Below the pieces are notes generated by a model. The model did no database searches and was not told the origin of the DNA. It was given only the letters and a program-made list of their open reading frames with translations. The translations under genes and the position numbers were made by a program. Positions 1-64,000 of a stretch of DNA of 64,000 nucleotides are shown here, one piece after another (within the stretch, counting starts at the first letter, position 1; each line of letters starts with the position of its first letter). Origin of the DNA: Aphrocallistes beatrix (lineage: Eukaryota; Porifera; Hexactinellida; Sceptrulophora; Aphrocallistidae); contig OY725499.1 of assembly GCA_963281255.1 (NCBI GenBank), forward strand, positions 1,682,096 to 1,746,095, read 5' to 3'.

Positions 1-7
1 CCGGATT

Positions 8-1190
8 ATGGCACTCGTTCACAATCCAATGATCACCCTGAATGAATGCCGAGCAAAATTGAGTACTCCAGTTGCCAAAAGTACACTATCGGAGGAAGTG
101 AAGAGGAGAGGCCTACAATATCGTCAGGCAGTCAGAATTCCCGCCTTGTCACCTCTCAATATTGCTAAGCGAATGGAATGGTGTAGGAAAATGAGGGCTC
201 AAGACTGGTCTAGGGTGTTCTTTACTAATGAATGCTCCATATGGATGAATACTGGTAAGATCTATGTATGGACAAAGAAAGGACAGCCCATCAACCGGCC
301 AAATTTCAAACATCCATCGAAGCTCCATATTTGGGATGGGATTTCGGTAATGGGTAAAACGAACCTCAAAACTTTCACCGAAAACTTCAACCAGGAACGA
401 TATAAATTGTTTTAAATGAGTGTCTTGTATATGAAGCTAATGCCTTACAGGGATTCCAGAACTGGTAAAAAAAGTTGTACGGATTTTTTTGCCAACCGTT
501 TACTTGCTACTTTATTTTTTCCTCCATTTTAGATTTTGTTTTACTCACTCACTACTTTTTTTTACTTGCTACTTATTCTTTGGCCAGCATTTAGTTGGCG
601 TGAGGAGAAGAAATAATTGATTGTGCATTATAAGACCGAAACGAGGGCGCATCGAGCGATTTGCAGAAATATTTGAGCATTTCAGAATCATAATTTTCTT
701 AATTTAACCATGTCCATTTCATCAGGTGTCCGGAAAATTTACTTAATACTTTTTTTTGCTGGACATCCAGAATATTTACTTACTACCTTTAATTTTCCTC
801 CAAAATAATTAAAAATGGAGTAAGTAGCAAATGAAAAAAAAGGAGCAAGTTAATACCTGATGCCTTATATGGAAATCAATGGTTATTGCAAGAGGATAAC
901 AACCCTATCCACACTGGAAATGCGGCAAGGGCATGGAAACAGGAATTTGTCCCCAACCTGATCGACTGGCATTCCAATAGCCCCGATCTCAAACCCAATT
1001 GAGAATCTTTGGGCTGTAATAAAGAAAATACCCCTCAAAAAGAGATTCACCTGCACAAATGAGTTGAAGAAAGGTATTTTCGAGATATGGTACACATTTA
1101 ATCCAGACTTTTTACAGCCATTTTGTCTAAGCATGGACAAAAGAATTCGGTTATGTGTCAAAGCAAATGGCAAAAAATTGAATAATAAAA
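8..1190 (+). pseudogene. Decayed Tc1/mariner-family transposase
   Basis: Two collinear coding pieces of one DDE transposase. Positions 8-415 carry the region before and around the first catalytic Asp (FFTNECSIW, with N where D is usual) and the KLHIWDGIS block. Positions about 860-1190 carry the second Asp (LLQEDNNPIHT), a SPDLKP motif and NLWAVIKK, ending near KRIRLCVKANGKK. A 412-bp hAT MITE (448-859) separates them. The first piece ends in a stop shortly before the MITE, and a frame slip lies just before the third catalytic position. The left end is outside the window and I did not find its TIRs. It is a dead DNA transposon. It resembles the element at 22737-24127 in its FF-ECS-W and KLHIW motifs but is clearly diverged. 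Confidence 0.85.
448..859. mobile_element. hAT-type MITE, 8-bp TSD
   Basis: The element starts CAGGGATT and ends AATACCTG (imperfect 8-bp TIR). It is flanked by the perfect 8-bp repeat ATGCCTTA (440-447 and 860-867), which duplicates codons of the interrupted transposase. Interior halves are partly inverted repeats (TTTACTTGCTACTT on the left, GTAAGTAGCAAATG on the right). It is non-coding. The TSD length and CAGGG start indicate the hAT superfamily. Confidence 0.85.
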
Positions 1191-1290
1191 GGACAATATA
1201 ATAGATTATTTATTCATGGATCATGGCTGGTTAATTTTGATTTAAATCCATACTGTTGACCTAATATAATAGATTGTATGAAATAGATTA

Positions 1291-1332
1291 TATGAAAAGG
1301 TTTCTAGCAATATTGCTAGAAACCTTTTCATA
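1291..1332. repeat. 42-bp perfect palindrome
   Basis: Two 21-bp arms (1291-1311 and 1312-1332) are exact reverse complements with no spacer, centred on AGCAATATTGCT. No flanking TSD or element was recognised. Confidence 0.9.
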
Positions 1333-1788
1333 CAATCGTACATTGATGCACCAAAAATTGGTGAAATTGTAAAAATCACGAATCGTGATGGTTGTGGTTA
1401 AATTTTAATTAGATTTGTTCTGATAGTTCTACACAGGTTTTTGATTCAACCTAACAGTTTGGAGTAATAAATTCCCCAAAGTGGGGCTTTGGAGTTTTAT
1501 GATGTAAGAATATATCTCCTATACAAGGAGCTGTACTGATAAATCAGTATGCCAACAATTGACTTTCTTCTACTCACTTCTTTTCAATCAATTCCCCATA
1601 GATAGTCTCTTTCAATATATTTTTATAATAGGTATATATGTAAATCTAGAAAATATTTTAAATTGCCATGAATCCTCAAAAAATATTTCCCATTCGAAAA
1701 TGGCTTGGTATCTGTACTGAAGAACTGGTTGTATTAGATAAAGAAACTAGTAGCAATCAAAGGGTTATATCATTTAATATCGAGTTTC
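1333..1788. other. Unassigned AT-rich stretch
   Basis: No coding region, RNA gene or recognisable repeat was seen between the palindrome and the foldback element that follows. Confidence 0.5.
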
Positions 1789-3780
1789 ATAGCCTACTGA
1801 ATATAAGGCCTCACAGTAGTAACTTGTTGATTGGAGACTAGGGATACGGTAGTTAGAAAATGTTTGAATTAATAAATGAACTGTCTTAAATTATTAACCA
1901 AGCATAATAGAGCTTGAGAATGTATTACCAGCATATTTAAATATGGTGTCAAAGTACTCATATCCGTTGTTAAAATTTAGATTAGTCACCATATGATTGC
2001 GCAATAGGTTATATTTCTGACAAATTTAGTGATTTTCAGAGGCCGTTTTAAATTCTTTACTCGATTTACTCAGAATTCGCGGATTGAACACAAAATTCTG
2101 GATCCAAAAGGTGCAGAAAAAATGTGTTTTTTTCAGTTGCACATATTTTACACTCGCACCGTTGCGCATCAATTTTTAATTAATTTAGCGTGATTAGCAT
2201 TATTTCGTTGTGCGGCCGGTTGGCACTTCGTGTTCGCAGGTGCATCCTTTGTGCGATTGACGAGGCTGTAAATCCAACTATGAATCCAACTATTTCTGAA
2301 CTCGAAAGCTAAAATGAGTATCGATTCGAGAATAGGCTCAATCAATTTATATTTGAACTTCAATTCTTTTTTCTCATTCCTCTCTTTATACTCTTTTTAA
2401 TTTGGGGCCACAAACGACCCCACTATGGCAACTACGTGAAATCTTTTCACTATGTCTTATACCGGTTAATTAAAACACTAGTTGCCAGCGAAAAAACATA
2501 TGATTTGGCTTACAGCATACGATGAAAGTAGAGCTATAAGAGATGTTAAGCATGGGCACGTATCTCCGTCTAGAAATACTTACATATTCCAAACAGTTTT
2601 TGATTCTCATTTCTAGTTTTTGAGATATAGTGTCTCAAAGTCTTTTTTTTCGTTTATCGCTAGCACATCTTAATGGCAGAAATCTGGGCACTCACAAAAT
2701 TTTTTAGTACATACAAAGGAAACAAATGCTCCCAAAATCGAATCATAAATAGTCTATCATATTTGGCACCTCATAGGACCATAAGAAAGGTAAAATGAAA
2801 AAACTGTAAATTGTATTGGTGTCTGAAAAAAAAGTGCCAAAAAACGGCGAAAACATCTTTTTTTAGTAAATCAGGAATAAAATCAGTGGTCCTACGTTCA
2901 TCACCTAATGATATGGAACAACTCTTGAAATTTTCAATGCTCTATCTCAAACCAATTTTGAATTAATATTTTAAGGGCACTTCGACACAAATTTATCTAT
3001 TACAAAGTTTTTCGCATAGAACTGAGATGTGAATTGGGTAATCGAATTTGTTTTTTCATGGAATGTTGCTACATTCCAGTGTTGCTATTAAACGTGTTTT
3101 GGACAGTTGGAGTTATATCCTGAAAACCGCAATAGCTAAACTCTAAAATGTTTTTTCATTTAACGTATATACTATTTCCTATTAAGTGATGATATAATTT
3201 ATTTGTCTAATTTCAATGGTTTACGAGTTATTTGACAATTTAACATATTGGTCACATATGGTAGTTGTCGAATATCTCGTAAACCATTGAATATAAGACG
3301 TCGAAATTATATTATCGCTTAATAGGAAGTAGTCAATTCGCTATCAAAATGGAATTAAATATGAATATCTTGCTCTTACGCCTGTCAAGATATGACCCCC
3401 AAAATACCAAAATAAGTTTCATGGCAACACTGGAATCCATGAAGAAATTCCAAAATTTCGTATCAAAACCGATTCACATCCCAGTTCTATGCGAAAAAAT
3501 GTTATAATAAAAAATTAGAATTGCCCCTTAAAAGCCCTTAGAATCACAAAATTTTCTCACAAAATATTACCTATTGCGCAATCATATCGTAACTAATCTA
3601 AATTTATAATACGGATTTGAGTGCTTTGATACCATATTTATTTATGCTGGTTAAACATTCCTAAGCTTTTCTTCTTGGTTAACGATTTAAGACTACTCCT
3701 GTATTAGTTCAACCTTCATCTACCGTGTCCCGAGTCCCAAATACGCAAGTTACTGTGAGACCTTATATTTAGTAGGCTAT
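1789..3780. mobile_element. P-type foldback element C1 with inner insertion
   Basis: The left arm begins ATAGCCTACTG and the right arm ends AGTAGGCTAT. Both arms repeat the same landmarks in opposite order (GGACTAGGGAT-type block, AATGTATTACCAGCAT block, TTAGATTAGTCACCAT block), so the element folds back on itself. Flanks share AGTTTC, a decayed target duplication. Better copies at 16337-16819 and 59584-63547 show 8-9-bp duplications and link the family to the P-element group. A piece of the TTAA-flanked D family (about 2486-2965) interrupts it. Non-coding. Confidence 0.75.
2486..2965 (-). mobile_element. Fragment of TTAA-flanked D element
   Basis: It begins with the landmark CATATGATTTGGCTTACAGC and continues through the CGCTAGCACATCTTAA block. 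It is the reverse complement of the right ends of the full copies at 50975-52900 and 55872-57801. The terminal TTAA and GGATACCGCC are lost here. It lies inside foldback C1. Confidence 0.7.
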
Positions 3781-3781
3781 G

Positions 3782-4170
3782 CCAGTTTCAATTTGATATT
3801 TCATTGCGTAAGATATAGTAGAACTTCTAACATCTGTTACCCTGGTCAGGAAGGTGGATCTTTGAATTTAACTGAATTTTAGGAATCTAAATTATGCTTT
3901 GTTAAAGACTAGGGCATATGTGGCTGTCTGAATATTAGAGGTTCGAAGGGACTTTTATACAAACACGATATTATTCATTCACAATTCCGAAAGTTGTAAT
4001 TACTCTTACTCAGCGATTTATTGAAGTAATTCCGGTCATATACTCCAGGACAAGAAATTCGCTGTAATTCACCCTCATTAAAGAATTCATTAAAGAATCA
4101 TTAAATTTTAATATAGTATTATGTAGGATACCTTTATGAGCATAAAATAGGTGAGTTACTACATAAAGTT
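3782..4170. other. Unassigned intergenic DNA
   Basis: AT-rich. I see no gene, tRNA or repeat boundary in it. Confidence 0.4.
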
Positions 4171-4640
4171 ACTACATATAAGGCCTAACAGTAACTTGTG
4201 GATTTTGGACTAGGGATGCGGTAGAGCAGTGGTTCTCAACGTGGCAAAACTTGTAGGCGAGCACCAATGTCAGGGATTCCATTAATCAGCACCCTCATTA
4301 ATAATAAAATTTTGGATATTTCTACTATGCATTTATAATTTGATACATAACAAATTAATACATGTGTGATCTAATTTTGTAGCCTGTTTATTCAGTAATA
4401 CGAGAAGGGGGGGGGGCACTGGAAAATTTTTCAATACATAAGGGGGCGATAAGTGAAAAAGGTTGAGAAACACTGCGGTAGAAGATGGTTTAACTAATAC
4501 TCATGTATTAGCTGCCTTAAATCATCTACCATGCATAATAGAGGTTAGGAATGTATTACCAGAATATAGAAATATCCTGTCAAAGTACCCATATTCGTTG
4601 CTAAAATTTTGATTAGTCATCATGTTTGCGCAATAGACAC
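4170..4640. mobile_element. Truncated copy of foldback family C
   Basis: The left-arm landmarks of family C (ATATAAGGCC, GGACTAGGGATGCGGTAG, GAATGTATTACCAG, TTTTGATTAGTCATCAT) are in order, but the copy stops at GCGCAATAG and has no right arm. A hAT MITE (4227-4475) sits inside it. Confidence 0.75.
4227..4475. mobile_element. hAT MITE (CAGTGGTTCTCAAC type)
   Basis: Starts CAGTGGTTCTCAAC and ends GTTGAGAAACACTG, a near-perfect 14-bp TIR of a type common among animal hAT elements. TSD: CGGTAGAG (4219-4226) against CGGTAGAA (4476-4483), 7 of 8 bases. 249 bp, non-coding. Confidence 0.9.
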
Positions 4641-4903
4641 AGATCCCAACTTATGAAGCGTTCAAATGCTTGTCCTATTCTGCCACCCAGTGTTAATAAT
4701 GATATGCTTGCAAATTGATTATTCTAAGGAGTATGATAAACAGTAAAACATCTATCATATCTTGTTTAAGACGATAAATAAGCCTAAAAATATTTCTAAT
4801 AATTTGATTTTTAAACAATGTTAAATCTAAATGCACGATCGGAGGAAGAAGATACAGCATTTAGCAATGTTTTATAAAATTTAGACTACAGGTATAGCAA
4901 AAC

Positions 4904-5264
4904 AACAATTTTTAAAATTTTGATGCGTAATGATGACGTCATAACAGAGTGACGAGTCATCTTTTTTTTTGGTTGTATCATATGTGAGATATATTAATAT
5001 AAACATTCTATTAAAATTTCAGCCTTCTATCACTTAAAACGGCTGATTTATGGTCGAAAAACTGAAATTTCTAATTATAAAAAAGGTGACAATGACGTAA
5101 TAATTCCATGATGAGTGGACATTTTCGTCTGAGCTCAGAACTTACTGGAGCCATAGCCAAAGGACCCTCACATGCCAAAAATCAGCTTTCTGTGCATGGC
5201 AGTTTCTTCAATCAATTCGTTACATACACAAACAAACATTAATCGAGTTTTAATAGTAAAGATA
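4904..5264 (-). mobile_element. 3'-truncated Helitron copy H1
   Basis: It carries the family interior: a CRE octamer TGACGTCA, the CATATGTGAGATATATTAATAT block, TCAATCAATTCGTTAC, then the 5' end in reverse (ATTAATCGAGTTTTAATAG). The GC-rich 3' hairpin is missing. Confidence 0.75.
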
Positions 5265-5266
5265 TA

Positions 5267-5743
5267 CACTGCCTGAATAAAAGTATTCGTACACCCCTTA
5301 ATTCCCCATACAAATAGTTATAATACTGATTTTTTAGCCTTTCAAGAATATTTAATTTGTGAGAGATACAATTAATTTGACTTCAAATTCGAATTCTCCA
5401 CATTCAAATTACCCACTTTATAAGTTTTCACCTTAATTACTCTTCTTCAAGATTTAGTATTTTCAGCATTTGCTTTCCTATGCCACATGTCACGAGTGAT
5501 CACCATTGTATATGATGGCATTGGTGGTATGAGGTGGCACAGTTTGAAAATTTTTAACCTTGTGGGAATCTAAACAAGTTGAAAGATTAAAAAGTGAGTA
5601 ATTCGAATATGGAGAATTCTAATTTGAAATTAAATTAAGCGTATCTCTTACCAATTAAATACCTTGACACGCTAAATAAATCAGTATTATAACTATTTGT
5701 ATGGGGAATTATGGGGTGTGCGAATACTTTTGTTCAGGTAGTG
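5267..5743. mobile_element. 477-bp palindromic TA-flanked MITE
   Basis: TIRs start CACTGCCTGAATAAAAGTAT and, at the far end in reverse, CACTACCTGAACAAAAGTAT. TA lies on both sides (5265-5266, 5744-5745), so it was probably moved by a Tc1/mariner transposase. The whole interior is a long inverted repeat (arms share ATAGTTATAATACTGATTT and TTCTCCA blocks) and could form a hairpin. A related end may lie near 6783-6812. Non-coding. Confidence 0.85.
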
Positions 5744-5775
5744 TATATACACATTAATCGAGTTATAATTATATA

Positions 5776-6299
5776 CAAGCGCGCTTCGATTGCTTGCGCT
5801 GCGCGGCTGGCGGACACTTTGTGTCCGCCGGAGGCTCCCTTCGGTCACCTGGGGTCATATTGGTTAATTATAGGGGAGATACCACCTCTGAATAAATCTG
5901 TCCTACTGTTATAATCGATATCGCACGAAAAATCACCAAATTTGACAATTTTTAAAATTTTGATGCATACAAATGTGGAGTATATTAATATACACATTCT
6001 TTTAAAATTTCATCCTTCTATCGCGTAAAATGACTGAGTTATGGTCAAAAAACTGAAATTTCTAACTCTAAAAAAGGTGACAATGACGTCATAATTTCAT
6101 GATGAGTCGACATTTTGTTCTGAGCTCAGAAATTACTGGAGCCATAGCTAAAAGACTCCCACATGCCAAAAATCAGCTTTCTTGGCTTGACAGTTTCTTC
6201 AATCAATTCGTTACAGATATATAGATATATACGTACTAGTATATATACTATACACATATACTATACACATAAACATTAATCGAGTTTTAATAGTATGGA
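5776..6299 (-). mobile_element. Helitron copy H2, near full length
   Basis: On the plus strand it opens with CAAGCGCGCTTCG and the GC-rich hairpin, continues with paired GGACACTTTGTGTCC, the TGACGTCA block at about 6087 and TCAATCAATTCGTTACAG, and closes with CGAGTTTTAATAGTATGGA. Read on the minus strand it runs TCCATACTATTAAAA to CTTG. Flanks are A at the 5' end and T at the 3' end. Non-autonomous: no Rep/helicase coding. Confidence 0.85.
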
Positions 6300-7978
6300 G
6301 AGATATATATATATAGTATATATAATTCATAATAGATACTGATAATTGAATTGTGATTATTTACGCATGGAAACACCCTCTAATCGCAAATCTTAAAAAT
6401 AGAATGCCCTAATTCACAAATTCGGACTCTTCAATAAGTGACGTAATTATGTAACAATTCATTCACACCACGATAGCTACTGAAAATTTGACTGCCAATT
6501 TGAAATTTAGAAGTTTTATATAATCAATTATGCGTAAATATAATTCTTATCGCTTGTGCCACCTTTTCCCACTTCTATTCATAATATGGTAATAAATGGT
6601 AATGAATAACTAGCAAATGACACAAGATGATACAGGTACTAGTAATTGCTTTTGAATGGATTAATCTATGAGAATCTTCTAAACTGAGTCACTCGAGTGT
6701 GCATTAGCTGTCGTGCTTTGAATGAATTGGCATCACTGGATAGACCCACTTTAGTATTATTTATGATGCAATGCAATATGGTGTTCGAATATTTTTGGCC
6801 AGGTAGTGCATTTATAATTCGAAAGCTGATTCCCAGAGCTATACAATGGATAAATAAAGATTATTCTGTTTCCACTACCTTCTGAATACAGGTCAGTATT
6901 ATGAAATGACCAAAGTACAATAATAATACAATAGCTTCGTGCTCAATTGGTGAAATCGAACAGTATGTGTGCCCCAAACCACTCATGACAAAGTTGGACT
7001 CTTGTCAATTACTCAACTTTCAAAGAAGATATCTGCTTAATTGTGTGGCTAACAGAAAAAAGAACAAAACGGATACTATTTTCCTTCTTCATTAAATAGT
7101 CTTAAATATTTTTAAAAAAATTTGAAATTCGTGGAATAAGATCATTAAAATGTTCAATAATTAAGAACCAGTGTAAAAAGTGAACGGGAGGTGTCCAATA
7201 GAATAGCTCGTGAGGAAAAATATCAGTTTTAGTTTTAGTGGATTTTTACCAAATGTTCAACTTAATTAAAAAGTGGACAGAAGTGAAGCGAATCACTTCA
7301 AAACTCAGTATTCCCCCAGCCTATAACTAGAATACTTCAGAGAATTCAATCTATAATTTTATATGATCATAAAATTCGATGGAAGGATCAGTTTTAATCT
7401 AACTTTGTCATAACTGAAATATATCAATGGAAACCACAAAATCACGTTCAAAGGCAGTACCCTAAACGATGTACATTTATTCGAGTGCAGGAACCACAAT
7501 AATTGTCCTATCAGACAAATTGGGAGCTGATTCCTTAAGGAATACAATCAACAAATCGAAAATATCCTATTTTCATACCTTTTGAAACACAGATATGGGA
7601 TGAGAACTTTTTTAATGTCCTAAGTAAGTTTGTCTAGATTGTATACTAGACGTTGCTCATTGATTGTACACCATGCATTACATATTTCATGAAATTGACG
7701 CAAATTTATTTTAGGTAAACATGTCAGGCCTAGCCCCGGGTTTTTCTCCCCCCCTGTCGGGTTAAAATACAAAGAATACAAGGAATAACATGTCCCCCAA
7801 TGCTTCGTTGTGATATAAACCTTGTTTGCTAAAGTAATTGAATAACTTGCAGCACGTGGCGTCGGAAGCCTGTGAAAATTGTCTATAGTTGATAAAATAG
7901 TGGTTTTTTGAAATTTTTGCAAATTTGAGCTCTACACCATAATTAACCTCAATGTATTTAATTTGAAAATATTTATTA
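6300..7978. other. Unassigned AT-rich DNA
   Basis: No convincing gene. A short inverted pair around 6350-6540 (TTTACGCATG-type ends) and a possible decayed MITE end near 6783-6812 are visible. Open frames of about 60-100 codons here lack domain signatures and splice context. Confidence 0.4.
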
Positions 7979-8163
7979 CAAGCGCGCTTCGCTTGCTTTC
8001 GCTGCGCGGCTGGCGGGGACACAGTGTCCGCCAAAGGCGCCCTTTGGGCGCCTAGGCTCACACTGAATAATTATAAGGTAGATAATATTACTAAATACGT
8101 CTGTCTAACGGGTATAGTCAATATCACTCGAAAAATCACAAAATTTGTCAATTTTGAAATTTA
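7979..8163 (-). mobile_element. Helitron 3'-end fragment H3
   Basis: CAAGCGCGCTTCGCTTG, the GC-rich hairpin, GGACACAGTGTCCGCC and the AAATACGTCTGTCTAACG block match the first ~185 bp (minus-strand 3' end) of the family, then the match ends. It lies about 300 bp upstream of the first visible kinase exon and may have displaced or separated earlier exons. Confidence 0.8.
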
Positions 8164-8469
8164 AAAAGAATGTAGATAACAGATAATAAACAGGGTCTAA
8201 GATGAAGCATAATTGGAGTTGAATCACGGCAGATTACACAGTAATTAAATTTATAAATCCTAACTATCAATTTTTGTCTTCTTTATAGAAGTCTTGATCA
8301 ACCCATCTGTTATTTCACGGGTATCGCATGAATTTGTGGATTCAACTCGATAAAGACTAAATGTAAATTGATTGGATTAATGATGTCTATTGCACCTAAT
8401 TTCTATTTCACAATAAATAGTAGAAATATTAAGACATCCTTGTTTTGTTTAATACTCATTATCTGACAG

Positions 8470-9481
8470 TTGGTCGATTTTGGTTTTGCACTTCTTCGAG
8501 AAGTTGAAAAACATGCTTGCTTTCCTATGAGTTATTTTGAGTTGTACCCCAATAATGTTATTTTAAAATTATGTTTTAAACTTACTAACCACCACAATGT
8601 TTCTAGGACCTAGGAAATTCCAGCATCCCCTGATTACGCCGCAAGATGATGTCCGTGGTACTCCAATATATTTAGCACCTGAAACAGTATTTGGTTATGG
8701 AAATCGAATTCAGTCTGATATTTGGTCACTTGGTATACTTACGCTACGGATGAAATTAGTCAATTTGCCTCATTATTCACGTTGCGTTTCTTTATTGAGT
8801 GATTATCAATCTAAATACCAGAATCTTAGTCTACTTCGTATATATATCCTTGTCTTAAATAAATTTTATTCTGAAATGCCTGAAGAATTTTTTAATTTGC
8901 CATATTCGCACGATGATCAACTTTGTAATTTCTTAGGTGACCTTGTTTCATCAATGTTGAACTTCGATCTTTTTAAGAGAATTTCTGCAAAATCAATTCA
9001 AAATGAAATACAGAATCATCATTTGTATCAAAATCATTTCATGACTGAATTTAGACGTTTAGATTGTTCTGCAAATATTTTAAATTTGTTTGGGGGCTCG
9101 TTATCTGAAGATAAAATAATTAAAGAGACAAATAATAGTTATTTATTTAGTTTATTCAGGAAAGTGTTACAAGGAGGAATTTTTAATTTTGGCAATATTA
9201 ATGAGGGTAGTGAAGTTTTTAAAATTTCAATATACACTTTAGGGAATCATTGGTTCGATTTCAGATTTGATTATCGTCCTAAATTTGGAGAATTTTTCAT
9301 ACGATTTATGATGCCAACAATTGGCGCTCAAAGAATTGATGATTTATTTGTGTTATTGTATGACGAGATTAATGGTTACTTTTTAGCAAATGAACCTCAA
9401 AATCCAGATACTTTATGTTTTCCTTCATATTATTGTTTTTTAGAAGAGCATTTAATGAAGGAACAATTAAATCCTAGCTGA
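8470..9481 (+). CDS. Protein kinase, C-terminal exons (partial gene)
   Basis: Join 8470-8530 and 8607-9481. The first exon begins after TTATCTGACAG and encodes LVDFGFALLREVEK, the DFG metal-binding motif. A 76-bp intron (GT at 8531, AG at 8605-8606) has a consensus branch site TACTAAC at 8582-8588. The phase joins cleanly. The second exon gives the activation segment ending GTPIYLAPE, then QSDIWSLGIL (subdomain IX Asp) and a conserved-type Arg in KRISAKSIQNE. About 150 further residues, including WFDFRFDYRPKFGEFFIRFM, match no domain I know. The last exon is intronless and the stop is TGA. Upstream exons for the glycine loop, VAIK Lys and HRD loop were not found within the window, so this is either a gene with distant 5' exons or a 5'-truncated copy. 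Ser/Thr specificity is inferred from GTPIYLAPE. Substrate unknown. Confidence 0.75.
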
Positions 9482-9757
9482 TTTTTGTCCATTGTAATTT
9501 CCTTTTTATAATTGTATTAATGTATATCAGACAATAGTTATATCAATGTGTTGATGTATATTTTATTTTCATAGTTTTGATACACTACTAATTTAGTTGC
9601 AAGCACACTAAATGGTAGGGATATAGTTCCAAAAACTAGCAAACATACGATTTATTTCTCAAGGGTTAGGGTAAACATATCACCATCAAAAGTCGGCTTG
9701 ATATCTTTCAGATTACATCATGATTTTTAATAATCCCTTCGTTAAAGTTTATAGATT
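9482..9757. other. 3' flank of kinase gene
   Basis: AT-rich. No AATAAA directly follows the stop and no other feature was recognised. Confidence 0.35.
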
Positions 9758-9759
9758 TA

Positions 9760-10113
9760 TATACCCCCGAATCCATGCTAATGTTCTCAGGGGGTTTACA
9801 ATCTGGGTGAGGTGCAAAACCTACTGATACTTGCTGACTGTGGTGTATGCATATGATAGAGACCATAGAGTGTTACAGAGAAAAACTCTGCTAACAGTAG
9901 GCAAGAAATATAGCACCTGACTTAACTTTACCTTTAAACGAGATGGCATCCTTAGTGCTTTCAGCTCACTAAGGTTCTGCAAGAGTGTTGGCTCAGATTA
10001 CATTACCGAAGCAATGTAATTGAGAGTAAAATGCAAATGACTAGAGCGAGGTTAGAACCCGTGACCTAAGTCTTGGTATTCAAACGCCCTAACCACTGCA
10101 CCACCCAAGCAGA
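9760..10113 (-). mobile_element. tRNA-derived SINE
   Basis: Read on the minus strand, the head has an RNA polymerase III A box TGGTGCAGTGG (10093-10103) and a B box GGTTCTAACCT (10048-10058; consensus GGTTCGANNCC with two changes), spaced as in a tRNA. A body of about 250 bp follows with paired stretches (ATTACATTGCTTCGGTAATGTAAT forms a hairpin). The tail limit is uncertain. It is not a working tRNA: there is no matching acceptor stem. A reverse-transcribed SINE is the best reading. Confidence 0.7.
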
Positions 10114-10929
10114 TATTAATACAATGTAATAGAATGTAGAATATCATCGAATGTATCCCAATGCTTCCGAGGTTAAAAAGTGCAATCATTTTTGGTCTTC
10201 TGATAGTGTTCATGAGGATTGGCTAATATTAATATCTTCATCAAATCGTCATTTTAGTTCTCAATTCAGGTTTCGTGAAAACATGACCATTTTTAAAGTC
10301 ATTTGACTTTAGAACATGAAAGGACCAGGGCCACAACTTGCAAATATTGATGGAAATTGTGGCAAATTTTAATTATTATCAAAAATCGTAATGATTATCT
10401 AGCATTAGATCACACTTTATAAATATTCTTTGATCAGAATCGCCATTTTCACATTTATGCATGCTAGTTCGCCATTGAATTTGTACTCCAATAAAGTCAA
10501 AGATAAATCGAGAAATATTTTATTTTAGAATAGAATTTTGAAGAACCTATATTTTATCATTTAAATCCTGTAATTTAAGATTTAATGAAAATTTTATCTG
10601 TAGATATTATGATATCGTCGACTTCTAGGCCCCAGAAGGATCCAATGATCGGATCTAGCCAACTTTTATATATTATTGATAACAATTTTGCAACCTTTTT
10701 CTAAACCAACCAATATTCGTTTCAATGAATAAGCATTGAATTTTATTGATTCAGTTTCTGACGAAACTTCATTACTGCATGCGAAGAATTGGTATAATTA
10801 TTTGTCATTATTATTATACTTGTAAAACAAACACATAATGTAATGTTCCTACTATCTTTTAGCGATTGCAATTTTGAGATTGATTAGGTGAAGATATTTG
10901 ACAAAACTTAGGTACTAGCCATTGCCTTA
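10114..10929. other. Unassigned intergenic DNA
   Basis: No gene or repeat family was recognised in this AT-rich stretch. Confidence 0.35.
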
Positions 10930-11075
10930 TCCTTACTATTAAAACTCGATTAATGTATATATATATATATGCAACGAATTGATTGAAGAAACTGCCAGCC
11001 GCAGGAAGCTGATTTTTGGCATGTGGGAGTCTTTTGGCTATGGCTCCACTAAGTTCTGAGTTCAGACCTGCAAAT
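10930..11075 (+). mobile_element. Helitron 5'-end fragment H4
   Basis: Begins TCCTTACTATTAAAACTCG preceded by A, then ACGAATTGATTGAAGAAACTG and GGCATGTGGGAGTCTTTTG. The match ends after AAGTTCTGAGTTCAGAC. This is the clearest plus-strand view of the family 5' terminus. Confidence 0.85.
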
Positions 11076-11129
11076 TGTCTCCCTATGTGACGAATTTGAC
11101 CCCCAAAACCAGATTCATTTTCCTTCTAC

Positions 11130-12565
11130 TATAGTCGTTAAGGTTGGAGTTTCACATAGGCGATTTGTTTTTTATCAAAAATGTGTCCAAAGTGCTTTTT
11201 TTATCATTTTTAGATCCTTTTAGGAGTCTAGAGATTAATGCAGAATTTTATAACTCCAAAGCCAATATTTCGGCACTTAGAGCCACTTCACCAGGTGTCC
11301 CTTTAAAAGGACACATTTTAAAATTGAAATGTCCCATATCTATAACTTCTTTCAATAATACCAGATCATCATTTTAATGCTGGGACCGTATTCACAAATA
11401 TTTTAAGTTCGAGCTTAAAAGGTATTCACTAAAATCAACTTAAGGATACCGCCTACCAAAAACCTTGCCTGACCTAAAAAGGCAAAAATATATTATTAAT
11501 TCCATTGTATTACTGAGTGGTCTACCATCTAATCGTACTAATTAAACGATATTGATTTTGATTTTTATGAGTAACCCCCTAAAGTTTAGAGTTGATAAAT
11601 AATGAGTTTTTTCAACGCATTCATCAATTAGTTTTTTACTTGTTTGATATCTTTTAATAATATGGACCTCAACACTGTTTGGCCTCCTTGAAAGTTATTT
11701 AACACAAATATTTAAAAGAAGGGTCAACAAAATCCAATAAAAATAGTTCTATAAGGGATTTCATTTCTATAATGCTCGGGAAATAGCCGATTTGATATCA
11801 GATATTTAGCGACAATTTTATCAGAATTAATGTACTGATCATTTTAAAAATAAATTTGGGTACAACTATAGTTTTGGACCGGAACCTTTATCACCCGATT
11901 TGGGTAAAAGTGTGGTCCTATCGTTATAGAGCTCGTTGAGATATTAAAAATGAACTAAAGAGATTAACTTCAAAATATGGTATATCAATATTTTCTCCAT
12001 CAAAAGTGGGAAAAACTGGTCATTGCTGACTGGCCACCAAAAAATAATGACATTCGATAGTGTCCGCCGGAATCCGAGATCAATAACTTCATTGAACCGT
12101 GTCAGATCATCATTTCAATACTAAATTCATGCTCAGCACTAAATTTCCAGCAATTTGATATATATATTGACCATATTTGAAGAATTTTTTGGATGGCCGT
12201 GCATAGCAACGGCCAGGAATTTTTTCACATTCCTGGCCGTTGCTAGGAACCCGTAGCCAAAGATTTTCTCCAAATATGTCCAATATATATATCAAATTGC
12301 TGGAAATTTAGTGCTGAGCACGAATTTAGCATTAAAATGATGATCTAACATGGTTCAAAGAAGTTGTGGATATGAGACTTTCCGTTTCAAAAATGTGTCC
12401 TTTTTTGGGCGACACCAGGTGGTAGAAGTGGCTCTAAGTGGCGAAATATTAGCATTAAAATTCCAAAAATCGAACCCCTTTAGGGATCTAAAAATGATTA
12501 AAAAGGTCTTTTTCAATTTTTAGATAAAAAACAAAATGCCCATAGGAAAGGCCAACCTTAACATG
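11130..12565. mobile_element. Foldback element B, first copy
   Basis: Left arm (about 11130-11375) and right arm (about 12320-12565) are reverse complements sharing ATGTGTCC, GGCACTTAGAGCCACTT and TAACTTCTTTCAA landmarks. Inside is a second inverted pair (about 12120-12170 and 12275-12325) ending in ATATATATC-AAATTGCTGG, which encloses CCTGGCCGTTGC. A diverged D-type element (from 11444, after TTAA) lies in the left half. No coding capacity. The site at 12168-12177 is the empty counterpart of the Helitron insertion in the second B copy (18735-20875). Confidence 0.75.
11444..11950 (+). mobile_element. Diverged D-type element fragment
   Basis: TTAA (11440-11443) is followed by GGATACCGCC and then CTTGCCTGACC, TCTACCATCTAATCGTA and a CGCATTCATCAATTA landmark, collinear with the left half of the 1.93-kb D copies but clearly older. 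The right end was not found. Confidence 0.65.
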
Positions 12566-12887
12566 CTTCACTGTCTCAACATCATAACTAGTTATCTGAT
12601 CACATAATATTAGAAAGTGAACATATAAATATTACCGACTAGTTAATTAATAATCACTGGAACTTGGGGGATAGAAATGTCCTGAAATACTATTAGGGTA
12701 GGATAGCGGAGCAAATGGTCCTGCCAGTGGATGCATATGAGGCTGTGTCAAGGCTTATAAATCGCTTTTTGGTTTGCGATCATCTCTGGTAGATTCTGCA
12801 ACAGATCTATTCTCTGCATATGAGATTCAATTCTCTCTAAACTTGACTTTATTCATTTGACTACAAAGAACATCTCTTCTTCCTTCT

Positions 12888-13441
12888 CTAACAAAATCTG
12901 TTTAATATTTGTGCATATCTGCAGTTACCAGATAGTGGGTAAGAAAACTTTCTTTTTCGACTGGGTTGTTCCGCCAGGTTGAGTTGATCATCATCCGTTG
13001 AAAACAGAGGGCTTGTGGCCATTTGATCGGAATCATAGGACACTTGAGAGTGAGTAGGTTCAGTTGTGATGTCTACCCCAGAAGCGATGCCCTCGAATAC
13101 TTGTCCCCACTTGATGCTTTGAAATTTATCCTCCAGTGGAGTTAGCTCACTTTCACGGGACTCCGCTAGTCTTTTCATGAAGCAATCTTATCGGCAATTA
13201 GTGGTTTATGCTTGCTCAGGAGGTTGGACCACTTTTGATAACATCGTCTCGATTCCTTGATTGCCATGAAGTGCTGACAATCTAGACGCGACATCATCCC
13301 AAACTGTGTTCTTCTCTTCGAAAGTGAAGGAACCGTTCATACTGCCAAATATTGAGATTTTTTCTCTTGAATTAAAACCACTAAGGAGTTCATTTCTTCA
13401 GGGGAAAAGTTTTTCGCCCGGGGTTTGGATTTTTCTGCCAT
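12888..13441 (-). pseudogene. Broken Myb/SANT-like DNA-binding protein gene
   Basis: On the minus strand an ATG at 13441 opens MAEKSKPRAKNFSPEE and continues with NSLVVLIQEKKSQYLA. The next block in another frame is FTFEEKNTVWDDVASRLSALHG, then (frame change) CYQKWSNLLSKHKPLIADK, then (frame change) a 96-codon tail MKRLAESRESELTPLEDKFQSI ending at 12888. The order of an acidic EE start, a W-x-x-VA-x-LSA helix and a C-x-x-KW-x-N-L helix is the three-helix pattern of Myb/SANT-like (zeste or MSANTD type) domains. About three frame changes make it a pseudogene. The Ser/Asp-rich tail could once have bound a partner. It could be a host gene or the DNA-binding gene of a Harbinger-type transposon; no partner nuclease was found nearby. 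Confidence 0.6.
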
Positions 13442-13623
13442 TAGTTTCAGTATTTCTTATTCGGTGGGATATTTCAAATATTTTTTGTTCTTGTTTCCAG
13501 TAGTTTATATAGTACGTAGTTTGTTTCAAATGTTCTGGTTTGTAGGATAATTATTCATATTTTATAGTAGTTATTCACCAACTTCTATTTAGATCATTTT
13601 AATACTTCATGGATATATTTAGA

Positions 13624-13845
13624 CATAGCCTACTACATACAAGGCCTCACAGCACCTTGCAGATTTTGGACTAGGGATGCGGTAGAAGATGGTTGCTTAG
13701 GAATGTATTGCCAGCATATATAAATATGGTGTCACAGTACCCATATCCATTGTTAAAATTTAGATTAGTCAATATATGATTCCGCAATAGGTTATATTTG
13801 TGACAAATTTAGCGATTTTCAGAGACAGTTTAAGGCCACTTCTAA
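13624..13845. mobile_element. Family C foldback, left arm only
   Basis: Begins CATAGCCTAC and carries GGACTAGGGATGCGGTAG, AATGTATTGCCAGCAT, TTAGATTAGTCA and GCGATTTTCAGAG in the family order. It is cut off in the central spacer. Confidence 0.75.
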
Positions 13846-13964
13846 GTGTTAACTAATTTTCGATTTAGTCATTTTGGGCGGGGAAACCTTAGAAATGTGG
13901 GGTCCTTGCTATCAATAGAATGGACCCCATGTCTTTGGCGGGATTATATATATTATAATTATTA

Positions 13965-14125
13965 ATTAAGCAAATACTTAGTTTTTGCTGAAGGTTTAAG
14001 CAAATACTTAGTTTTTGCTTAAAGTTAAACAAAAACTCAGTTTTTCAAACTTAAGTTTAGCTTAATGTTGCTTAAGTTTAAGCAAATACTTAGTTTTTTG
14101 CTTAGAGTAAAGCAAAAATTAAGTT
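13965..14125. repeat. Imperfect tandem repeat around AAATACTTAG
   Basis: About five spaced copies of AGCAAATACTTAGTTTTTGC or its near complement occur in 160 bp, with local inverted symmetry (TTAAGC and GCTTAA). No TSD was identified. Confidence 0.6.
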
Positions 14126-14462
14126 AAGAAGTTTAGTGAATAAGGCCCAAGGACCATTCAATTTCCTTCTTAAATGTCTCAAAATTCGAGAGAGCAAAAT
14201 GTTTGGATAAATGACCATGCACATTGCGGGAATCGAATTTAAAGAGCCCTGAGATTTTTTTTGGATGGGGCGACTCTTTAACAATTAAAATCAGCACTTC
14301 ATAGCTTCACATAATGACCTGAATTAAAAATTTGGAGGGTCTACCAATAATGGGCGGGGGAGCCGATTTCCCAGCACCCCTAAACTCCCCCTATGTGTTG
14401 ACCAGGGTCCCCTAGTACTTCATATCTTTGACGCAATTACGCTGAGAAATAGCCAAGAGATC

Positions 14463-14675
14463 TCACTTTCCCGATCCTTGATCCTGTTGTCCCAGGACAG
14501 CTCCTATCCCAGTTCCACATACATAGGCTTCAATGTAGAAAGATTTACTACAGTCTGGGAACAGCAATACCACCGGTCCCGCATTAAGGTTGTACGTAGG
14601 CATTGGAATGACTCTTCGCACTTCCCAATTTGCAGTACCGTGGAAATGCTGGAGTTCATTTACATTTTCGACCAT
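14463..14675 (-). mobile_element. Ty3/gypsy-type LTR retroelement fossil
   Basis: A short broken remnant resembling the segment after the reverse transcriptase, at the start of RNase H, of Ty3/gypsy-type elements (LLFPDCSKSFYIEAY and GTGIGAVLGQQ motifs). No LTRs, capsid or integrase region were recognised around it. Treated as an old fossil. Confidence 0.6.
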
Positions 14676-14679
14676 CTGA

Positions 14680-15144
14680 ACTCCCGTATTCGGTACAGGT
14701 AACCTCTCAGAGGACTTTTTCCAGCTCTAGACACTCAATAACTTAGATAATATATTGCCCCATACCCATTTGGCATTTAGCCCTCCTCAACTTTAATTCT
14801 ACTTCCGACAACCGTTCGATTTCACTTCTGGCGTGTTGCCATGTTCTCTAAAGGTTCATGAGTATACTAATATACCCACATCGCTCAAAGTTCTCCAGCC
14901 TGGTGAGAGCCTAAGCCATTAGCCTCTGAAAACTTGAGAATAATCTGATTCCTTAAACTAACTTATCGAAGATGCTATGGGGGTTGGGTAGGCTATTTTT
15001 GTCTCATTTAGTAACCACATTTATCCGGCAGTAGTCGATTTCAAAATGTAGACTGTTGTTTTTAGTATAGTAGCCAACTTCTGTGACTAGTGGCTTTATT
15101 TAAAGTGCGTTTCATAATTATTGGGACTAGACTTTCACTTAATG
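14680..15144. other. Unassigned DNA
   Basis: No gene was recognised. It may hold further decayed material of the adjacent retroelement, but I cannot support this. Confidence 0.3.
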
Positions 15145-15285
15145 TACACTAGCGGTCAAAAAGAATTACACAGTAAAGAATTATCAATATTTACTAGTTT
15201 TTTTAACTGCTATATGTATTTATATGTACTATCGAATTGACAAAATATTAATTGTAGTGATCATTAGTACCTAGTTGGGCCCCCC

Positions 15286-16216
15286 TTAGCATTTGATTAC
15301 TGCTTCACACCTACGTGGCATGCTCTGGAAGAGATTGACTAATTTCTCCGATTCTATTTGATCCCATGCTGTTTCCACTTCAGACCACAAATCCATATGG
15401 CTTGTTGGATTTTGGAGCTTGACTTTGGTTCCTATTTGTTCCCAAAGGTTCTCGATTGGGTTCAAATCAGGGGATTGCGCTGGCCACTCCATAACTTCGA
15501 CACTTTCGGCTTCAAACCAATCCTTCACAATACGGGCCCGGTGGCAAGGGGGCATTGTCTTTCAGGAATATTGAAATGCCAGTCAAAGAGTGCAAATGTA
15601 TTGAAGGTATTAATGAATTCTCTAAAATATTAATGTAAGACACTCTCCATTCAACTTTCTATCTACTTTACAAAGTAATCCAACACCATTTGAAGTGATA
15701 CAACCCCATAGGCCATACCATTATGCCTCCTCCCCCGTGTTTGATAGTTGTCTGGATGCAATTTTCAGCAAAGTCTTCCCCCTACATCCGTCTCACATAT
15801 ACTCTCCCGTCACAACGATATAAAAGGAATCGTGATTCATCACTAAAAATGACCTTCGACCATTTTTGTGAAGGACTGTTAACCTAGGTTTTCTCCTAGC
15901 CTTTCGTCCATGCAGTCCTGCCTCTCTGAGTCTTCTCTGGGTAGTGGAAATTGATACATCAATACCATACTGGGTTTTTTACTTCTGCTCGAACCTGTGG
16001 AGCTGTCTTAAAGCGGTTACATTTGCTTTTTCTGACAATAATACTGTCCTCTTTGCGTGTTGTTTTTCGGGTTTGCCCAGGAATCTGGAGGTCACTGACT
16101 GAACCGTTCAGTTTTTTCCTTTTCAGAATCAGTGTTGCACTTTTGTAATTGCATTTGAGTCTTACACCAATTTTTCCACGGTCTTCTAAGCTGATTCTAG
16201 GTCTGGAACTCATCAA
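15286..16216 (-). pseudogene. Tc1-like transposase remnant
   Basis: A disrupted coding region of the element above, read from 16216 down to 15286. N-terminal helix-turn-helix segment, a degenerate middle (about 15560-15955) without an open frame, and a C-terminal catalytic segment with SPDLNPIENLWEQ. Its product would have cut and joined the element at TA sites. It cannot now be translated as one protein. Confidence 0.85.
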
Positions 16217-16336
16217 AAATTGAAAAACAGATATTTTTTAGTTTGCAGATATTTTAGCAGATTATTTGAAAATTCATCAAAAAGTAACTCAAATGTGATA
16301 GAATTATATGAATTGGATTTGAATATTGGTTGTACT

Positions 16337-16819
16337 ATAGCCTACTGTATATATGGCCACAGTAACTTGCGGATTTCGGACTAGGGATGCGGTAGAAGAT
16401 GGTTGAACTAATACTTGAGCTGCCTTAAATCATTAACAAAGCACAATAGAGCTTAGGAATGTATTACCAGCATATATAAATATGGTGTCAAAGTACCCAT
16501 GTCCGTTGTTAAAATTTAGATTAGTCACCACATGGTTGAAAATCACCAAAGTTGTCACAAATATAACCTATTGCGCAACCATACCATATGGTTACGCAAT
16601 AGGTTATATTTCTTATAATTCTAGGTTATATTTCTTCGACTAATCTAAATTTTAACAACGGACATGGGTACTTTGACACCATATTTATATATGCTGGTAA
16701 TACATTCCTAAGCTCTATTGTGCTTTGTTAATGATTTAAGGCAGCTCATGTATTAGTTCAACCATCTTCTACCACATCCCTAGCCAAGTTACTGTGAGGC
16801 CTTATGTACAGTAGGCTAT
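16337..16819. mobile_element. P-type foldback MITE C4, perfect 9-bp TSD
   Basis: 483 bp from ATAGCCTACTG to AGTAGGCTAT. The two halves are reverse complements. GGTTGTACT occurs exactly at both flanks (16328-16336 and 16820-16828). This is the best copy for defining the family ends. Non-coding. Confidence 0.9.
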
Positions 16820-17136
16820 GGTTGTACTAAAATAACGCTTCTAGCTTTACTGAATTATCAATTACTATTGAATTTAAGTAATGTAAAAGAGGTGTGTAAT
16901 TCTTTTTGACCGCTAGTGTAGTATCAAACTTTCACTTGGGAAGAGTATTATAAATTCAGTATAACCTCATGTATGTATTTTCTGACTATATATACATTGT
17001 TTTGAGTCACACTATCATACCATGTGATTATCCAGCATCTTTTATGGAATGCAAACTCATTCTTTGTCTCAGTTTTTGTCAAAATTCAAACCACAGTTTG
17101 CTATGGTATAGCATTGTTTTCTTCTATACCGCTTAA

Positions 17137-18020
17137 GGATACCGCCCTCGAAAAAACATATGATTTGGCTTACAGCATACAATGAAAGTAGAGCTATAAG
17201 AGATGTTAAGCGTGGGCAGGTATCTCCGTCAAGAAATACTTGCAAATTCCAAACCATTTTTGATTCTCATTTCTAGTTTTTGAGATACAGCGTCTCAAAG
17301 TCTGTTTTTTTTCGTTTGTCGCTAGCACATCTTAATAGTAGAAATCCGGCAACTCCAGGAATTGTTTAGGACATACCAAGGAAACAAATGCTTCCAAAAT
17401 CGTATCATAGATATACTATCATAATTGCAACTTCATAGGACTAAAGAAAGTTAAAATGACAAAAATTGTAAATTTTATCGGTGTCTGAAAAAAAAGTGCG
17501 AAAATAATGACCAAAATAAAATGACCAAGTTGTAAGATATCGAAAATAAAGTTGTCCTACGTTCATCGTCTAATGATATGGAACAACTCTTGATATTTTC
17601 ATATCTCTATCTCAAGCCAATTTTGGCTTAAAATTCAGCAAAGATGGTCAATTTTGAAATTTTAAAGTCTCGAGATATAGAGATTTTAAGTTTAGATGTT
17701 AAGAAGAAAATATAATGAGTTATTAATAATGAACAAAAGCATTCACAGACATTTATTCTCATTTCTACTGCCGATTTAGGCATATTTGAACCAAATATTA
17801 AAAAAAAATAGCAAGAGTGCCCTGAAAATCCACGAAATTCCTTGAGACCCCGAATTATTTGGGATAATTGTGAATAATAATTCATATTCCTAGCACTACG
17901 AAGTATAATCTATCAGTTTAGAATGGTTAAAGAGCTTCCGAAAAGTATATTATGAAGTTAGAGCAAAAGTCTACGACTTTTAGTTTCCAAGTTAGGATTT
18001 TCGAAAAATGCTACGTCATC
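17137..18020 (-). mobile_element. Truncated D element, minus orientation
   Basis: TTAA (17133-17136) then GGATACCGCC. Landmarks GATTTGGCTTACAGCATAC and AGATGTTAAGCGTGGGCAGG match the right end of the 50975 copy in reverse. It includes the counterpart of the small conserved reading frame (17628-17885, minus). It ends near TGCTACGTCATC without a second terminus. Confidence 0.8.
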
Positions 18021-19359
18021 ATAGAGCTGTTCGGATTAGCGAGAGTGTACTGTATAAAGAAATTGATGCCCTCCTAATGAAACCGCAAAGAACTATTATT
18101 AAATCAACGCTGAACCCTTAATACTCTTTCTAATATATCTACACATTTAAGGTTGTCCTTTCCTATAATAGCTAACTTTTGACTTTATCAACCGATTCAT
18201 TTAATTTTTTCAGTGCAGATTTGAATCGCAGAGTTATCTGCAAAACTGCATTAATAATCGAAAAAATTCAACAGATAAAAATCTTTTTTTTAAATTGGTC
18301 AATTTACAAGGATTAAATCGGACACAATATGCTTACAACCCTATATAAACTTTTCAAACTCTCTCATAAATCAATCGATGATCTATCTAATGAACAAGCA
18401 GAATTTGAAATTTTGAAAATTGTTAAAAGTTCACACCAAAACACCCGAGGAATTTTAGTAATTTTGACACTATTTTTTCATAATTCTCTTTTCATTCGTA
18501 ATATCAAAATTCTGTCTGTTCATTATGTTTGACTCTTCGAGATCTATCAAAAACCGTTGAGTTTTCGCCCCTATGTTGAATTTACAAAAAGTTATCACCT
18601 TTATAATTGCTGAAAAAGAAGTTTCAGAAAATAGGATTTAGAAAATATTTATATATTTCCCTCAATTACCATTAATTTTAACTGCTTTAGAATAATAAAT
18701 AACATGCAAATATCCTTATTCGACAACTTACAGCAGTACTTAACTTCAAAATAAGGTATATCAAAAATTTTCACCATCAAAAGTGTGAAAAACTGGTCAT
18801 TGATGACTGGCCACCCAAAATAACCACATTCGATAGTACCCGCCGGAATCCCAGATCAATAACTTCTTTGAAACATGTCAGATCATCTTTCGAATGCTGA
18901 ATTCGTGTCTCGCATTGAATTTTCAGCAATTTGATATATATATCTTATATATTAAAATGCTAGGATTTGTTTGTTTGTTTGTTTGTTTGTTTGTTTGTTT
19001 GTTTGTTCGAATTGATTGAAGAATTGGCAAGTCGTAGAGATACGAAAATTGGCATGTAGGTTTCAAATGATGAATCTACGATTAAGTTCTAAGATCTAAG
19101 CGAAATTTTTACACCTCTGCAAAAAAAATGGAAACAATTTTTCACACCTTTTCTATACAATACTATGTACCGTTTCACTCTCACAATAGAAATCATTATA
19201 CGACAATATTGTAGGCTGTAATTGTAATTAATACTTCAAAGCAATTAGTTTTATGAATGTCTCAATTATATATTATAGTGTATAGCAGTTAAAAAGGTTA
19301 TTTCTATATTTTCACACCTTTATATGCATATTTTCACACGATTTGACGAATTTTGAAAA

Positions 19360-19860
19360 TTATGCTAGAAGCTAGCTTCCAACGGTTGACATGGGTTTTT
19401 TAGGGGTGTAGATTTCGAATATCATATTTTCAGATCGATATGATAAATTATTTGTTTACTTTTGTTTACAATAGATACATAAAGCAAACAAATTACAAAA
19501 ATAGGCTAGAAACTAGCTTCCAACGGTTGACATGGGATTTAGGGGTGTAGATTTCGAATATCATATTTTCAGATCGATATGATAAATTATTTGTTTACTT
19601 TTGTTTACAATAAATACATAAAGTAAACAAATGACAAAAATAGGTTAGAGACTTGCTTCTAACGGTTGACATGGGGTTTTCAGAGGTGTAGATTTCGAAT
19701 ATAATATTTTCGAGTAAGTTTGATAATTAATTTGTTTACTTTTGTTTACAATAGATACATAAAGTAAACAAATCTCAAAAATATGCTACAAACTTGATTT
19801 CAACGGTTGACATGGGTTTTCAAGGGTGTAGATTTCGAATATCGGATCCATATGAAAAAT
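19360..19860. repeat. ~140-bp tandem repeats inside Helitron
   Basis: Four head-to-tail units each hold CAACGGTTGACATGGG, GGTGTAGATTTCGAATAT, TTGTTTACTTTTGTTTACAA and an ACATAAAG-AAACAAAT block. The last unit is diverged. Confidence 0.9.
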
Positions 19861-19887
19861 TATTCGTTGACCTTTGTTTCCAATATA

Positions 19888-20075
19888 CAGTCGACTCCGC
19901 TTAATAGGGCCACATCGGTCAGAGGACATTTTGCCCCGATTAAGCGGAGGACCCTATTAACCGAAAATATTTTGTATTAGCTTCTATGTGTGAGAGCTAT
20001 TCCGGTCCTGCCAAAAGTGGCCCGATCAAGCGGCTGACCCGATTAAACAGTGGCCCTATTAAGCGGAGTCGACTG
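19888..20075. mobile_element. 188-bp TA-flanked MITE (CAGTCGACTCCGC)
   Basis: TIRs start CAGTCGACTCCGCTTAATAG, perfect at both ends, with TA at 19886-19887 and 20076-20077. The interior repeats CCGATTAAGCGG-type units. A second copy of identical length lies at 39556-39743. The CAGTCGA start suggests a pogo/Tigger-like mobiliser. Confidence 0.9.
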
Positions 20076-20322
20076 TATATATAAAGGGAAAAAAATTTTA
20101 AAAATAGTTTAGATTGAGTAACTCCAGGCGCCCGCAGGGTGACTCTGTGGACACGCAGTGTCTGCAAGCCGCGCAGCGCAAGCAAGCGAAGCGCGCTTGT
20201 TGACCATATTTGGAGACTTTTTCGGTTGCCCGTGCCTAGCAACGGCCAGGAATTTTTTCATATTCCTGGCCTTTGCTTGGAACCCGCAGCCAAAACGTTT
20301 CTCCAAATGTGTCCAATATATA

Positions 20323-20754
20323 CAGTGGAACCTGTATATAACGGTCACCCAAGGGACTGGACAAAATTGGCCGTTATACACAGGTAATCGTTTAATTAAT
20401 CCCCAAAATGTATCAACGTAGTGCAATAAATATCAAGCTTTTAGAAATCCATTACTTGAAGTAATTTCATGAAACTTGTTTATCGTTCGTAACAGTTCAT
20501 GTAATAAACACATAAAAAGGTGAAAAAGGCGATGGCCGTTATAGATAGGTAGTGGCCGTTATAGACAGGTGATGGCCGTTATACACAGTTTTAGGATCAG
20601 TATGGGACTACAAACGGGTGGCCGCTGGCCGCGTTGAGCAGGTGACCGCTATACACAGGTTCAATATTATGGAATTTCGGACGGGACTGTTCATTGGCGA
20701 TCGCTATAGACAGGTGACCGTTATATAGAGTGGCCGTTATAGCAGGTTCGACTT
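20323..20754. mobile_element. 432-bp TA-flanked MITE (CAGTGGAACCTG)
   Basis: It starts CAGTGGAACCTGTATATAAC, and the far end in reverse reads AAGTCGAACCTGCTATAACG. TA flanks it (20321-20322, 20755-20756). The inside holds about eight spaced copies of GGCCGTTATA-ACAGGT in both directions. The inverse copy is at 31318-31751. Pogo-like by its ends. Confidence 0.9.
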
Positions 20755-20875
20755 TATATCAAATTGCTGGAAATTTATTGCTGAGCATGAATTTATTAAA
20801 ATGATGATCTGACATGGTTCAAAGAAGTTATGAATATGAGACATTTCGCTTCAAAATGTGTCCTTTTTTGGACGA

Positions 20876-21228
20876 CAATGATTCTTTCACTTAAGTCTCA
20901 TCTGACACCTCATGCTTTGCTATATACAGCTACTGAATAAGGACTGTTGCTCCCTGCCGCATGAGTTATCTTTACGACGTTTATACTTGAGTTTTCTCCT
21001 AGATACAGAGTTTCTAGCATCTTTGAAAGCTGAGAGGAGTCAATAAAATAAATTAAAACGTCATGTTTGTCAAAATATGGGTGAAATCCATGTGAAATCT
21101 AACATTACATATAAAGTTTAGTTGAATAAATGTACTTTATAATATATTATGGTTCAGATGATATTTAGTTTATAGAGCAGTGATTTCAGATTCGAGATCT
21201 GCACATCCGAATTATTAATAGTTGAACA
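20876..21228. other. Unassigned DNA
   Basis: No gene or known repeat was recognised. Confidence 0.35.
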
Positions 21229-21921
21229 TCTTATATATTAAAATGCTAGGATTTTTTGTTTGTTTGTTTGTTTGTTTGTTTGTTTGTCCGAATTGATTGA
21301 AGAATTGGCAAGTCGTAGAGATACGAAAATTGGTATGTAGGTGTCAAATGATGAATCTAGGAATAAGTTCGAAAATCTAAGCGAAATTTTCACACCTCTG
21401 CAAAAAGAAATTTTCACACCTTTTCTATACTAAATAAATGACTACACTATCACATTAGAAACCATTGTATGACACTACAATAGATCGTCATTGTTATAAT
21501 ATTTCAAAACCACAACTTATGTTTGATATCTTAAATGTATTATACTATTTAGCAATAAAAAAGATTATCTGCATATTTTCACACCTTTATATACATATTT
21601 TCACATCATTTGATGAATTTTGAAAATAATGCTAGAGATTAGCTTCCAACGGGTGACATGGGGTTTTTAGGGGTGTAGATGACATATTTTCGAGTAAATT
21701 TGATGATCAATTTGTTTACTTTTGTTTTCAATAGATACATAAAGTAAACAAATTACAAACATTCTGAACTCTACAAATGTCAACTCATCATGGAATTGTG
21801 ACGTCATTGGCCATTTTTTAGAATTAGATATTTCAGTATTTCGACTAGAATTCATTTAGGTGATTGAAGCCTGAAATTTTAATGGAATGTGTATATTAAT
21901 ATATCTCAAATATGATGTAAC

Positions 21922-22034
21922 TATCATCAAAAATGATGACTCATCACTCAGTTATGACGTCATTATTAGGCAGACACGGTGTCTGCCTAATAATGACGTC
22001 ATAACTGAGTGATGAGTCATCATTTTTGATGATA
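21922..22034. repeat. 113-bp perfect palindrome
   Basis: Two exact 56-bp arms around a single G (21978). Each arm holds a CRE octamer TGACGTCA and an AP-1 heptamer TGAGTCA. The arms match Helitron interior sequence, so part of the Helitron was duplicated in reverse. Confidence 0.95.
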
Positions 22035-22071
22035 CTCAGCCTCACTGGCTGCCAGCCGCCGCCGCCGGCGG

Positions 22072-22570
22072 CAGGGTTGGAAAAAAATCAAATTTTTAAA
22101 AAAAAATCAAAAATCATGATTTATTTGATTTAAATCAGATTTATTTGATTTAAATTAGATTTTTATATATTTTTATCTATAATCATTTAGTCTTCTGTTT
22201 ATTTTTATCTACTCATAATCAAATAGAATTCTAGAATAAATTTAACATTATCTACGTATAATAGAATGTTTTAGTGAAAGAAAACGAAAAATTAGAATAA
22301 ATATTAATGAAGAAAGCGAAAAATTAGAGTATGTATTAATGTACGTAGAACTAGAAGAAATTATTTATGAGAATTCAGCAGCTTGTATATAAATACTAAT
22401 TTTCCTGCTTTAGCTATACCTAATCTATTCCTAACTTTTGAATGTACAAAAGCCATCACACTTTTATCAAATAAGAAACATTGAAGAAATTTCTAAAAGG
22501 AAATATTTTCCAAAAAAATCAAATAACAGGATTTTGATTTTTTTAAGTGATTTAAATCAAAACAACCCTG
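22072..22570. mobile_element. TIR element (CAGGGTTG), probably hAT-type MITE
   Basis: Starts CAGGGTTGGAAAAAAATC and ends with TTTAAATCAAAACAACCCTG. Both ends hold paired TTGATTTAAATC stretches. No matching 8-bp flank was found (left CCGGCGG, right AAATTTAT), so the superfamily is inferred from the TIR alone. Confidence 0.6.
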
Positions 22571-22736
22571 AAATTTATTACGCAGCAAAAATTATAAAAT
22601 TGACAAATTTGATAATTTTTCAAGATGTTATCTACCCTATAATTAATCAATGTGACCTCAGGCGCCCTTTGGACGCTTCTGGCGGACACAAAGTGTCTGC
22701 CAGCTGCGGAGTTCAAGCAAGCGAAGCGCGCTTGTA

Positions 22737-24127
22737 CAGTTTGTTTCAAAAGTATTGGCACTAAATGCATAGCTAAATATTTGAATAAGTTTGAATAGTA
22801 GGAATAAATAATCTACTAGTAATGGTTTCAATATCGATAGGTTTTGTTTTTTACAAAGCTCAGTAATTTATTTTCTTCCCTTTTGAAATTATACACTTTT
22901 TCAATCGCTTCGGCATTGAGAGAATGAAATTTTCAAGGAAATCGGGGGTAAAAGTCTCCCACTCATTTGATATTGCGATTTCTAATTCAGCTAAGTTAGA
23001 GTAATTGGATTTGGCCAGCCGTTGCTTAAGGACTCCCCAAACGTTGTCGATAGGGTTTAGATCCGGAGAATAGCTTGGCCAGGGCAGCACTTCTATATTT
23101 CTCTCCTCCTTCCAAAACTTACTCAACTTCGAGGTGTGAATCGGCGAGTTGTCTTCTTGCAATATCCAACCTTCTGGATAAAACAAGTCAGCCATTTCAA
23201 GTAAACACTCTCTTAAAGTGTATATATACAATGAAGAATTGAACGTATTTTTGAATATCTTAAGCAGAGTTGCTCCTCTTCTCGAGATAGCACCCCAAAT
23301 ATGGAGCTTAGGAACATGTCGTGGAATGTTCAAAAGTGGAGCTTCAGGTCCCCTTGTCCACATACGAACGCTGTCCCTCTCTAACCAAACCGAGCATTCA
23401 TCGCTGAAGAAAATCTTATTCCAGTCTTGTCTCTTATTGTTTTTACACCATTCTACTCTGTTTTTTGATGTCTTATCCGTAATAAATGGACCTTTTATTG
23501 ATTTTCTGTACCTGAAACCAGAAGAATGAATTGCCCTGAAGACGGTTGAAGTAGAAAGTGTATCGGGATATTTTATCCGCAAATTTTTATGAACATCACG
23601 GACGGACATCTTAGGAGAATGTTTTAACGTCTTAATCAGTGATAATTTCAATGGTATTTTCATTACTTTTGGACGACCAGGGACTTTTTTATGTTCTACT
23701 GATTTCCCTTCTCTGATGAGCCGTTTTACTCGATAGACCGTCCTTTTGGCAATGCCTGTTCTGTCACATATTTCCTTAACAGAATCAATTCCGGCTTCAA
23801 AGAGCGTTTTTATCTGTTTCCTTGCTTCTAACTGAGTCATCTATAAAGCTGAATACTTAATTATAAGGATAAATTGGAACAAATCATTAAATATATGATT
23901 AAGTTCAACTAAAAATTTAAGCTATTAGAAAAATGCTAGTCATTAATAGACAACTATTTTTTTTACGAAAAGCAAAAGTGAAGTTAGGAAATACTACTTA
24001 AATATTCATTCTAGAACTACGATATAATATAGAAAGACGAAAACATTGTTGGGATAAAATCAAAATGCTCGAGATATGGGTAGAATAAAAAGATAATGGA
24101 TGGTGCCAATACTTTTGAAACAAACTG
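22737..24127 (-). mobile_element. Whole-looking Tc1/mariner-type transposon
   Basis: 1391 bp. The TIR is 25 bp and perfect at both ends (begins CAGTTTGTTTCAAAAGTATT), with TA at 22735-22736 and 24128-24129. It contains one uninterrupted transposase reading frame. The left TA directly follows the CTTG terminus of Helitron H6, so it inserted at the Helitron boundary. Perfect TIRs and an open frame imply a young insertion. Confidence 0.95.
22860..23840 (-). CDS. Tc1/mariner-family transposase, DD34D
   Basis: 326 residues, a typical length. It acts on the flanking element: binds its TIRs, cuts, and inserts at TA. Residues 1-60 form the first helix-turn-helix (EICDRTGIAKRTVYRVKRL), followed by the GRPKV hook. 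A second HTH (MSVRDVHKNLR) spans about 75-115. Catalytic residues: first Asp in IFFSDECSVW, second in LQEDNSPIH, third in SPDLNPIDNVW, with 34 residues between the last two. The third acidic residue is Asp where most Tc1 proteins have Glu, so it is DD34D on a Tc1-like scaffold. The initiator ATG at 23840 precedes the HTH directly and no frameshift or stop interrupts it. The host probably transcribes it from within the element. A basic C terminus (KRLKKCIISKGKK) may help nuclear import. Confidence 0.95.
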   Translation of the reverse strand: MTQLEARKQIKTLFEAGIDSVKEICDRTGIAKRTVYRVKRLIREGKSVEHKKVPGRPKVMKIPLKLSLIKTLKHSPKMSVRDVHKNLRIKYPDTLSTSTVFRAIHSSGFRYRKSIKGPFITDKTSKNRVEWCKNNKRQDWNKIFFSDECSVWLERDSVRMWTRGPEAPLLNIPRHVPKLHIWGAISRRGATLLKIFKNTFNSSLYIYTLRECLLEMADLFYPEGWILQEDNSPIHTSKLSKFWKEERNIEVLPWPSYSPDLNPIDNVWGVLKQRLAKSNYSNLAELEIAISNEWETFTPDFLENFILSMPKRLKKCIISKGKKINY

Positions 24128-24129
24128 TA

Positions 24130-26280
24130 TATATATATGGATAGAATTATGCAGATCTTTGAAACTTAATGAAAATTTAAGGTCCTACTTACTTTTTTTG
24201 GGGTATAGTTTTGAAATTTAGATGCCATTTTAGCTTCGACTTTGTACATAGGTATTGAATTACCCTAGACTATTCTGAAGTGCGAAAATGTGCGAACATT
24301 CCAAATGTTGAGGAAATACTTTTTAACAATGTATTAGTGTTGCTGTCCAAGGACCCCCTTTTACTTATTTGACTTCCAGTTTCCGGGAGAAATAGCATGT
24401 AATTTTTTGATGTATGATAACTTTATGATCAATTATTTTATTTGTCGTCCGTTACTTTAGTCGATAATCAAGAACTCAGAAAGTTAATACTTTTAGAGTA
24501 AACAAGGGTCAACTGATGTATTCATTTCGTATGCGAATAGAGGCATTATTGGGCATAAATGAAACGAATTTTAACTTGCATATACTATATTCACAAATTT
24601 TGTCGATATTTCATGTAGTACATCTTTTCAATTTACTACAAGCATCTAGTCAGAACATATATTATCTGTAGTAGGCGATTTCATTAATTTGCGTACAAAC
24701 TTGCGTAGCTAACTCCAGGGGCCCCGCCTCCCGGGTTCGACGCCTATGGCTAACTCAACAATGCTTCGATCAATTGCCTATTTGTTTTCTCAGTTGTTTT
24801 TTAATATATTCTTAACGCTACCGTGTGGTGCCTTTGTATTAGGTATGATGGGAATTTTTTTTGTGCTCAACTATCATAAACTGTAGTCTATTTATCCACT
24901 CTAGTTTATCAAAACAGTAAAATAAATGTTTAACATCAGTAATATGACTATTAGAATTTGAGGATTTTTTTAAAATTCAATTTTTAGTCGCAATAGGATA
25001 TAATACTTCAACTTTCCTTAGATTTAAACATTTATTTTCATAGAATACATCATCCCCTATAAGATATCTCTTCATTGACATATATACTTAATTTCTACCG
25101 AACGTTTTTCGTTAAAAAGTCCAACTTTTGCATTGCCACCTAATTTTACTGAATTTAGTCCGAATTTAGCCGAATTTTCGACTCTTTTTATACATATTCA
25201 ACTAAACTTTGTGGATGGGAATCAATTTGAAAATCTGTACGGTAATATTTAAAGTATTACGTATATAGGTTCTATTCTAGTAACACCAAGTTTATAGAAG
25301 GAACAAATCCTGAGAACGAAATCATCAAGTTTGGGAGGATTGTCATTTTACCTATAAGCGAATATCGCATATCCACAAGTCATTATTTATCCATGGTTCA
25401 AAACAACATAAAATGTATATATTAACTATATAAATTCATTATAATCAATTTTGGAATAAATTTCAAAATATTATTAATTATATATCAATGGTAAATCCAC
25501 CATGTTATAAGCTCTGAAAAAAAATTAATTTTCATGCAATTGTTCAGCCCAAAATAGGCAGATTTGTTAAAATTATATATGTCTGTATTTGTCCAAAACT
25601 TCTCAAACTTTTACATCCTGATCCATGGTCCAATTATAAACGAAAAAGGAAGTATAAACTACCTTCCAGTGCGAATATTATTATCCATGGTTTAGTTAAG
25701 AAACATTTGAGTTTTCTTACCTCATAGACGAAAAGTTGACTCATCGCGAAATGGTGACGTCATTGTCACCTTGTGTATAATTTGAAATTTCAATTTTCGC
25801 ACATAACTTCCATTTTGGAGATTGATTCCTCAAAATTTAAATTCCATTCATCGAATATGATAATTCATCACTCCAGCTAGCAAAATTATTAGCAGATTCC
25901 TCTTAGTATGAAGTAACTCGCAGAGTTGATCTGTTAATGATGATCAATTCGTGGTTAATTCATTTTAAGGAATCTAGATGCTTATAACCTCAGGTATTTA
26001 TCTAGACTAGTACATATTTCACACGATTTGTGTTAGATACAAGAGGAACTAAAATATGTTAGTGGCTATCATGTGCAAGGAGCTAAATTATATAAATACG
26101 CATGCTTTGTGTGTGATTAGCATAACGCCTATTTTTTTTTTATTGTTTAAATTTTATCACTGTATCAATCTTCAATTTATTTTATTTAGTAATTGTTCAA
26201 TTTATTATATTTAGTATTTGTTAATATATATGCTATATGTAAAATAAATTATGTGTTTATGTTTATCACCGCCATCCGGA
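24130..26280. other. Long unassigned AT-rich region
   Basis: No gene was recognised. It contains one Helitron fragment (about 25729-25870) and a GC-rich patch with a lone perfect B-box match (24734-24744). Confidence 0.4.
25729..25870 (+). mobile_element. Helitron interior fragment
   Basis: GTTGACTCATCGCG, TGGTGACGTCATTGTCACC and a TTTTCGCACATAACTTCCATTTTGG block parallel the plus-strand interior of H11 (40820-40920). Both ends are missing. Confidence 0.65.
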
Positions 26281-26782
26281 AATTTTATTGTTTATGAGGG
26301 ATTGAATTTTGCTACTATAATTAATGACTGCCCGATGTATTTAATATTTGGAGTATGAATCTCTTTATTCTGACGAATTATTGTCTCATTCAGTATGATG
26401 TGAGACTCGTTTATGATAACTTTGTCCACATCTTGCATCTTCGCGCATTGAATGTCTGAACGTCTGTCAAATAGAGATGTCTGTTTCAAGTAATCCATTT
26501 TGGATAATTAATTGTATTCTTTGATTTGGTTTTTATGGCATTTTTCACGTCCCCATCATCCATCGGTATGTAGTATTCTGCATCTGCTTTTAGAGGGTTG
26601 GCTGAAACTCGCATGGTATGTCACACTGCCTTTCTCCCACGATGATCACCTCAAATAAATTAATTCTGTAATTCGCAATACTATCTCTCCTTGATTATCT
26701 ACAATTGATTCAATACGATATTTTGGTGCCAATTGATTAATTCCATTGAATAATCATACTTGATGATGACTGTCAGGTAAGG

Positions 26783-27065
26783 TTAGCCCACCCAGATAGA
26801 TGTAATGAATTTTTCGCAAGTTTAGTTTATTGCGAAACAAAGGAACAGTTGTTGGCGTCAGGTACGTCATATGAATTCCTAGCATATTGATATGTAGCCA
26901 TAGAGTTGATGAATATTGTGTAAAACCTGAAATTCGCATCTTGATTTAGATTAGCCCACCCAGATAGATGTAATGAATTTTTCGTAATTTTATTGCGAAA
27001 CAAAGGAGTAGTTGTTGGTGTTAGGTACGTCATATGAATTCCTAGCATGTCGATATCTGCCATGG
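26783..27065. repeat. Tandem duplication, unit about 170 bp
   Basis: TTAGCCCACCCAGATAGATG begins both units (26783 and about 26951). Each continues through TTATTGCGAAACAAAGGA and GTACGTCATATGAATTCCTA. A few substitutions and one small gap separate them, so the duplication is moderately old. Confidence 0.85.
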
Positions 27066-27138
27066 AGCATCGCGTGATTGAATGAATTGATCAAATTTTA
27101 AAAACATCGATTGTTGGTTATTTTATTTTTGTCTGTAG

Positions 27139-27375
27139 TGGCTCAACTTTTTCTTAGCTTGCTGAACAGGACGCCATGTGCTCGGCGCGAAAGGGAGCGA
27201 ACATTGCGGCTCGAAAAAAATGTAGAGAACTTAACAACTATGGTCCGGGAAATTCGAGATCATTTGAAGGTGAGTCTTGATCTTAATGTTATTTTAGTTT
27301 GTCTACTTACTATATTCGTAGCTACTTCTTAATCAAATAAGCGGCTATTATTCTGTCTTTTTGCAGCCCAGATAA
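27139..27375 (+). CDS. Candidate last two exons of an unknown host gene
   Basis: Join 27139-27269 and 27367-27375. A pyrimidine-rich acceptor TTTTTGTCTGTAG precedes exon 1, a consensus donor AAG|GTGAGT ends it, and acceptor CTTTTTGCAG precedes the final exon, where CCC AGA TAA closes the frame. The peptide AQLFLSLLNRTPCARRERER is followed by TLRLEKNVENLTTMVREIRD and HLKPR. It has a short hydrophobic stretch then a charged segment with heptad-like Leu spacing, plausibly a coiled coil. I do not recognise the family and found no upstream exon. The call rests on three good splice sites in phase and on codon use less AT-rich than its surroundings. Confidence 0.35.
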
Positions 27376-27584
27376 AGCCATTGGCATAATTAAATATCAT
27401 GTCAAATAATGCCTAAATAATCGTCGGATTTGCATTTCTAAGACTTCAAACTGGCAAACTACATTAATAGCTCTAATTGTTGCATATGGCAACAGGGCTC
27501 ATTGTTTCAGAACTTATTATAGATTCTATTTATATCACAGATCCACGATGAAGGAGACGAATACCACATTCCGGTTTGTTTTAC

Positions 27585-27622
27585 TTCTCTCTCGCTCAGC
27601 GCAAGCCGGCGAAGCGCGCTTG
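27585..27622 (+). mobile_element. Isolated Helitron 3' terminus
   Basis: CGCTCAGCGCAAG, then GGCGAAGCGCGCTTG before T: the terminal hairpin of the family without the usual interior. Either a remnant or the end of a subfamily sharing only its terminus. Confidence 0.65.
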
Positions 27623-27774
27623 TATGCAATAATCTCAAAGTTGTATGTATAATGACAAATTATTACATCACTAGATGCTACCTGAATTCACGCCTCCAAT
27701 ACGGAGAAGGCCAATCAACGAGTAAGTAGAGTTTTTTCTTATTTAATCATATTGATATATATTCCAACTATAGG

Positions 27775-27990
27775 ATTTTTGGGGTGTTTTTCTTTGTTAG
27801 TCATAGAGATCAAATTAACATGTAGGCGTCAGATGATAAGTCTGCAATTAAGTTGAAAGATCGAAGTGAAATGTTCACACCTTTTCTTTTATACAAAATA
27901 CTGTCATGGTGATCAATACTTTAAAACAACGTAAAGATTGACTAATTTCGGGCATAATCTGAATTTAGAATCGTTTCATTTTATATCACT
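27775..27990 (+). mobile_element. Helitron 5'-region fragment
   Basis: The TCATAGAGATC-AAATTAACATGTAGG block, a TCAGATGATAAGTCTGCAATTAAG block and GTGAAATGTTCACACC run parallel to 19030-19150 in H5. The terminal TC and the (GTTT)n run are missing. Confidence 0.6.
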
Positions 27991-28071
27991 CCTCGTGAAA
28001 TGCATAATTTATTTGAGCTAATTTAGCCGGTATACCACTTTTACCGCCTACCAAGTGCAAGGGTAGGCCCA

Positions 28072-28180
28072 GCCATAACCCCAGCCGCAACCTCAGCCAC
28101 AACCCCAGCCACAACCCCAGCCACAACCCCAGCCGCAACCGAAGCCACAACCCCAGCCGCAACTACAAATATCCACAGAC
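28072..28180. repeat. 12-bp tandem repeat CCAGCCACAACC
   Basis: About nine units of CCAGCCACAACC with CCAGCCGCAACC variants. In one plus-strand frame it reads alternating Gln-Pro, but no initiation or splice context supports a gene. It lies just before the 14-bp array. Confidence 0.85.
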
Positions 28181-28294
28181 GCAAATATTAATACTGTCAG
28201 TCTACTAAATTTCGTCCTTTCTTTAAATAGAATGCCCAACGAATCCATTAGCTTAGAAATCTGTCATTCATTCACTGATTGATTGCTCAAAACA

Positions 28295-30450
28295 ACTCTC
28301 CTTCACCCGCTCTCCTTCACTCGCTCTCCTTCACCCGCTCTCCTTCACCCGCTCTCCTTCACCCGCTCTCCTTCATCCGCTCTCCTTCATCCGCTCTCCT
28401 TCATCCGCTCTCCTTCACCCGCTCTCCTTCACCCGCTCTCCTTCACCCGCTCTCCTTCATCCGCTCTCCTTCACTCGCTCTCCTTCACCCGCTCTCCTTC
28501 ACCCGCTCTCCTTCACCCGCTCTCCTTCATCCGCTCTCCTTCACCCGCTCTCCTTCACTCGCTCTCCTTCACCCGCTCTCCTTCACCCGCTCTCCTTCAC
28601 CCGCTCTCCTTCATCCGCTCACCTTCACCCGCTCTCCTTCACTCGCTCTCCTTCACTCGCTCTCCTTCATCCGCTCACCTTCACCCGCTCACCTTCACCC
28701 GCTCTCCTTCACTCGCTCTCCTTCACCCGCTCTCCTTCACTCGCTCTCCTTCACCCGCTCTCCTTCACCCGCTCTCCTTCACCCGCTCTCCTTCACCCGC
28801 TCTCCTTCATCCGCTCTCCTTCACTCGCTCTCCTTCACCCGCTCTCCTTCATCCGCTCTCCTTCACCCGCTCTCCTTCACTCGCTCTCCTTCACCCGCTC
28901 TCCTTCACCCGCTCTCCTTCATCCGCTCTCCTTCACTCGCTCTCCTTAACCCGCTCTCCTTCATCCACTCTCCTTCACCCGCTCTCCTTCATCCGCTCTC
29001 CTTCATCCGCTCACCTTCACCCGCTCTCCTTCACTCGCTCTCCTTCACTCGCTCTCCTTCATCCGCTCACCTTCACCCGCTCACCTTCACCCGCTCTCCT
29101 TCACTCGCTCTCCTTCACCCGCTCTCCTTCACTCGCTCTCCTTCACCCGCTCTCCTTCACCCGCTCTCCTTCATCCGCTCTCCTTCATCCGCTCTCCTTC
29201 ACTCGCTCTCCTTCACCCGCTCTCCTTCACCCGCTCTCCTTCACCCGCTCTCCTTCACCCGCTCTCCTTCACCCGCTCTCCTTCATCCGCTCTCCTTCAC
29301 TCGCTCTCCTTCATCCACTCTCCTTCACCCGCTCTCCTTCATCCGCTCTCCTTCACCCGCTCTCCTTCACTCGCTCTCCTTCACCCGCTCTCCTTCACTC
29401 GCTCTCCTTCACCCGCTCTCCTTCATCCACTCTCCTTCACCCGCTCTCCTTCACCCGCTCTCCTTCACTCGCTCTCCTTCACCCGCTCTCCTTCACTCGC
29501 TCTCCTTCACCCGCTCTCCTTCATCCGCTCTCCTTCACCCGCTCTCCTTCACTCGCTCTCCTTCACCCGCTCTCCTTCACTCGCTCTCCTTCACCCGCTC
29601 TCCTTCACTCGCTCTCCTTCACCCGCTCTCCTTCATCCACTCTCCTTCACCCGCTCTCCTTCACCCGCTCTCCTTCACCCGCTCTCCTTCACCCGCTCTC
29701 CTTCATCCGCTCTCCTTCACCCGCTCTCCTTCACCCGCTCTCCTTCACTCGCTCTCCTTCACCCGCTCTCCTTCACCCGCTCTCCTTCATCCGCTCTCCT
29801 TCACTCGCTCTCCTTCACCCGCTCTCCTTCACCCGCTCTCCTTCACCCGCTCTCCTTCATCCGCTCTCCTTCACCCGCTCTCCTTCACTCGCTCTCCTTC
29901 ACCCGCTCTCCTTCAACCGCTCTCCTTCACCCGCTCTCCTTCATCCGCTCTCCTTCACTCGCTCTCCTTAACCCGCTCTCCTTCATCCACTCTCCTTCAC
30001 CCGCTCTCCTTCACTCGCTCTCCTTCACCCGCTCTCCTTCACCCGCTCTCCTTCATCCGCTCTCCTTCACTCGCTCTCCTTAACCCGCTCTCCTTCATCC
30101 ACTCTCCTTCACCCGCTCTCCTTCATCCGCTCTCCTTCATCCGCTCACCTTCACCCGCTCTCCTTCACTCGCTCTCCTTCACCCGCTCTCCTTCACTCGC
30201 TCTCCTTCATCCGCTCACCTTCACCCGCTCACCTTCACCCGCTCTCCTTCACTCGCTCTCCTTCGCCCGCTCTCCTTCACTCGCTCTCCTTCACCCGCTC
30301 TCCTTCACCCGCTCTCCTTCATCCGCTCTCCTTCATCCGCTCTCCTTCACTCGCTCTCCTTCACCCGCTCTCCTTCATCCACTCTCCTTCACCCGCTCTC
30401 CTTCACCCGCTCTCCTTCACCCGCTCTCCTTCACCCGCGCTCCTTAACCC
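28295..30450. repeat. 14-bp minisatellite, about 154 units
   Basis: Unit CTCTCCTTCACCCG, with recurrent variants at the last bases (CACTCG, CATCCG, CATCCA) and rare CTCACCTTCACCCG or CCTTAACCCG. Because 14 is not a multiple of 3 and no unit junction makes a stop, plus-strand frames stay open for up to 722 codons, reading SFTRSPSPALLHPL-like repeats. These are artefacts of the repeat, not a gene. Blocks of the same variant order recur (for example the TCGCTCTCCTTAACCCG group at about 28940, 29960 and 30075), showing segmental duplication within the array. Confidence 0.95.
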
Positions 30451-30454
30451 GCTC

Positions 30455-30839
30455 TTCACTCCTCCATATCCCCCCCCTGCTACTCTATATTTTGACAATT
30501 AAATTTCAATAAACTAGTCTTGCAAATCGAATCCTATTTCTATTATTCAGGAATTTTAATAGTTTGAAATCATTCTCACATTTTCTCAAAGATTGGGTGG
30601 ATCAAATTGTGATCACTAGTATCAATTGCTACGCCAATTTTTAAATAATTTGCTTTTAAACCTTTATTTCAAAGTGTATTGTTTTCATTAGTTTAAGACA
30701 GAAATCAATCAGTAAAAATTGATGAAGAAAGTGATAAATTTGTAATAATCTTGACACCTCATATCCCTATATATTTGTGAAAATTGATGCTAAATCATTT
30801 ATACTATACAAAAAAATGCGTATAGAGTTTTAACTTCTA
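30455..30839. other. Unassigned DNA
   Basis: Nothing recognised between the minisatellite and the next Helitron. Confidence 0.35.
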
Positions 30840-31789
30840 CAAGCGCGCTGTCAGACACTGTGTCCGCCGCATTCTCCCTTCGGACGCCTGGAGGTGACAT
30901 TGGTCAATTTTAAGGGAGATATTATCTCTAAATATGTCCATCTTAGTTTTAAAATCAATATCACTCAAAAAACACCAAATTTGACAATTTTAAAGTTTTG
31001 ATGAGCAATGATGACGTCATAACAAAGTGATGAGTCATCATTTTTTAATAATTCCATCATATGTGCGGTATGTTAGTATACATATTCTATTAAAACTTCA
31101 GCCTTCTATCTCCTATAATGGCTGAGTTATGCTCGAATAACTGTATTGCTTAACTTTTAAAAATGTGACAATGACGTCATAATTCCATGATGAGTAAACA
31201 TTTTGCTCTGAGCTCAGAACTTACTGGAGCCATAGCCAAAAGACTCCCACATGCCAAAAATTAGCTTTCTATGACCGGCAGTTTCTTCAATCAATTCGTT
31301 ACAGATATATCTATATACAGTCGAACCTGCTATAACGGCCACTCTATATAACGGTCATCTGTCTATAGCGGTTATCAATGAACAGTCCTGTCCGAAATTC
31401 CATAATATTGAACCTGTGTATAGCGGTCACCTGCTCAACGCGGCCAGCGTCCACCCGTTTGTTGTCCCTTACTGACCCTTAAACTGTGTATAACGGCTAT
31501 CACCTGTCTATAACGGCCACCACCTGTCTATAACGGCCATCACCTTTTTCACCTTTTTATGTGTTTATTACAGGACATGTTACGAACGATAAACAAGTTT
31601 CATGTAATTACTTCAAATAATGGAACTACATGTAGTAACTATGTTTTATTCTAGATAGGGTTAAGACAATCACCTGTATATAACGGTCACCTGTGTATAA
31701 CGGCCAATTTTGTCCAGTCCCTTGGGTGGCCGTTATATACAGGTTCCACTGTATATCTATAGACATTAATCGAGTTTTAATAGTAAGGA
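30840..31789 (-). mobile_element. Helitron H8 carrying a 434-bp MITE
   Basis: Opens CAAGCGCGC and closes CGAGTTTTAATAGTAAGGA, so the minus strand runs TCCTTACTATTAAAA to CTTG. Two CRE octamers (about 31014 and 31173) and one TGAGTCA. Part of the 3' hairpin is deleted. The MITE at 31318-31751 sits near the 5' end. Twelve bp of (TA)n separate it from H9. Confidence 0.9.
31318..31751. mobile_element. 434-bp TA-flanked MITE, inverse copy
   Basis: Starts CAGTCGAACCTGCTATAACG and ends with the inverse of CAGTGGAACCTGTATATAAC. TA at 31316-31317 and 31752-31753. Same family as 20323-20754 in opposite orientation, with the same internal CCTGTCTATAACGGCCA subrepeats. Confidence 0.9.
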
Positions 31790-31801
31790 TATATATATAT
31801 A

Positions 31802-32968
31802 CAAGCGCGCTTCGCTTGCTTGCGCTGCGCCGCTGGAGGACACTTTGTTTCCACCGGAGACTCCCTTCGGTCGCCTGGGGTCACACTGGTTAATTATAAG
31901 GGAGATAACATCTCTAAATGCGTCTGTCCTACTGTTCTGATCGATATCGCACGAAAAATCACCGAAAATATCAATTTTTAAAATTTTGATGTGTAATGAT
32001 GACGTTATAAAAAAGTGATGAGTCATCATTTTTTGATGATTGTATCATATGTGAAGCATGTTAGTATTAGGGTTGCCAGATTTTCAAGAGGCTAAACCCG
32101 GACACAATTTATTCTCTAAAAAATTAACCATATGTACTACCTGTTACTGCATCTTCTAAGTGAAACTGAGTGTTGGATGAAAAATGATTATTGTAATGTT
32201 ATCTAATTTTAAATTTGTATCAATAACTTATCGTCAAAATACAGAATACATAAATAATCAAGATAAATTATAAATTATATTTCGTCTATTAGTTATTGCG
32301 GTTAAACTAAAATCTCAGAGAATAAAATTTGAAATAACAATTTGAATGTAGGTAATTCACTGTAAACCAGAGCTGCAGACAAATAAAATGACCCTTGACC
32401 CACGTGATTACATATCTATATATCATAATTCATCGTTGAAGCCATTGAACACAGAAACAAAAAGAAGATTCCAAGTATACTAATTACGAAATATGTTAGG
32501 CAGTTAGGGTCAGTACTCAGTAGTATACGTACACTATGGTAGCATTACAAATCAGTAATAATCGAAATTTCACAAACTTGCACTCTTTCTTCAAATATTA
32601 GAGAGTGACACGTTTGCAGCAGAGCAATAGCTAACTAAATAACTTAGATACGGATATAATATAATGAGAGTCCTGAGTAGTGAGTAGTCGGACAGGACTC
32701 AAAATTCTCCAAACCCGGACAAATTCATCCCATTCCCGGACTCCGGACAAATGGCTCGAAACCCGGACTGTTCCCGGACAAACCCGCACGTCTGGCAACC
32801 CTAGTTAGTATACATATTCTATTAAAATTTCAGCCTTCTAGCTCCTATAATGACTGAGTTATGCTCGAATAACTGTATTGCTTAACTTTTGAAAATGTGA
32901 CAATGGCGTCATAATTCCATGATGAGTCGACATTTTGCCGCGCAGCGCAAGCAAGCGAAGCGTGCTTG
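31802..32968. mobile_element. Helitron H9 with a 3' hairpin at both ends
   Basis: The left end is the minus-oriented 3' terminus (CAAGCGCGCTTCGCTTG). The interior runs in the minus direction to GATGAGTCGACATTTTG (32937) and then joins abruptly to a plus-oriented 3' terminus (CGCAGCGCAAGCAAGCGAAG, CTTG at 32965-32968, T after). A hAT MITE (32068-32803) interrupts it. The expected 5' terminus is absent. Confidence 0.8.
32068..32803. mobile_element. 736-bp hAT-type element, perfect TSD
   Basis: TIR TAGGGTTGCCAG perfect at both ends. TSD GTTAGTAT exact (32060-32067, 32804-32811). The right half repeats CCCGGAC and CGGACAAA motifs. No open frame, so non-autonomous. Confidence 0.95.
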
Positions 32969-33735
32969 TATTATAGAATTCACGAGTCCGTTGCTCTTTT
33001 ACAAATTATAAAATGCGACTGACATTCAAAACCTATCAAAGCAACTAATATGACCCCTGCTACCCATGGGAATGAGATTTCGGAATGTTGGTTGAAGTGG
33101 GCCTATTTCTCACTGTCTTATAAATCTAAGGCTTTAGTTCCACACGCTTTTAATTCGATATCAGACACACTACCAACTTCATTATTAGACTTAGAGCTAC
33201 GCAATCCATGATAGAGATTTGTATGTCTCATATACATGCCAATCACTAGTGTATTAATTCAAGATGGAACACCTAGTTTATTCGTCAACAAATACACTTA
33301 GGGTACAGGTATATCATCAATAGGCGAGGTAGAGATGACCGTATCTTTTGGAGATGTAAGACAAGCCACATGAAGTTGCAGTTGAGCTTCGACAACGATC
33401 AACAATGAGATCGTATCAAGCAGAGCAGACGAGCATAGCCATCCACCACCTGATCAGGCTGGGATTACAGCTAGTGCTGCTAACTGAAATTAAAATCGAT
33501 CAATTTCAATTTCAGTTGAATACCAGGGTCTCCTTGGAGAGTGCTACACCGCAAATTCCTCATAAAATCTAATATACGTAATGATGTTGTTGTAGAAGAA
33601 TACCATGGCCTGCGCCAATTTTTATGAGCAGTCGGTGTCCTAAGAGAGATTTGTCTGAAAGTGAGTGTCCATCTAGGGAGGGATATATACTGTATAAATA
33701 GATAAATTGTGAGACAGTAGGTATCCTATCCTGAC
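32969..33735. other. Unassigned DNA
   Basis: Slightly higher GC. No domain-bearing frame or repeat family was recognised. Confidence 0.35.
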
Positions 33736-35080
33736 CAGGGGCAGCTGGGGCGGCCCGGGCCGCCCCACCTTTTGTGTGAATTTTTGGTACAGGCCGTACA
33801 GCAGAACCCCTCTTAGCGACAACCTCAGAATAACGAACATTGTTCTGGAACGAAACCCTATTTTCAACCCCAGAAATACGACCAAATACAAATTACAATT
33901 CATTCTTCCAGATCTAGATTGTTATTTATTTGTCAAATTAGTATTGTTTCTATTGATCAATATTTCCAAATCTTGGGCAATAGGAAACAATACAATATTA
34001 AATTGACAAATAAATAACAATCTAGATCTAATAATATAAAATGAAAAGAAAAATAAGAAATATCAGTTATATATTTGAGTTAGCGCGATGGCTTCATTTG
34101 ATGGCAATCGTCGACTACAAACACCGGCGATCGGTGACAAGCCGCACCAACCTTCCTCCTTTCGCTTTCCCAAACGTGAGTTTGGAAATACCTTAGTGAT
34201 GAAACGTTCGTTTCAACGGAAGTGGTTCGACAGGTGGTCATGGCTGCACTACGAGGAAAACCTAGACCTTGCCTTCTGTTTTACGTGTTTTGCGCTTGAC
34301 CTTGCTATTTCCGGCATCGAAGATCGTTTCAAGTTTCAACCAACCTGGTTACCAGACCTATGCAAATGTCCTAGCGATCCTCCTCAAGGCAGCAGGTGTG
34401 CAACCATATCAAGAAGAACTTCAATTCGTTCTCGACTTTTATGGAACTGATTTTGATTCTCTACTCCTTCCAGAGCGCATTTGAAAATATTTTCTAATAG
34501 TTTTCCAGGTGAAGGAAAAATAGTTTTGTCAGACATCCTTAAATTCTTTCGAATTTGCACACCAGGTCAGTTGGGGCTGATGTCTCAGGTCAGTAAACTA
34601 GTGAGGCTAATGCTTGTGATGCCAGCCACCAATGCAGAGAGTGAGAGATCCTTCAGTGCTGTGCGACGTATCAAGACATATCTTCGCTCGACGATGTCTC
34701 AGCAGCGTCTGAACCCTTTAATGCTTTTACACATCCACAAGAACCTCACCGATGACTTCAACCTTGTGGATGTTGCAAATGACTTTATTGCTGGCCATAA
34801 TCACAGGAAACAGGTGTTTAGTACCGAGTTCAAGCCGGCTGATCTTCAATAATTACAATGTTGCTATAATAGAGTATTGGAGAAATTGAATGATATAACA
34901 TTATTTTATCCCGTAGTTGAGCAGCTAGTATACTCCATAATCGTAATATATATGGGAGCTTGGGAGGGGTTGCGAACACTACAAATTGACCGTAATGTAA
35001 AAATTTTTGACTCTACGATCATCATGATTGTCATCACAATTCAAGGCCGCCCCACCTCTCACGAGCTTCCGCCGGCCCTG
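33736..35080 (+). mobile_element. Internally deleted hAT element (ZMYM-like)
   Basis: The left end begins CAGGGGCAGCTGGGGCGGCC and the right end closes with CTTCCGCCGGCCCTG, with GGCCGCCCCACCT at both ends. Flanks ATCCTGAC and TTTGAGAC match in only 5 of 8 positions. A 33903-34030 inverted repeat lies in the 5' non-coding part. Another 5' end of this family is at 42880-42925. Confidence 0.75.
34088..34852 (+). pseudogene. hAT transposase remnant (TTF zinc finger plus dimerisation domain)
   Basis: The first segment from 34088 has the TTF-type zinc-finger signature RSFQRKWFDRWSWLHYEENL then LAFCFTCF. The next segment (34269-34484, other frame) has GYQTYANVLAILLKAAGVQ and FVLDFYGTDFD. The third (34481-34852) has LMLVMPATNAESERSFSAVR and LNPLMLLHIHKN, the hAT C-terminal dimerisation domain as in ZMYM1-like proteins. 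The RNase-H-like catalytic core is mostly absent: about 250 codons remain against 600 or more in intact relatives. Two frame changes plus the deletion make it dead. When whole it would have bound and moved the hAT TIRs. Confidence 0.85.
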
Positions 35081-35956
35081 TTTGAGACACCGAGTAGCCA
35101 AGTGTGAGTTGAACCCGGGTGTAGCAGCCTTTCAGTTGATATAGTACCTTTTGCTGAATGTAGGGTCGCGCTTGGTGCTACCATACAATTGTCAGATAGC
35201 AGCATCGGCAAGGATATCGTAGTGAAGTCATTCGTACTCCACTTAGCTCAAACGAACGTTTCTCTCCCTGGGTTCCAAACATACGCACAGGAAACGCGTA
35301 GCTCGTGGATGGATGGAACTTCACAGGAATCTAAAAAGACTGTCCTTGAGTCAAATCGATTTTGTTCAACGCTTCAATATAAGCACTAGTGTGACTATGA
35401 AGTAACTTGGGGTAAACATTGGTCCGGCTGCAGCTGGAGCTGCCACCAGTCTAGGTATTATAGGTTCTTGCATGGCAGTATCTCAATTATTTTCATTTAC
35501 AGAATGTATGACATCTGAATCATTCTTGACCATGGATAATAACATATAACTTCAGAAAATATTTTTATTTTTCTTCATTCGTGATTGGACCATGGATAAA
35601 TGATCTAAATAATTTTTTAGCGTTTGTATTTGAGTGTTTATTATAAATCATTTGATTCATCCTAAATATAAATCTGATAAAGATTAAGTTCCAAGTTTAT
35701 AATAAACTCTTTAGCATCTCTTATCTAATTTTTTTATGACGAATAAAAAAATTCGAGCGTTACAAGATTTATTGTAGCACACAAATAATAGAATAGTAAA
35801 CGGCAGCATTAAACCCAAAATATAGTTCTTGAATAAAGGGGTTCATTTAGTATGTATTGTTGCTGCTGGTTGTTAGAAATAGATTTGAATCATTATTCAA
35901 AATATGTAGAATTATCATTTTGTGTAGCTTTATGCGATTTCTTCTTTTGATTATAA
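35081..35956. other. Unassigned DNA
   Basis: A 66-codon open frame at 35189-35389 has no recognisable domain. Otherwise nothing seen. Confidence 0.35.
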
Positions 35957-37139
35957 CAAGCGCGCTTCGCTTGCTTGCACTGCATGGCTGGCAGACACTT
36001 TGTGTCCGCAGGAGGAGCATGGGGTCAATTTGATTAATTATAAGGGATATGACATCTCTAAATACGTCTGTCCTACTGTTATAATCAATATCGCACGAAA
36101 AATAACCAAATTTGTCAGTTTTTCAATTTTTGATGCGTAATGATGACGTCATAACAAAGTGATGAGTCATCATTTTTTGATGACAGTGGCATCATGTGTG
36201 AGATATATTAATATACATATTCTTATAAAATTTCAGCCTTCTATCACTTAAAATGGCTGAGTTATGGTCGAAAAACTGAAATTTCTAATTATAAAAAAGG
36301 TGACAATGACGTCATAATTCCATGATGAGTCGACATTTTCGTCTGAGCTCAGAACTTAGTGGATCCATAGCCAAAAGACCCCCACATGTCAAAAATTTCT
36401 ATGACCTGCAGTTTCTTCAATCAATTCGTTGAAGATATATATGGGTCATTCCATGTGAAATCGACCAAATCGACCAATTGTTCCATGTTGAGCATCTCAG
36501 AAATTCTTGTAATTTTGCCTGTAAGTTTTGCATACTAGTGCATGATCATTTGTACAATATCAGTTTTCAATACCTTTTGGTTTTATAATTATAGCCATTT
36601 CAAAATTTGACGATTTTTATAGTTCGGACACTCTTGTTTTAGAGGCCCCTTAATCAAATGTGACATATATCTTTCAATTCTTAACTTAGATGTCCAGTTT
36701 TTTACTGGTTGTTAATCATATAGTTACCTAATGTTCTTAGCTAAATTGGGTATTCTTATTGCCTAGTTTAGATTTAATTCTTATCTAAACATATATTTTC
36801 ATCAATTTATCAAAAAAATTTCAAAATAATAATTCTTCATGTCTCCAATGGTTTAAAATTTGTCCATTTACTTTTTAATTTTGCTCTATATATGTACAAT
36901 CTTCCTGGTAAATTTCATGGCTTACATCAGTTATTTTACTGTTAAATTCCAACCTATTTTAAATCATTCCAAATTTTATTTGTTATCAAATTTTTCAATT
37001 TTCCTAATGCCTACGAATGAAGAATTCTGAAATATTTGATATTTGTTTCTATTTCTTAGTCCTACAGTTATATAGATATACTTTCTCCAGTTGTGCGAAT
37101 TGTAGTTGAAATTTGTGTGTGTTTTTATCACTTGTACTA

Positions 37140-38490
37140 CAGTCTGTTACATAATTATTCGGAATTATATTTGACAAAATTTTCTTACAAGATTATTCAT
37201 GGTCAACATTCTAAGTTAAGAGATATTATCTACATTGCTAAAATTCAATATTATATAGAAAACACCATTGAGTTGTTAACCATTTGACATCTGGGCGCCA
37301 TTGATGACCAGTATGGCTTAAGAAAATTAGAATCTAGCCTCCTCCAGGTGGCCTCCAACATGTTCTTTAGCTCTGGAATTGTCAACCTTTTAACTTTTTT
37401 GGTTGGCTAATTCCTGCTTTAGCCAACCAAAGAGGTTCACAATAAGATTGAGATCAGAGTTTTTGAAGGCCACGGTAGTACTTTGGACACTATTGAACTC
37501 AGCAAATGCTTGACCTTTATAGCGGTATTTTTAGGATCGTTATATTTTACGAGTTTCCAGTAATTTTCAGGGAAACGTTAGCCTGGGCAAGTAGATGACC
37601 TTGAAGGATGTCTAGAAATAAGATACTATACATATTTGATTGAAAATACAAAGAGGGAAGTCTCCAATGAAGAAAATGCCGGCTTTACGTTAATCTTTGG
37701 CGTATGTTTAGTCGTAGGGACACACCTTTCTCGATCTAATTTTGTCCACATTTTAATTTGATCCCTGGAGAGCTATACCGACATCTCATCAGCAAAAACT
37801 GTCTTAGCCCATTATATCTTGGAGTATTTGAATTTCTTCACCCATTATATACGATACAAACGATTGTTATCGCTAAGCATTGGCCTCTTTGTCGGGTCTC
37901 TCTTAGAATAACTCAGATCTATCAAGCCCCGGCATACTGTCCAGCAATATACTGTAATGGGACCTCTACTGGCTAATGTTCTTAACGACAAATACGGTTT
38001 CTGCCTTATCTGTTGGCTAATCGAGTGTTTAATTCCATTCCATAGAGAACTTGGCCTTCCAACATCTTTTTGATGTGAGATATCGATCCCTTTCGCAATT
38101 CTTGACCTAAAATAATAAATTGTAGACAAGCTTACATCTACAATTTGAGAAATTTCTATTGGTGCATGCTAATTGGGTTCCAGCAATGTTTTAATAGTAT
38201 CTCTCTTCAGAAGTTGGGTCAATTCAAAGTGTATTAAGATAAATAAATTGTAGAATATAGATGAGAAAAGCTAAATTAATACAGTAATACCGGGAATGAC
38301 GTCACTATATTCTCATATAGAGCAATAAAATTTTTGTGGGATGACAGAGTTCCTAGTTCAATCTTAATTTTGTAAATACTTGGTTATACAGTACTAAAAA
38401 AACAATATGTTGGAGTATAAGAGATCAAAATTTCCTAATATGGTCAAATCTATTGCAAACTAGAATTCCAAACAATTATGTAACAGACTG
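37140..38490 (-). mobile_element. Decayed Tc1-like transposon
   Basis: TIRs begin CAGTCTGTTACATAATT, with TA at 37138-37139 and 38491-38492. 1351 bp. The minus strand holds a worn transposase: GRPSSLWNGIKHSI hook/HTH region (37845-38129), a TVFADEMSV catalytic block and a LPWPSKTL remnant. A terminal fragment of the same family lies at 43507-43804. Confidence 0.85.
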
Positions 38491-39555
38491 TATATATTAG
38501 AAGTATTTGTACAAGTACTAATAATCTTCTTTTTTCCTAATATTGTAAAACGATTATCTTCTTAATTTCTTTAGTTATCAATATTGACAAAATAATTAAT
38601 CTATTGTTCTGCTTAGACACATAGCATGGCAACGTTTCGCTACCATCCAAAACTTGTCAAATGTGGTTTCTAATTCGGGATCAAATTTCATCTGCACAAC
38701 TTTGCATATACTCGTAATTAAGTATTGTAATAGTAATCCATCTAAGGGTTCAGTTTATTTCGCATAGCATGGCAAGTTTATGTTGTTATGTAAAACTTGC
38801 CAAATACGGTTTCTATTTCGAGATCGAATTCCAGCTGCACTACTTTGTATATAATGAAGGATTGTCGTAAGTATTGCAATAACATAAATACTTTGGAGTC
38901 GTCGTATAATTATGCGAAAACTGTAATCATTGATAATTCAGAATTATATAATTTGTTCTTGTCTAAAGCAATATGGATATTTCAGAGTGTTCTGTTGGTA
39001 TAATTTTACACGAAAATTTGCCACAAAACGAAATATGTTAGAAAACAAGGCCTTAAGAAAATATATGATCTCGATAATGATGCAATACATATTTTGGAGA
39101 TCAGAGCTGGTCACATTTTTACACCAGAAATTGATACAATCTGTCTTCATCATGTACAAGTTTATATCTAAAAGTAGTCCAGTTGCCAATTAGTTTGCTG
39201 TGACCCATGGCAGTTGAACAACAACAAAATAGTAAACAAATACCTTAAAACTCTGAATACTTCATTAGCAGACGCTCTAAACAATATCATCCCAACAACA
39301 AATGAGTTTACTATAAAGCTAGGTCAAAAGTTGTGCTATCAATGCTTCGATAAATTTTCTTTGCGAATTTAAAAAATTTCACTTAGCAATGAAATAAATT
39401 GGATTGCTATAAAAATTAGTACATTATCTGCAAAGTAGTGCAGCTGGAATTCGATCTCGAAATAGAAACCGTATTTGGCAAGTTTTACATAACAACATAA
39501 ACTTGCCATGCTATGCGAAATAAACTGAACCCTTAGATGGATTACTATTACAATA

Positions 39556-39743
39556 CAGTCGACTCCGCTTAATAGGGCCACAACGGTCAGAGAATATTTT
39601 GCCCCGATTAAGCAGAGAACTCTATTAACCGAAAATATTTTGTATTAGCTTCTATGTGTAAGAGCTATTCCGGTCCTGCCAAAAGTGGCCCAATTAAGCG
39701 GTTGACCCGATTAAACAGTGGCCCTATTAAGCGGAGTCGACTG
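39556..39743. mobile_element. 188-bp TA-flanked MITE, second copy
   Basis: CAGTCGACTCCGCTTAATAG at both ends, TA at 39554-39555 and 39744-39745. Same length as 19888-20075 and only a few substitutions apart. Confidence 0.95.
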
Positions 39744-40712
39744 TACTTAATTACGAGTATATGCAAAGTTGTGCCGATGAAATTTGATCCCGAATTAGAA
39801 CCACATTTGACAAGTTTTGGATGGTAACGAAACGTTGCCATGCTATGTGTCTAAGCAGAACAATATTTTAATTATTTTGTCAATATTGATAACTAAAGAA
39901 ATTAAGAAGATAATCGTTTTACAATATTAGGAAAAAAGAAGATTATTAGTACTTGTACAAATACTTCTAATATATAGTACAAGTGATAAAAACACACACA
40001 AATTTCAACTACAATTCGCACAACTGGAGAAAGTATATCTATATAACTGTAGGACTAAGTAATAGAAACAAATATCAAATATTTCAGAGTTCTTCATTCG
40101 TAGGCATTAGGAAAATTTGAAAAATTTGATAACAATTAAAATTTGGAATTATTTAAAATAGGTTGGAATTTAACAGTAAAGAACTGATGTAAGCCATGAA
40201 TTTTACCAGGAAGATTGTACATATATAGAGCAAAATTAAAAAGTAAATGGACAAATTTTAAACCATTGGAGGCATGAAGAATTATTATTTTGAAATTCTT
40301 TTGATAAATTGATGAAAATATATGTTTAGATAAGAATTAAATCTAAACTAGGCAATAAGAATACCCAATTTAGCTAAGATCATTAGGTAACTATATGATT
40401 AACAACCAGTAAAAAACTGGACATCTAAGTTAAGAATTGAAAGATATATGTCACATTTGATTAAGGGGCCTCTAAAACAAGAGTGTCCGAACTATAAAAA
40501 TCGTCAAATTTTGAAATGGCTATAATTATAAAACCAAAAGGTATTGAAAACTGATATTGTACAAATGATCATGCACTAGTATGCAAAACTTACAGGCAAA
40601 ATTACAAGAATTTCTGAGATGCTCGACATGGAACAGTTGGTCTAATTGGAATGAAATGACCCATATACGTACTATATGTATATACACATTAATCGAGTTT
40701 TAATAGTAAGGA

Positions 40713-41219
40713 TATATATATATATGTAACGAATTGATTGAAGAAACTGTCATGCCCAGATAGTTGATTTTTGGCATGTGGGAGTCTTTTGCCTATGGCT
40801 CCGGTAAGTTCTGAACTCAGACAAAAATGTCGACTCATCATGGAATTATGACGTCATTGTCACCTTTTTATATAATTAGAAATTTCAGTTTTTCGACTAT
40901 AACTCAGCCATTTTGGGTGATAGAAGGCTGAAATTTAAATTGAATGTGTACGTATATTAATATACCTCACATATGATACAACTATCTTCAAAAAATGATT
41001 ACTCATTACTCTGTTATGACATCACCATTACGCTTCAAAAATTTTAAAATGACAAATTTGGTGATTTTTCGTGCGATATCGATTATAACAGTAGGATAGA
41101 CGTATTTAGAGATCTTATTTCCCTTATAATTAATAAATAGACCTCAGGTACCCTTAGGGCGCTACCGGCGGGAAACAGTGTCCGCCAGCCGCGGAGCGCA
41201 CGCAAGCGAAGCGCGCTTC
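40713..41219 (+). mobile_element. Helitron H11, head-to-head with H10
   Basis: After (TA)n it runs TGTAACGAATTGATTGAAG, GTGGGAGTCTTTTGCC, TGACGTCATTGTCACC and GCAAGCGAAGCGCGCTTC; the last base is C instead of the family G. The usual TC start is replaced by the adjoining end of H10. A reversed 5' terminus (ATTAATTGAGTTTTAATAG, to 41257) follows directly, so H11 seems to sit inside another copy's 5' end. Confidence 0.75.
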
Positions 41220-41453
41220 TATATATATAAACATTAATTGAGTTTTAATAGTTAGGATTCGGTTGGTAATTTCCCGGCTACCTCTGGAGCGCCTTAATTT
41301 CTGAGATTTTTTAAGTAGATATACTACTCGAGATATAATTTTTGAATACGATGATTTACACTAAATGACCTTCATTTTCAAAGAATTACGATATTTCTTT
41401 TATATCTGGACCTAGTTTCATATTCTCAATATTTTTATTCTTGTTCTTCTTTT

Positions 41454-42650
41454 ATGGAACAATTTAGGAAATATGTTCAAGATTTTCAGTTAGAAATTAT
41501 TGAAGAATTGTTTATATTAACAGAACCAACCCTCATTAAATTACAGCATGCCATCTCACTCTTTGATGAGTTATCTATAATTGTAAAGAAGTATGACAAT
41601 GATATCAATGGAAGGAAAGATCTCATTTTGTCACTTGGAAATACTTGTTTTAAGTCTGAAATTTTTCTTTATTGTTGTACCATTGCTGGACCATTCCACA
41701 AATTGTTATTCTGGTTGCAGCATGAATGCAATTCTCTCCATTGGTATTTAATACCAGTTAATTTTCTCGTCAATTCGACAAATGTTGATCATCACTGTTT
41801 GTATCCAATTAGTAATTTTAGATATCGTTATAATAGCATTAGTATTACTGATAAACCTTATTGGACTTTTGATATTTGTATTGATACGAATTTGATAGAT
41901 TCTAACGAAACTTTGCCCTTTGCAGTTGATGTTGTAAGCCAGTCCTTTTATCTTTTTTGTAAAACGACAACTATTGGGTTACATCATTTTGATTTAAAGA
42001 CACAACGTGTGAATGGAATTTATCCCTTGAAGGTTAAGCCTTCCGCTATATATGCTGATGAAGTGCATATATACATTTTAATATTTTCAGTTCAAGATAA
42101 TCGTAATAGAATCGAAAAACTTGATCAAAATTCAAAAACTGTATTGAAAACATGGACTGATCGTTCTAGAGTTTGCTTATTTGGATTAGAATTTGATGGC
42201 AATGAGAATCTTTATAGCCTCAGAGGGAACTCATTATGTGTGTTCAAAAAAAACACATTAGCTCAAATTCGGGAATATAATCTTGGAAATTCAAAAAATT
42301 CTTTTAGCAAAGCAAAATCATTTGCAATTAGTATGAACCAAATTTATGTACTACCTGAAAATGCATATTTTGAAGTTTTTATATATTCTGCATCGTCTGG
42401 TTATTACATGCGAAAGATTTCTCTAGGTATACAACATTATTTTGATTTATTGGCGGTAAGCTCGAAGGAAAATATATTCTGTTCATTTAATTCTGCGGAT
42501 TTTATTTTTAATTTTAACAGGAATGGTGAAACTCTCAATAAGTTTTCCCTCTCCGATACGAAGCATAGAATAGTAAGCTTACACTATCTTCATCCCAACC
42601 TCTTTGTACTGTGTATAATTTTAAGTAATCTCAGGATTGTTATATATTGA
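41454..42650 (+). CDS. Single-exon protein, probable beta-propeller
   Basis: 398 residues, no stop or frame change, codon use AT-rich like the kinase exon. Residues 1-75 look helical (FQLEIIEELFILTEPTLIKL, ISLFDELSIIVKKYDND). From about 150 on there are repeating four-strand-like blocks with hydrophobic/Gly-Asn turns: DVVSQSFYLFCKTTT, SAIYADEVHIYILIF, LFGLEFDGNENLYSLRGNSL, SFAISMNQIYVLP, LLAVSSKENIFCSF. The helix-then-propeller layout is reminiscent of TRIM-NHL or WD-like scaffolds, but no RING or B-box Cys/His set is present and I cannot name it. The ATG at 41454 is the first in frame. ATTTAGGAAATATG nearby contains an AG that could be a splice acceptor, so an upstream exon is possible. No signal peptide. 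It is probably an intracellular binding scaffold, by inference only. Confidence 0.7.
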   Translation: MEQFRKYVQDFQLEIIEELFILTEPTLIKLQHAISLFDELSIIVKKYDNDINGRKDLILSLGNTCFKSEIFLYCCTIAGPFHKLLFWLQHECNSLHWYLIPVNFLVNSTNVDHHCLYPISNFRYRYNSISITDKPYWTFDICIDTNLIDSNETLPFAVDVVSQSFYLFCKTTTIGLHHFDLKTQRVNGIYPLKVKPSAIYADEVHIYILIFSVQDNRNRIEKLDQNSKTVLKTWTDRSRVCLFGLEFDGNENLYSLRGNSLCVFKKNTLAQIREYNLGNSKNSFSKAKSFAISMNQIYVLPENAYFEVFIYSASSGYYMRKISLGIQHYFDLLAVSSKENIFCSFNSADFIFNFNRNGETLNKFSLSDTKHRIVSLHYLHPNLFVLCIILSNLRIVIY

Positions 42651-42960
42651 AATTGTTTTGTAAATGGTATAAAATTCGAGCATAATATTATGACCTCATT
42701 TACTATTCAATATATGTATCAATTATTAACAAATTGTTAACATTTATTTATTTTCATTTCAAAGTAAGCATATGCGTAGACTACGGAGAGGTTATACTAC
42801 CCCAGATTTTAAAACTGGGGGCCTGCACATATGGCAACCATACTTTTCGATACGATGTTACCAAGGACTGACCCATGGGCAGGGCCGTCGGAAGCTCCTC
42901 AGAGGTGAGGCTGCCATAACCGCACGTGCTTACCCATTAGCTTCCCCCAGTCATCCCTGC
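42651..42960. mobile_element. 3' flank with hAT 5' terminus (42880-42925)
   Basis: The first 220 bp after the gene are featureless. From 42880, CAGGGCCGTCGGAAGCTCCT and AGAGGTGAGGCTGCC match the reverse of the right end of the 33736-35080 hAT element. Only about 45 bp remain. Confidence 0.55.
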
Positions 42961-42961
42961 C

Positions 42962-43034
42962 TATCAAAGAAAAAAGACTCCCACATGGCAAAAATCAGCT
43001 TTATGGGCCTAGCAGGTTCTTCAATCAATTCGTC
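42962..43034 (-). mobile_element. Helitron 5'-proximal fragment
   Basis: AAGACTCCCACATGG, AAAATCAGCTTTATGGGCC and TTCTTCAATCAATTCGTCGA match the minus-oriented 5' region. It directly precedes H12, another tandem-like placement. Confidence 0.7.
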
Positions 43035-43059
43035 GAGGAATTTGAAAATATATATATAT

Positions 43060-43500
43060 AAGCACGCTTCGCTTGCTTGCGCTGCGCGGCTGGCGGACAC
43101 TTTATATCCGCCGGACGCTCTCTTCGGTCGCCTGGAGTCACATTGATTAATTATAACGGAAATAACATCCCTAAATACCTCTGTCCTACTGCTATAATCG
43201 ATATCGCACGGAAAATCACTAAATTTGGCGATTTTAAAAATTTTGATGCGTAATGATGAAGTCATAACATAGTGATGAGTTACCATTTTTTGATAATAGT
43301 TGTATCATATGTGATGTATATTAATATACATATTCTATTAGAATTTCAGCCTTCTATCACCTAAAATGGCAGAGTTATAGTCGAAAAACTGAAATTTCTA
43401 ATTATAAAAAAGGTGACAATGACGTCATAATTCCATGATGAGTCGACATTTTCATCTGAGCTCAGAACTTGGTGGAGCCATAGCCAAAAGACCCCCGCAT
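43060..43500 (-). mobile_element. Helitron H12, 5' truncated
   Basis: Starts TAAGCACGCTTCGCTTG (two changes in the terminal CAAGCGCGC) and runs collinearly to CATAGCCAAAAGACCCCCGC, one CRE octamer at about 43425. The 5' end was replaced by a Tc1 end fragment. Confidence 0.85.
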
Positions 43501-43506
43501 TCAAAA

Positions 43507-43804
43507 GAACCTTTTTGGTTGGCTAAAGCAGTAATTGCTTTAGCCAACTAAAAATGTTAAAAGGTTCTCAATCCCAGAGCTAAAGAACATGTTGGAGGCC
43601 ACCTGGAGAAGGCTAGATTCTAATTTAAGCCATACTGGTCATCAATGTCGCGCATATGTCAAATGGTTAACAACTCAAATGTATTTTCTATATAATATTG
43701 AATTTTTGCAATGTAGATAATATCTATTAACTTAGAATGTTGACCATGAATAATCTCGTAAGAAAATTTTATCAAATATATCCAAATAATTATGTAACAT
43801 ACTG
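43507..43804 (+). mobile_element. Terminal fragment of the 37140-type Tc1 element
   Basis: The TTTTGGTTGGCTAAAGCAG block to TTATGTAACATACTG, followed by TA, is the reverse of 37140-37440. The other end is missing. Confidence 0.85.
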
Positions 43805-43825
43805 TATATACTGCCTGGTCAAAGG

Positions 43826-44902
43826 ACTTGCTATCGAAATGTGTTTTGGTCAGTTGGGTTCATATCTTGAAAACTGCGAAAGCTAGACATTCAAATGTAA
43901 TTCCATTTGATAGCGAATAAACTCTTACATATTAAGTGATAGTATAATTTCGACGTCTAAATTCAATGATTTACGAGTTATTAGACAATTTATCATATTG
44001 GTCACATTTGGTAATTTGTCGGAATATTTCACAATCCATTGAATTTAGACATTAAATTTATAGTATCGCTTAATTGGAAGTAGTCTATTTGCTATCAAAT
44101 AGAATTACATTTAAATGTCTACCTATTGCAGTTTTCAAGATATAACCAAAACTGACCAAAACACGTTTCCATAGCAGCACTGGAATGTAGTAACATTCCA
44201 TGAAAAAATTCCAAATTTTTCGTATTAAAACCCATTCAAATCTCAATTCTATACGAAAAATTTTGCAACCATATAGTGACAAATCTAAATTTAACAACGG
44301 ATATAATAGCAACATATTTATGTATATGTCATGGGGAAACTTCAAATCTGGGGGAATTTGAATTTCCCCTGGGGGAACTTCAAATTGGAGTTTCCACTGG
44401 GGGGAATTTCAATTGGAGTTTCCCCTAGTGGGAACTCCAATTTTAATTTGCCCTGGGGGAATTTAAAATTGTTCCCCCAGGGGAAATTAAAATTGGAGTT
44501 CCCACTAGGGGAATTTTAATTTCCACTAGGGGAAACTCCAATTTTTTGTACGACAAAATCTAGTCTTTAGAATTTTAAATTCCCCCAGGGCAAATTCAAA
44601 TTGGAGTTCCCACTAGGGGAATTTAAAATTCCACTAGGGGAAACTCCAATTGAAATTCCCCCCAGTGGAAACTCCAATTGAAATTCCCCCCAGTGGAAAC
44701 TCCAATTTTAATTTCCCCTGGGGGAACTTCAAATTCCCCCAGATTTGAAGTTTCCCCATGACATATATATATTGGTAACACATTCCTTAGCTCTATTGTG
44801 CTTGGTTAAAGATTTAAGGCAGTTCATGTATTAACCATCTTCTACCGCATCCCTAGTCCAAAATTCGCAGGTAACTGTGAGCCCTTATATGCAGTCGGCT
44901 AT
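43826..44902. mobile_element. Family C foldback C5 with inserted hyper-palindrome
   Basis: Central inverted region of family C (GTGTTTTGGTCAGTTGG, CATTTGATAGCGAATA and the reverse) and right arm to GCAGTCGGCTAT. The outer left arm is missing. Interrupted at 44329-44761. Confidence 0.75.
44329..44761. mobile_element. Foldback of GGGGAA/TTCCCC modules
   Basis: Ends TCATGGGGAAACTTC and the exact inverse. Inside, some 20 modules such as GGGGGAATTT, GGAGTTTCCCCTAG and TTCCCCCAGGGG alternate in both directions around a short spacer near 44545-44575. Flanked by ATATG and ACATAT. No coding: one short open frame reflects the repeats. Confidence 0.85.
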
Positions 44903-44934
44903 GGCATATATATATATGTGTGTAACGAATTGAT

Positions 44935-45745
44935 TGTAGGTCGAATTTCATGTTTTTGCATTAATTAGAATTTTATGTGTTGGCTTTAGAACGAATTTCT
45001 TGTGTTGGCATTTGTTCGAATTCAAAATGTATGCATTGGATCGAATTTCATGTGTTGTCATTAGGTTGAATTTCTTGTGTTGGCATTAGATATAATTTTC
45101 AAAACTGAAATAGGTAAAGTAAAGTAAAATTCAATTTGGATTTAGAAGGAGAATGGTGTTTATTTTGTGAAATAAAGAATGTAGGGTCGATGTGAGGCAT
45201 TTTTTGATTTAGTGATTCGAAGAGTTTTTGATACCGTAAACTGGGCCGACTATGGCCCTAAGAGGTTGCTTTGTTCCACAATAGCAATTTTAATAAAATA
45301 TACTCAGACTTATGAATCAATGTAATTACATGATAATATGTTGAATGAACCTCTCAATATATCCAAAGGTATTTAATCCGCAATATTTCTAAGTTTGAGT
45401 ATATTATATTAAAATTGCTATTGTGGGACAAAGCAACCTCTTAGGCCCAAAGTCGCCCCAGTTTACGGTAGGCAATATTTTAAAAATATGCCTGCTCTTT
45501 AAGGCGGTTTTTGAGCAAATTTTTAAAAAATAAATCAACTCGTTAGTCACTTGTTTATTCTAGTATTACGTGCATATTATTTACTGTTTCTAGTTATTGC
45601 ATACATTTTAGAAATCGATATAATGGTAACACAAGAAATTCAACCTAATGCATACATTTTGAATTCGACCTAATCCCAACACACGAAATTTGACCTAATG
45701 ACAACACATCACATTCGACCTAATGACAACACCGAAATTCGACCT
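44935..45745. mobile_element. Element with ~30-bp subrepeat inverted ends
   Basis: The left end (44935-45095) holds about five copies of TCGAATTTCATGTGTTG-GCATTAG. The right end (about 45625-45745) holds the inverse set (CAACACACGAAATTTGACCT). A TA-flanked MITE (45234-45468) lies within. The end-repeat architecture resembles Foldback-type elements; superfamily unknown. Confidence 0.75.
45234..45468. mobile_element. 235-bp TA-flanked MITE (CCGTAAACTGGG)
   Basis: TIR CCGTAAACTGGG(C/G)CGACT, then AAGAGGTTGCTTTGT-CCACAATAGC repeated in reverse at the far end. TA at 45232-45233 and 45469-45470. Confidence 0.85.
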
Positions 45746-46192
45746 AATGTATGTGCCCCTTATTTATGTTCATTAAAAAGTGTCAAGATATATGATGAAC
45801 ATTTAGTATTCGTTGAAAGTTTATCCGATTACTTGTCATTATGAATGAATTAATCAATGTTTTTATTAATCAATGTTTATATAAAACAAGGTAGGTGATT
45901 CTTAGATTCGAAGCGAAGATTTTATTGCCATCAATGAATCAAATTGTTATTATACGCCTGTGTTTCAAATTTTGTGATAATCTGGTGAATATTTTTCGAG
46001 ACTTGTCACCTTGGGCATTTTTTGAAGAGGTGAAATGGACGAAGGAATACTATGCAAAATAGAGATACATACTGTATTATTATTAACATATAGGATATCA
46101 ACCCCGAGATAATAGTTTCTTAATAAAAAATATTATAGTCATCTCACTGAAAATTGTTAGCTTTCTTTTATCAGAAATTATAATGTTGAGCC

Positions 46193-47471
46193 ATAGTCTA
46201 CTGTATATAAGGCCTGCCATCTACTTAGAAAATCTGGATTAGGGATGCACTAGTGGACAATTATTATAATGAACCACAACTTTTAATGATGATTTTATCA
46301 CTAGCTTAATCAATGAGAATACATTATGCGAAGTTGTTTCCCCATATTCTCTGTCACAAATATTTAACCTAGCCTCCATAATCCTTCTCAGCAGCAGATC
46401 ACTTTCCATTTTAAGATGCAAGAACTCAGAGAGAGACATTTGACCGACGTTTCGGTTCCCGTTCTCCATCCAAAGGATCCTGTTGAAGGGGATACATACA
46501 AAACCAAAAGTGGGGACTGGAGCTAAACCATATTGCCTTTCATGGTATCCTCTTAATTGCTCATCAATATCTAAAATAAACGGATTCCGTTCTCCGGAGT
46601 CAAAGGAAGAATATTGCTTAACAAAGGAGACTCCTAGCTTGAAATATGAGATTGAGGAGAAAGAGAAGTACCTTGTCAGGATTTTGCAAGATCTTCACAC
46701 AGGGTCCTAAGGAGATTCCCACAAGAATTCTATGGGGATGGGATAGAATGGGAATTTCATTCCCACGGCAACCCTGGTATAAATGCATTTGTATCAATAC
46801 AGCAAAGACCCTGGAGCAAAAATAGTTGCATCACAGTTCAGGGTTGGGGTCAATTACAATTATAATTGTGTAATTAGTAATTAATTACAATTACACTAAT
46901 TGGAGTGTAGTTGTAATTGAAAGTTTTTCTTGCCTTGAAATTGATTCGTAATTATAATTGAACAAATGTAATTGACCCTATTGTTATCCGACTTTTGAAA
47001 TTATTAATCATTTAATTCAATTTTGTAGATATTATTACTTGTTGACCTCTTTTCTAGAAACAGACCCTTGGAACATCATTTTGGACTTTTCGTGTGATGT
47101 CTGTTTCGAGCTATCAAATCTCATATTTTGAAATATTGAAACGGACGTATTCATATTTTCTATTCACACAATGTGTACAGAGCGAGCGGGTAGGAGAAAG
47201 AAAGAAAGCAGAAAAGTATTGTGAAGACCTTTTTTATTTGCATTTTAACCTTTCTATTATGTAATATGATACATGTTGTTCTTAGTAATTCATTAAATAT
47301 GTTCAAAATAAAATATTAACTCTATTAGAGTAGGGAATAATGGAAAACAGACTATGGCTTAGTTATTTAATGGCCTAATTGGTTAATATACACATTCTAG
47401 GAATTTTAATTTCCCGTCCTCTACCGCATCCCTGGTACATTATATGGTAGGCCTTATATAGAGTAGGCTAT
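46193..47471. mobile_element. P-type element C6, arms diverged
   Basis: Left end ATAGTCTACTGTATATAAGG, right end GAGTAGGCTAT. GTTGAGC flanks both sides (46185-46191 and 47473-47479). About 1.28 kb. The interior is unlike other family C copies: it holds an ACGTTTCGGTTCCCGTTC stretch and a palindromic TCAATTACAATTATAATT patch (46853-46980). Two ~75-codon frames (46239-46469 minus, 46483-46710 plus) have no domain signature. Confidence 0.65.
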
Positions 47472-47472
47472 G

Positions 47473-48560
47473 GTTGAGCTTAAAATTTCGCTACTAGAGG
47501 CATTAGTTCGCGATACCTTCTAATATTTTTGTTTGTTACCTCTATTGCTTCTTCAGATAAGTATTTTAGTCCATGACTATTGTTACAAGTTCTAATGAGT
47601 TTTAAAGAATGTTTTTATGCATAGTTGGAGTGATGTTTGCCCTAAGGAACATAATTACAATGTATTCGTATGTGTCCTTGCAAAGATATCCACTTTTTCA
47701 GTTTTTATCTTTCGGTCGATGTTGCAAATACACAAAAGTACTGAATAGATAGTGTGGATTACCTATAAATTATCATTGCATTCTGTTGGTGTTAAAGACC
47801 AAACCCAGGGAATAAATTGGTTTATGTCAAGGAAATTATTTCTAGCAATATTACCAGTTGATGTAGGGCTATTATCACTCCTGGGTTGATCAATCTCGAT
47901 AAACCTGAAACGAACTTCATTGAGTTATTTATGACTGAGGATTATGGTGAACACTTACTTGCTCCTGATTGCAGGTGATAAACGAGGGACATAAACCATA
48001 TAAATATGTACGTATATGAATATTTTACAGATAAGCACTGATATAGATGTCGGAAATAGGTCGATGAGTCAATCCAAAACGATCATTGGAAGATAGAGAT
48101 GGAAATCTCTGTTCTTGCTGATATTGAACAATTAAAACAATGTCGTATAAGATTGACATCATGCAATTGTTAGGTAGCAGTACAAAGTTGGAAGCACCAC
48201 CGGCTCCAGATAGAATTCCTGACATTTGTGAGAATAAATTATAGATATATAGGTAAACATTGTGAATTCAACGATAATATGGAAATACAAATCTGAGGGC
48301 ATGAAAATTATACCTTATTTCCAGCAAAAAGCACACTTTACATGTCTCATCCATGTCTCGAAAATAAACACCAGATCTCCGCAAAATTTGAAACGCAAAC
48401 GTAAAACGTATCTCGACAGCCTTTCATCTAACCTTAGTAAATTCGCGCACCCTAAGTGTTTTTTTTTCTTTCTACACCAAAATTTCCCTGAAAAAATAAA
48501 TAGATAAAAAATTTTGCGATTTCAACTTGCGACATTCCTCTACGATCTCACTTTATTATT
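47473..48560. other. Unassigned DNA
   Basis: No supported gene. A 66-codon minus frame (48025-48225) begins MSGILSGAGGASNFVLLPNN and is compositionally plausible as an exon, but no splice signals convinced me. Confidence 0.35.
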
Positions 48561-48574
48561 AAATTTAAGTCTAT

Positions 48575-49417
48575 GAATAGGGACTCGTCAGCAACTATCT
48601 AAGTTTCAAACTGATAGCATCTCTGTTCGTGAGTCGAGAATCTCTTCTTCCAAAGAAGTACGGAATCTCGGAACTTGGCTCGACGACACCCTCTCAATGT
48701 CTACTCAGGTCAGCAAAGTTACCTCCTCCTGCTTCTACTATATCTATAACATCCGGCGTATTAGAAAGTATCTTTCTATGTAAGTCTGTGAAACTCTCGT
48801 TAATGCTCTCATCACATCTCGTCTTGATTATTGTAACAGTCTCTTGTATGGTTCCCCCTCATCCCTCTTAGCTCGACTACAGCGAGTCCAGAAAAGTGCA
48901 GGCAGACTTATCTACAATGTCTCTCGTACCTTCTCGTCTTCTCCTCTTCTTGTCAACCCCCACTGGCTGCCTGTTAAACATCGTATCCTCTTCAAAATTC
49001 TCCTCATAACTTACGAAGCCATTCATTCTCTTGCTCCGGATTAGATCATCCAACTCATACAAGCTAAGACATCCAATCGCATTCTACGATCATCCAACGC
49101 CATCCTTCTTGAGCATCCTACTATCAAATCCTCCAAAACCCTGGGTGATCGTGCTTTCACTTTAGCTGCGTCTGTTGAGTGGAATCTTCTCCCTCCGAGC
49201 ATTCGGAATGCCCCTTCACTCCCTATCTTCAAAAACGACTAAAAACTCACCTCTTCCGCATCGCACACCCCGCAACTACTTAAATAAACACTTAATATAC
49301 ATCTTAAATTCATTTCAACGCATATACTACATACATCTATTATTATTATACAGCGCACTTTAACATATTAATATGGAATCTGCGCTATATAAACGTATAT
49401 TATTATTATTATTATTA
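48575..49417 (+). mobile_element. L2/CR1-type LINE, 3' end
   Basis: 5'-truncated non-LTR retrotransposon. It encodes the C-terminal part of the reverse transcriptase [59 protein letters not shown] and [20 protein letters not shown], then LGDRAFTLAASVEWNLLPP, the hallmark order of L2/CR1-clade elements. Three in-frame stops (after KYLSM, HSLAPD and IFKND) make it inactive. The 3' end GCGCTATATAAACG plus an (ATT)n tail (49399-49417) is the microsatellite-type tail usual for L2. Helitron H13 inserted directly at the tail. Confidence 0.9.
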
Positions 49418-49924
49418 CAAGCGCGCTTCGCGGCTGGCGGACACAAAGTGTTCGCCGGAGGCGCCCTGCGAGTTCCTGGGTTCACATTGATTAATTATGA
49501 GGAGGATAACATCCCTAAATATGTCTGTCCTACTGTTATATTCGATATCGCACGAAAAATCACCAAATTTGTCAATTTTTAAAATTTAGATGAGTAATGA
49601 TGTCATAACAAAGTGATGAGTCATCATTTTTTGATGATAGTTGCATCATATGTGAGGTATGTTAGTCTACAGATTCGATTAAAATTTCAGCCTTCTATCT
49701 CTTATAATAGCTGATTTATGCTCTATCGAATTTTTAAAAATGTGACAATGACGTCATAATTCCATGATGAGTCGACATTTTGCTCTGAGCTCAGAACTTA
49801 CTGGAGCCATAACCAAAAGACTCCCACATGCCAAAAATTAGCTTTCTGTGCCTGGCAGTTTAGTCAATCAATTCGTTACCGATATATATATACACAAACA
49901 TTGATCGAGTTTTAATAGTAAGGA
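49418..49924 (-). mobile_element. Helitron H13, tandem with H14
   Basis: Opens CAAGCGCGCTTCG at the LINE tail and ends CGAGTTTTAATAGTAAGGA at 49924. Shortened terminal hairpin. One CRE octamer (about 49749), one TGAGTCA. The next base begins H14. Confidence 0.95.
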
Positions 49925-50455
49925 CAAGCGCGCTTCGCTTGCTTGCGCCGCGCGGCTCGTGGACACTTTGTGTCCGCCGGAGGCGCCCTTTGGGCGCCTG
50001 TGGTCACCATTGATTAATTATATGGGGGATAACATCTCTAAATACGTCTGTCCTACTGTGATAATCGATATCACTCGAAAAATCACAAATTTGTCAATTG
50101 TAAAATGTTGATGCGTAATGATGACGTCATAACAAAGTGATGAGTCATCATTTTTTGGTGATAGGTGCATCATATGTGAGGTATGTTAGTATACAGATTC
50201 GATTAAAATTTCAGCCTTCTATCTCTTATAATGGCTGATTTATGCTCGAATAACTCTGTTGCTTGACTTTTAAAAATGTGACAATGACGTCATAATTCCA
50301 TGATGAGTCGACATTTTGCTCTGAGCTCAGAACTCACTAGAACCATAGCCAAACGAATCCTACATGCTAAAAATCAGGTTTCTGCGCCCAGCAGTTTCTT
50401 CAATCAATTCGTTACAGATATATATATATATATAAATATTAATCGTATTATTAAT
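49925..50455 (-). mobile_element. Helitron H14
   Basis: CAAGCGCGCTTCGCTTG with full hairpin and GGACACTTTGTGTCCGCC. Two CRE octamers (about 50118 and 50286) and one TGAGTCA. The 5' end is worn (AAATATTAATCGTATTATTA). Confidence 0.9.
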
Positions 50456-50644
50456 GCATATTTAGAATTTTTCAGTGTATTTTTGAGAGAGTCTAATTAA
50501 CAGATTCAGTTAAATGTTCACCAAAATTTCCTATAACTCTAGCTATAATTGTGAAATCACTGACAAATCACATCTAGTACCAAAATTAGTGAAAAGACTA
50601 ACTGAATAGACCAATATAATTAACGAAAAGACTAACAATATTAA

Positions 50645-50905
50645 GTATACCGCCCACAAAAATGCTTCAATTTGGCTTTCAATGTTAAAAAGAGATATCT
50701 AAGATGTTAAGCGTGGAAACGTAGTCATATCATGTTAACGAATGCCAAACCGTTTTTGATTATCATGGCTATTTTTTGTAATACTGCGCCTCAAAGTCTG
50801 GTTTTCCGTTTCTCGCTAGCACATCTACTAAATAGTTAAGTTCCCTGGACTTCATATAACGTAGTCTTTCCAGGATTTTCCATAGAACGCATTAAGCACG
50901 CTATT
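50645..50905 (-). mobile_element. Old D-element end
   Basis: TTAA (50641-50644), GTATACCGCCC, then AAGATGTTAAGCGTGG and TTTCTCGCTAGCACATCT in the family order. It lies just 5' of a full D copy. Confidence 0.7.
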
Positions 50906-50974
50906 CAACACGCTTAGTTTGTTGAATAACCTGATTTTGTTGTTAAAAAATGCAATTTACTCAATAAACTTAAG

Positions 50975-52900
50975 GATACCGCCCTCGAAAAACATCGCCT
51001 GACATTTAAAAAAATGGTGGAATTTTTAATTGTTAATTCCATCGGATTATTGAGTAGTCTACCATCTAATCGTAGTTGTTGGACGGTATTTATTTTGATA
51101 ATCTAGAAATGAGCACCTAAAGCTCAGTAGTACTAAAAATCGGATAGTTATTTGTGGTTTTGCGGCGCATTCATCAATTATTTTCCAGTTTATCTGATAT
51201 TTTTTGAATTATATGAACCTCAAAATGGTTTTGGCCCCTTTAAAAATTTTAAAACAGATGAATTTAGAAAAAGAGGCACTTAAAATCCAATCAAAAATAT
51301 CTTTATGAGGGACTTCATTTCAAAAATGATCGGGAAATGACCGTTGTGATATTAGCTATTGTGTATAGAAAAGAATTCTGAACATTTTTAAAAAAATTTG
51401 TTCAGATCCGACCATTAGTTCGTAAGTTATAGTATATTGTAGGTAAAGTTCGGACATCAAACCTCTCTATGGCCCCGAAAGTGCTCGATGTCAATGCTTA
51501 AAAACTATTGATGATATATAATCTATTATAATCTTAAATGAAAGGATATATATGATAATATATAGGTTCCTCAAACATCTCTTTGTCAAAAAGTAAATAT
51601 TCCTTGACTTATCATCGATTTTATTGTAATACAAATTCTATGGAGAACTTTGAATATATTAGAAAATGGCGAATCTTGTCATGAAATAAGTTCCCAAAGT
51701 AGCTATTATACTCAAAAAACAATGCAATAGTCACTAGCAATGTATACAGAAATTTTGAAGCAATCAACATGATTATTTTGGAAGTTCAAAGCATTTATCT
51801 CCAAAATTAGGTCAAAGGCCCCCATTTATGGTCCAAAAAAAGATTCCTCCATATCTCGGGAAATATACACCCAAATTCTTAGCTCTCAATTCCTAATATA
51901 CTTTTCAAGACAGTATATTTCTGATTCTTAAATAATAAGTGTACTACATGGAATGGAATGCTAAGTTTCAAATTTTTATCACGTGATGACGTATCATTTT
52001 TCGAAAATCCTAACTTGAAAGCTAAAAGTCGTAGACTCTCGCTCTAACTTCCTAATATACTTTTTAGAAGCTCTTTATTCATTCTAAACCGATGAATTAT
52101 ACTTTGTAGTGCTAGGAATATGAATTATATTCCCTAATTGGTTCAAAATATTCGGGGTTAGAGGCCTCAAGGTCATTTGTGAATTTTCAGTATAATTTTG
52201 CTATTTTCACCAAAATCTGTTGGATTACATCTAATTCATTAGTATACATGCGATTAAATGCCCATGGATGCTTTTATTTATCGTTAATAGCTCATTTTAC
52301 ATCGTTCTTGACATCAAAACTTCAAATCCCGATATCTCGGGACTTAAAAATTCCAAAATTTACCGTCTTTCAAAAATTTTAACTCAAAATTGCTTTGAGA
52401 TAGAGTTTTCAAAATTTCAGGAGTTGTTCCATATCATTAGGCGATGAGCGTAGAACCACTCGATTTTCGATATCTTATAAATTTTTGATTTTATTGCTGA
52501 TTTCCAAAGAAAATCGGGCTTTTTTCGCCGTTTTTGGGCCCTTTTTATTAGGACACCGATAAAATTTACAATTTTTCTAATTTTAACTTTCTTCTGGTCC
52601 TATGAAGTGGCAAATATGATAGACTATCTATGAATAAATTTTCGAAGCATTTGATCCAAACATGTGCTTTAAAAAAATCACAGAGTGGAGGAGGGCTTAC
52701 CATTAAGATGTGCTAGGGAAAATGAAAAAAAAAAGACTTTGAGACGCTGTAACTCAAAAACTAGAAATGCGAACTAAAATCTGGTTGGCATGTCTCAATA
52801 TTTTTTAATTGCACTACCTGCCCACGCTTAACATCTTATATATCTCTATTCTTTATATATGCTGTAAGCCAAACCTATGGATTTTTCACGGGCGGTATCC
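50975..52900. mobile_element. Full-length TTAA-flanked D element, copy 1
   Basis: GGATACCGCCC to GGGCGGTATCC with TTAA on both sides (50971-50974, 52901-52904), 1926 bp. TTAA duplication points to piggyBac- or Kolobok-type mobilisation. No transposase. It holds a 67-codon frame at 52179-52382 shared with other copies. Closely similar to 55872-57801 along its whole length. Confidence 0.9.
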
Positions 52901-52904
52901 TTAA

Positions 52905-53729
52905 TAATTTGCAAATTTAACGCGCCAATAATCCTGAGGAGAACACTGAGTGGTTCCAGCACTTTTTTCTCTGATTCCTCATTTTATAATACCACTTTTT
53001 GCATTCCCACTTTTCTAAATTTGAAGTTTGAAATATAGATGCTAAAGATACTTTAATCATGTCAAAGTGAGAATATATGCGAACTATTATATTAGCGTTT
53101 AAAGGAGCGCGAGATGCTCCTTTAGGCGTATGATTTTAAGCTTTAAAGTGTTTAGGAGCGTGAAAATCCAGAATAATACCCAATTTACCCTATTTTATAA
53201 TGCAATTTATAGATTTAGGCGTATGAAAATTTAGGGATTTTAGATTAGGAACGTATCTCTGGAGGGCTGTATAATACCCTGGTGGTAGCTGGTAAACGGT
53301 AATTTATTGAAATCAACAATACATTTTTTTTCAAAAGTCAGGCAAAGTTTTTGGCTGTGAACCCCTATAGTAATTATCCTTATATTCTGTGGACCCCTCC
53401 TATTAACCATAACACGAAATGTCGAATCCTATGGACCCCTTGATGTCTTCTTTCTACCATTAAGGAGTCCATTGACCCCATTTGGGAACTACTGCCTTAG
53501 ATGATTACCTTTCTATTAGTATATGTTTATTCTGATTTTCGGTTTATTTATTGCACTCGAATGGTAGGTAGTAAGTAGCGAAAGCATAATTTTATCAGCT
53601 CAAAACTCAAATGTTCGAAAATTCGATCTCTATATTTCTATCAAGGTTGATAATGAAAGGTTGCCAACCAAATATTAGTATTCTGGTTTCGTTTAATGAT
53701 TTGCGAGATATTTCACCAAACTTTATAAT
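52905..53729. other. Unassigned DNA with decayed hAT MITE end
   Basis: Repeated GGAGCGTGA and TTTAGGCGTATGA words at 53100-53250. A GTGAACCCC to TTGGGAACTACTG stretch (about 53355-53500) resembles a worn hAT MITE. No gene. Confidence 0.4.
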
Positions 53730-53965
53730 TACAGGGTGCGATTTAACTTATGTCACAATTATAATTACCCATAACGGTACAATTATAGAATCTTACACCT
53801 CCACCATTTTTAAAGCTAAAAGTTGCTATTTTTTAGTTCACTTTTGACAATTCAATATTTAATTATAAACTGGTATATACATATGCAGTAACAGTTTACT
53901 TTTTTACCGATGTTGAATTATTTTACTGTTGGTAATTTGCAGCCAACTCTTGTATCCAATAAAGT

Positions 53966-54078
53966 CAGCGGTTTTCAACCTTTTTTACACCTGGATCCCA
54001 AAGTAAAATATTCCTATATTATGTGGACTACCTTATATCTTCCGTGGAGGGATCCATGATCCCAGGTTGGGAACCACA
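53966..54078. mobile_element. Short hAT MITE
   Basis: CAGCGGTTTTCAACC to GGTTGGGAACCACAG, imperfect TIRs of the common hAT type. Flanks AATAAAGT and AATCAAGA are only partly alike. 113 bp. Confidence 0.65.
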
Positions 54079-54832
54079 GAATCAAGAGTTGTACACTTGC
54101 ATTAAATACGACAGTATTCAACCTATTTTCAGATTTCTACTTTTTAAAAAACCAAAGCCGCCGAAGGGGATCTTTGAGCTGCCAGAATCGTAATATAGAG
54201 CAACAACTTGCAAAGGGATCTTTTCGCAAAATTTCCAACTCCCATCATTTAGGCTATCCTCATTTTCTTGGCGGGATGTTTATTCTTATCCTTACATCCA
54301 TTCTGAATCTGAATTAAATATACGATCGTGTGGCCTGTTTAAACTTTGTCAGATGGCTGTCTGGCAGTTTGGGAAATCAATGCAGATGTAATCAATTATT
54401 TCAAAACTCGTACAAATAAGCTAACATTTTTAGGCATTACTTTTGTTAAGGTCATACACAATGCATCAGATTGCATGCACTATTTCAACCACATGATACG
54501 ACTAGTTGCATGTAAGATTTTTGCATTGTATATGGCTGAGTCAAAACAGTAAGATAAAAGTTAAATACATCCCTGTTTTATCATTTCATGTGAAGACATG
54601 CAAGATCAAGTATGCATAACGTAAAGTATTGTATAGTACGTTTTACTATGAGTGTATGGCTTCTATTTTATAACATCATTTCTCCATAGAGTTTGGCTTA
54701 TGAGTGAAATTATGCATATAACTTTGTCAAATTTGGTCCGATTTTGGTTATTATTTTGCTTCTTTCATCGAGTTCTATTAACGCACAAATGGATAAGATG
54801 ATAGCTTTAAAAAAGGTGGGGGGTGTAAGATT

Positions 54833-55695
54833 CTATAATTGTACCGCGGTACGTAGGACCTCTTGGGGAACCTTCTCCCATTCTGCTACCAAAGATCTCT
54901 TCAAAGACTCAATACTTTTGTGAGATTTACTACAGGCATTTGTTTCGAGAATGGACCATATCGAATAATCCATGGGGTTTAGGTCTGGGCTGTAGGGGGG
55001 CCATTGGTCTTTACTGTTAATCCCCGGAATATTGCTGCGAAGCCAATTTTGAGTGGGATTTGCGGTATGGGCAGGGGCTCCATCTTGTTGGAAGATGAAG
55101 GCACTCCCATTGAACACTGTTTGCCCTAGAGTCTTCACAACCGGCTCTAAAATCAACTCACGGTAGGTTGAAGCATTGATTTTTACCCCATTGGGGGCAA
55201 AAACCAGAGGTGTCCGCCCACTAGCGGATATTCCTGCCCAAACCATCACTGAGAGAGGTTTTGCATCCGAGGGACATATCTGAGCATTTATTTATTGCTA
55301 CATGTCGTCGGTGATATTATTCTGTCATACTGACTATTAGAAACCTTGTGGATTGTGATAGTTTTCTCATCTGATAACAAGATATTTTCCAAACCACAAG
55401 TAGCGTGTCGACCAAGTTCTCTCTTACATCTCAGTAATCTCTTCTCTTTAACCTGTTCGCTAAGGAAATGAACTTTCTTTCTCTTGTAAGCTCACATCCC
55501 TAAATCAGTTTTGACTACTTTTCGGATTGAAAACTCTTTTTTCAACATTTTTCTCATCGAACGTCGAGTATTTCGATGAATCCGCTCCCTCACAGCCTTC
55601 TTGAGTTTTGGAGTCCTTATTGAACGCGGACGACCACTTCGTGCCCTATCCACAGCTCCTCCGGTCTCTGTACCTCGTAATAGTACGATAGACAA
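54833..55695 (-). pseudogene. DD37D mariner-like transposase, disrupted
   Basis: The N-terminal part at 55492-55695 carries RARSGRPRSIRTPKLKKAVR and the HTH TRRSMRKMLKKEFSIRKVVK. The C-terminal part at 54833-55249 carries VWAGISASGRTPLVF, the second catalytic Asp in FIFQQDGAPAHT and the third in YSPDLNPMDYSIW, with 37 residues between them: DD37D, the maT-type spacing. The middle (55250-55491), which should hold the first Asp, is no longer open. The product would have moved the 53732-57890 element at TA sites. The C-terminal 138 codons are still open, so decay is moderate. Confidence 0.88.
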
Positions 55696-55871
55696 ACTTT
55701 CGCCTCGATCCAGGAAACTTCAACAATTTCATTATTTATGCATGTGTCCGTCCGGTTTTGAATAATTCAATAATTCCACTCCTCTCTTGCTCCATCAGGG
55801 ATAAAATTTCAGAATCAGTTTATATTGTGTACTAAGTTAGATCTTTACAGTAAAGTGTTACTATAACTTAA

Positions 55872-57801
55872 GGATACCGCCCTCGAAAAACATCGCCTGA
55901 CATAAAAAAAAATGGTGAAATTTTTTATTGCTAATTCCATCTGATTATTGAGTAGTCTACCATCTAATCGTACTTGTTGGACGGTATTTATTTTGGTATT
56001 CTAGAACTGAGCACCTAAAGCTCAGCCGTACTAAAAATCGGAAAGTTATTCGTGGTTTTGCGGCGCATTCATCAATTATTTTCTAACTTATCTGATATTT
56101 TTTCAATTATATGAACCTCAAAAAGGTTTTGGCCCCTTTAAATATTATAGAACAGATAAATTTAGAAAAAGAGGCACTTAAAATCCAATCAAAAATATCT
56201 TTATGAGGGACTTCATTTCTAAAATGCTCGGGAAATGGCCGTTGTGATATTGGCTATTGTGTATAGAAAAGAATTCTGAACAGTTAAAAAAAAAATTTGT
56301 TCAGATCCGACCATTAGTTCGTAAGTTATAGTATATTGTAGGTAAAGTTCGGACATCAAACCTCTCTATGGCCCCGAAAGTGCTCGATGTCAATGCTTAA
56401 AAACTATTGAAGATATATAATCTATTATAATCTTAAATGAAAGGATATATATGATAATATATAGGTTCCTCAAACATCTCTTTGTCAAAAAGTAAATATT
56501 TCTTGACTTATCATCGATTTTATTGTAATACAAATTCTATGGAGAACTTTTTATATATTAGTAAATGGCGAATCTTGTCGTGAAATAGGTTCCCAAAAGT
56601 AGCTATTATACTCAAAAAACAATGCAATAGTCACTTGCAATGTATACAGAAATTTGGAAGCACTCAACATGATTATTTTGGAAGTTCAAAGAATTTATTT
56701 CCAAAATTAGGTCAAAGCCCCCCATTTATAGTCCAAAAACAGATTCCTCCATATCTCAGGAAATATACACCCAAATTCTTAGCTCTCAATTCCTAATATA
56801 CTTTTCAAGACGGTGTATATCTGATTCTTAAATAATAAGTGTACTACATGGAATGGAATGCTAAGTTTTAAATTTTTATCACGTGATGACGTAGCATTTT
56901 TCGAAAATCCTAACTTTAAAACTAAAAGTCGTAGACTCTCGCTCTAACTTCCTAATATACTTTTTAGAAGCTCTTTATTCATTCTAAACCGATGAATTAT
57001 ACATTGTAGTGCTAGGAATATGAATTATATTCCCTAATTGGTTCAAAATATTCGGGGTTAGAGGCCTCAAGGTAATTTGTGAATTTTCAGCATAATTTTG
57101 CTATTTTCACTAAAATCTGTTGGAATACAACTAATTCATTAGTATACATGCGATTAAATGCCCATGGATGCTTTTATTTATCGGTAATAGCTCATTTTAC
57201 ATCGTACTTAACATCAACACTTCAAATCCCTATATCTCGGGACTTTAAAATTCCAAAATTGACCGTCTTTCAAAAATTTTAACTCAAAATTGCTTTGAGA
57301 TAGAGGTTTGAAAATTTCAGGAGTTGTTCCATATTATTAGGCGATGAGCGTAGGACCACTCGATTTTCGATATCTTACAAATTTGTGATTTTATTGCTGA
57401 TTTCCAAAGAAAATCGGGGTTTTTTCGCCGTTTTTTGGCAATTTTTTCTAAAACCCCTATAATATTAACAATTTTGTTTATTTTAACTTTCTTTTGGTTC
57501 TATGCGATTGCAAATTTTATAGACTATATATGAATAAATTTTCGAAGCATTTGATCCAAACATGTGTTTCAAAAAAATCACAGAGTGGAGGAGGGCTTAC
57601 CATTAAGATGTGCTAGGGAAAAACGGAAAAAACCCGACTTTGAGACGCTGTAACTCAAAAACTAGAAATGTGAACCAAAAACGGTTTGGCATGCCTCAAT
57701 ATTTTTTAATTGCACTACCTGCCCACGCTTAACATCTTATATATCTCTATTCTTGATATATGCTGTAAGCCAAACCTATGGATTTTTCACGGGCGGTATC
57801 C
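55872..57801. mobile_element. Full-length TTAA-flanked D element, copy 2
   Basis: GGATACCGCCC to GGGCGGTATCC, TTAA at 55868-55871 and 57802-57805, 1930 bp. Collinear with copy 1 end to end. Carries the equivalent 67-codon frame at 57079-57282. Inserted in the DD37D element. Confidence 0.92.
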
Positions 57802-57905
57802 TTAAATATGCTTGTGTAAGAACTAATACACTGGTTATGCTTCAATTGGTGGGTAGTCTAAGTTGGGGACAGAACTTAAATCGCACCCTGTAGATATGTT
57901 AGACC

Positions 57906-59569
57906 ATAGCATTCTATACATAAGGCAATGGCAGTCACCGAAAAAATAGTACCATAGATTGCTTAGTATATTCAATCCTAAAACCGCTAAATTAATACTG
58001 TTATTATCAGCTATATAATTATTACATATTTTGTGTTCATGAGTTGATTAAATATTCATTTTGAAAATGTAATGTTACCACAATATTTATATTTACTTCA
58101 CATACAACACTAGTGTATTACACTTACATATTGTTTTATTGTACATCATTTCTATTACTTATTTGACAACACTAATTGCATTAATTAATATTTGGAGAGA
58201 TGTCTCGTGTCGCGCCTGGCTTTACTTCCAATTACAGAGGAGTAGAACACTTCATGAAGTTTTTTTAATTTACCAAAAGATGGTTCTCTTCGTGAAAATA
58301 GTATCGAGCCATTCCAAGATCTGTGATGACTACTAAAACAACAAGATTCCAAAGGTGAGTGGTTTCTTAAGACTTAAGTAATGTAATTATTCTAGAATCA
58401 TGCATCTACTCAAGTTTGTTAGAAACAATTGACTGAATTTAAAAGATTACAAAAAAGTGTTTACCTTTCCCCAATTTAGTGAATGCAATCCTAGTTACTC
58501 CAAAAACATGTGCATAAGAACATTATTTCATTTGGATAAATGCTATTTATTTAAAAGTGCCCCAAATTAACATCGAACGCCTGCTGGCTATCAGCTTGGA
58601 AAGGCAAAATATAAATTGGCCCTTAAGGTTTCCCATGAGCCAACTTCTGTCGAACATTTAGCTTATAACATGAAAGAACATTGTGAGAACCAAACTGTTG
58701 AGTTCTTAAAATTCATCAATGATGTTTGGAAAATGTTAAATGTGAATTGGGTAGAGAAGAATAGTCATTTTAATGACGATGTATCTGCACCCTTAGCAAA
58801 AATTTTAAAACTTTATTCTGGCTATTCCCATACTAATCTTATTCATTTGGCATGTGCTACGTACTATGGAATTAGAACATCGCATACTTTGAGGCATTTT
58901 GCACATACAGTACCTCACGGTGATACATTCTACCAAAGCTTTTTTTACTGTATTCAATTGTTCATTATCTAATAAAGTTAAGACCTCTATATAATGCACT
59001 ACCGTAGTATTGAAACATGATAATAGTAAAGTAAACTTGCTGAATTCAAAAACTAATTTAATAATAATTTTTATTTATTCAGTCAACTTCAGCATGCTGT
59101 AGAGGTCCGAAATGTGTGACTATATCCTATTGGAATGCCAGAGTGTGTGATTGTTGCTTATTACTCGTAGAAGTATATTGTTCCCTTATGACCTCTCAGG
59201 TCAAGTCTGTCCCTCAAGCGAAGCCAAGTCTATTTCAAGCTAAGTCAAGTCTATCCTCAAGCAAAGTCAAGCCATAGTCTACCATCAAGAAGTAGAAGTC
59301 CGTCTTATCTGTACTTCTCGAAATCCAATGTTTATTTTGTATTTATGAGCTTAATATTTATATTATTTCATATTTGTTTTCTCCAGAATAAAAATAATTA
59401 CAAGATCAAATATGTCTTGACAATTAATGATCATATTTGTGAGTGGGGTCACTTAAAATGATTAATTAATCATTATAACGTATAAAGGATGAATTTAAAT
59501 TTGAATATACTAAGCAATCCCTGGTCCAAAACAATAGTGACTGCCATTGCATTATGTACTGAATGTTAT
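57906..59569 (+). mobile_element. P-element relative E1
   Basis: Ends ATAGCATTCTATACATAAGG and GCATTATGTACTGAATGTTAT (imperfect TIR). GTTAGAC repeats at both flanks (57898-57904, 59571-59577). The interior holds a THAP exon (58200-58354) and a P-transposase segment (58616-58972) in the order found in P elements. 1.66 kb, shorter than autonomous P elements. It lies 13 bp from the preceding mariner-type TSD. Confidence 0.8.
58200..58972 (+). pseudogene. P-element transposase remnant with THAP exon
   Basis: From the ATG at 58200, MSRVAPGFTSNYRG is the start of a THAP zinc finger (pattern x-PGC-x-SNY, with F replacing a zinc Cys). Further on, in another frame, PKDGSLRE matches the usual FPKD-x-x-LR-x-KW stretch. 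Donor AAAG|GTGAGT ends the exon at 58354. The frame at 58616-58972 reads ALKVSHEPTSVEHLAYNMKE then NQTVEFLKFINDVWKMLNV, like the region of P/THAP9-type transposases after the first catalytic block. A frame change in the THAP exon and the missing C terminus make it inactive. Intact relatives bind the TIRs through THAP and cut with a GTP-dependent DDE core. Confidence 0.72.
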
Positions 59570-60994
59570 GGTTAGACATTGTCATAGCCTACTGTATATA
59601 AGGCCTCACAGTAACTTGCGGATTTGGGACTAGGGATGCGGAGTAAGACCGTTGAAATAATAAATGAGCTGCCTTAAATCATTTACAAAGCACAATAGAA
59701 CTTAGGAATGTATTATCAGCATATATAAATATGGTGTCAAAGTACCCATATCCGTTGTTAAAAATTTGATTAGTCACCATATTTTTCGCATAGAACTGAG
59801 ATGTGAATGGGTTAATACGAAAAATTTGGAATTTTTTCATGGAATGTTGCTACATTCAAGTGTTGCTATGGAAACGTGTTTTGGTTAGTTGGCGTTATAT
59901 CTTGAAAACTGCAATGGCTACAGATTCAAATGTAATTCCATTTGATAGCGATTATACTACTTCCTATTAAGTGATAATATAATTTCGACCTCTAAATTCA
60001 ATAGTTTATGAGATATTCGACAAATTATAAAATGTGACCAATATGGTACATTATCGAATATCTCATGAACTATTGAATTTAGAGGTCGAAATTATATTAT
60101 CAATTAATATGAAGTGTATAATCGCTATCAAATGGAATTACATTTGAATGTGTAGCCATTGCAGTTTTCAAGATATAACGCCAACTAACCAAAACACGTT
60201 TCCATAGCAACACTGGAATGTACCAACATTCCATGAAAAAATTCCAAATTTTTCGTATTAACCCATTCACATCTCAGTTCTATGCGAAAATTTTTATAAT
60301 AAAAACACTTAGAAGTGCCCCTAAACGGCCTCTGAAAATCACCAAATTTGTCACAAATATAACCTATTGCGCAACCATATGGTGACTAATCAAATTTTTA
60401 ACAACGGATATGGGTACGTTGACACATAGCATTCTATATACTAAGGCAATGGTACTCTATTCAAAATCTGGACCATGGATGGCCATTACCATCGAACTTT
60501 CTAGACAATTAATTTATCAAGTTTTATGATTTTATGATTAAATATGATAAATTAATATACTCACTACTTACTTAGAAGATATTTCGGAATAATTTTCAGA
60601 AACTGAAATAATTCATTTTCCTGGATATTTGCATCATCTATCTATGCGTGAAAAATATCAGAATACATCACCTTACAATGACAACATCTTGATTTTTTTA
60701 ACCTCGGGTTCAGGAAATATATGCACTGATGTAATTACTTAGAAATAAGCCTGTGAATTTACCAATATGTGTCAACTTCTGTCTAATAATAAACGTCACT
60801 GAATAAAATGACTAACCACATTTTGGTCACCCATAATAATTAAAAACGATATTTTACGATATTTCAAAAGTTCTCAAAATATTGTCACTCACTCAAATCG
60901 CCTATCTGCACATCGCTTGTCTATTCAACATTCATCTTCACATCACGTCTGCTCTATTCTACCCTATTACTCGATTCACAGCATACTTTTCAAC

Positions 60995-61581
60995 ATGGCT
61001 CGTCTGGTACCTGGTTCATACTTGCCAATTGTCCCGTTTTTGGCGGGACGTTCCGCTTTTTTCACCCTCCTCTTGACCTCATTTTATCGAGTGTCCCGCT
61101 TTTAAATGAAATTTCCCCATTATGTCCCGCTTTTTTTTCAACGCTGCGTCCCGATTTTATCATAACTCAGGTTGGCATGTATGCTGGTTGTAAGTCAAAC
61201 TATTGTGATAAGATGAATCCAACCTGTTTTCTCTTTTCCTGCTGACAATGTAACTCGTGAAAAATGGTTCCGAGCTATACCTCGGCGGAGAGAAGACTAC
61301 GAGATGAACAAACGATTGAGGGTATGTTGGATAATACACTTTAATCACAATAGTCTATTGTAGTTTGTTTGTTTTATTTCAAGGTCTGCATACACCATTT
61401 CCATGAAGAAGACATCGAAATGACCATTCAATTCTCAGATGGATTGAGGATGATTGAGACGGAAAGGAAGAAAGTGGGTCTCAAGAAGGGTGCAGTCCCT
61501 AGCATCTTTCCTAACTGTCCTAGTTATCTGACGGACGCTACTGTTAGTTGTCAAAGACTATCTCTATATGGCAAGGAGTAA
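60995..61581 (+). pseudogene. THAP-domain gene of P element E2
   Basis: The ATG at 60995 gives MARLVPG, is interrupted by a 167-bp MITE (61017-61183), and resumes CKSNYCDKMNP: together the VPGCKSNY start of a THAP zinc finger. After a frame change follow FSFPADNVTREKWFRAIPRR and NKRLR. A 62-bp intron (GT 61322, AG 61382-61383) leads to VCIHHFHEEDIE and LKKGAVPSIFP, the C-x-x-H pair and AVPSIF motif that close the THAP fold. The frame stops at 61581. Downstream (about 61600-61720) another frame, AYQKSLAEFKETEAKF, looks coding. No catalytic core was found. As a DNA-binding module it would recognise the element's ends. The MITE and frame change show it is dead. Confidence 0.82.
61017..61183. mobile_element. 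167-bp MITE inside THAP exon
   Basis: CATACTTGCCAA to TTGGCATGTATG (one mismatch in 12), with CTGGTT duplicated on each side (61011-61016, 61184-61189). The interior repeats TGTCCCG and GTCCCGCTTTT words. The TIR resembles hAT MITEs but only 6 bp of duplication are visible. Confidence 0.75.
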
Positions 61582-62768
61582 AGGAGGATATAAGAAGCAT
61601 ATCAGAAAAGTCTTGCGGAATTCAAAGAAACAGAAGCTAAGTTTACTATTTCTACTCTTAATTGTATTAATTCTAAATTGCATCTAGTCGAACTCCCTGT
61701 CGGTGGGTTATTTATTGACCAAATTCAACGGTCATCTTTTTTCTTAAGATACAATATCATAATGAAATTTCTACAATCGAACGTTCAATAATTATTAATG
61801 AAAATTTATATTACAAGGCTTTTTATAAGGAAACAAACAAAATTTAACTATCCTGCCACTCACTAACCGATACCATGTCATTGGAAAATATCATTAATGA
61901 AGTCGAATTATTTGAAATTATTAAAAATGAGAAGGTAATTTCCTCATCCACCCTTTCGATTCAACACGTGAATAATGCCATTCATAATATCACTAATGCT
62001 AAGATAAAAAAAACCCCACAGACGGGATGGATGTGTGCTTCCAAATCTCATAAGTCACCTTAAGTCACCTTTATTATACTTAAATAATCAATTCCAGTCC
62101 ATGTCGTTAAAAGTTGTTTATGATCGAATTGATTAATCGTAGCATATAACACACTTTAATTGTTGTTAACAATCAAATTATAGACTCAAAATAGCAGTAT
62201 TCAATCATTTATATGAAATAGAATCGTGTGAATGGCATTATAAAAGGCTGATAATTGATTGGTTCACATAAACCAATGAATTTCAATCACAATTAGTTCT
62301 TTTGATTGTATGCATAAGTCACTACTATTTTATTCCAATGTATTTGCATTATAAAATAATCGAATTTGATTGGCCAGCACATTTTGTCACCTATCTCAGC
62401 GAGGTGTGAACTCGGCGAGGTGCGAATACCGAGGTGCACATCTCCATATCACTTTGCACCTCCTGTAAAAATTTCAAGACGATATCTCTTAAACTCCGGT
62501 CAGGACACGAATTTCGGACGGCCGGCCGGCCGGCCGGAACATCCTCATTTTAGTACTGTGCATCCTATACTATTAGTAGTATAGTAGCTATGCTACTATA
62601 CTAATGCTATAGGAAGCACACTAAAAAGAGTATTGTTTTAGAGAGTGAGTATACTAAAATTCTAGAAGTTGCTTCTAATTTAACGATTTGGAGCGTCATG
62701 TCATTCTTCTGAAGTCTACATTCGTAATGATGAAATAGAGATAACACTAGGCTAAAAATATATAACTA

Positions 62769-62955
62769 CAGTCAGGGTCGCTTACTATGAACCCGCTTAA
62801 TATGAACATTCGTTTACTATGAACTAACCTCCTGGTCCGAATTCCTTTTTTAGATAGGATTTGTATTGAATCAAGTTCGCTTAATTAATATGAAGTATCT
62901 CTATTATGAACTTATTCTTGGCCCCCTGGTGGTTCACAATAAGCGGTCCTGACTG
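62769..62955. mobile_element. 187-bp TA-flanked MITE (CAGTCAGGGTCG)
   Basis: TIR CAGTCAGG(G/A)(T/C)CGCTTA, with TACTATGAAC-type subrepeats inside. TA at 62767-62768 and 62956-62957. Similar in size and layout to the 188-bp CAGTCGACTCCGC family. Confidence 0.88.
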
Positions 62956-62980
62956 TATTTTTTTCTATGTTCTTTTGTTT

Positions 62981-63085
<105 letters not shown>

Positions 63086-63556
63086 TGAAGAATCTAGTCT
63101 AGTTCTAAATGAATTGTCACACTTTATCTTTTATTTATTTAATTATTTATTTATATTTAGCAGTGTATTGATTGTGATTTTACTATTAAAGTGTATAATA
63201 ATATGTTAATTTTAAGTGGGTTGGGTGGTCCGAAATCATTAAAATCAATCAAATGTTACATTAGAGTACTTTTGAATAGTAATGAAAGGCAGTATAACAA
63301 TACATGATATTTTGAAAGCCGATGGTAATTGCCATCCATGGTCCAGATTTTGAATAGAGTGCCATTGCCTTAGTATATAGAATGCTATGGTTGACACTAT
63401 ATTTATATATGCTGATAATACATTCCTAAGCTCTATTGTGCTTTGTAAATGATTTAAGGCAGCTCATGTATTAGTTCAACGGTCTTCCTCCGCATCCCTA
63501 GTCCCAAATCCGCAAGTTACTGTGAGGCCTTATATACAGTAGGCTATGACATTGTA

Positions 63557-64000
63557 TTTATTTTGTCAGGCTTTTCGCTAATTTTCTTAGAGTTTTTATC
63601 AATTTCCTTTTGATCCCGGCAACTGGGTTTAACAAATCTACCAATTTTTACCCAGAAGCGCAGTTGGTATTTAGGATATTAGCAAGATGAATGAATCATG
63701 TCTAATATGATAAAGGATCAATATATATTTGTATATAACTTAAATTTTTAATCTAATTCACATCATACCAACATGATAACTTATTTCGACGATTATTTCA
63801 CAGTAAAGCTTTAGCCTGATTGGTCATAACTATTTGTATGTCAATGGCCGAACCGATACTTTCGGCCAGTTTGGACAAATATATAGTTCAGCAATGAGTT
63901 CAGCAATGCCGGCTCTATTGTCAAAGAGTAAAATATGAAAAATATGATGTTTGCGCTATTGCCTAAACTGATTCGAATAATGCTCACTCTCACCAAAATT
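63557..64000. other. Unassigned terminal stretch
   Basis: AT-rich. No gene or repeat recognised up to the window edge. Confidence 0.35.

Follow-up and report, generated by a model that had tools for sequence, protein, structure and literature searches.

What does it mean that a 64-kb window (the whole stretch of DNA analysed) is so rich in TGACGTCA, a short motif that regulators of the CREB/AP-1 class usually recognise? We counted exactly 16 copies of this octamer (CRE), against a shuffle mean of 0.38, and 16 or more were reached in 0 of 100 shuffles; a sequence-only reading, which had counted at least 16 where fewer than one would occur by chance, was accurate on this point. Fifteen of the 16 lie inside alignments to the consensus of a single non-autonomous Helitron family of about 545 bp, which spans 5,366 bp of the window in total (Table 1). 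The excess of TGAGTCA in the window is much weaker evidence, with 14 sites for 7.2 expected, a number reached in 2 of 100 shuffles. An Rfam search of the window gave 0 matches.

The family consensus carries two octamers 163 bp apart (consensus positions 177-184 and 340-347), in agreement with the earlier remark that the sites often come two per copy. The octamer is part of a composite module made of GACTCATCA, an 8-bp spacer and TGACGTCA; two such modules are present in the body of the short element and they align with one another. A full TGACTCA is found in module 2 only. Of the 14 TGAGTCA sites in the window, 8 fall within family alignments. Identity to the consensus ranges from 78 to 97% among the window alignments, which fits copies of different age.

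Table 1. Copies and fragments of the Helitron family in the window, with the one octamer lying outside it (cons, consensus positions).
Feature	Positions	Strand	Motifs and remarks
5' part of copy, cons 1-375	4906..5262	-	CRE 4934-4941 (module 2); module-1 octamer mutated
Copy, cons 37-545, without module 2	5776..6231	-	CRE 6084-6091
3' fragment, cons 362-545	7979..8162	-	without either octamer
5' end fragment, cons 1-159, begins TCCTTACTATTAAAA	10930..11079	+	alignment to consensus
Fragment, cons 153-357 (+), plus inverted module 2 (21984-22034, -)	21775..22034	.	CREs 21799, 21955, 21994; TREs 21937, 22013
Diverged module-1 fragment, cons 137-194, 78%	25714..25772	+	CRE 25755-25762; TRE 25737-25743
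Copy, cons 39-520	30843..31317	-	CREs 31012-31019, 31172-31179; TGAGTCA 31031-31037
3' part of copy, cons 277-545	31802..32067	-	TGAGTCA 32019-32025; CRE position mutated
Internal fragment, cons 150-284	32804..32938	-	without exact CRE
Copy, cons 44-545	35957..36442	-	CREs 36144-36151, 36307-36314; TGAGTCA 36163-36169
Sole window TGACGTCA outside the family	38297..38304	.	exact match
Copy, cons 40-544	40712..41218	+	CRE 40849-40856; other octamer mutated
Copy, cons 98-544	43060..43506	-	CRE 43420-43427; other octamer mutated
Copy, cons 1-525, head-to-tail tandem with the 49925..50439 copy	49423..49924	-	CRE 49749-49756; second octamer lost 3 bp; TGAGTCA 49617-49623
Near-complete copy, cons 30-545, both modules	49925..50439	-	CREs 50122-50129, 50285-50292; TGAGTCA 50141-50147; 93.8% to consensus

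Genome-wide, TGACGTCA occurs 14,962 times, and the composite GACTCATCA-N8-TGACGTCA holds 7,204 (48%) of these sites, with 0 for the control. The proposed dispersal of a bZIP-type module is supported, in thousands of Helitron copies. The stronger statement that nearly all octamers lie in Helitrons is true of the window and does not extend to the genome: among the first 100 listed sites of contig C1, 42 could be attributed to the family (37 by pairing or a nearby 3' end, 5 more by alignment), and the 58 others are mostly in open frames. Pairs of AGTCGACT were considered as sister families with other palindromes and this was rejected; in nearly all the contexts in hand these are the terminal repeats of another element, one with inverted repeats, which makes AGTCGACT an inflated control.

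The assignment of these repeats to the Helitrons is supported by a 5' TC, by insertion between A and T, and by ends shared with elements encoding RepHel, which joins Rep (HUH) to a PIF1-type helicase. In a tally of 30 loci, from which one duplicate (L027), three loci at tandem junctions and six without a recognised 5' end were set aside, A precedes the 5' TC start in all 20 distinct loci with a recognised 5' end away from tandem junctions; the base after the 3' end is T in 29 of 30. Consensus positions 1-531 match the leader of one autonomous lineage, and the terminal 119 bp (427-545) share 88-89% identity with two autonomous copies of a second lineage at their 3' ends.

The first of these lineages starts with the 5' sequence of the short family and places the modules 519 and 356 bp upstream of the RepHel start codon. 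At L196/L035, an A stands before the 5' end, both modules are exact and the leader continues into the RepHel ORF; no 3' terminus was found between the modules and the ORF. The latter matches Helitron_like_N (E=9.5e-60; 106 matches genome-wide), and its helicase is seen as the first ~40 residues of PIF1 alone, a sub-cut-off match clipped by the locus end. The same arrangement recurs in L040, a second autonomous copy, with 36/36 CRE/TRE columns identical between the two leaders versus 451/507 of the other aligned leader columns (p=0.04). The modules are intact in both module-bearing leaders whose letters were read. When 40 candidates were scored, the module/ORF boundary was matched in one piece at 14 places besides the source, with 83-96% identity; 12 of them (that of L040 included) span both CRE positions and two span CRE2 only. 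Moreover, the alignments of 13 of the 40 cover 898 or more of the 901 bases in a span that opens just upstream of CRE2 and reaches into the ORF; the query source is one of these 13. These contiguous matches led us to reject a chance insertion of a family copy upstream of L035.

The second autonomous lineage (L034/L036) opens with another leader that carries no modules, so the modules are not universally needed by autonomous Helitrons; the reading first drawn from it, that they are absent from autonomous elements, gave way to the evidence of the L035 lineage. For the L035 lineage, 2.7 kb at and beyond the ORF end revealed no 3' terminus, which is why the 3' match of the short family is to the other lineage.

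Since RepHel-encoding relatives carry the same motif pair ahead of the enzyme gene, the short element appears to be a reduced version of them that spreads the control region of this gene. Of the two uses that the sequence-only reading had envisaged, the evidence now favours the one in which the modules serve the element, since they lie within the leader that precedes an autonomous RepHel ORF. On balance, we think it somewhat probable that the modules are putative host-bZIP-responsive promoter elements of the RepHel gene, dispersed by a deletion derivative that is mobilised in trans. They would be candidate sites for host CREB/ATF and Jun/Fos-type bZIPs switching on the transposase gene. The short element would have lost the coding region and kept the promoter and a 3' end, RepHel would act on it in trans and thereby have scattered the promoter module thousands of times over, and inserted copies would afterwards decay at about the ordinary rate. 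Regulation of genes by some copies is possible. The host encodes both CREB-like and Jun-like bZIPs: bZIP_1 gave 15 matches in its genome, 12 of them above cut-off, with one best matched by CREB1 structures and another by JunD.

Are the motifs themselves under constraint, and at which level? In 90 family copies, we separated private substitutions (singletons, arisen after insertion) from variants shared by at least three copies. Private substitutions at the CREs (8/1416) are not significantly rarer than elsewhere (300/35258, p=0.30; CRE and TRE positions together, p=0.08). On the other hand, shared-variant columns number 5/35 at CRE and TRE positions versus 161/401 elsewhere (p=0.0019). The expectation that the motifs mutate more slowly than adjoining bases thus fails for private change and stands at the level of the lineage; conversely, divergence as fast as that of the neighbours is what we observe after insertion, within the power of 90 copies, and not in the lineage. 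An internal/terminal branch test on the CREs alone gave p=0.28. The octamers are found in both read leaders and in most derivatives, CRE1 being intact in 86 of 89 covered copies, where the other 8-mers of these copies would predict 54.6, and CRE2 being intact in 71 of the 87 that cover its position; they are absent from the L034/L036 leaders. Part of this retention is a lineage-level effect, as shared variants are rare at the octamers. The constraint is not unique to the CREs within the element: 10 of 258 background window pairs are at least as conserved, 15% of non-module 8-mers are intact as often as CRE2, and the CRE octamers alone stand at 5% against random 8-mer pairs. Altogether, the constraint acts mainly on the transposing lineage. 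Protection of CpG was rejected as a cause of octamer retention, which needs no such argument because the window is little depleted (CpG o/e 0.83) and most other CpGs of the element persist too. It counts against the promoter reading that such sites stay constrained in a non-coding derivative, which makes sense only if autonomous elements reseed the families time and again.

That same constraint, in a derivative that needs no transcription, would be natural if the modules were cis-sequences for transposition, serving as sites or single-strand hairpins for RepHel or a host replication protein, with an incidental likeness to CRE and TRE. Conserved blocks also lie near the 5' end (sub-terminal) and at the 3' end, where they plausibly act as signals for transposition, and a single strand of module 2 forms a better fold than 200 of 200 shuffles (z -3.9). 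However, for module 1 the fold is not clearly superior to that of shuffles (z -0.6), and one autonomous lineage whose 5' blocks and 3' end are related has a module-free leader. The module-2 stem pairs in 1,031 of 1,054 cells, none changed on both sides, so that covariation neither supports nor excludes the pairing. We regard this explanation as improbable.

Less probable still is that the host has co-opted the CRE/AP-1 modules and keeps them by selection, to regulate genes near the copies. The exact modules do number in thousands, octamer 1 is retained well beyond expectation, and in C. elegans the heat shock elements (HSEs) of Helitrons act on genes nearby, according to the part of that report available (PMC6927752). 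However, private substitutions at the motifs are not significantly reduced and the retention is partly lineage-level; the earlier use of retention as evidence for a host function does not survive this. Finally, that a founder carried two CRE-like octamers by chance, one through a short internal duplication, and merely multiplied them could account for an TGACGTCA excess that is mostly copy number, for the mutual alignment of the modules and, CpG being little depleted, for octamers that persist without help, but we consider it quite unlikely given the reduced shared variation in motif columns, their full conservation between two autonomous leaders and a position upstream of the RepHel ORF that is fixed in many copies.

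If the modules do drive RepHel expression, this would tie Helitron activity in this animal to experimentally inducible signalling (cAMP agonists, phorbol ester, stress), provide a testable case of signal-induced rolling-circle transposition and give the Caenorhabditis heat-shock case a counterpart among bZIP factors. One could go further and suppose that host cAMP or stress induces the transposase via CREB/AP-1, that thousands of inducible modules have been seeded, and that the CREB/AP-1 response of the host is partly Helitron-built and varies between individuals; we find this doubtful. The split between private and shared substitutions offers a cheap way to separate selection on an element from selection on its dispersed copies. 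ZIP-3, ATF-7, ZIP-11 and ATF-5 of C. elegans are bZIPs. They are among six factors of that species with more than 10% of their motifs in transposons (Garrigues et al. 2022, PMC8896005); unlike the modules described here, they are linked neither with Helitrons nor with the leader of a transposase in the accessible part of that paper.

The closest precedent is that of the Caenorhabditis HSEs, where, from the sections of the article at hand, a transcription factor motif also occurs in autonomous and non-autonomous Helitrons and these hold a large share of it, 61.4% of HSEs there (Garrigues et al. 2019, PMC6927752) and at least 48% of TGACGTCA here. Expression of an autonomous C. elegans Helitron is promoted by HSF-1, and that study measured binding and induction as well as the response of genes close by (PMC6927752, same sections), whereas the present composite is a two-copy module of bZIP type (CRE/TRE), for which we measured the lineage-versus-private substitution split. 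In the literature searched, we found no description of CRE-bearing Helitrons among the matches listed, as judged by titles and the start of abstracts.

The family is filed as a Helitron via its RepHel partners and is not strictly canonical in its terminal motif. Both the short family and the autonomous elements end in CTTG, which departs from the strict Helitron1 3' CTRR; CTTG-3' ends are reported for some insertions and for maize Helitrons in the portion available of PMC4778049. A strong hairpin (GGCGGACACAAAGTGTCCGCC) lies at consensus positions 492-512 and ends 33 nt before the terminus, the Helitron1 hairpin being expected about 10-12 nt from the 3' end (PMC5148889, in part), and a stem at the very 3' end folds no better than shuffles. 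Helitron2/Helentron elements are described, in the part of PMC5148889 seen, as having asymmetric terminal inverted repeats and as inserting at TTTT|T or C, or T-T; the A|T insertion of the present family does not fit this, and by eye the consensus ends do not look alike. A parallel can be drawn with Helraiser and the bat Helitrons, which in the available text of PMC4778049 have the same 5' TC, A|T insertion, head-to-tail junctions and non-autonomous derivatives; the elements described here differ by a regular CTTG end instead of CTAG and by the CRE/TRE module in the leader.

An autonomous RepHel (Helitron transposase) gene has, in its leader, two copies of a composite of a TRE-type motif, an 8-bp spacer and the CRE octamer TGACGTCA. 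The duplicated module also occurs in a short derivative that shares this 5' end, and the composite is found in thousands of dispersed places. TGACGTCA is the CREB/ATF site and TGAGTCA the AP-1 site (TRE). The window contains 16 octamers versus 0.38 expected from shuffles, and 14 TGAGTCA versus 7.2. We aligned the window to a consensus of the short family built from 29 genome copies; the family accounts for 5,366 bp, and 15 of the 16 octamers and 8 of the 14 TGAGTCA lie inside these alignments. Genome-wide counts (100.5 Mb, 28 contigs) gave 14,962 TGACGTCA versus 1,217 for the reversed word, with comparison words at 4,604 (AGTCGACT, a count itself inflated by a different repeat) and 3,070 (TCAGCTGA). 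The exact composite GACTCATCA-N8-TGACGTCA occurs 7,204 times (control, 0), and therefore at least 48% of all the octamers lie within it.

The 545-bp consensus starts with TCCTTACTATTAAAACTC, followed by a TA run and the conserved block GAATTGATTGAAGAA; 3' of module 2 come a hairpin and the terminal CAAGCGAAGCGCGCTTG. From 30 loci we set aside one duplicate, three at tandem junctions and six without a recognised 5' end, and an A precedes the 5' end in all 20 distinct cases left, away from tandem junctions. The base after the 3' end is T at 29 of the 30 loci. Head-to-tail junctions are present, including one in the window, and the 11-base end AGCGCGCTTGT occurs 6,239 times in the genome (control, 3). 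It is possible that the modules act as a single-strand hairpin: module 2 folds with a z of -3.9 and module 1 with -0.6. The module-2 stem showed no covariation.

A profile search for Helitron_like_N returned 106 matches, with open frames of up to 1,970 aa, and two autonomous lineages were read. In the first (L034/L036), related sub-terminal blocks accompany the 5' end TCTTATATATTAAAACTC, and the final 119 bp share 88-89% identity with consensus positions 427-545. Its leader lacks the modules; the stretches read of each element flank about 2 kb of ORF. One 3' end of this lineage directly adjoins the 5' end of the next copy. The second lineage (L035) begins with the family's own 5' end and has both modules exact, the octamers ending 519 and 356 bp upstream of the ATG. 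No 3' terminus was recognisable between its leader and the RepHel ORF, the sequence being continuous into the ORF, and the lineage's 3' end was not found in a 2.7-kb stretch at and beyond the ORF end. The leader of L040 is arranged in the same way; module letters were read in two leaders of this lineage.

Of 40 candidates scored with a 742-base probe covering modules, leader and ORF start, the probe's source and 14 other places matched without a break across the boundary. At twelve of the 14, L040's place among them, the match takes in both octamers; at the other two, on C15 and at C3:4762931, the unbroken match takes in only the second. With a 901-base L040 probe, at least 898 bases matched at 13 places, the source among them. 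The leader position is so a property of the L035 lineage, and these unbroken matches rule out a chance insertion of a family copy before the L035 ORF. In the N-terminal region of the module-bearing L035, STPR repeats (PF21107) precede the Rep domain; L034 has a different repeat.

We analyzed constraint in two sets of copies. Set 1 consisted of the 40 copies that span both modules, out of 80 drawn by their 3' end; here difference from the majority was 0.026 in CRE columns versus 0.070 elsewhere. Private changes were 0.018 versus 0.016 and shared changes 0.008 versus 0.053, but among 258 background window pairs, 10 equalled or exceeded the CREs in conservation. Set 2 pooled 90 copies: 7 from the window, 42 from loci of the similarity search, 39 of those sampled by 3' end, and 2 others. 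Its singletons gave no significant difference for the CREs (8/1416 versus 300/35258, p=0.30) or for CRE+TRE (p=0.08). A variant common to at least three copies was present in a smaller share of columns in CRE+TRE (5/35 versus 161/401, p=0.0019) and in CRE alone (2/16, p=0.03), results that random 8-mer sets equal in 1.5% and 5% of draws, respectively. On a tree built from non-module columns (91 leaves, duplicate L027 included), CRE changes per site were 0.12 on internal and 1.19 on terminal branches, versus 0.74 and 2.84 elsewhere; the internal-terminal contrast gave p=0.03 for CRE+TRE but lacked significance with CRE taken by itself (p=0.28). Among copies that cover the position, 86 of 89 retain octamer 1 versus 54.6 expected, and 71 of 87 retain octamer 2 versus 53.8; these copies are non-independent. 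We read this pattern as purifying selection that acts chiefly on the lineage that transposes; a copy-level signal would be weak at best.

A bZIP_1 profile search yielded 15 matches, 12 over the cut-off. One has a CREB-type basic region in translation, and all three of its solved-structure matches are CREB; the six of another are JunD and c-Jun/AP-1. Further ones look ATF2-like and CREB3/ATF6-like to us. From this set of factors, an animal is the probable host. Several divergent bZIP domains (L206-L214) fit no textbook class by eye and are a possible lineage-specific expansion. We propose that bZIP factors would bind the modules, that the modules could function as a promoter, that the short element would be mobilised in trans and that activity may depend on a signal.

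The closest known system is that of the HSE-bearing Helitrons: according to Garrigues et al. 2019 (PMC6927752), Helitrons carry 61.4% of genomic HSEs and HSF-1 promotes expression of an autonomous copy. PMC8896005 describes enrichment of bZIP motifs in C. elegans transposons, and PMC4778049 offers a precedent for the CTTG end. Among the papers listed by searches of one open-access library, none was found to report a Helitron leader with CRE/TRE modules.

The placement of octamers was assessed on the first 100 listed on contig C1, a non-random sample from the start of one chromosome. Using pairing or a nearby 3' end as a proxy for membership, 37 were paired at 140-190 bp or had an intact 3' end no more than 600 bp away. 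Five of the remaining 63 align to the family, leaving 58 without family alignment, among which very old fragments could escape detection. These 58 fall in 55 loci, and the central position lies in a stop-free frame of at least 120 codons in 41, which suggests coding sequence. Their TGACGTCA density is 40.5 per Mb, above the 14.5 per Mb expected (first-order, own flanks). The Helitron_like_N coding region has the octamer at the same place in several autonomous copies, probably a coding coincidence. The inverted-repeat element with TACAGTCGACTCCGCTTAATAGGG ends lies close to Helitron ends at several other loci too.

Positions of the modules and of other features in the window and in autonomous copies
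Feature	Position	Strand	Remarks
Module 1	consensus 160-184		
Module 2	consensus 321-347		
Head-to-tail junction	window 49924/49925		
Palindrome, 113 bp, 99% perfect	window 21922-22034		from module 2 and hairpin; two CREs, two TRE sites
Minisatellite, 14-bp units (CTCTCCTTCACCCG)	window 28296-30455		about 154 copies; strong strand skew
Tc1/mariner-type transposase, open 326-aa frame	window 22860-23840	-	DDE_3, HTH_Tnp_Tc3_2
Inverted-repeat element, ends TACAGTCGACTCCGCTTAATAGGG	window 19889-20074 and 39557-39742		
TGACGTCA in Helitron_like_N coding region	locus nt 1689 or 1848		L031, L032, L033, L034, L036, L038, L039, L042-L044
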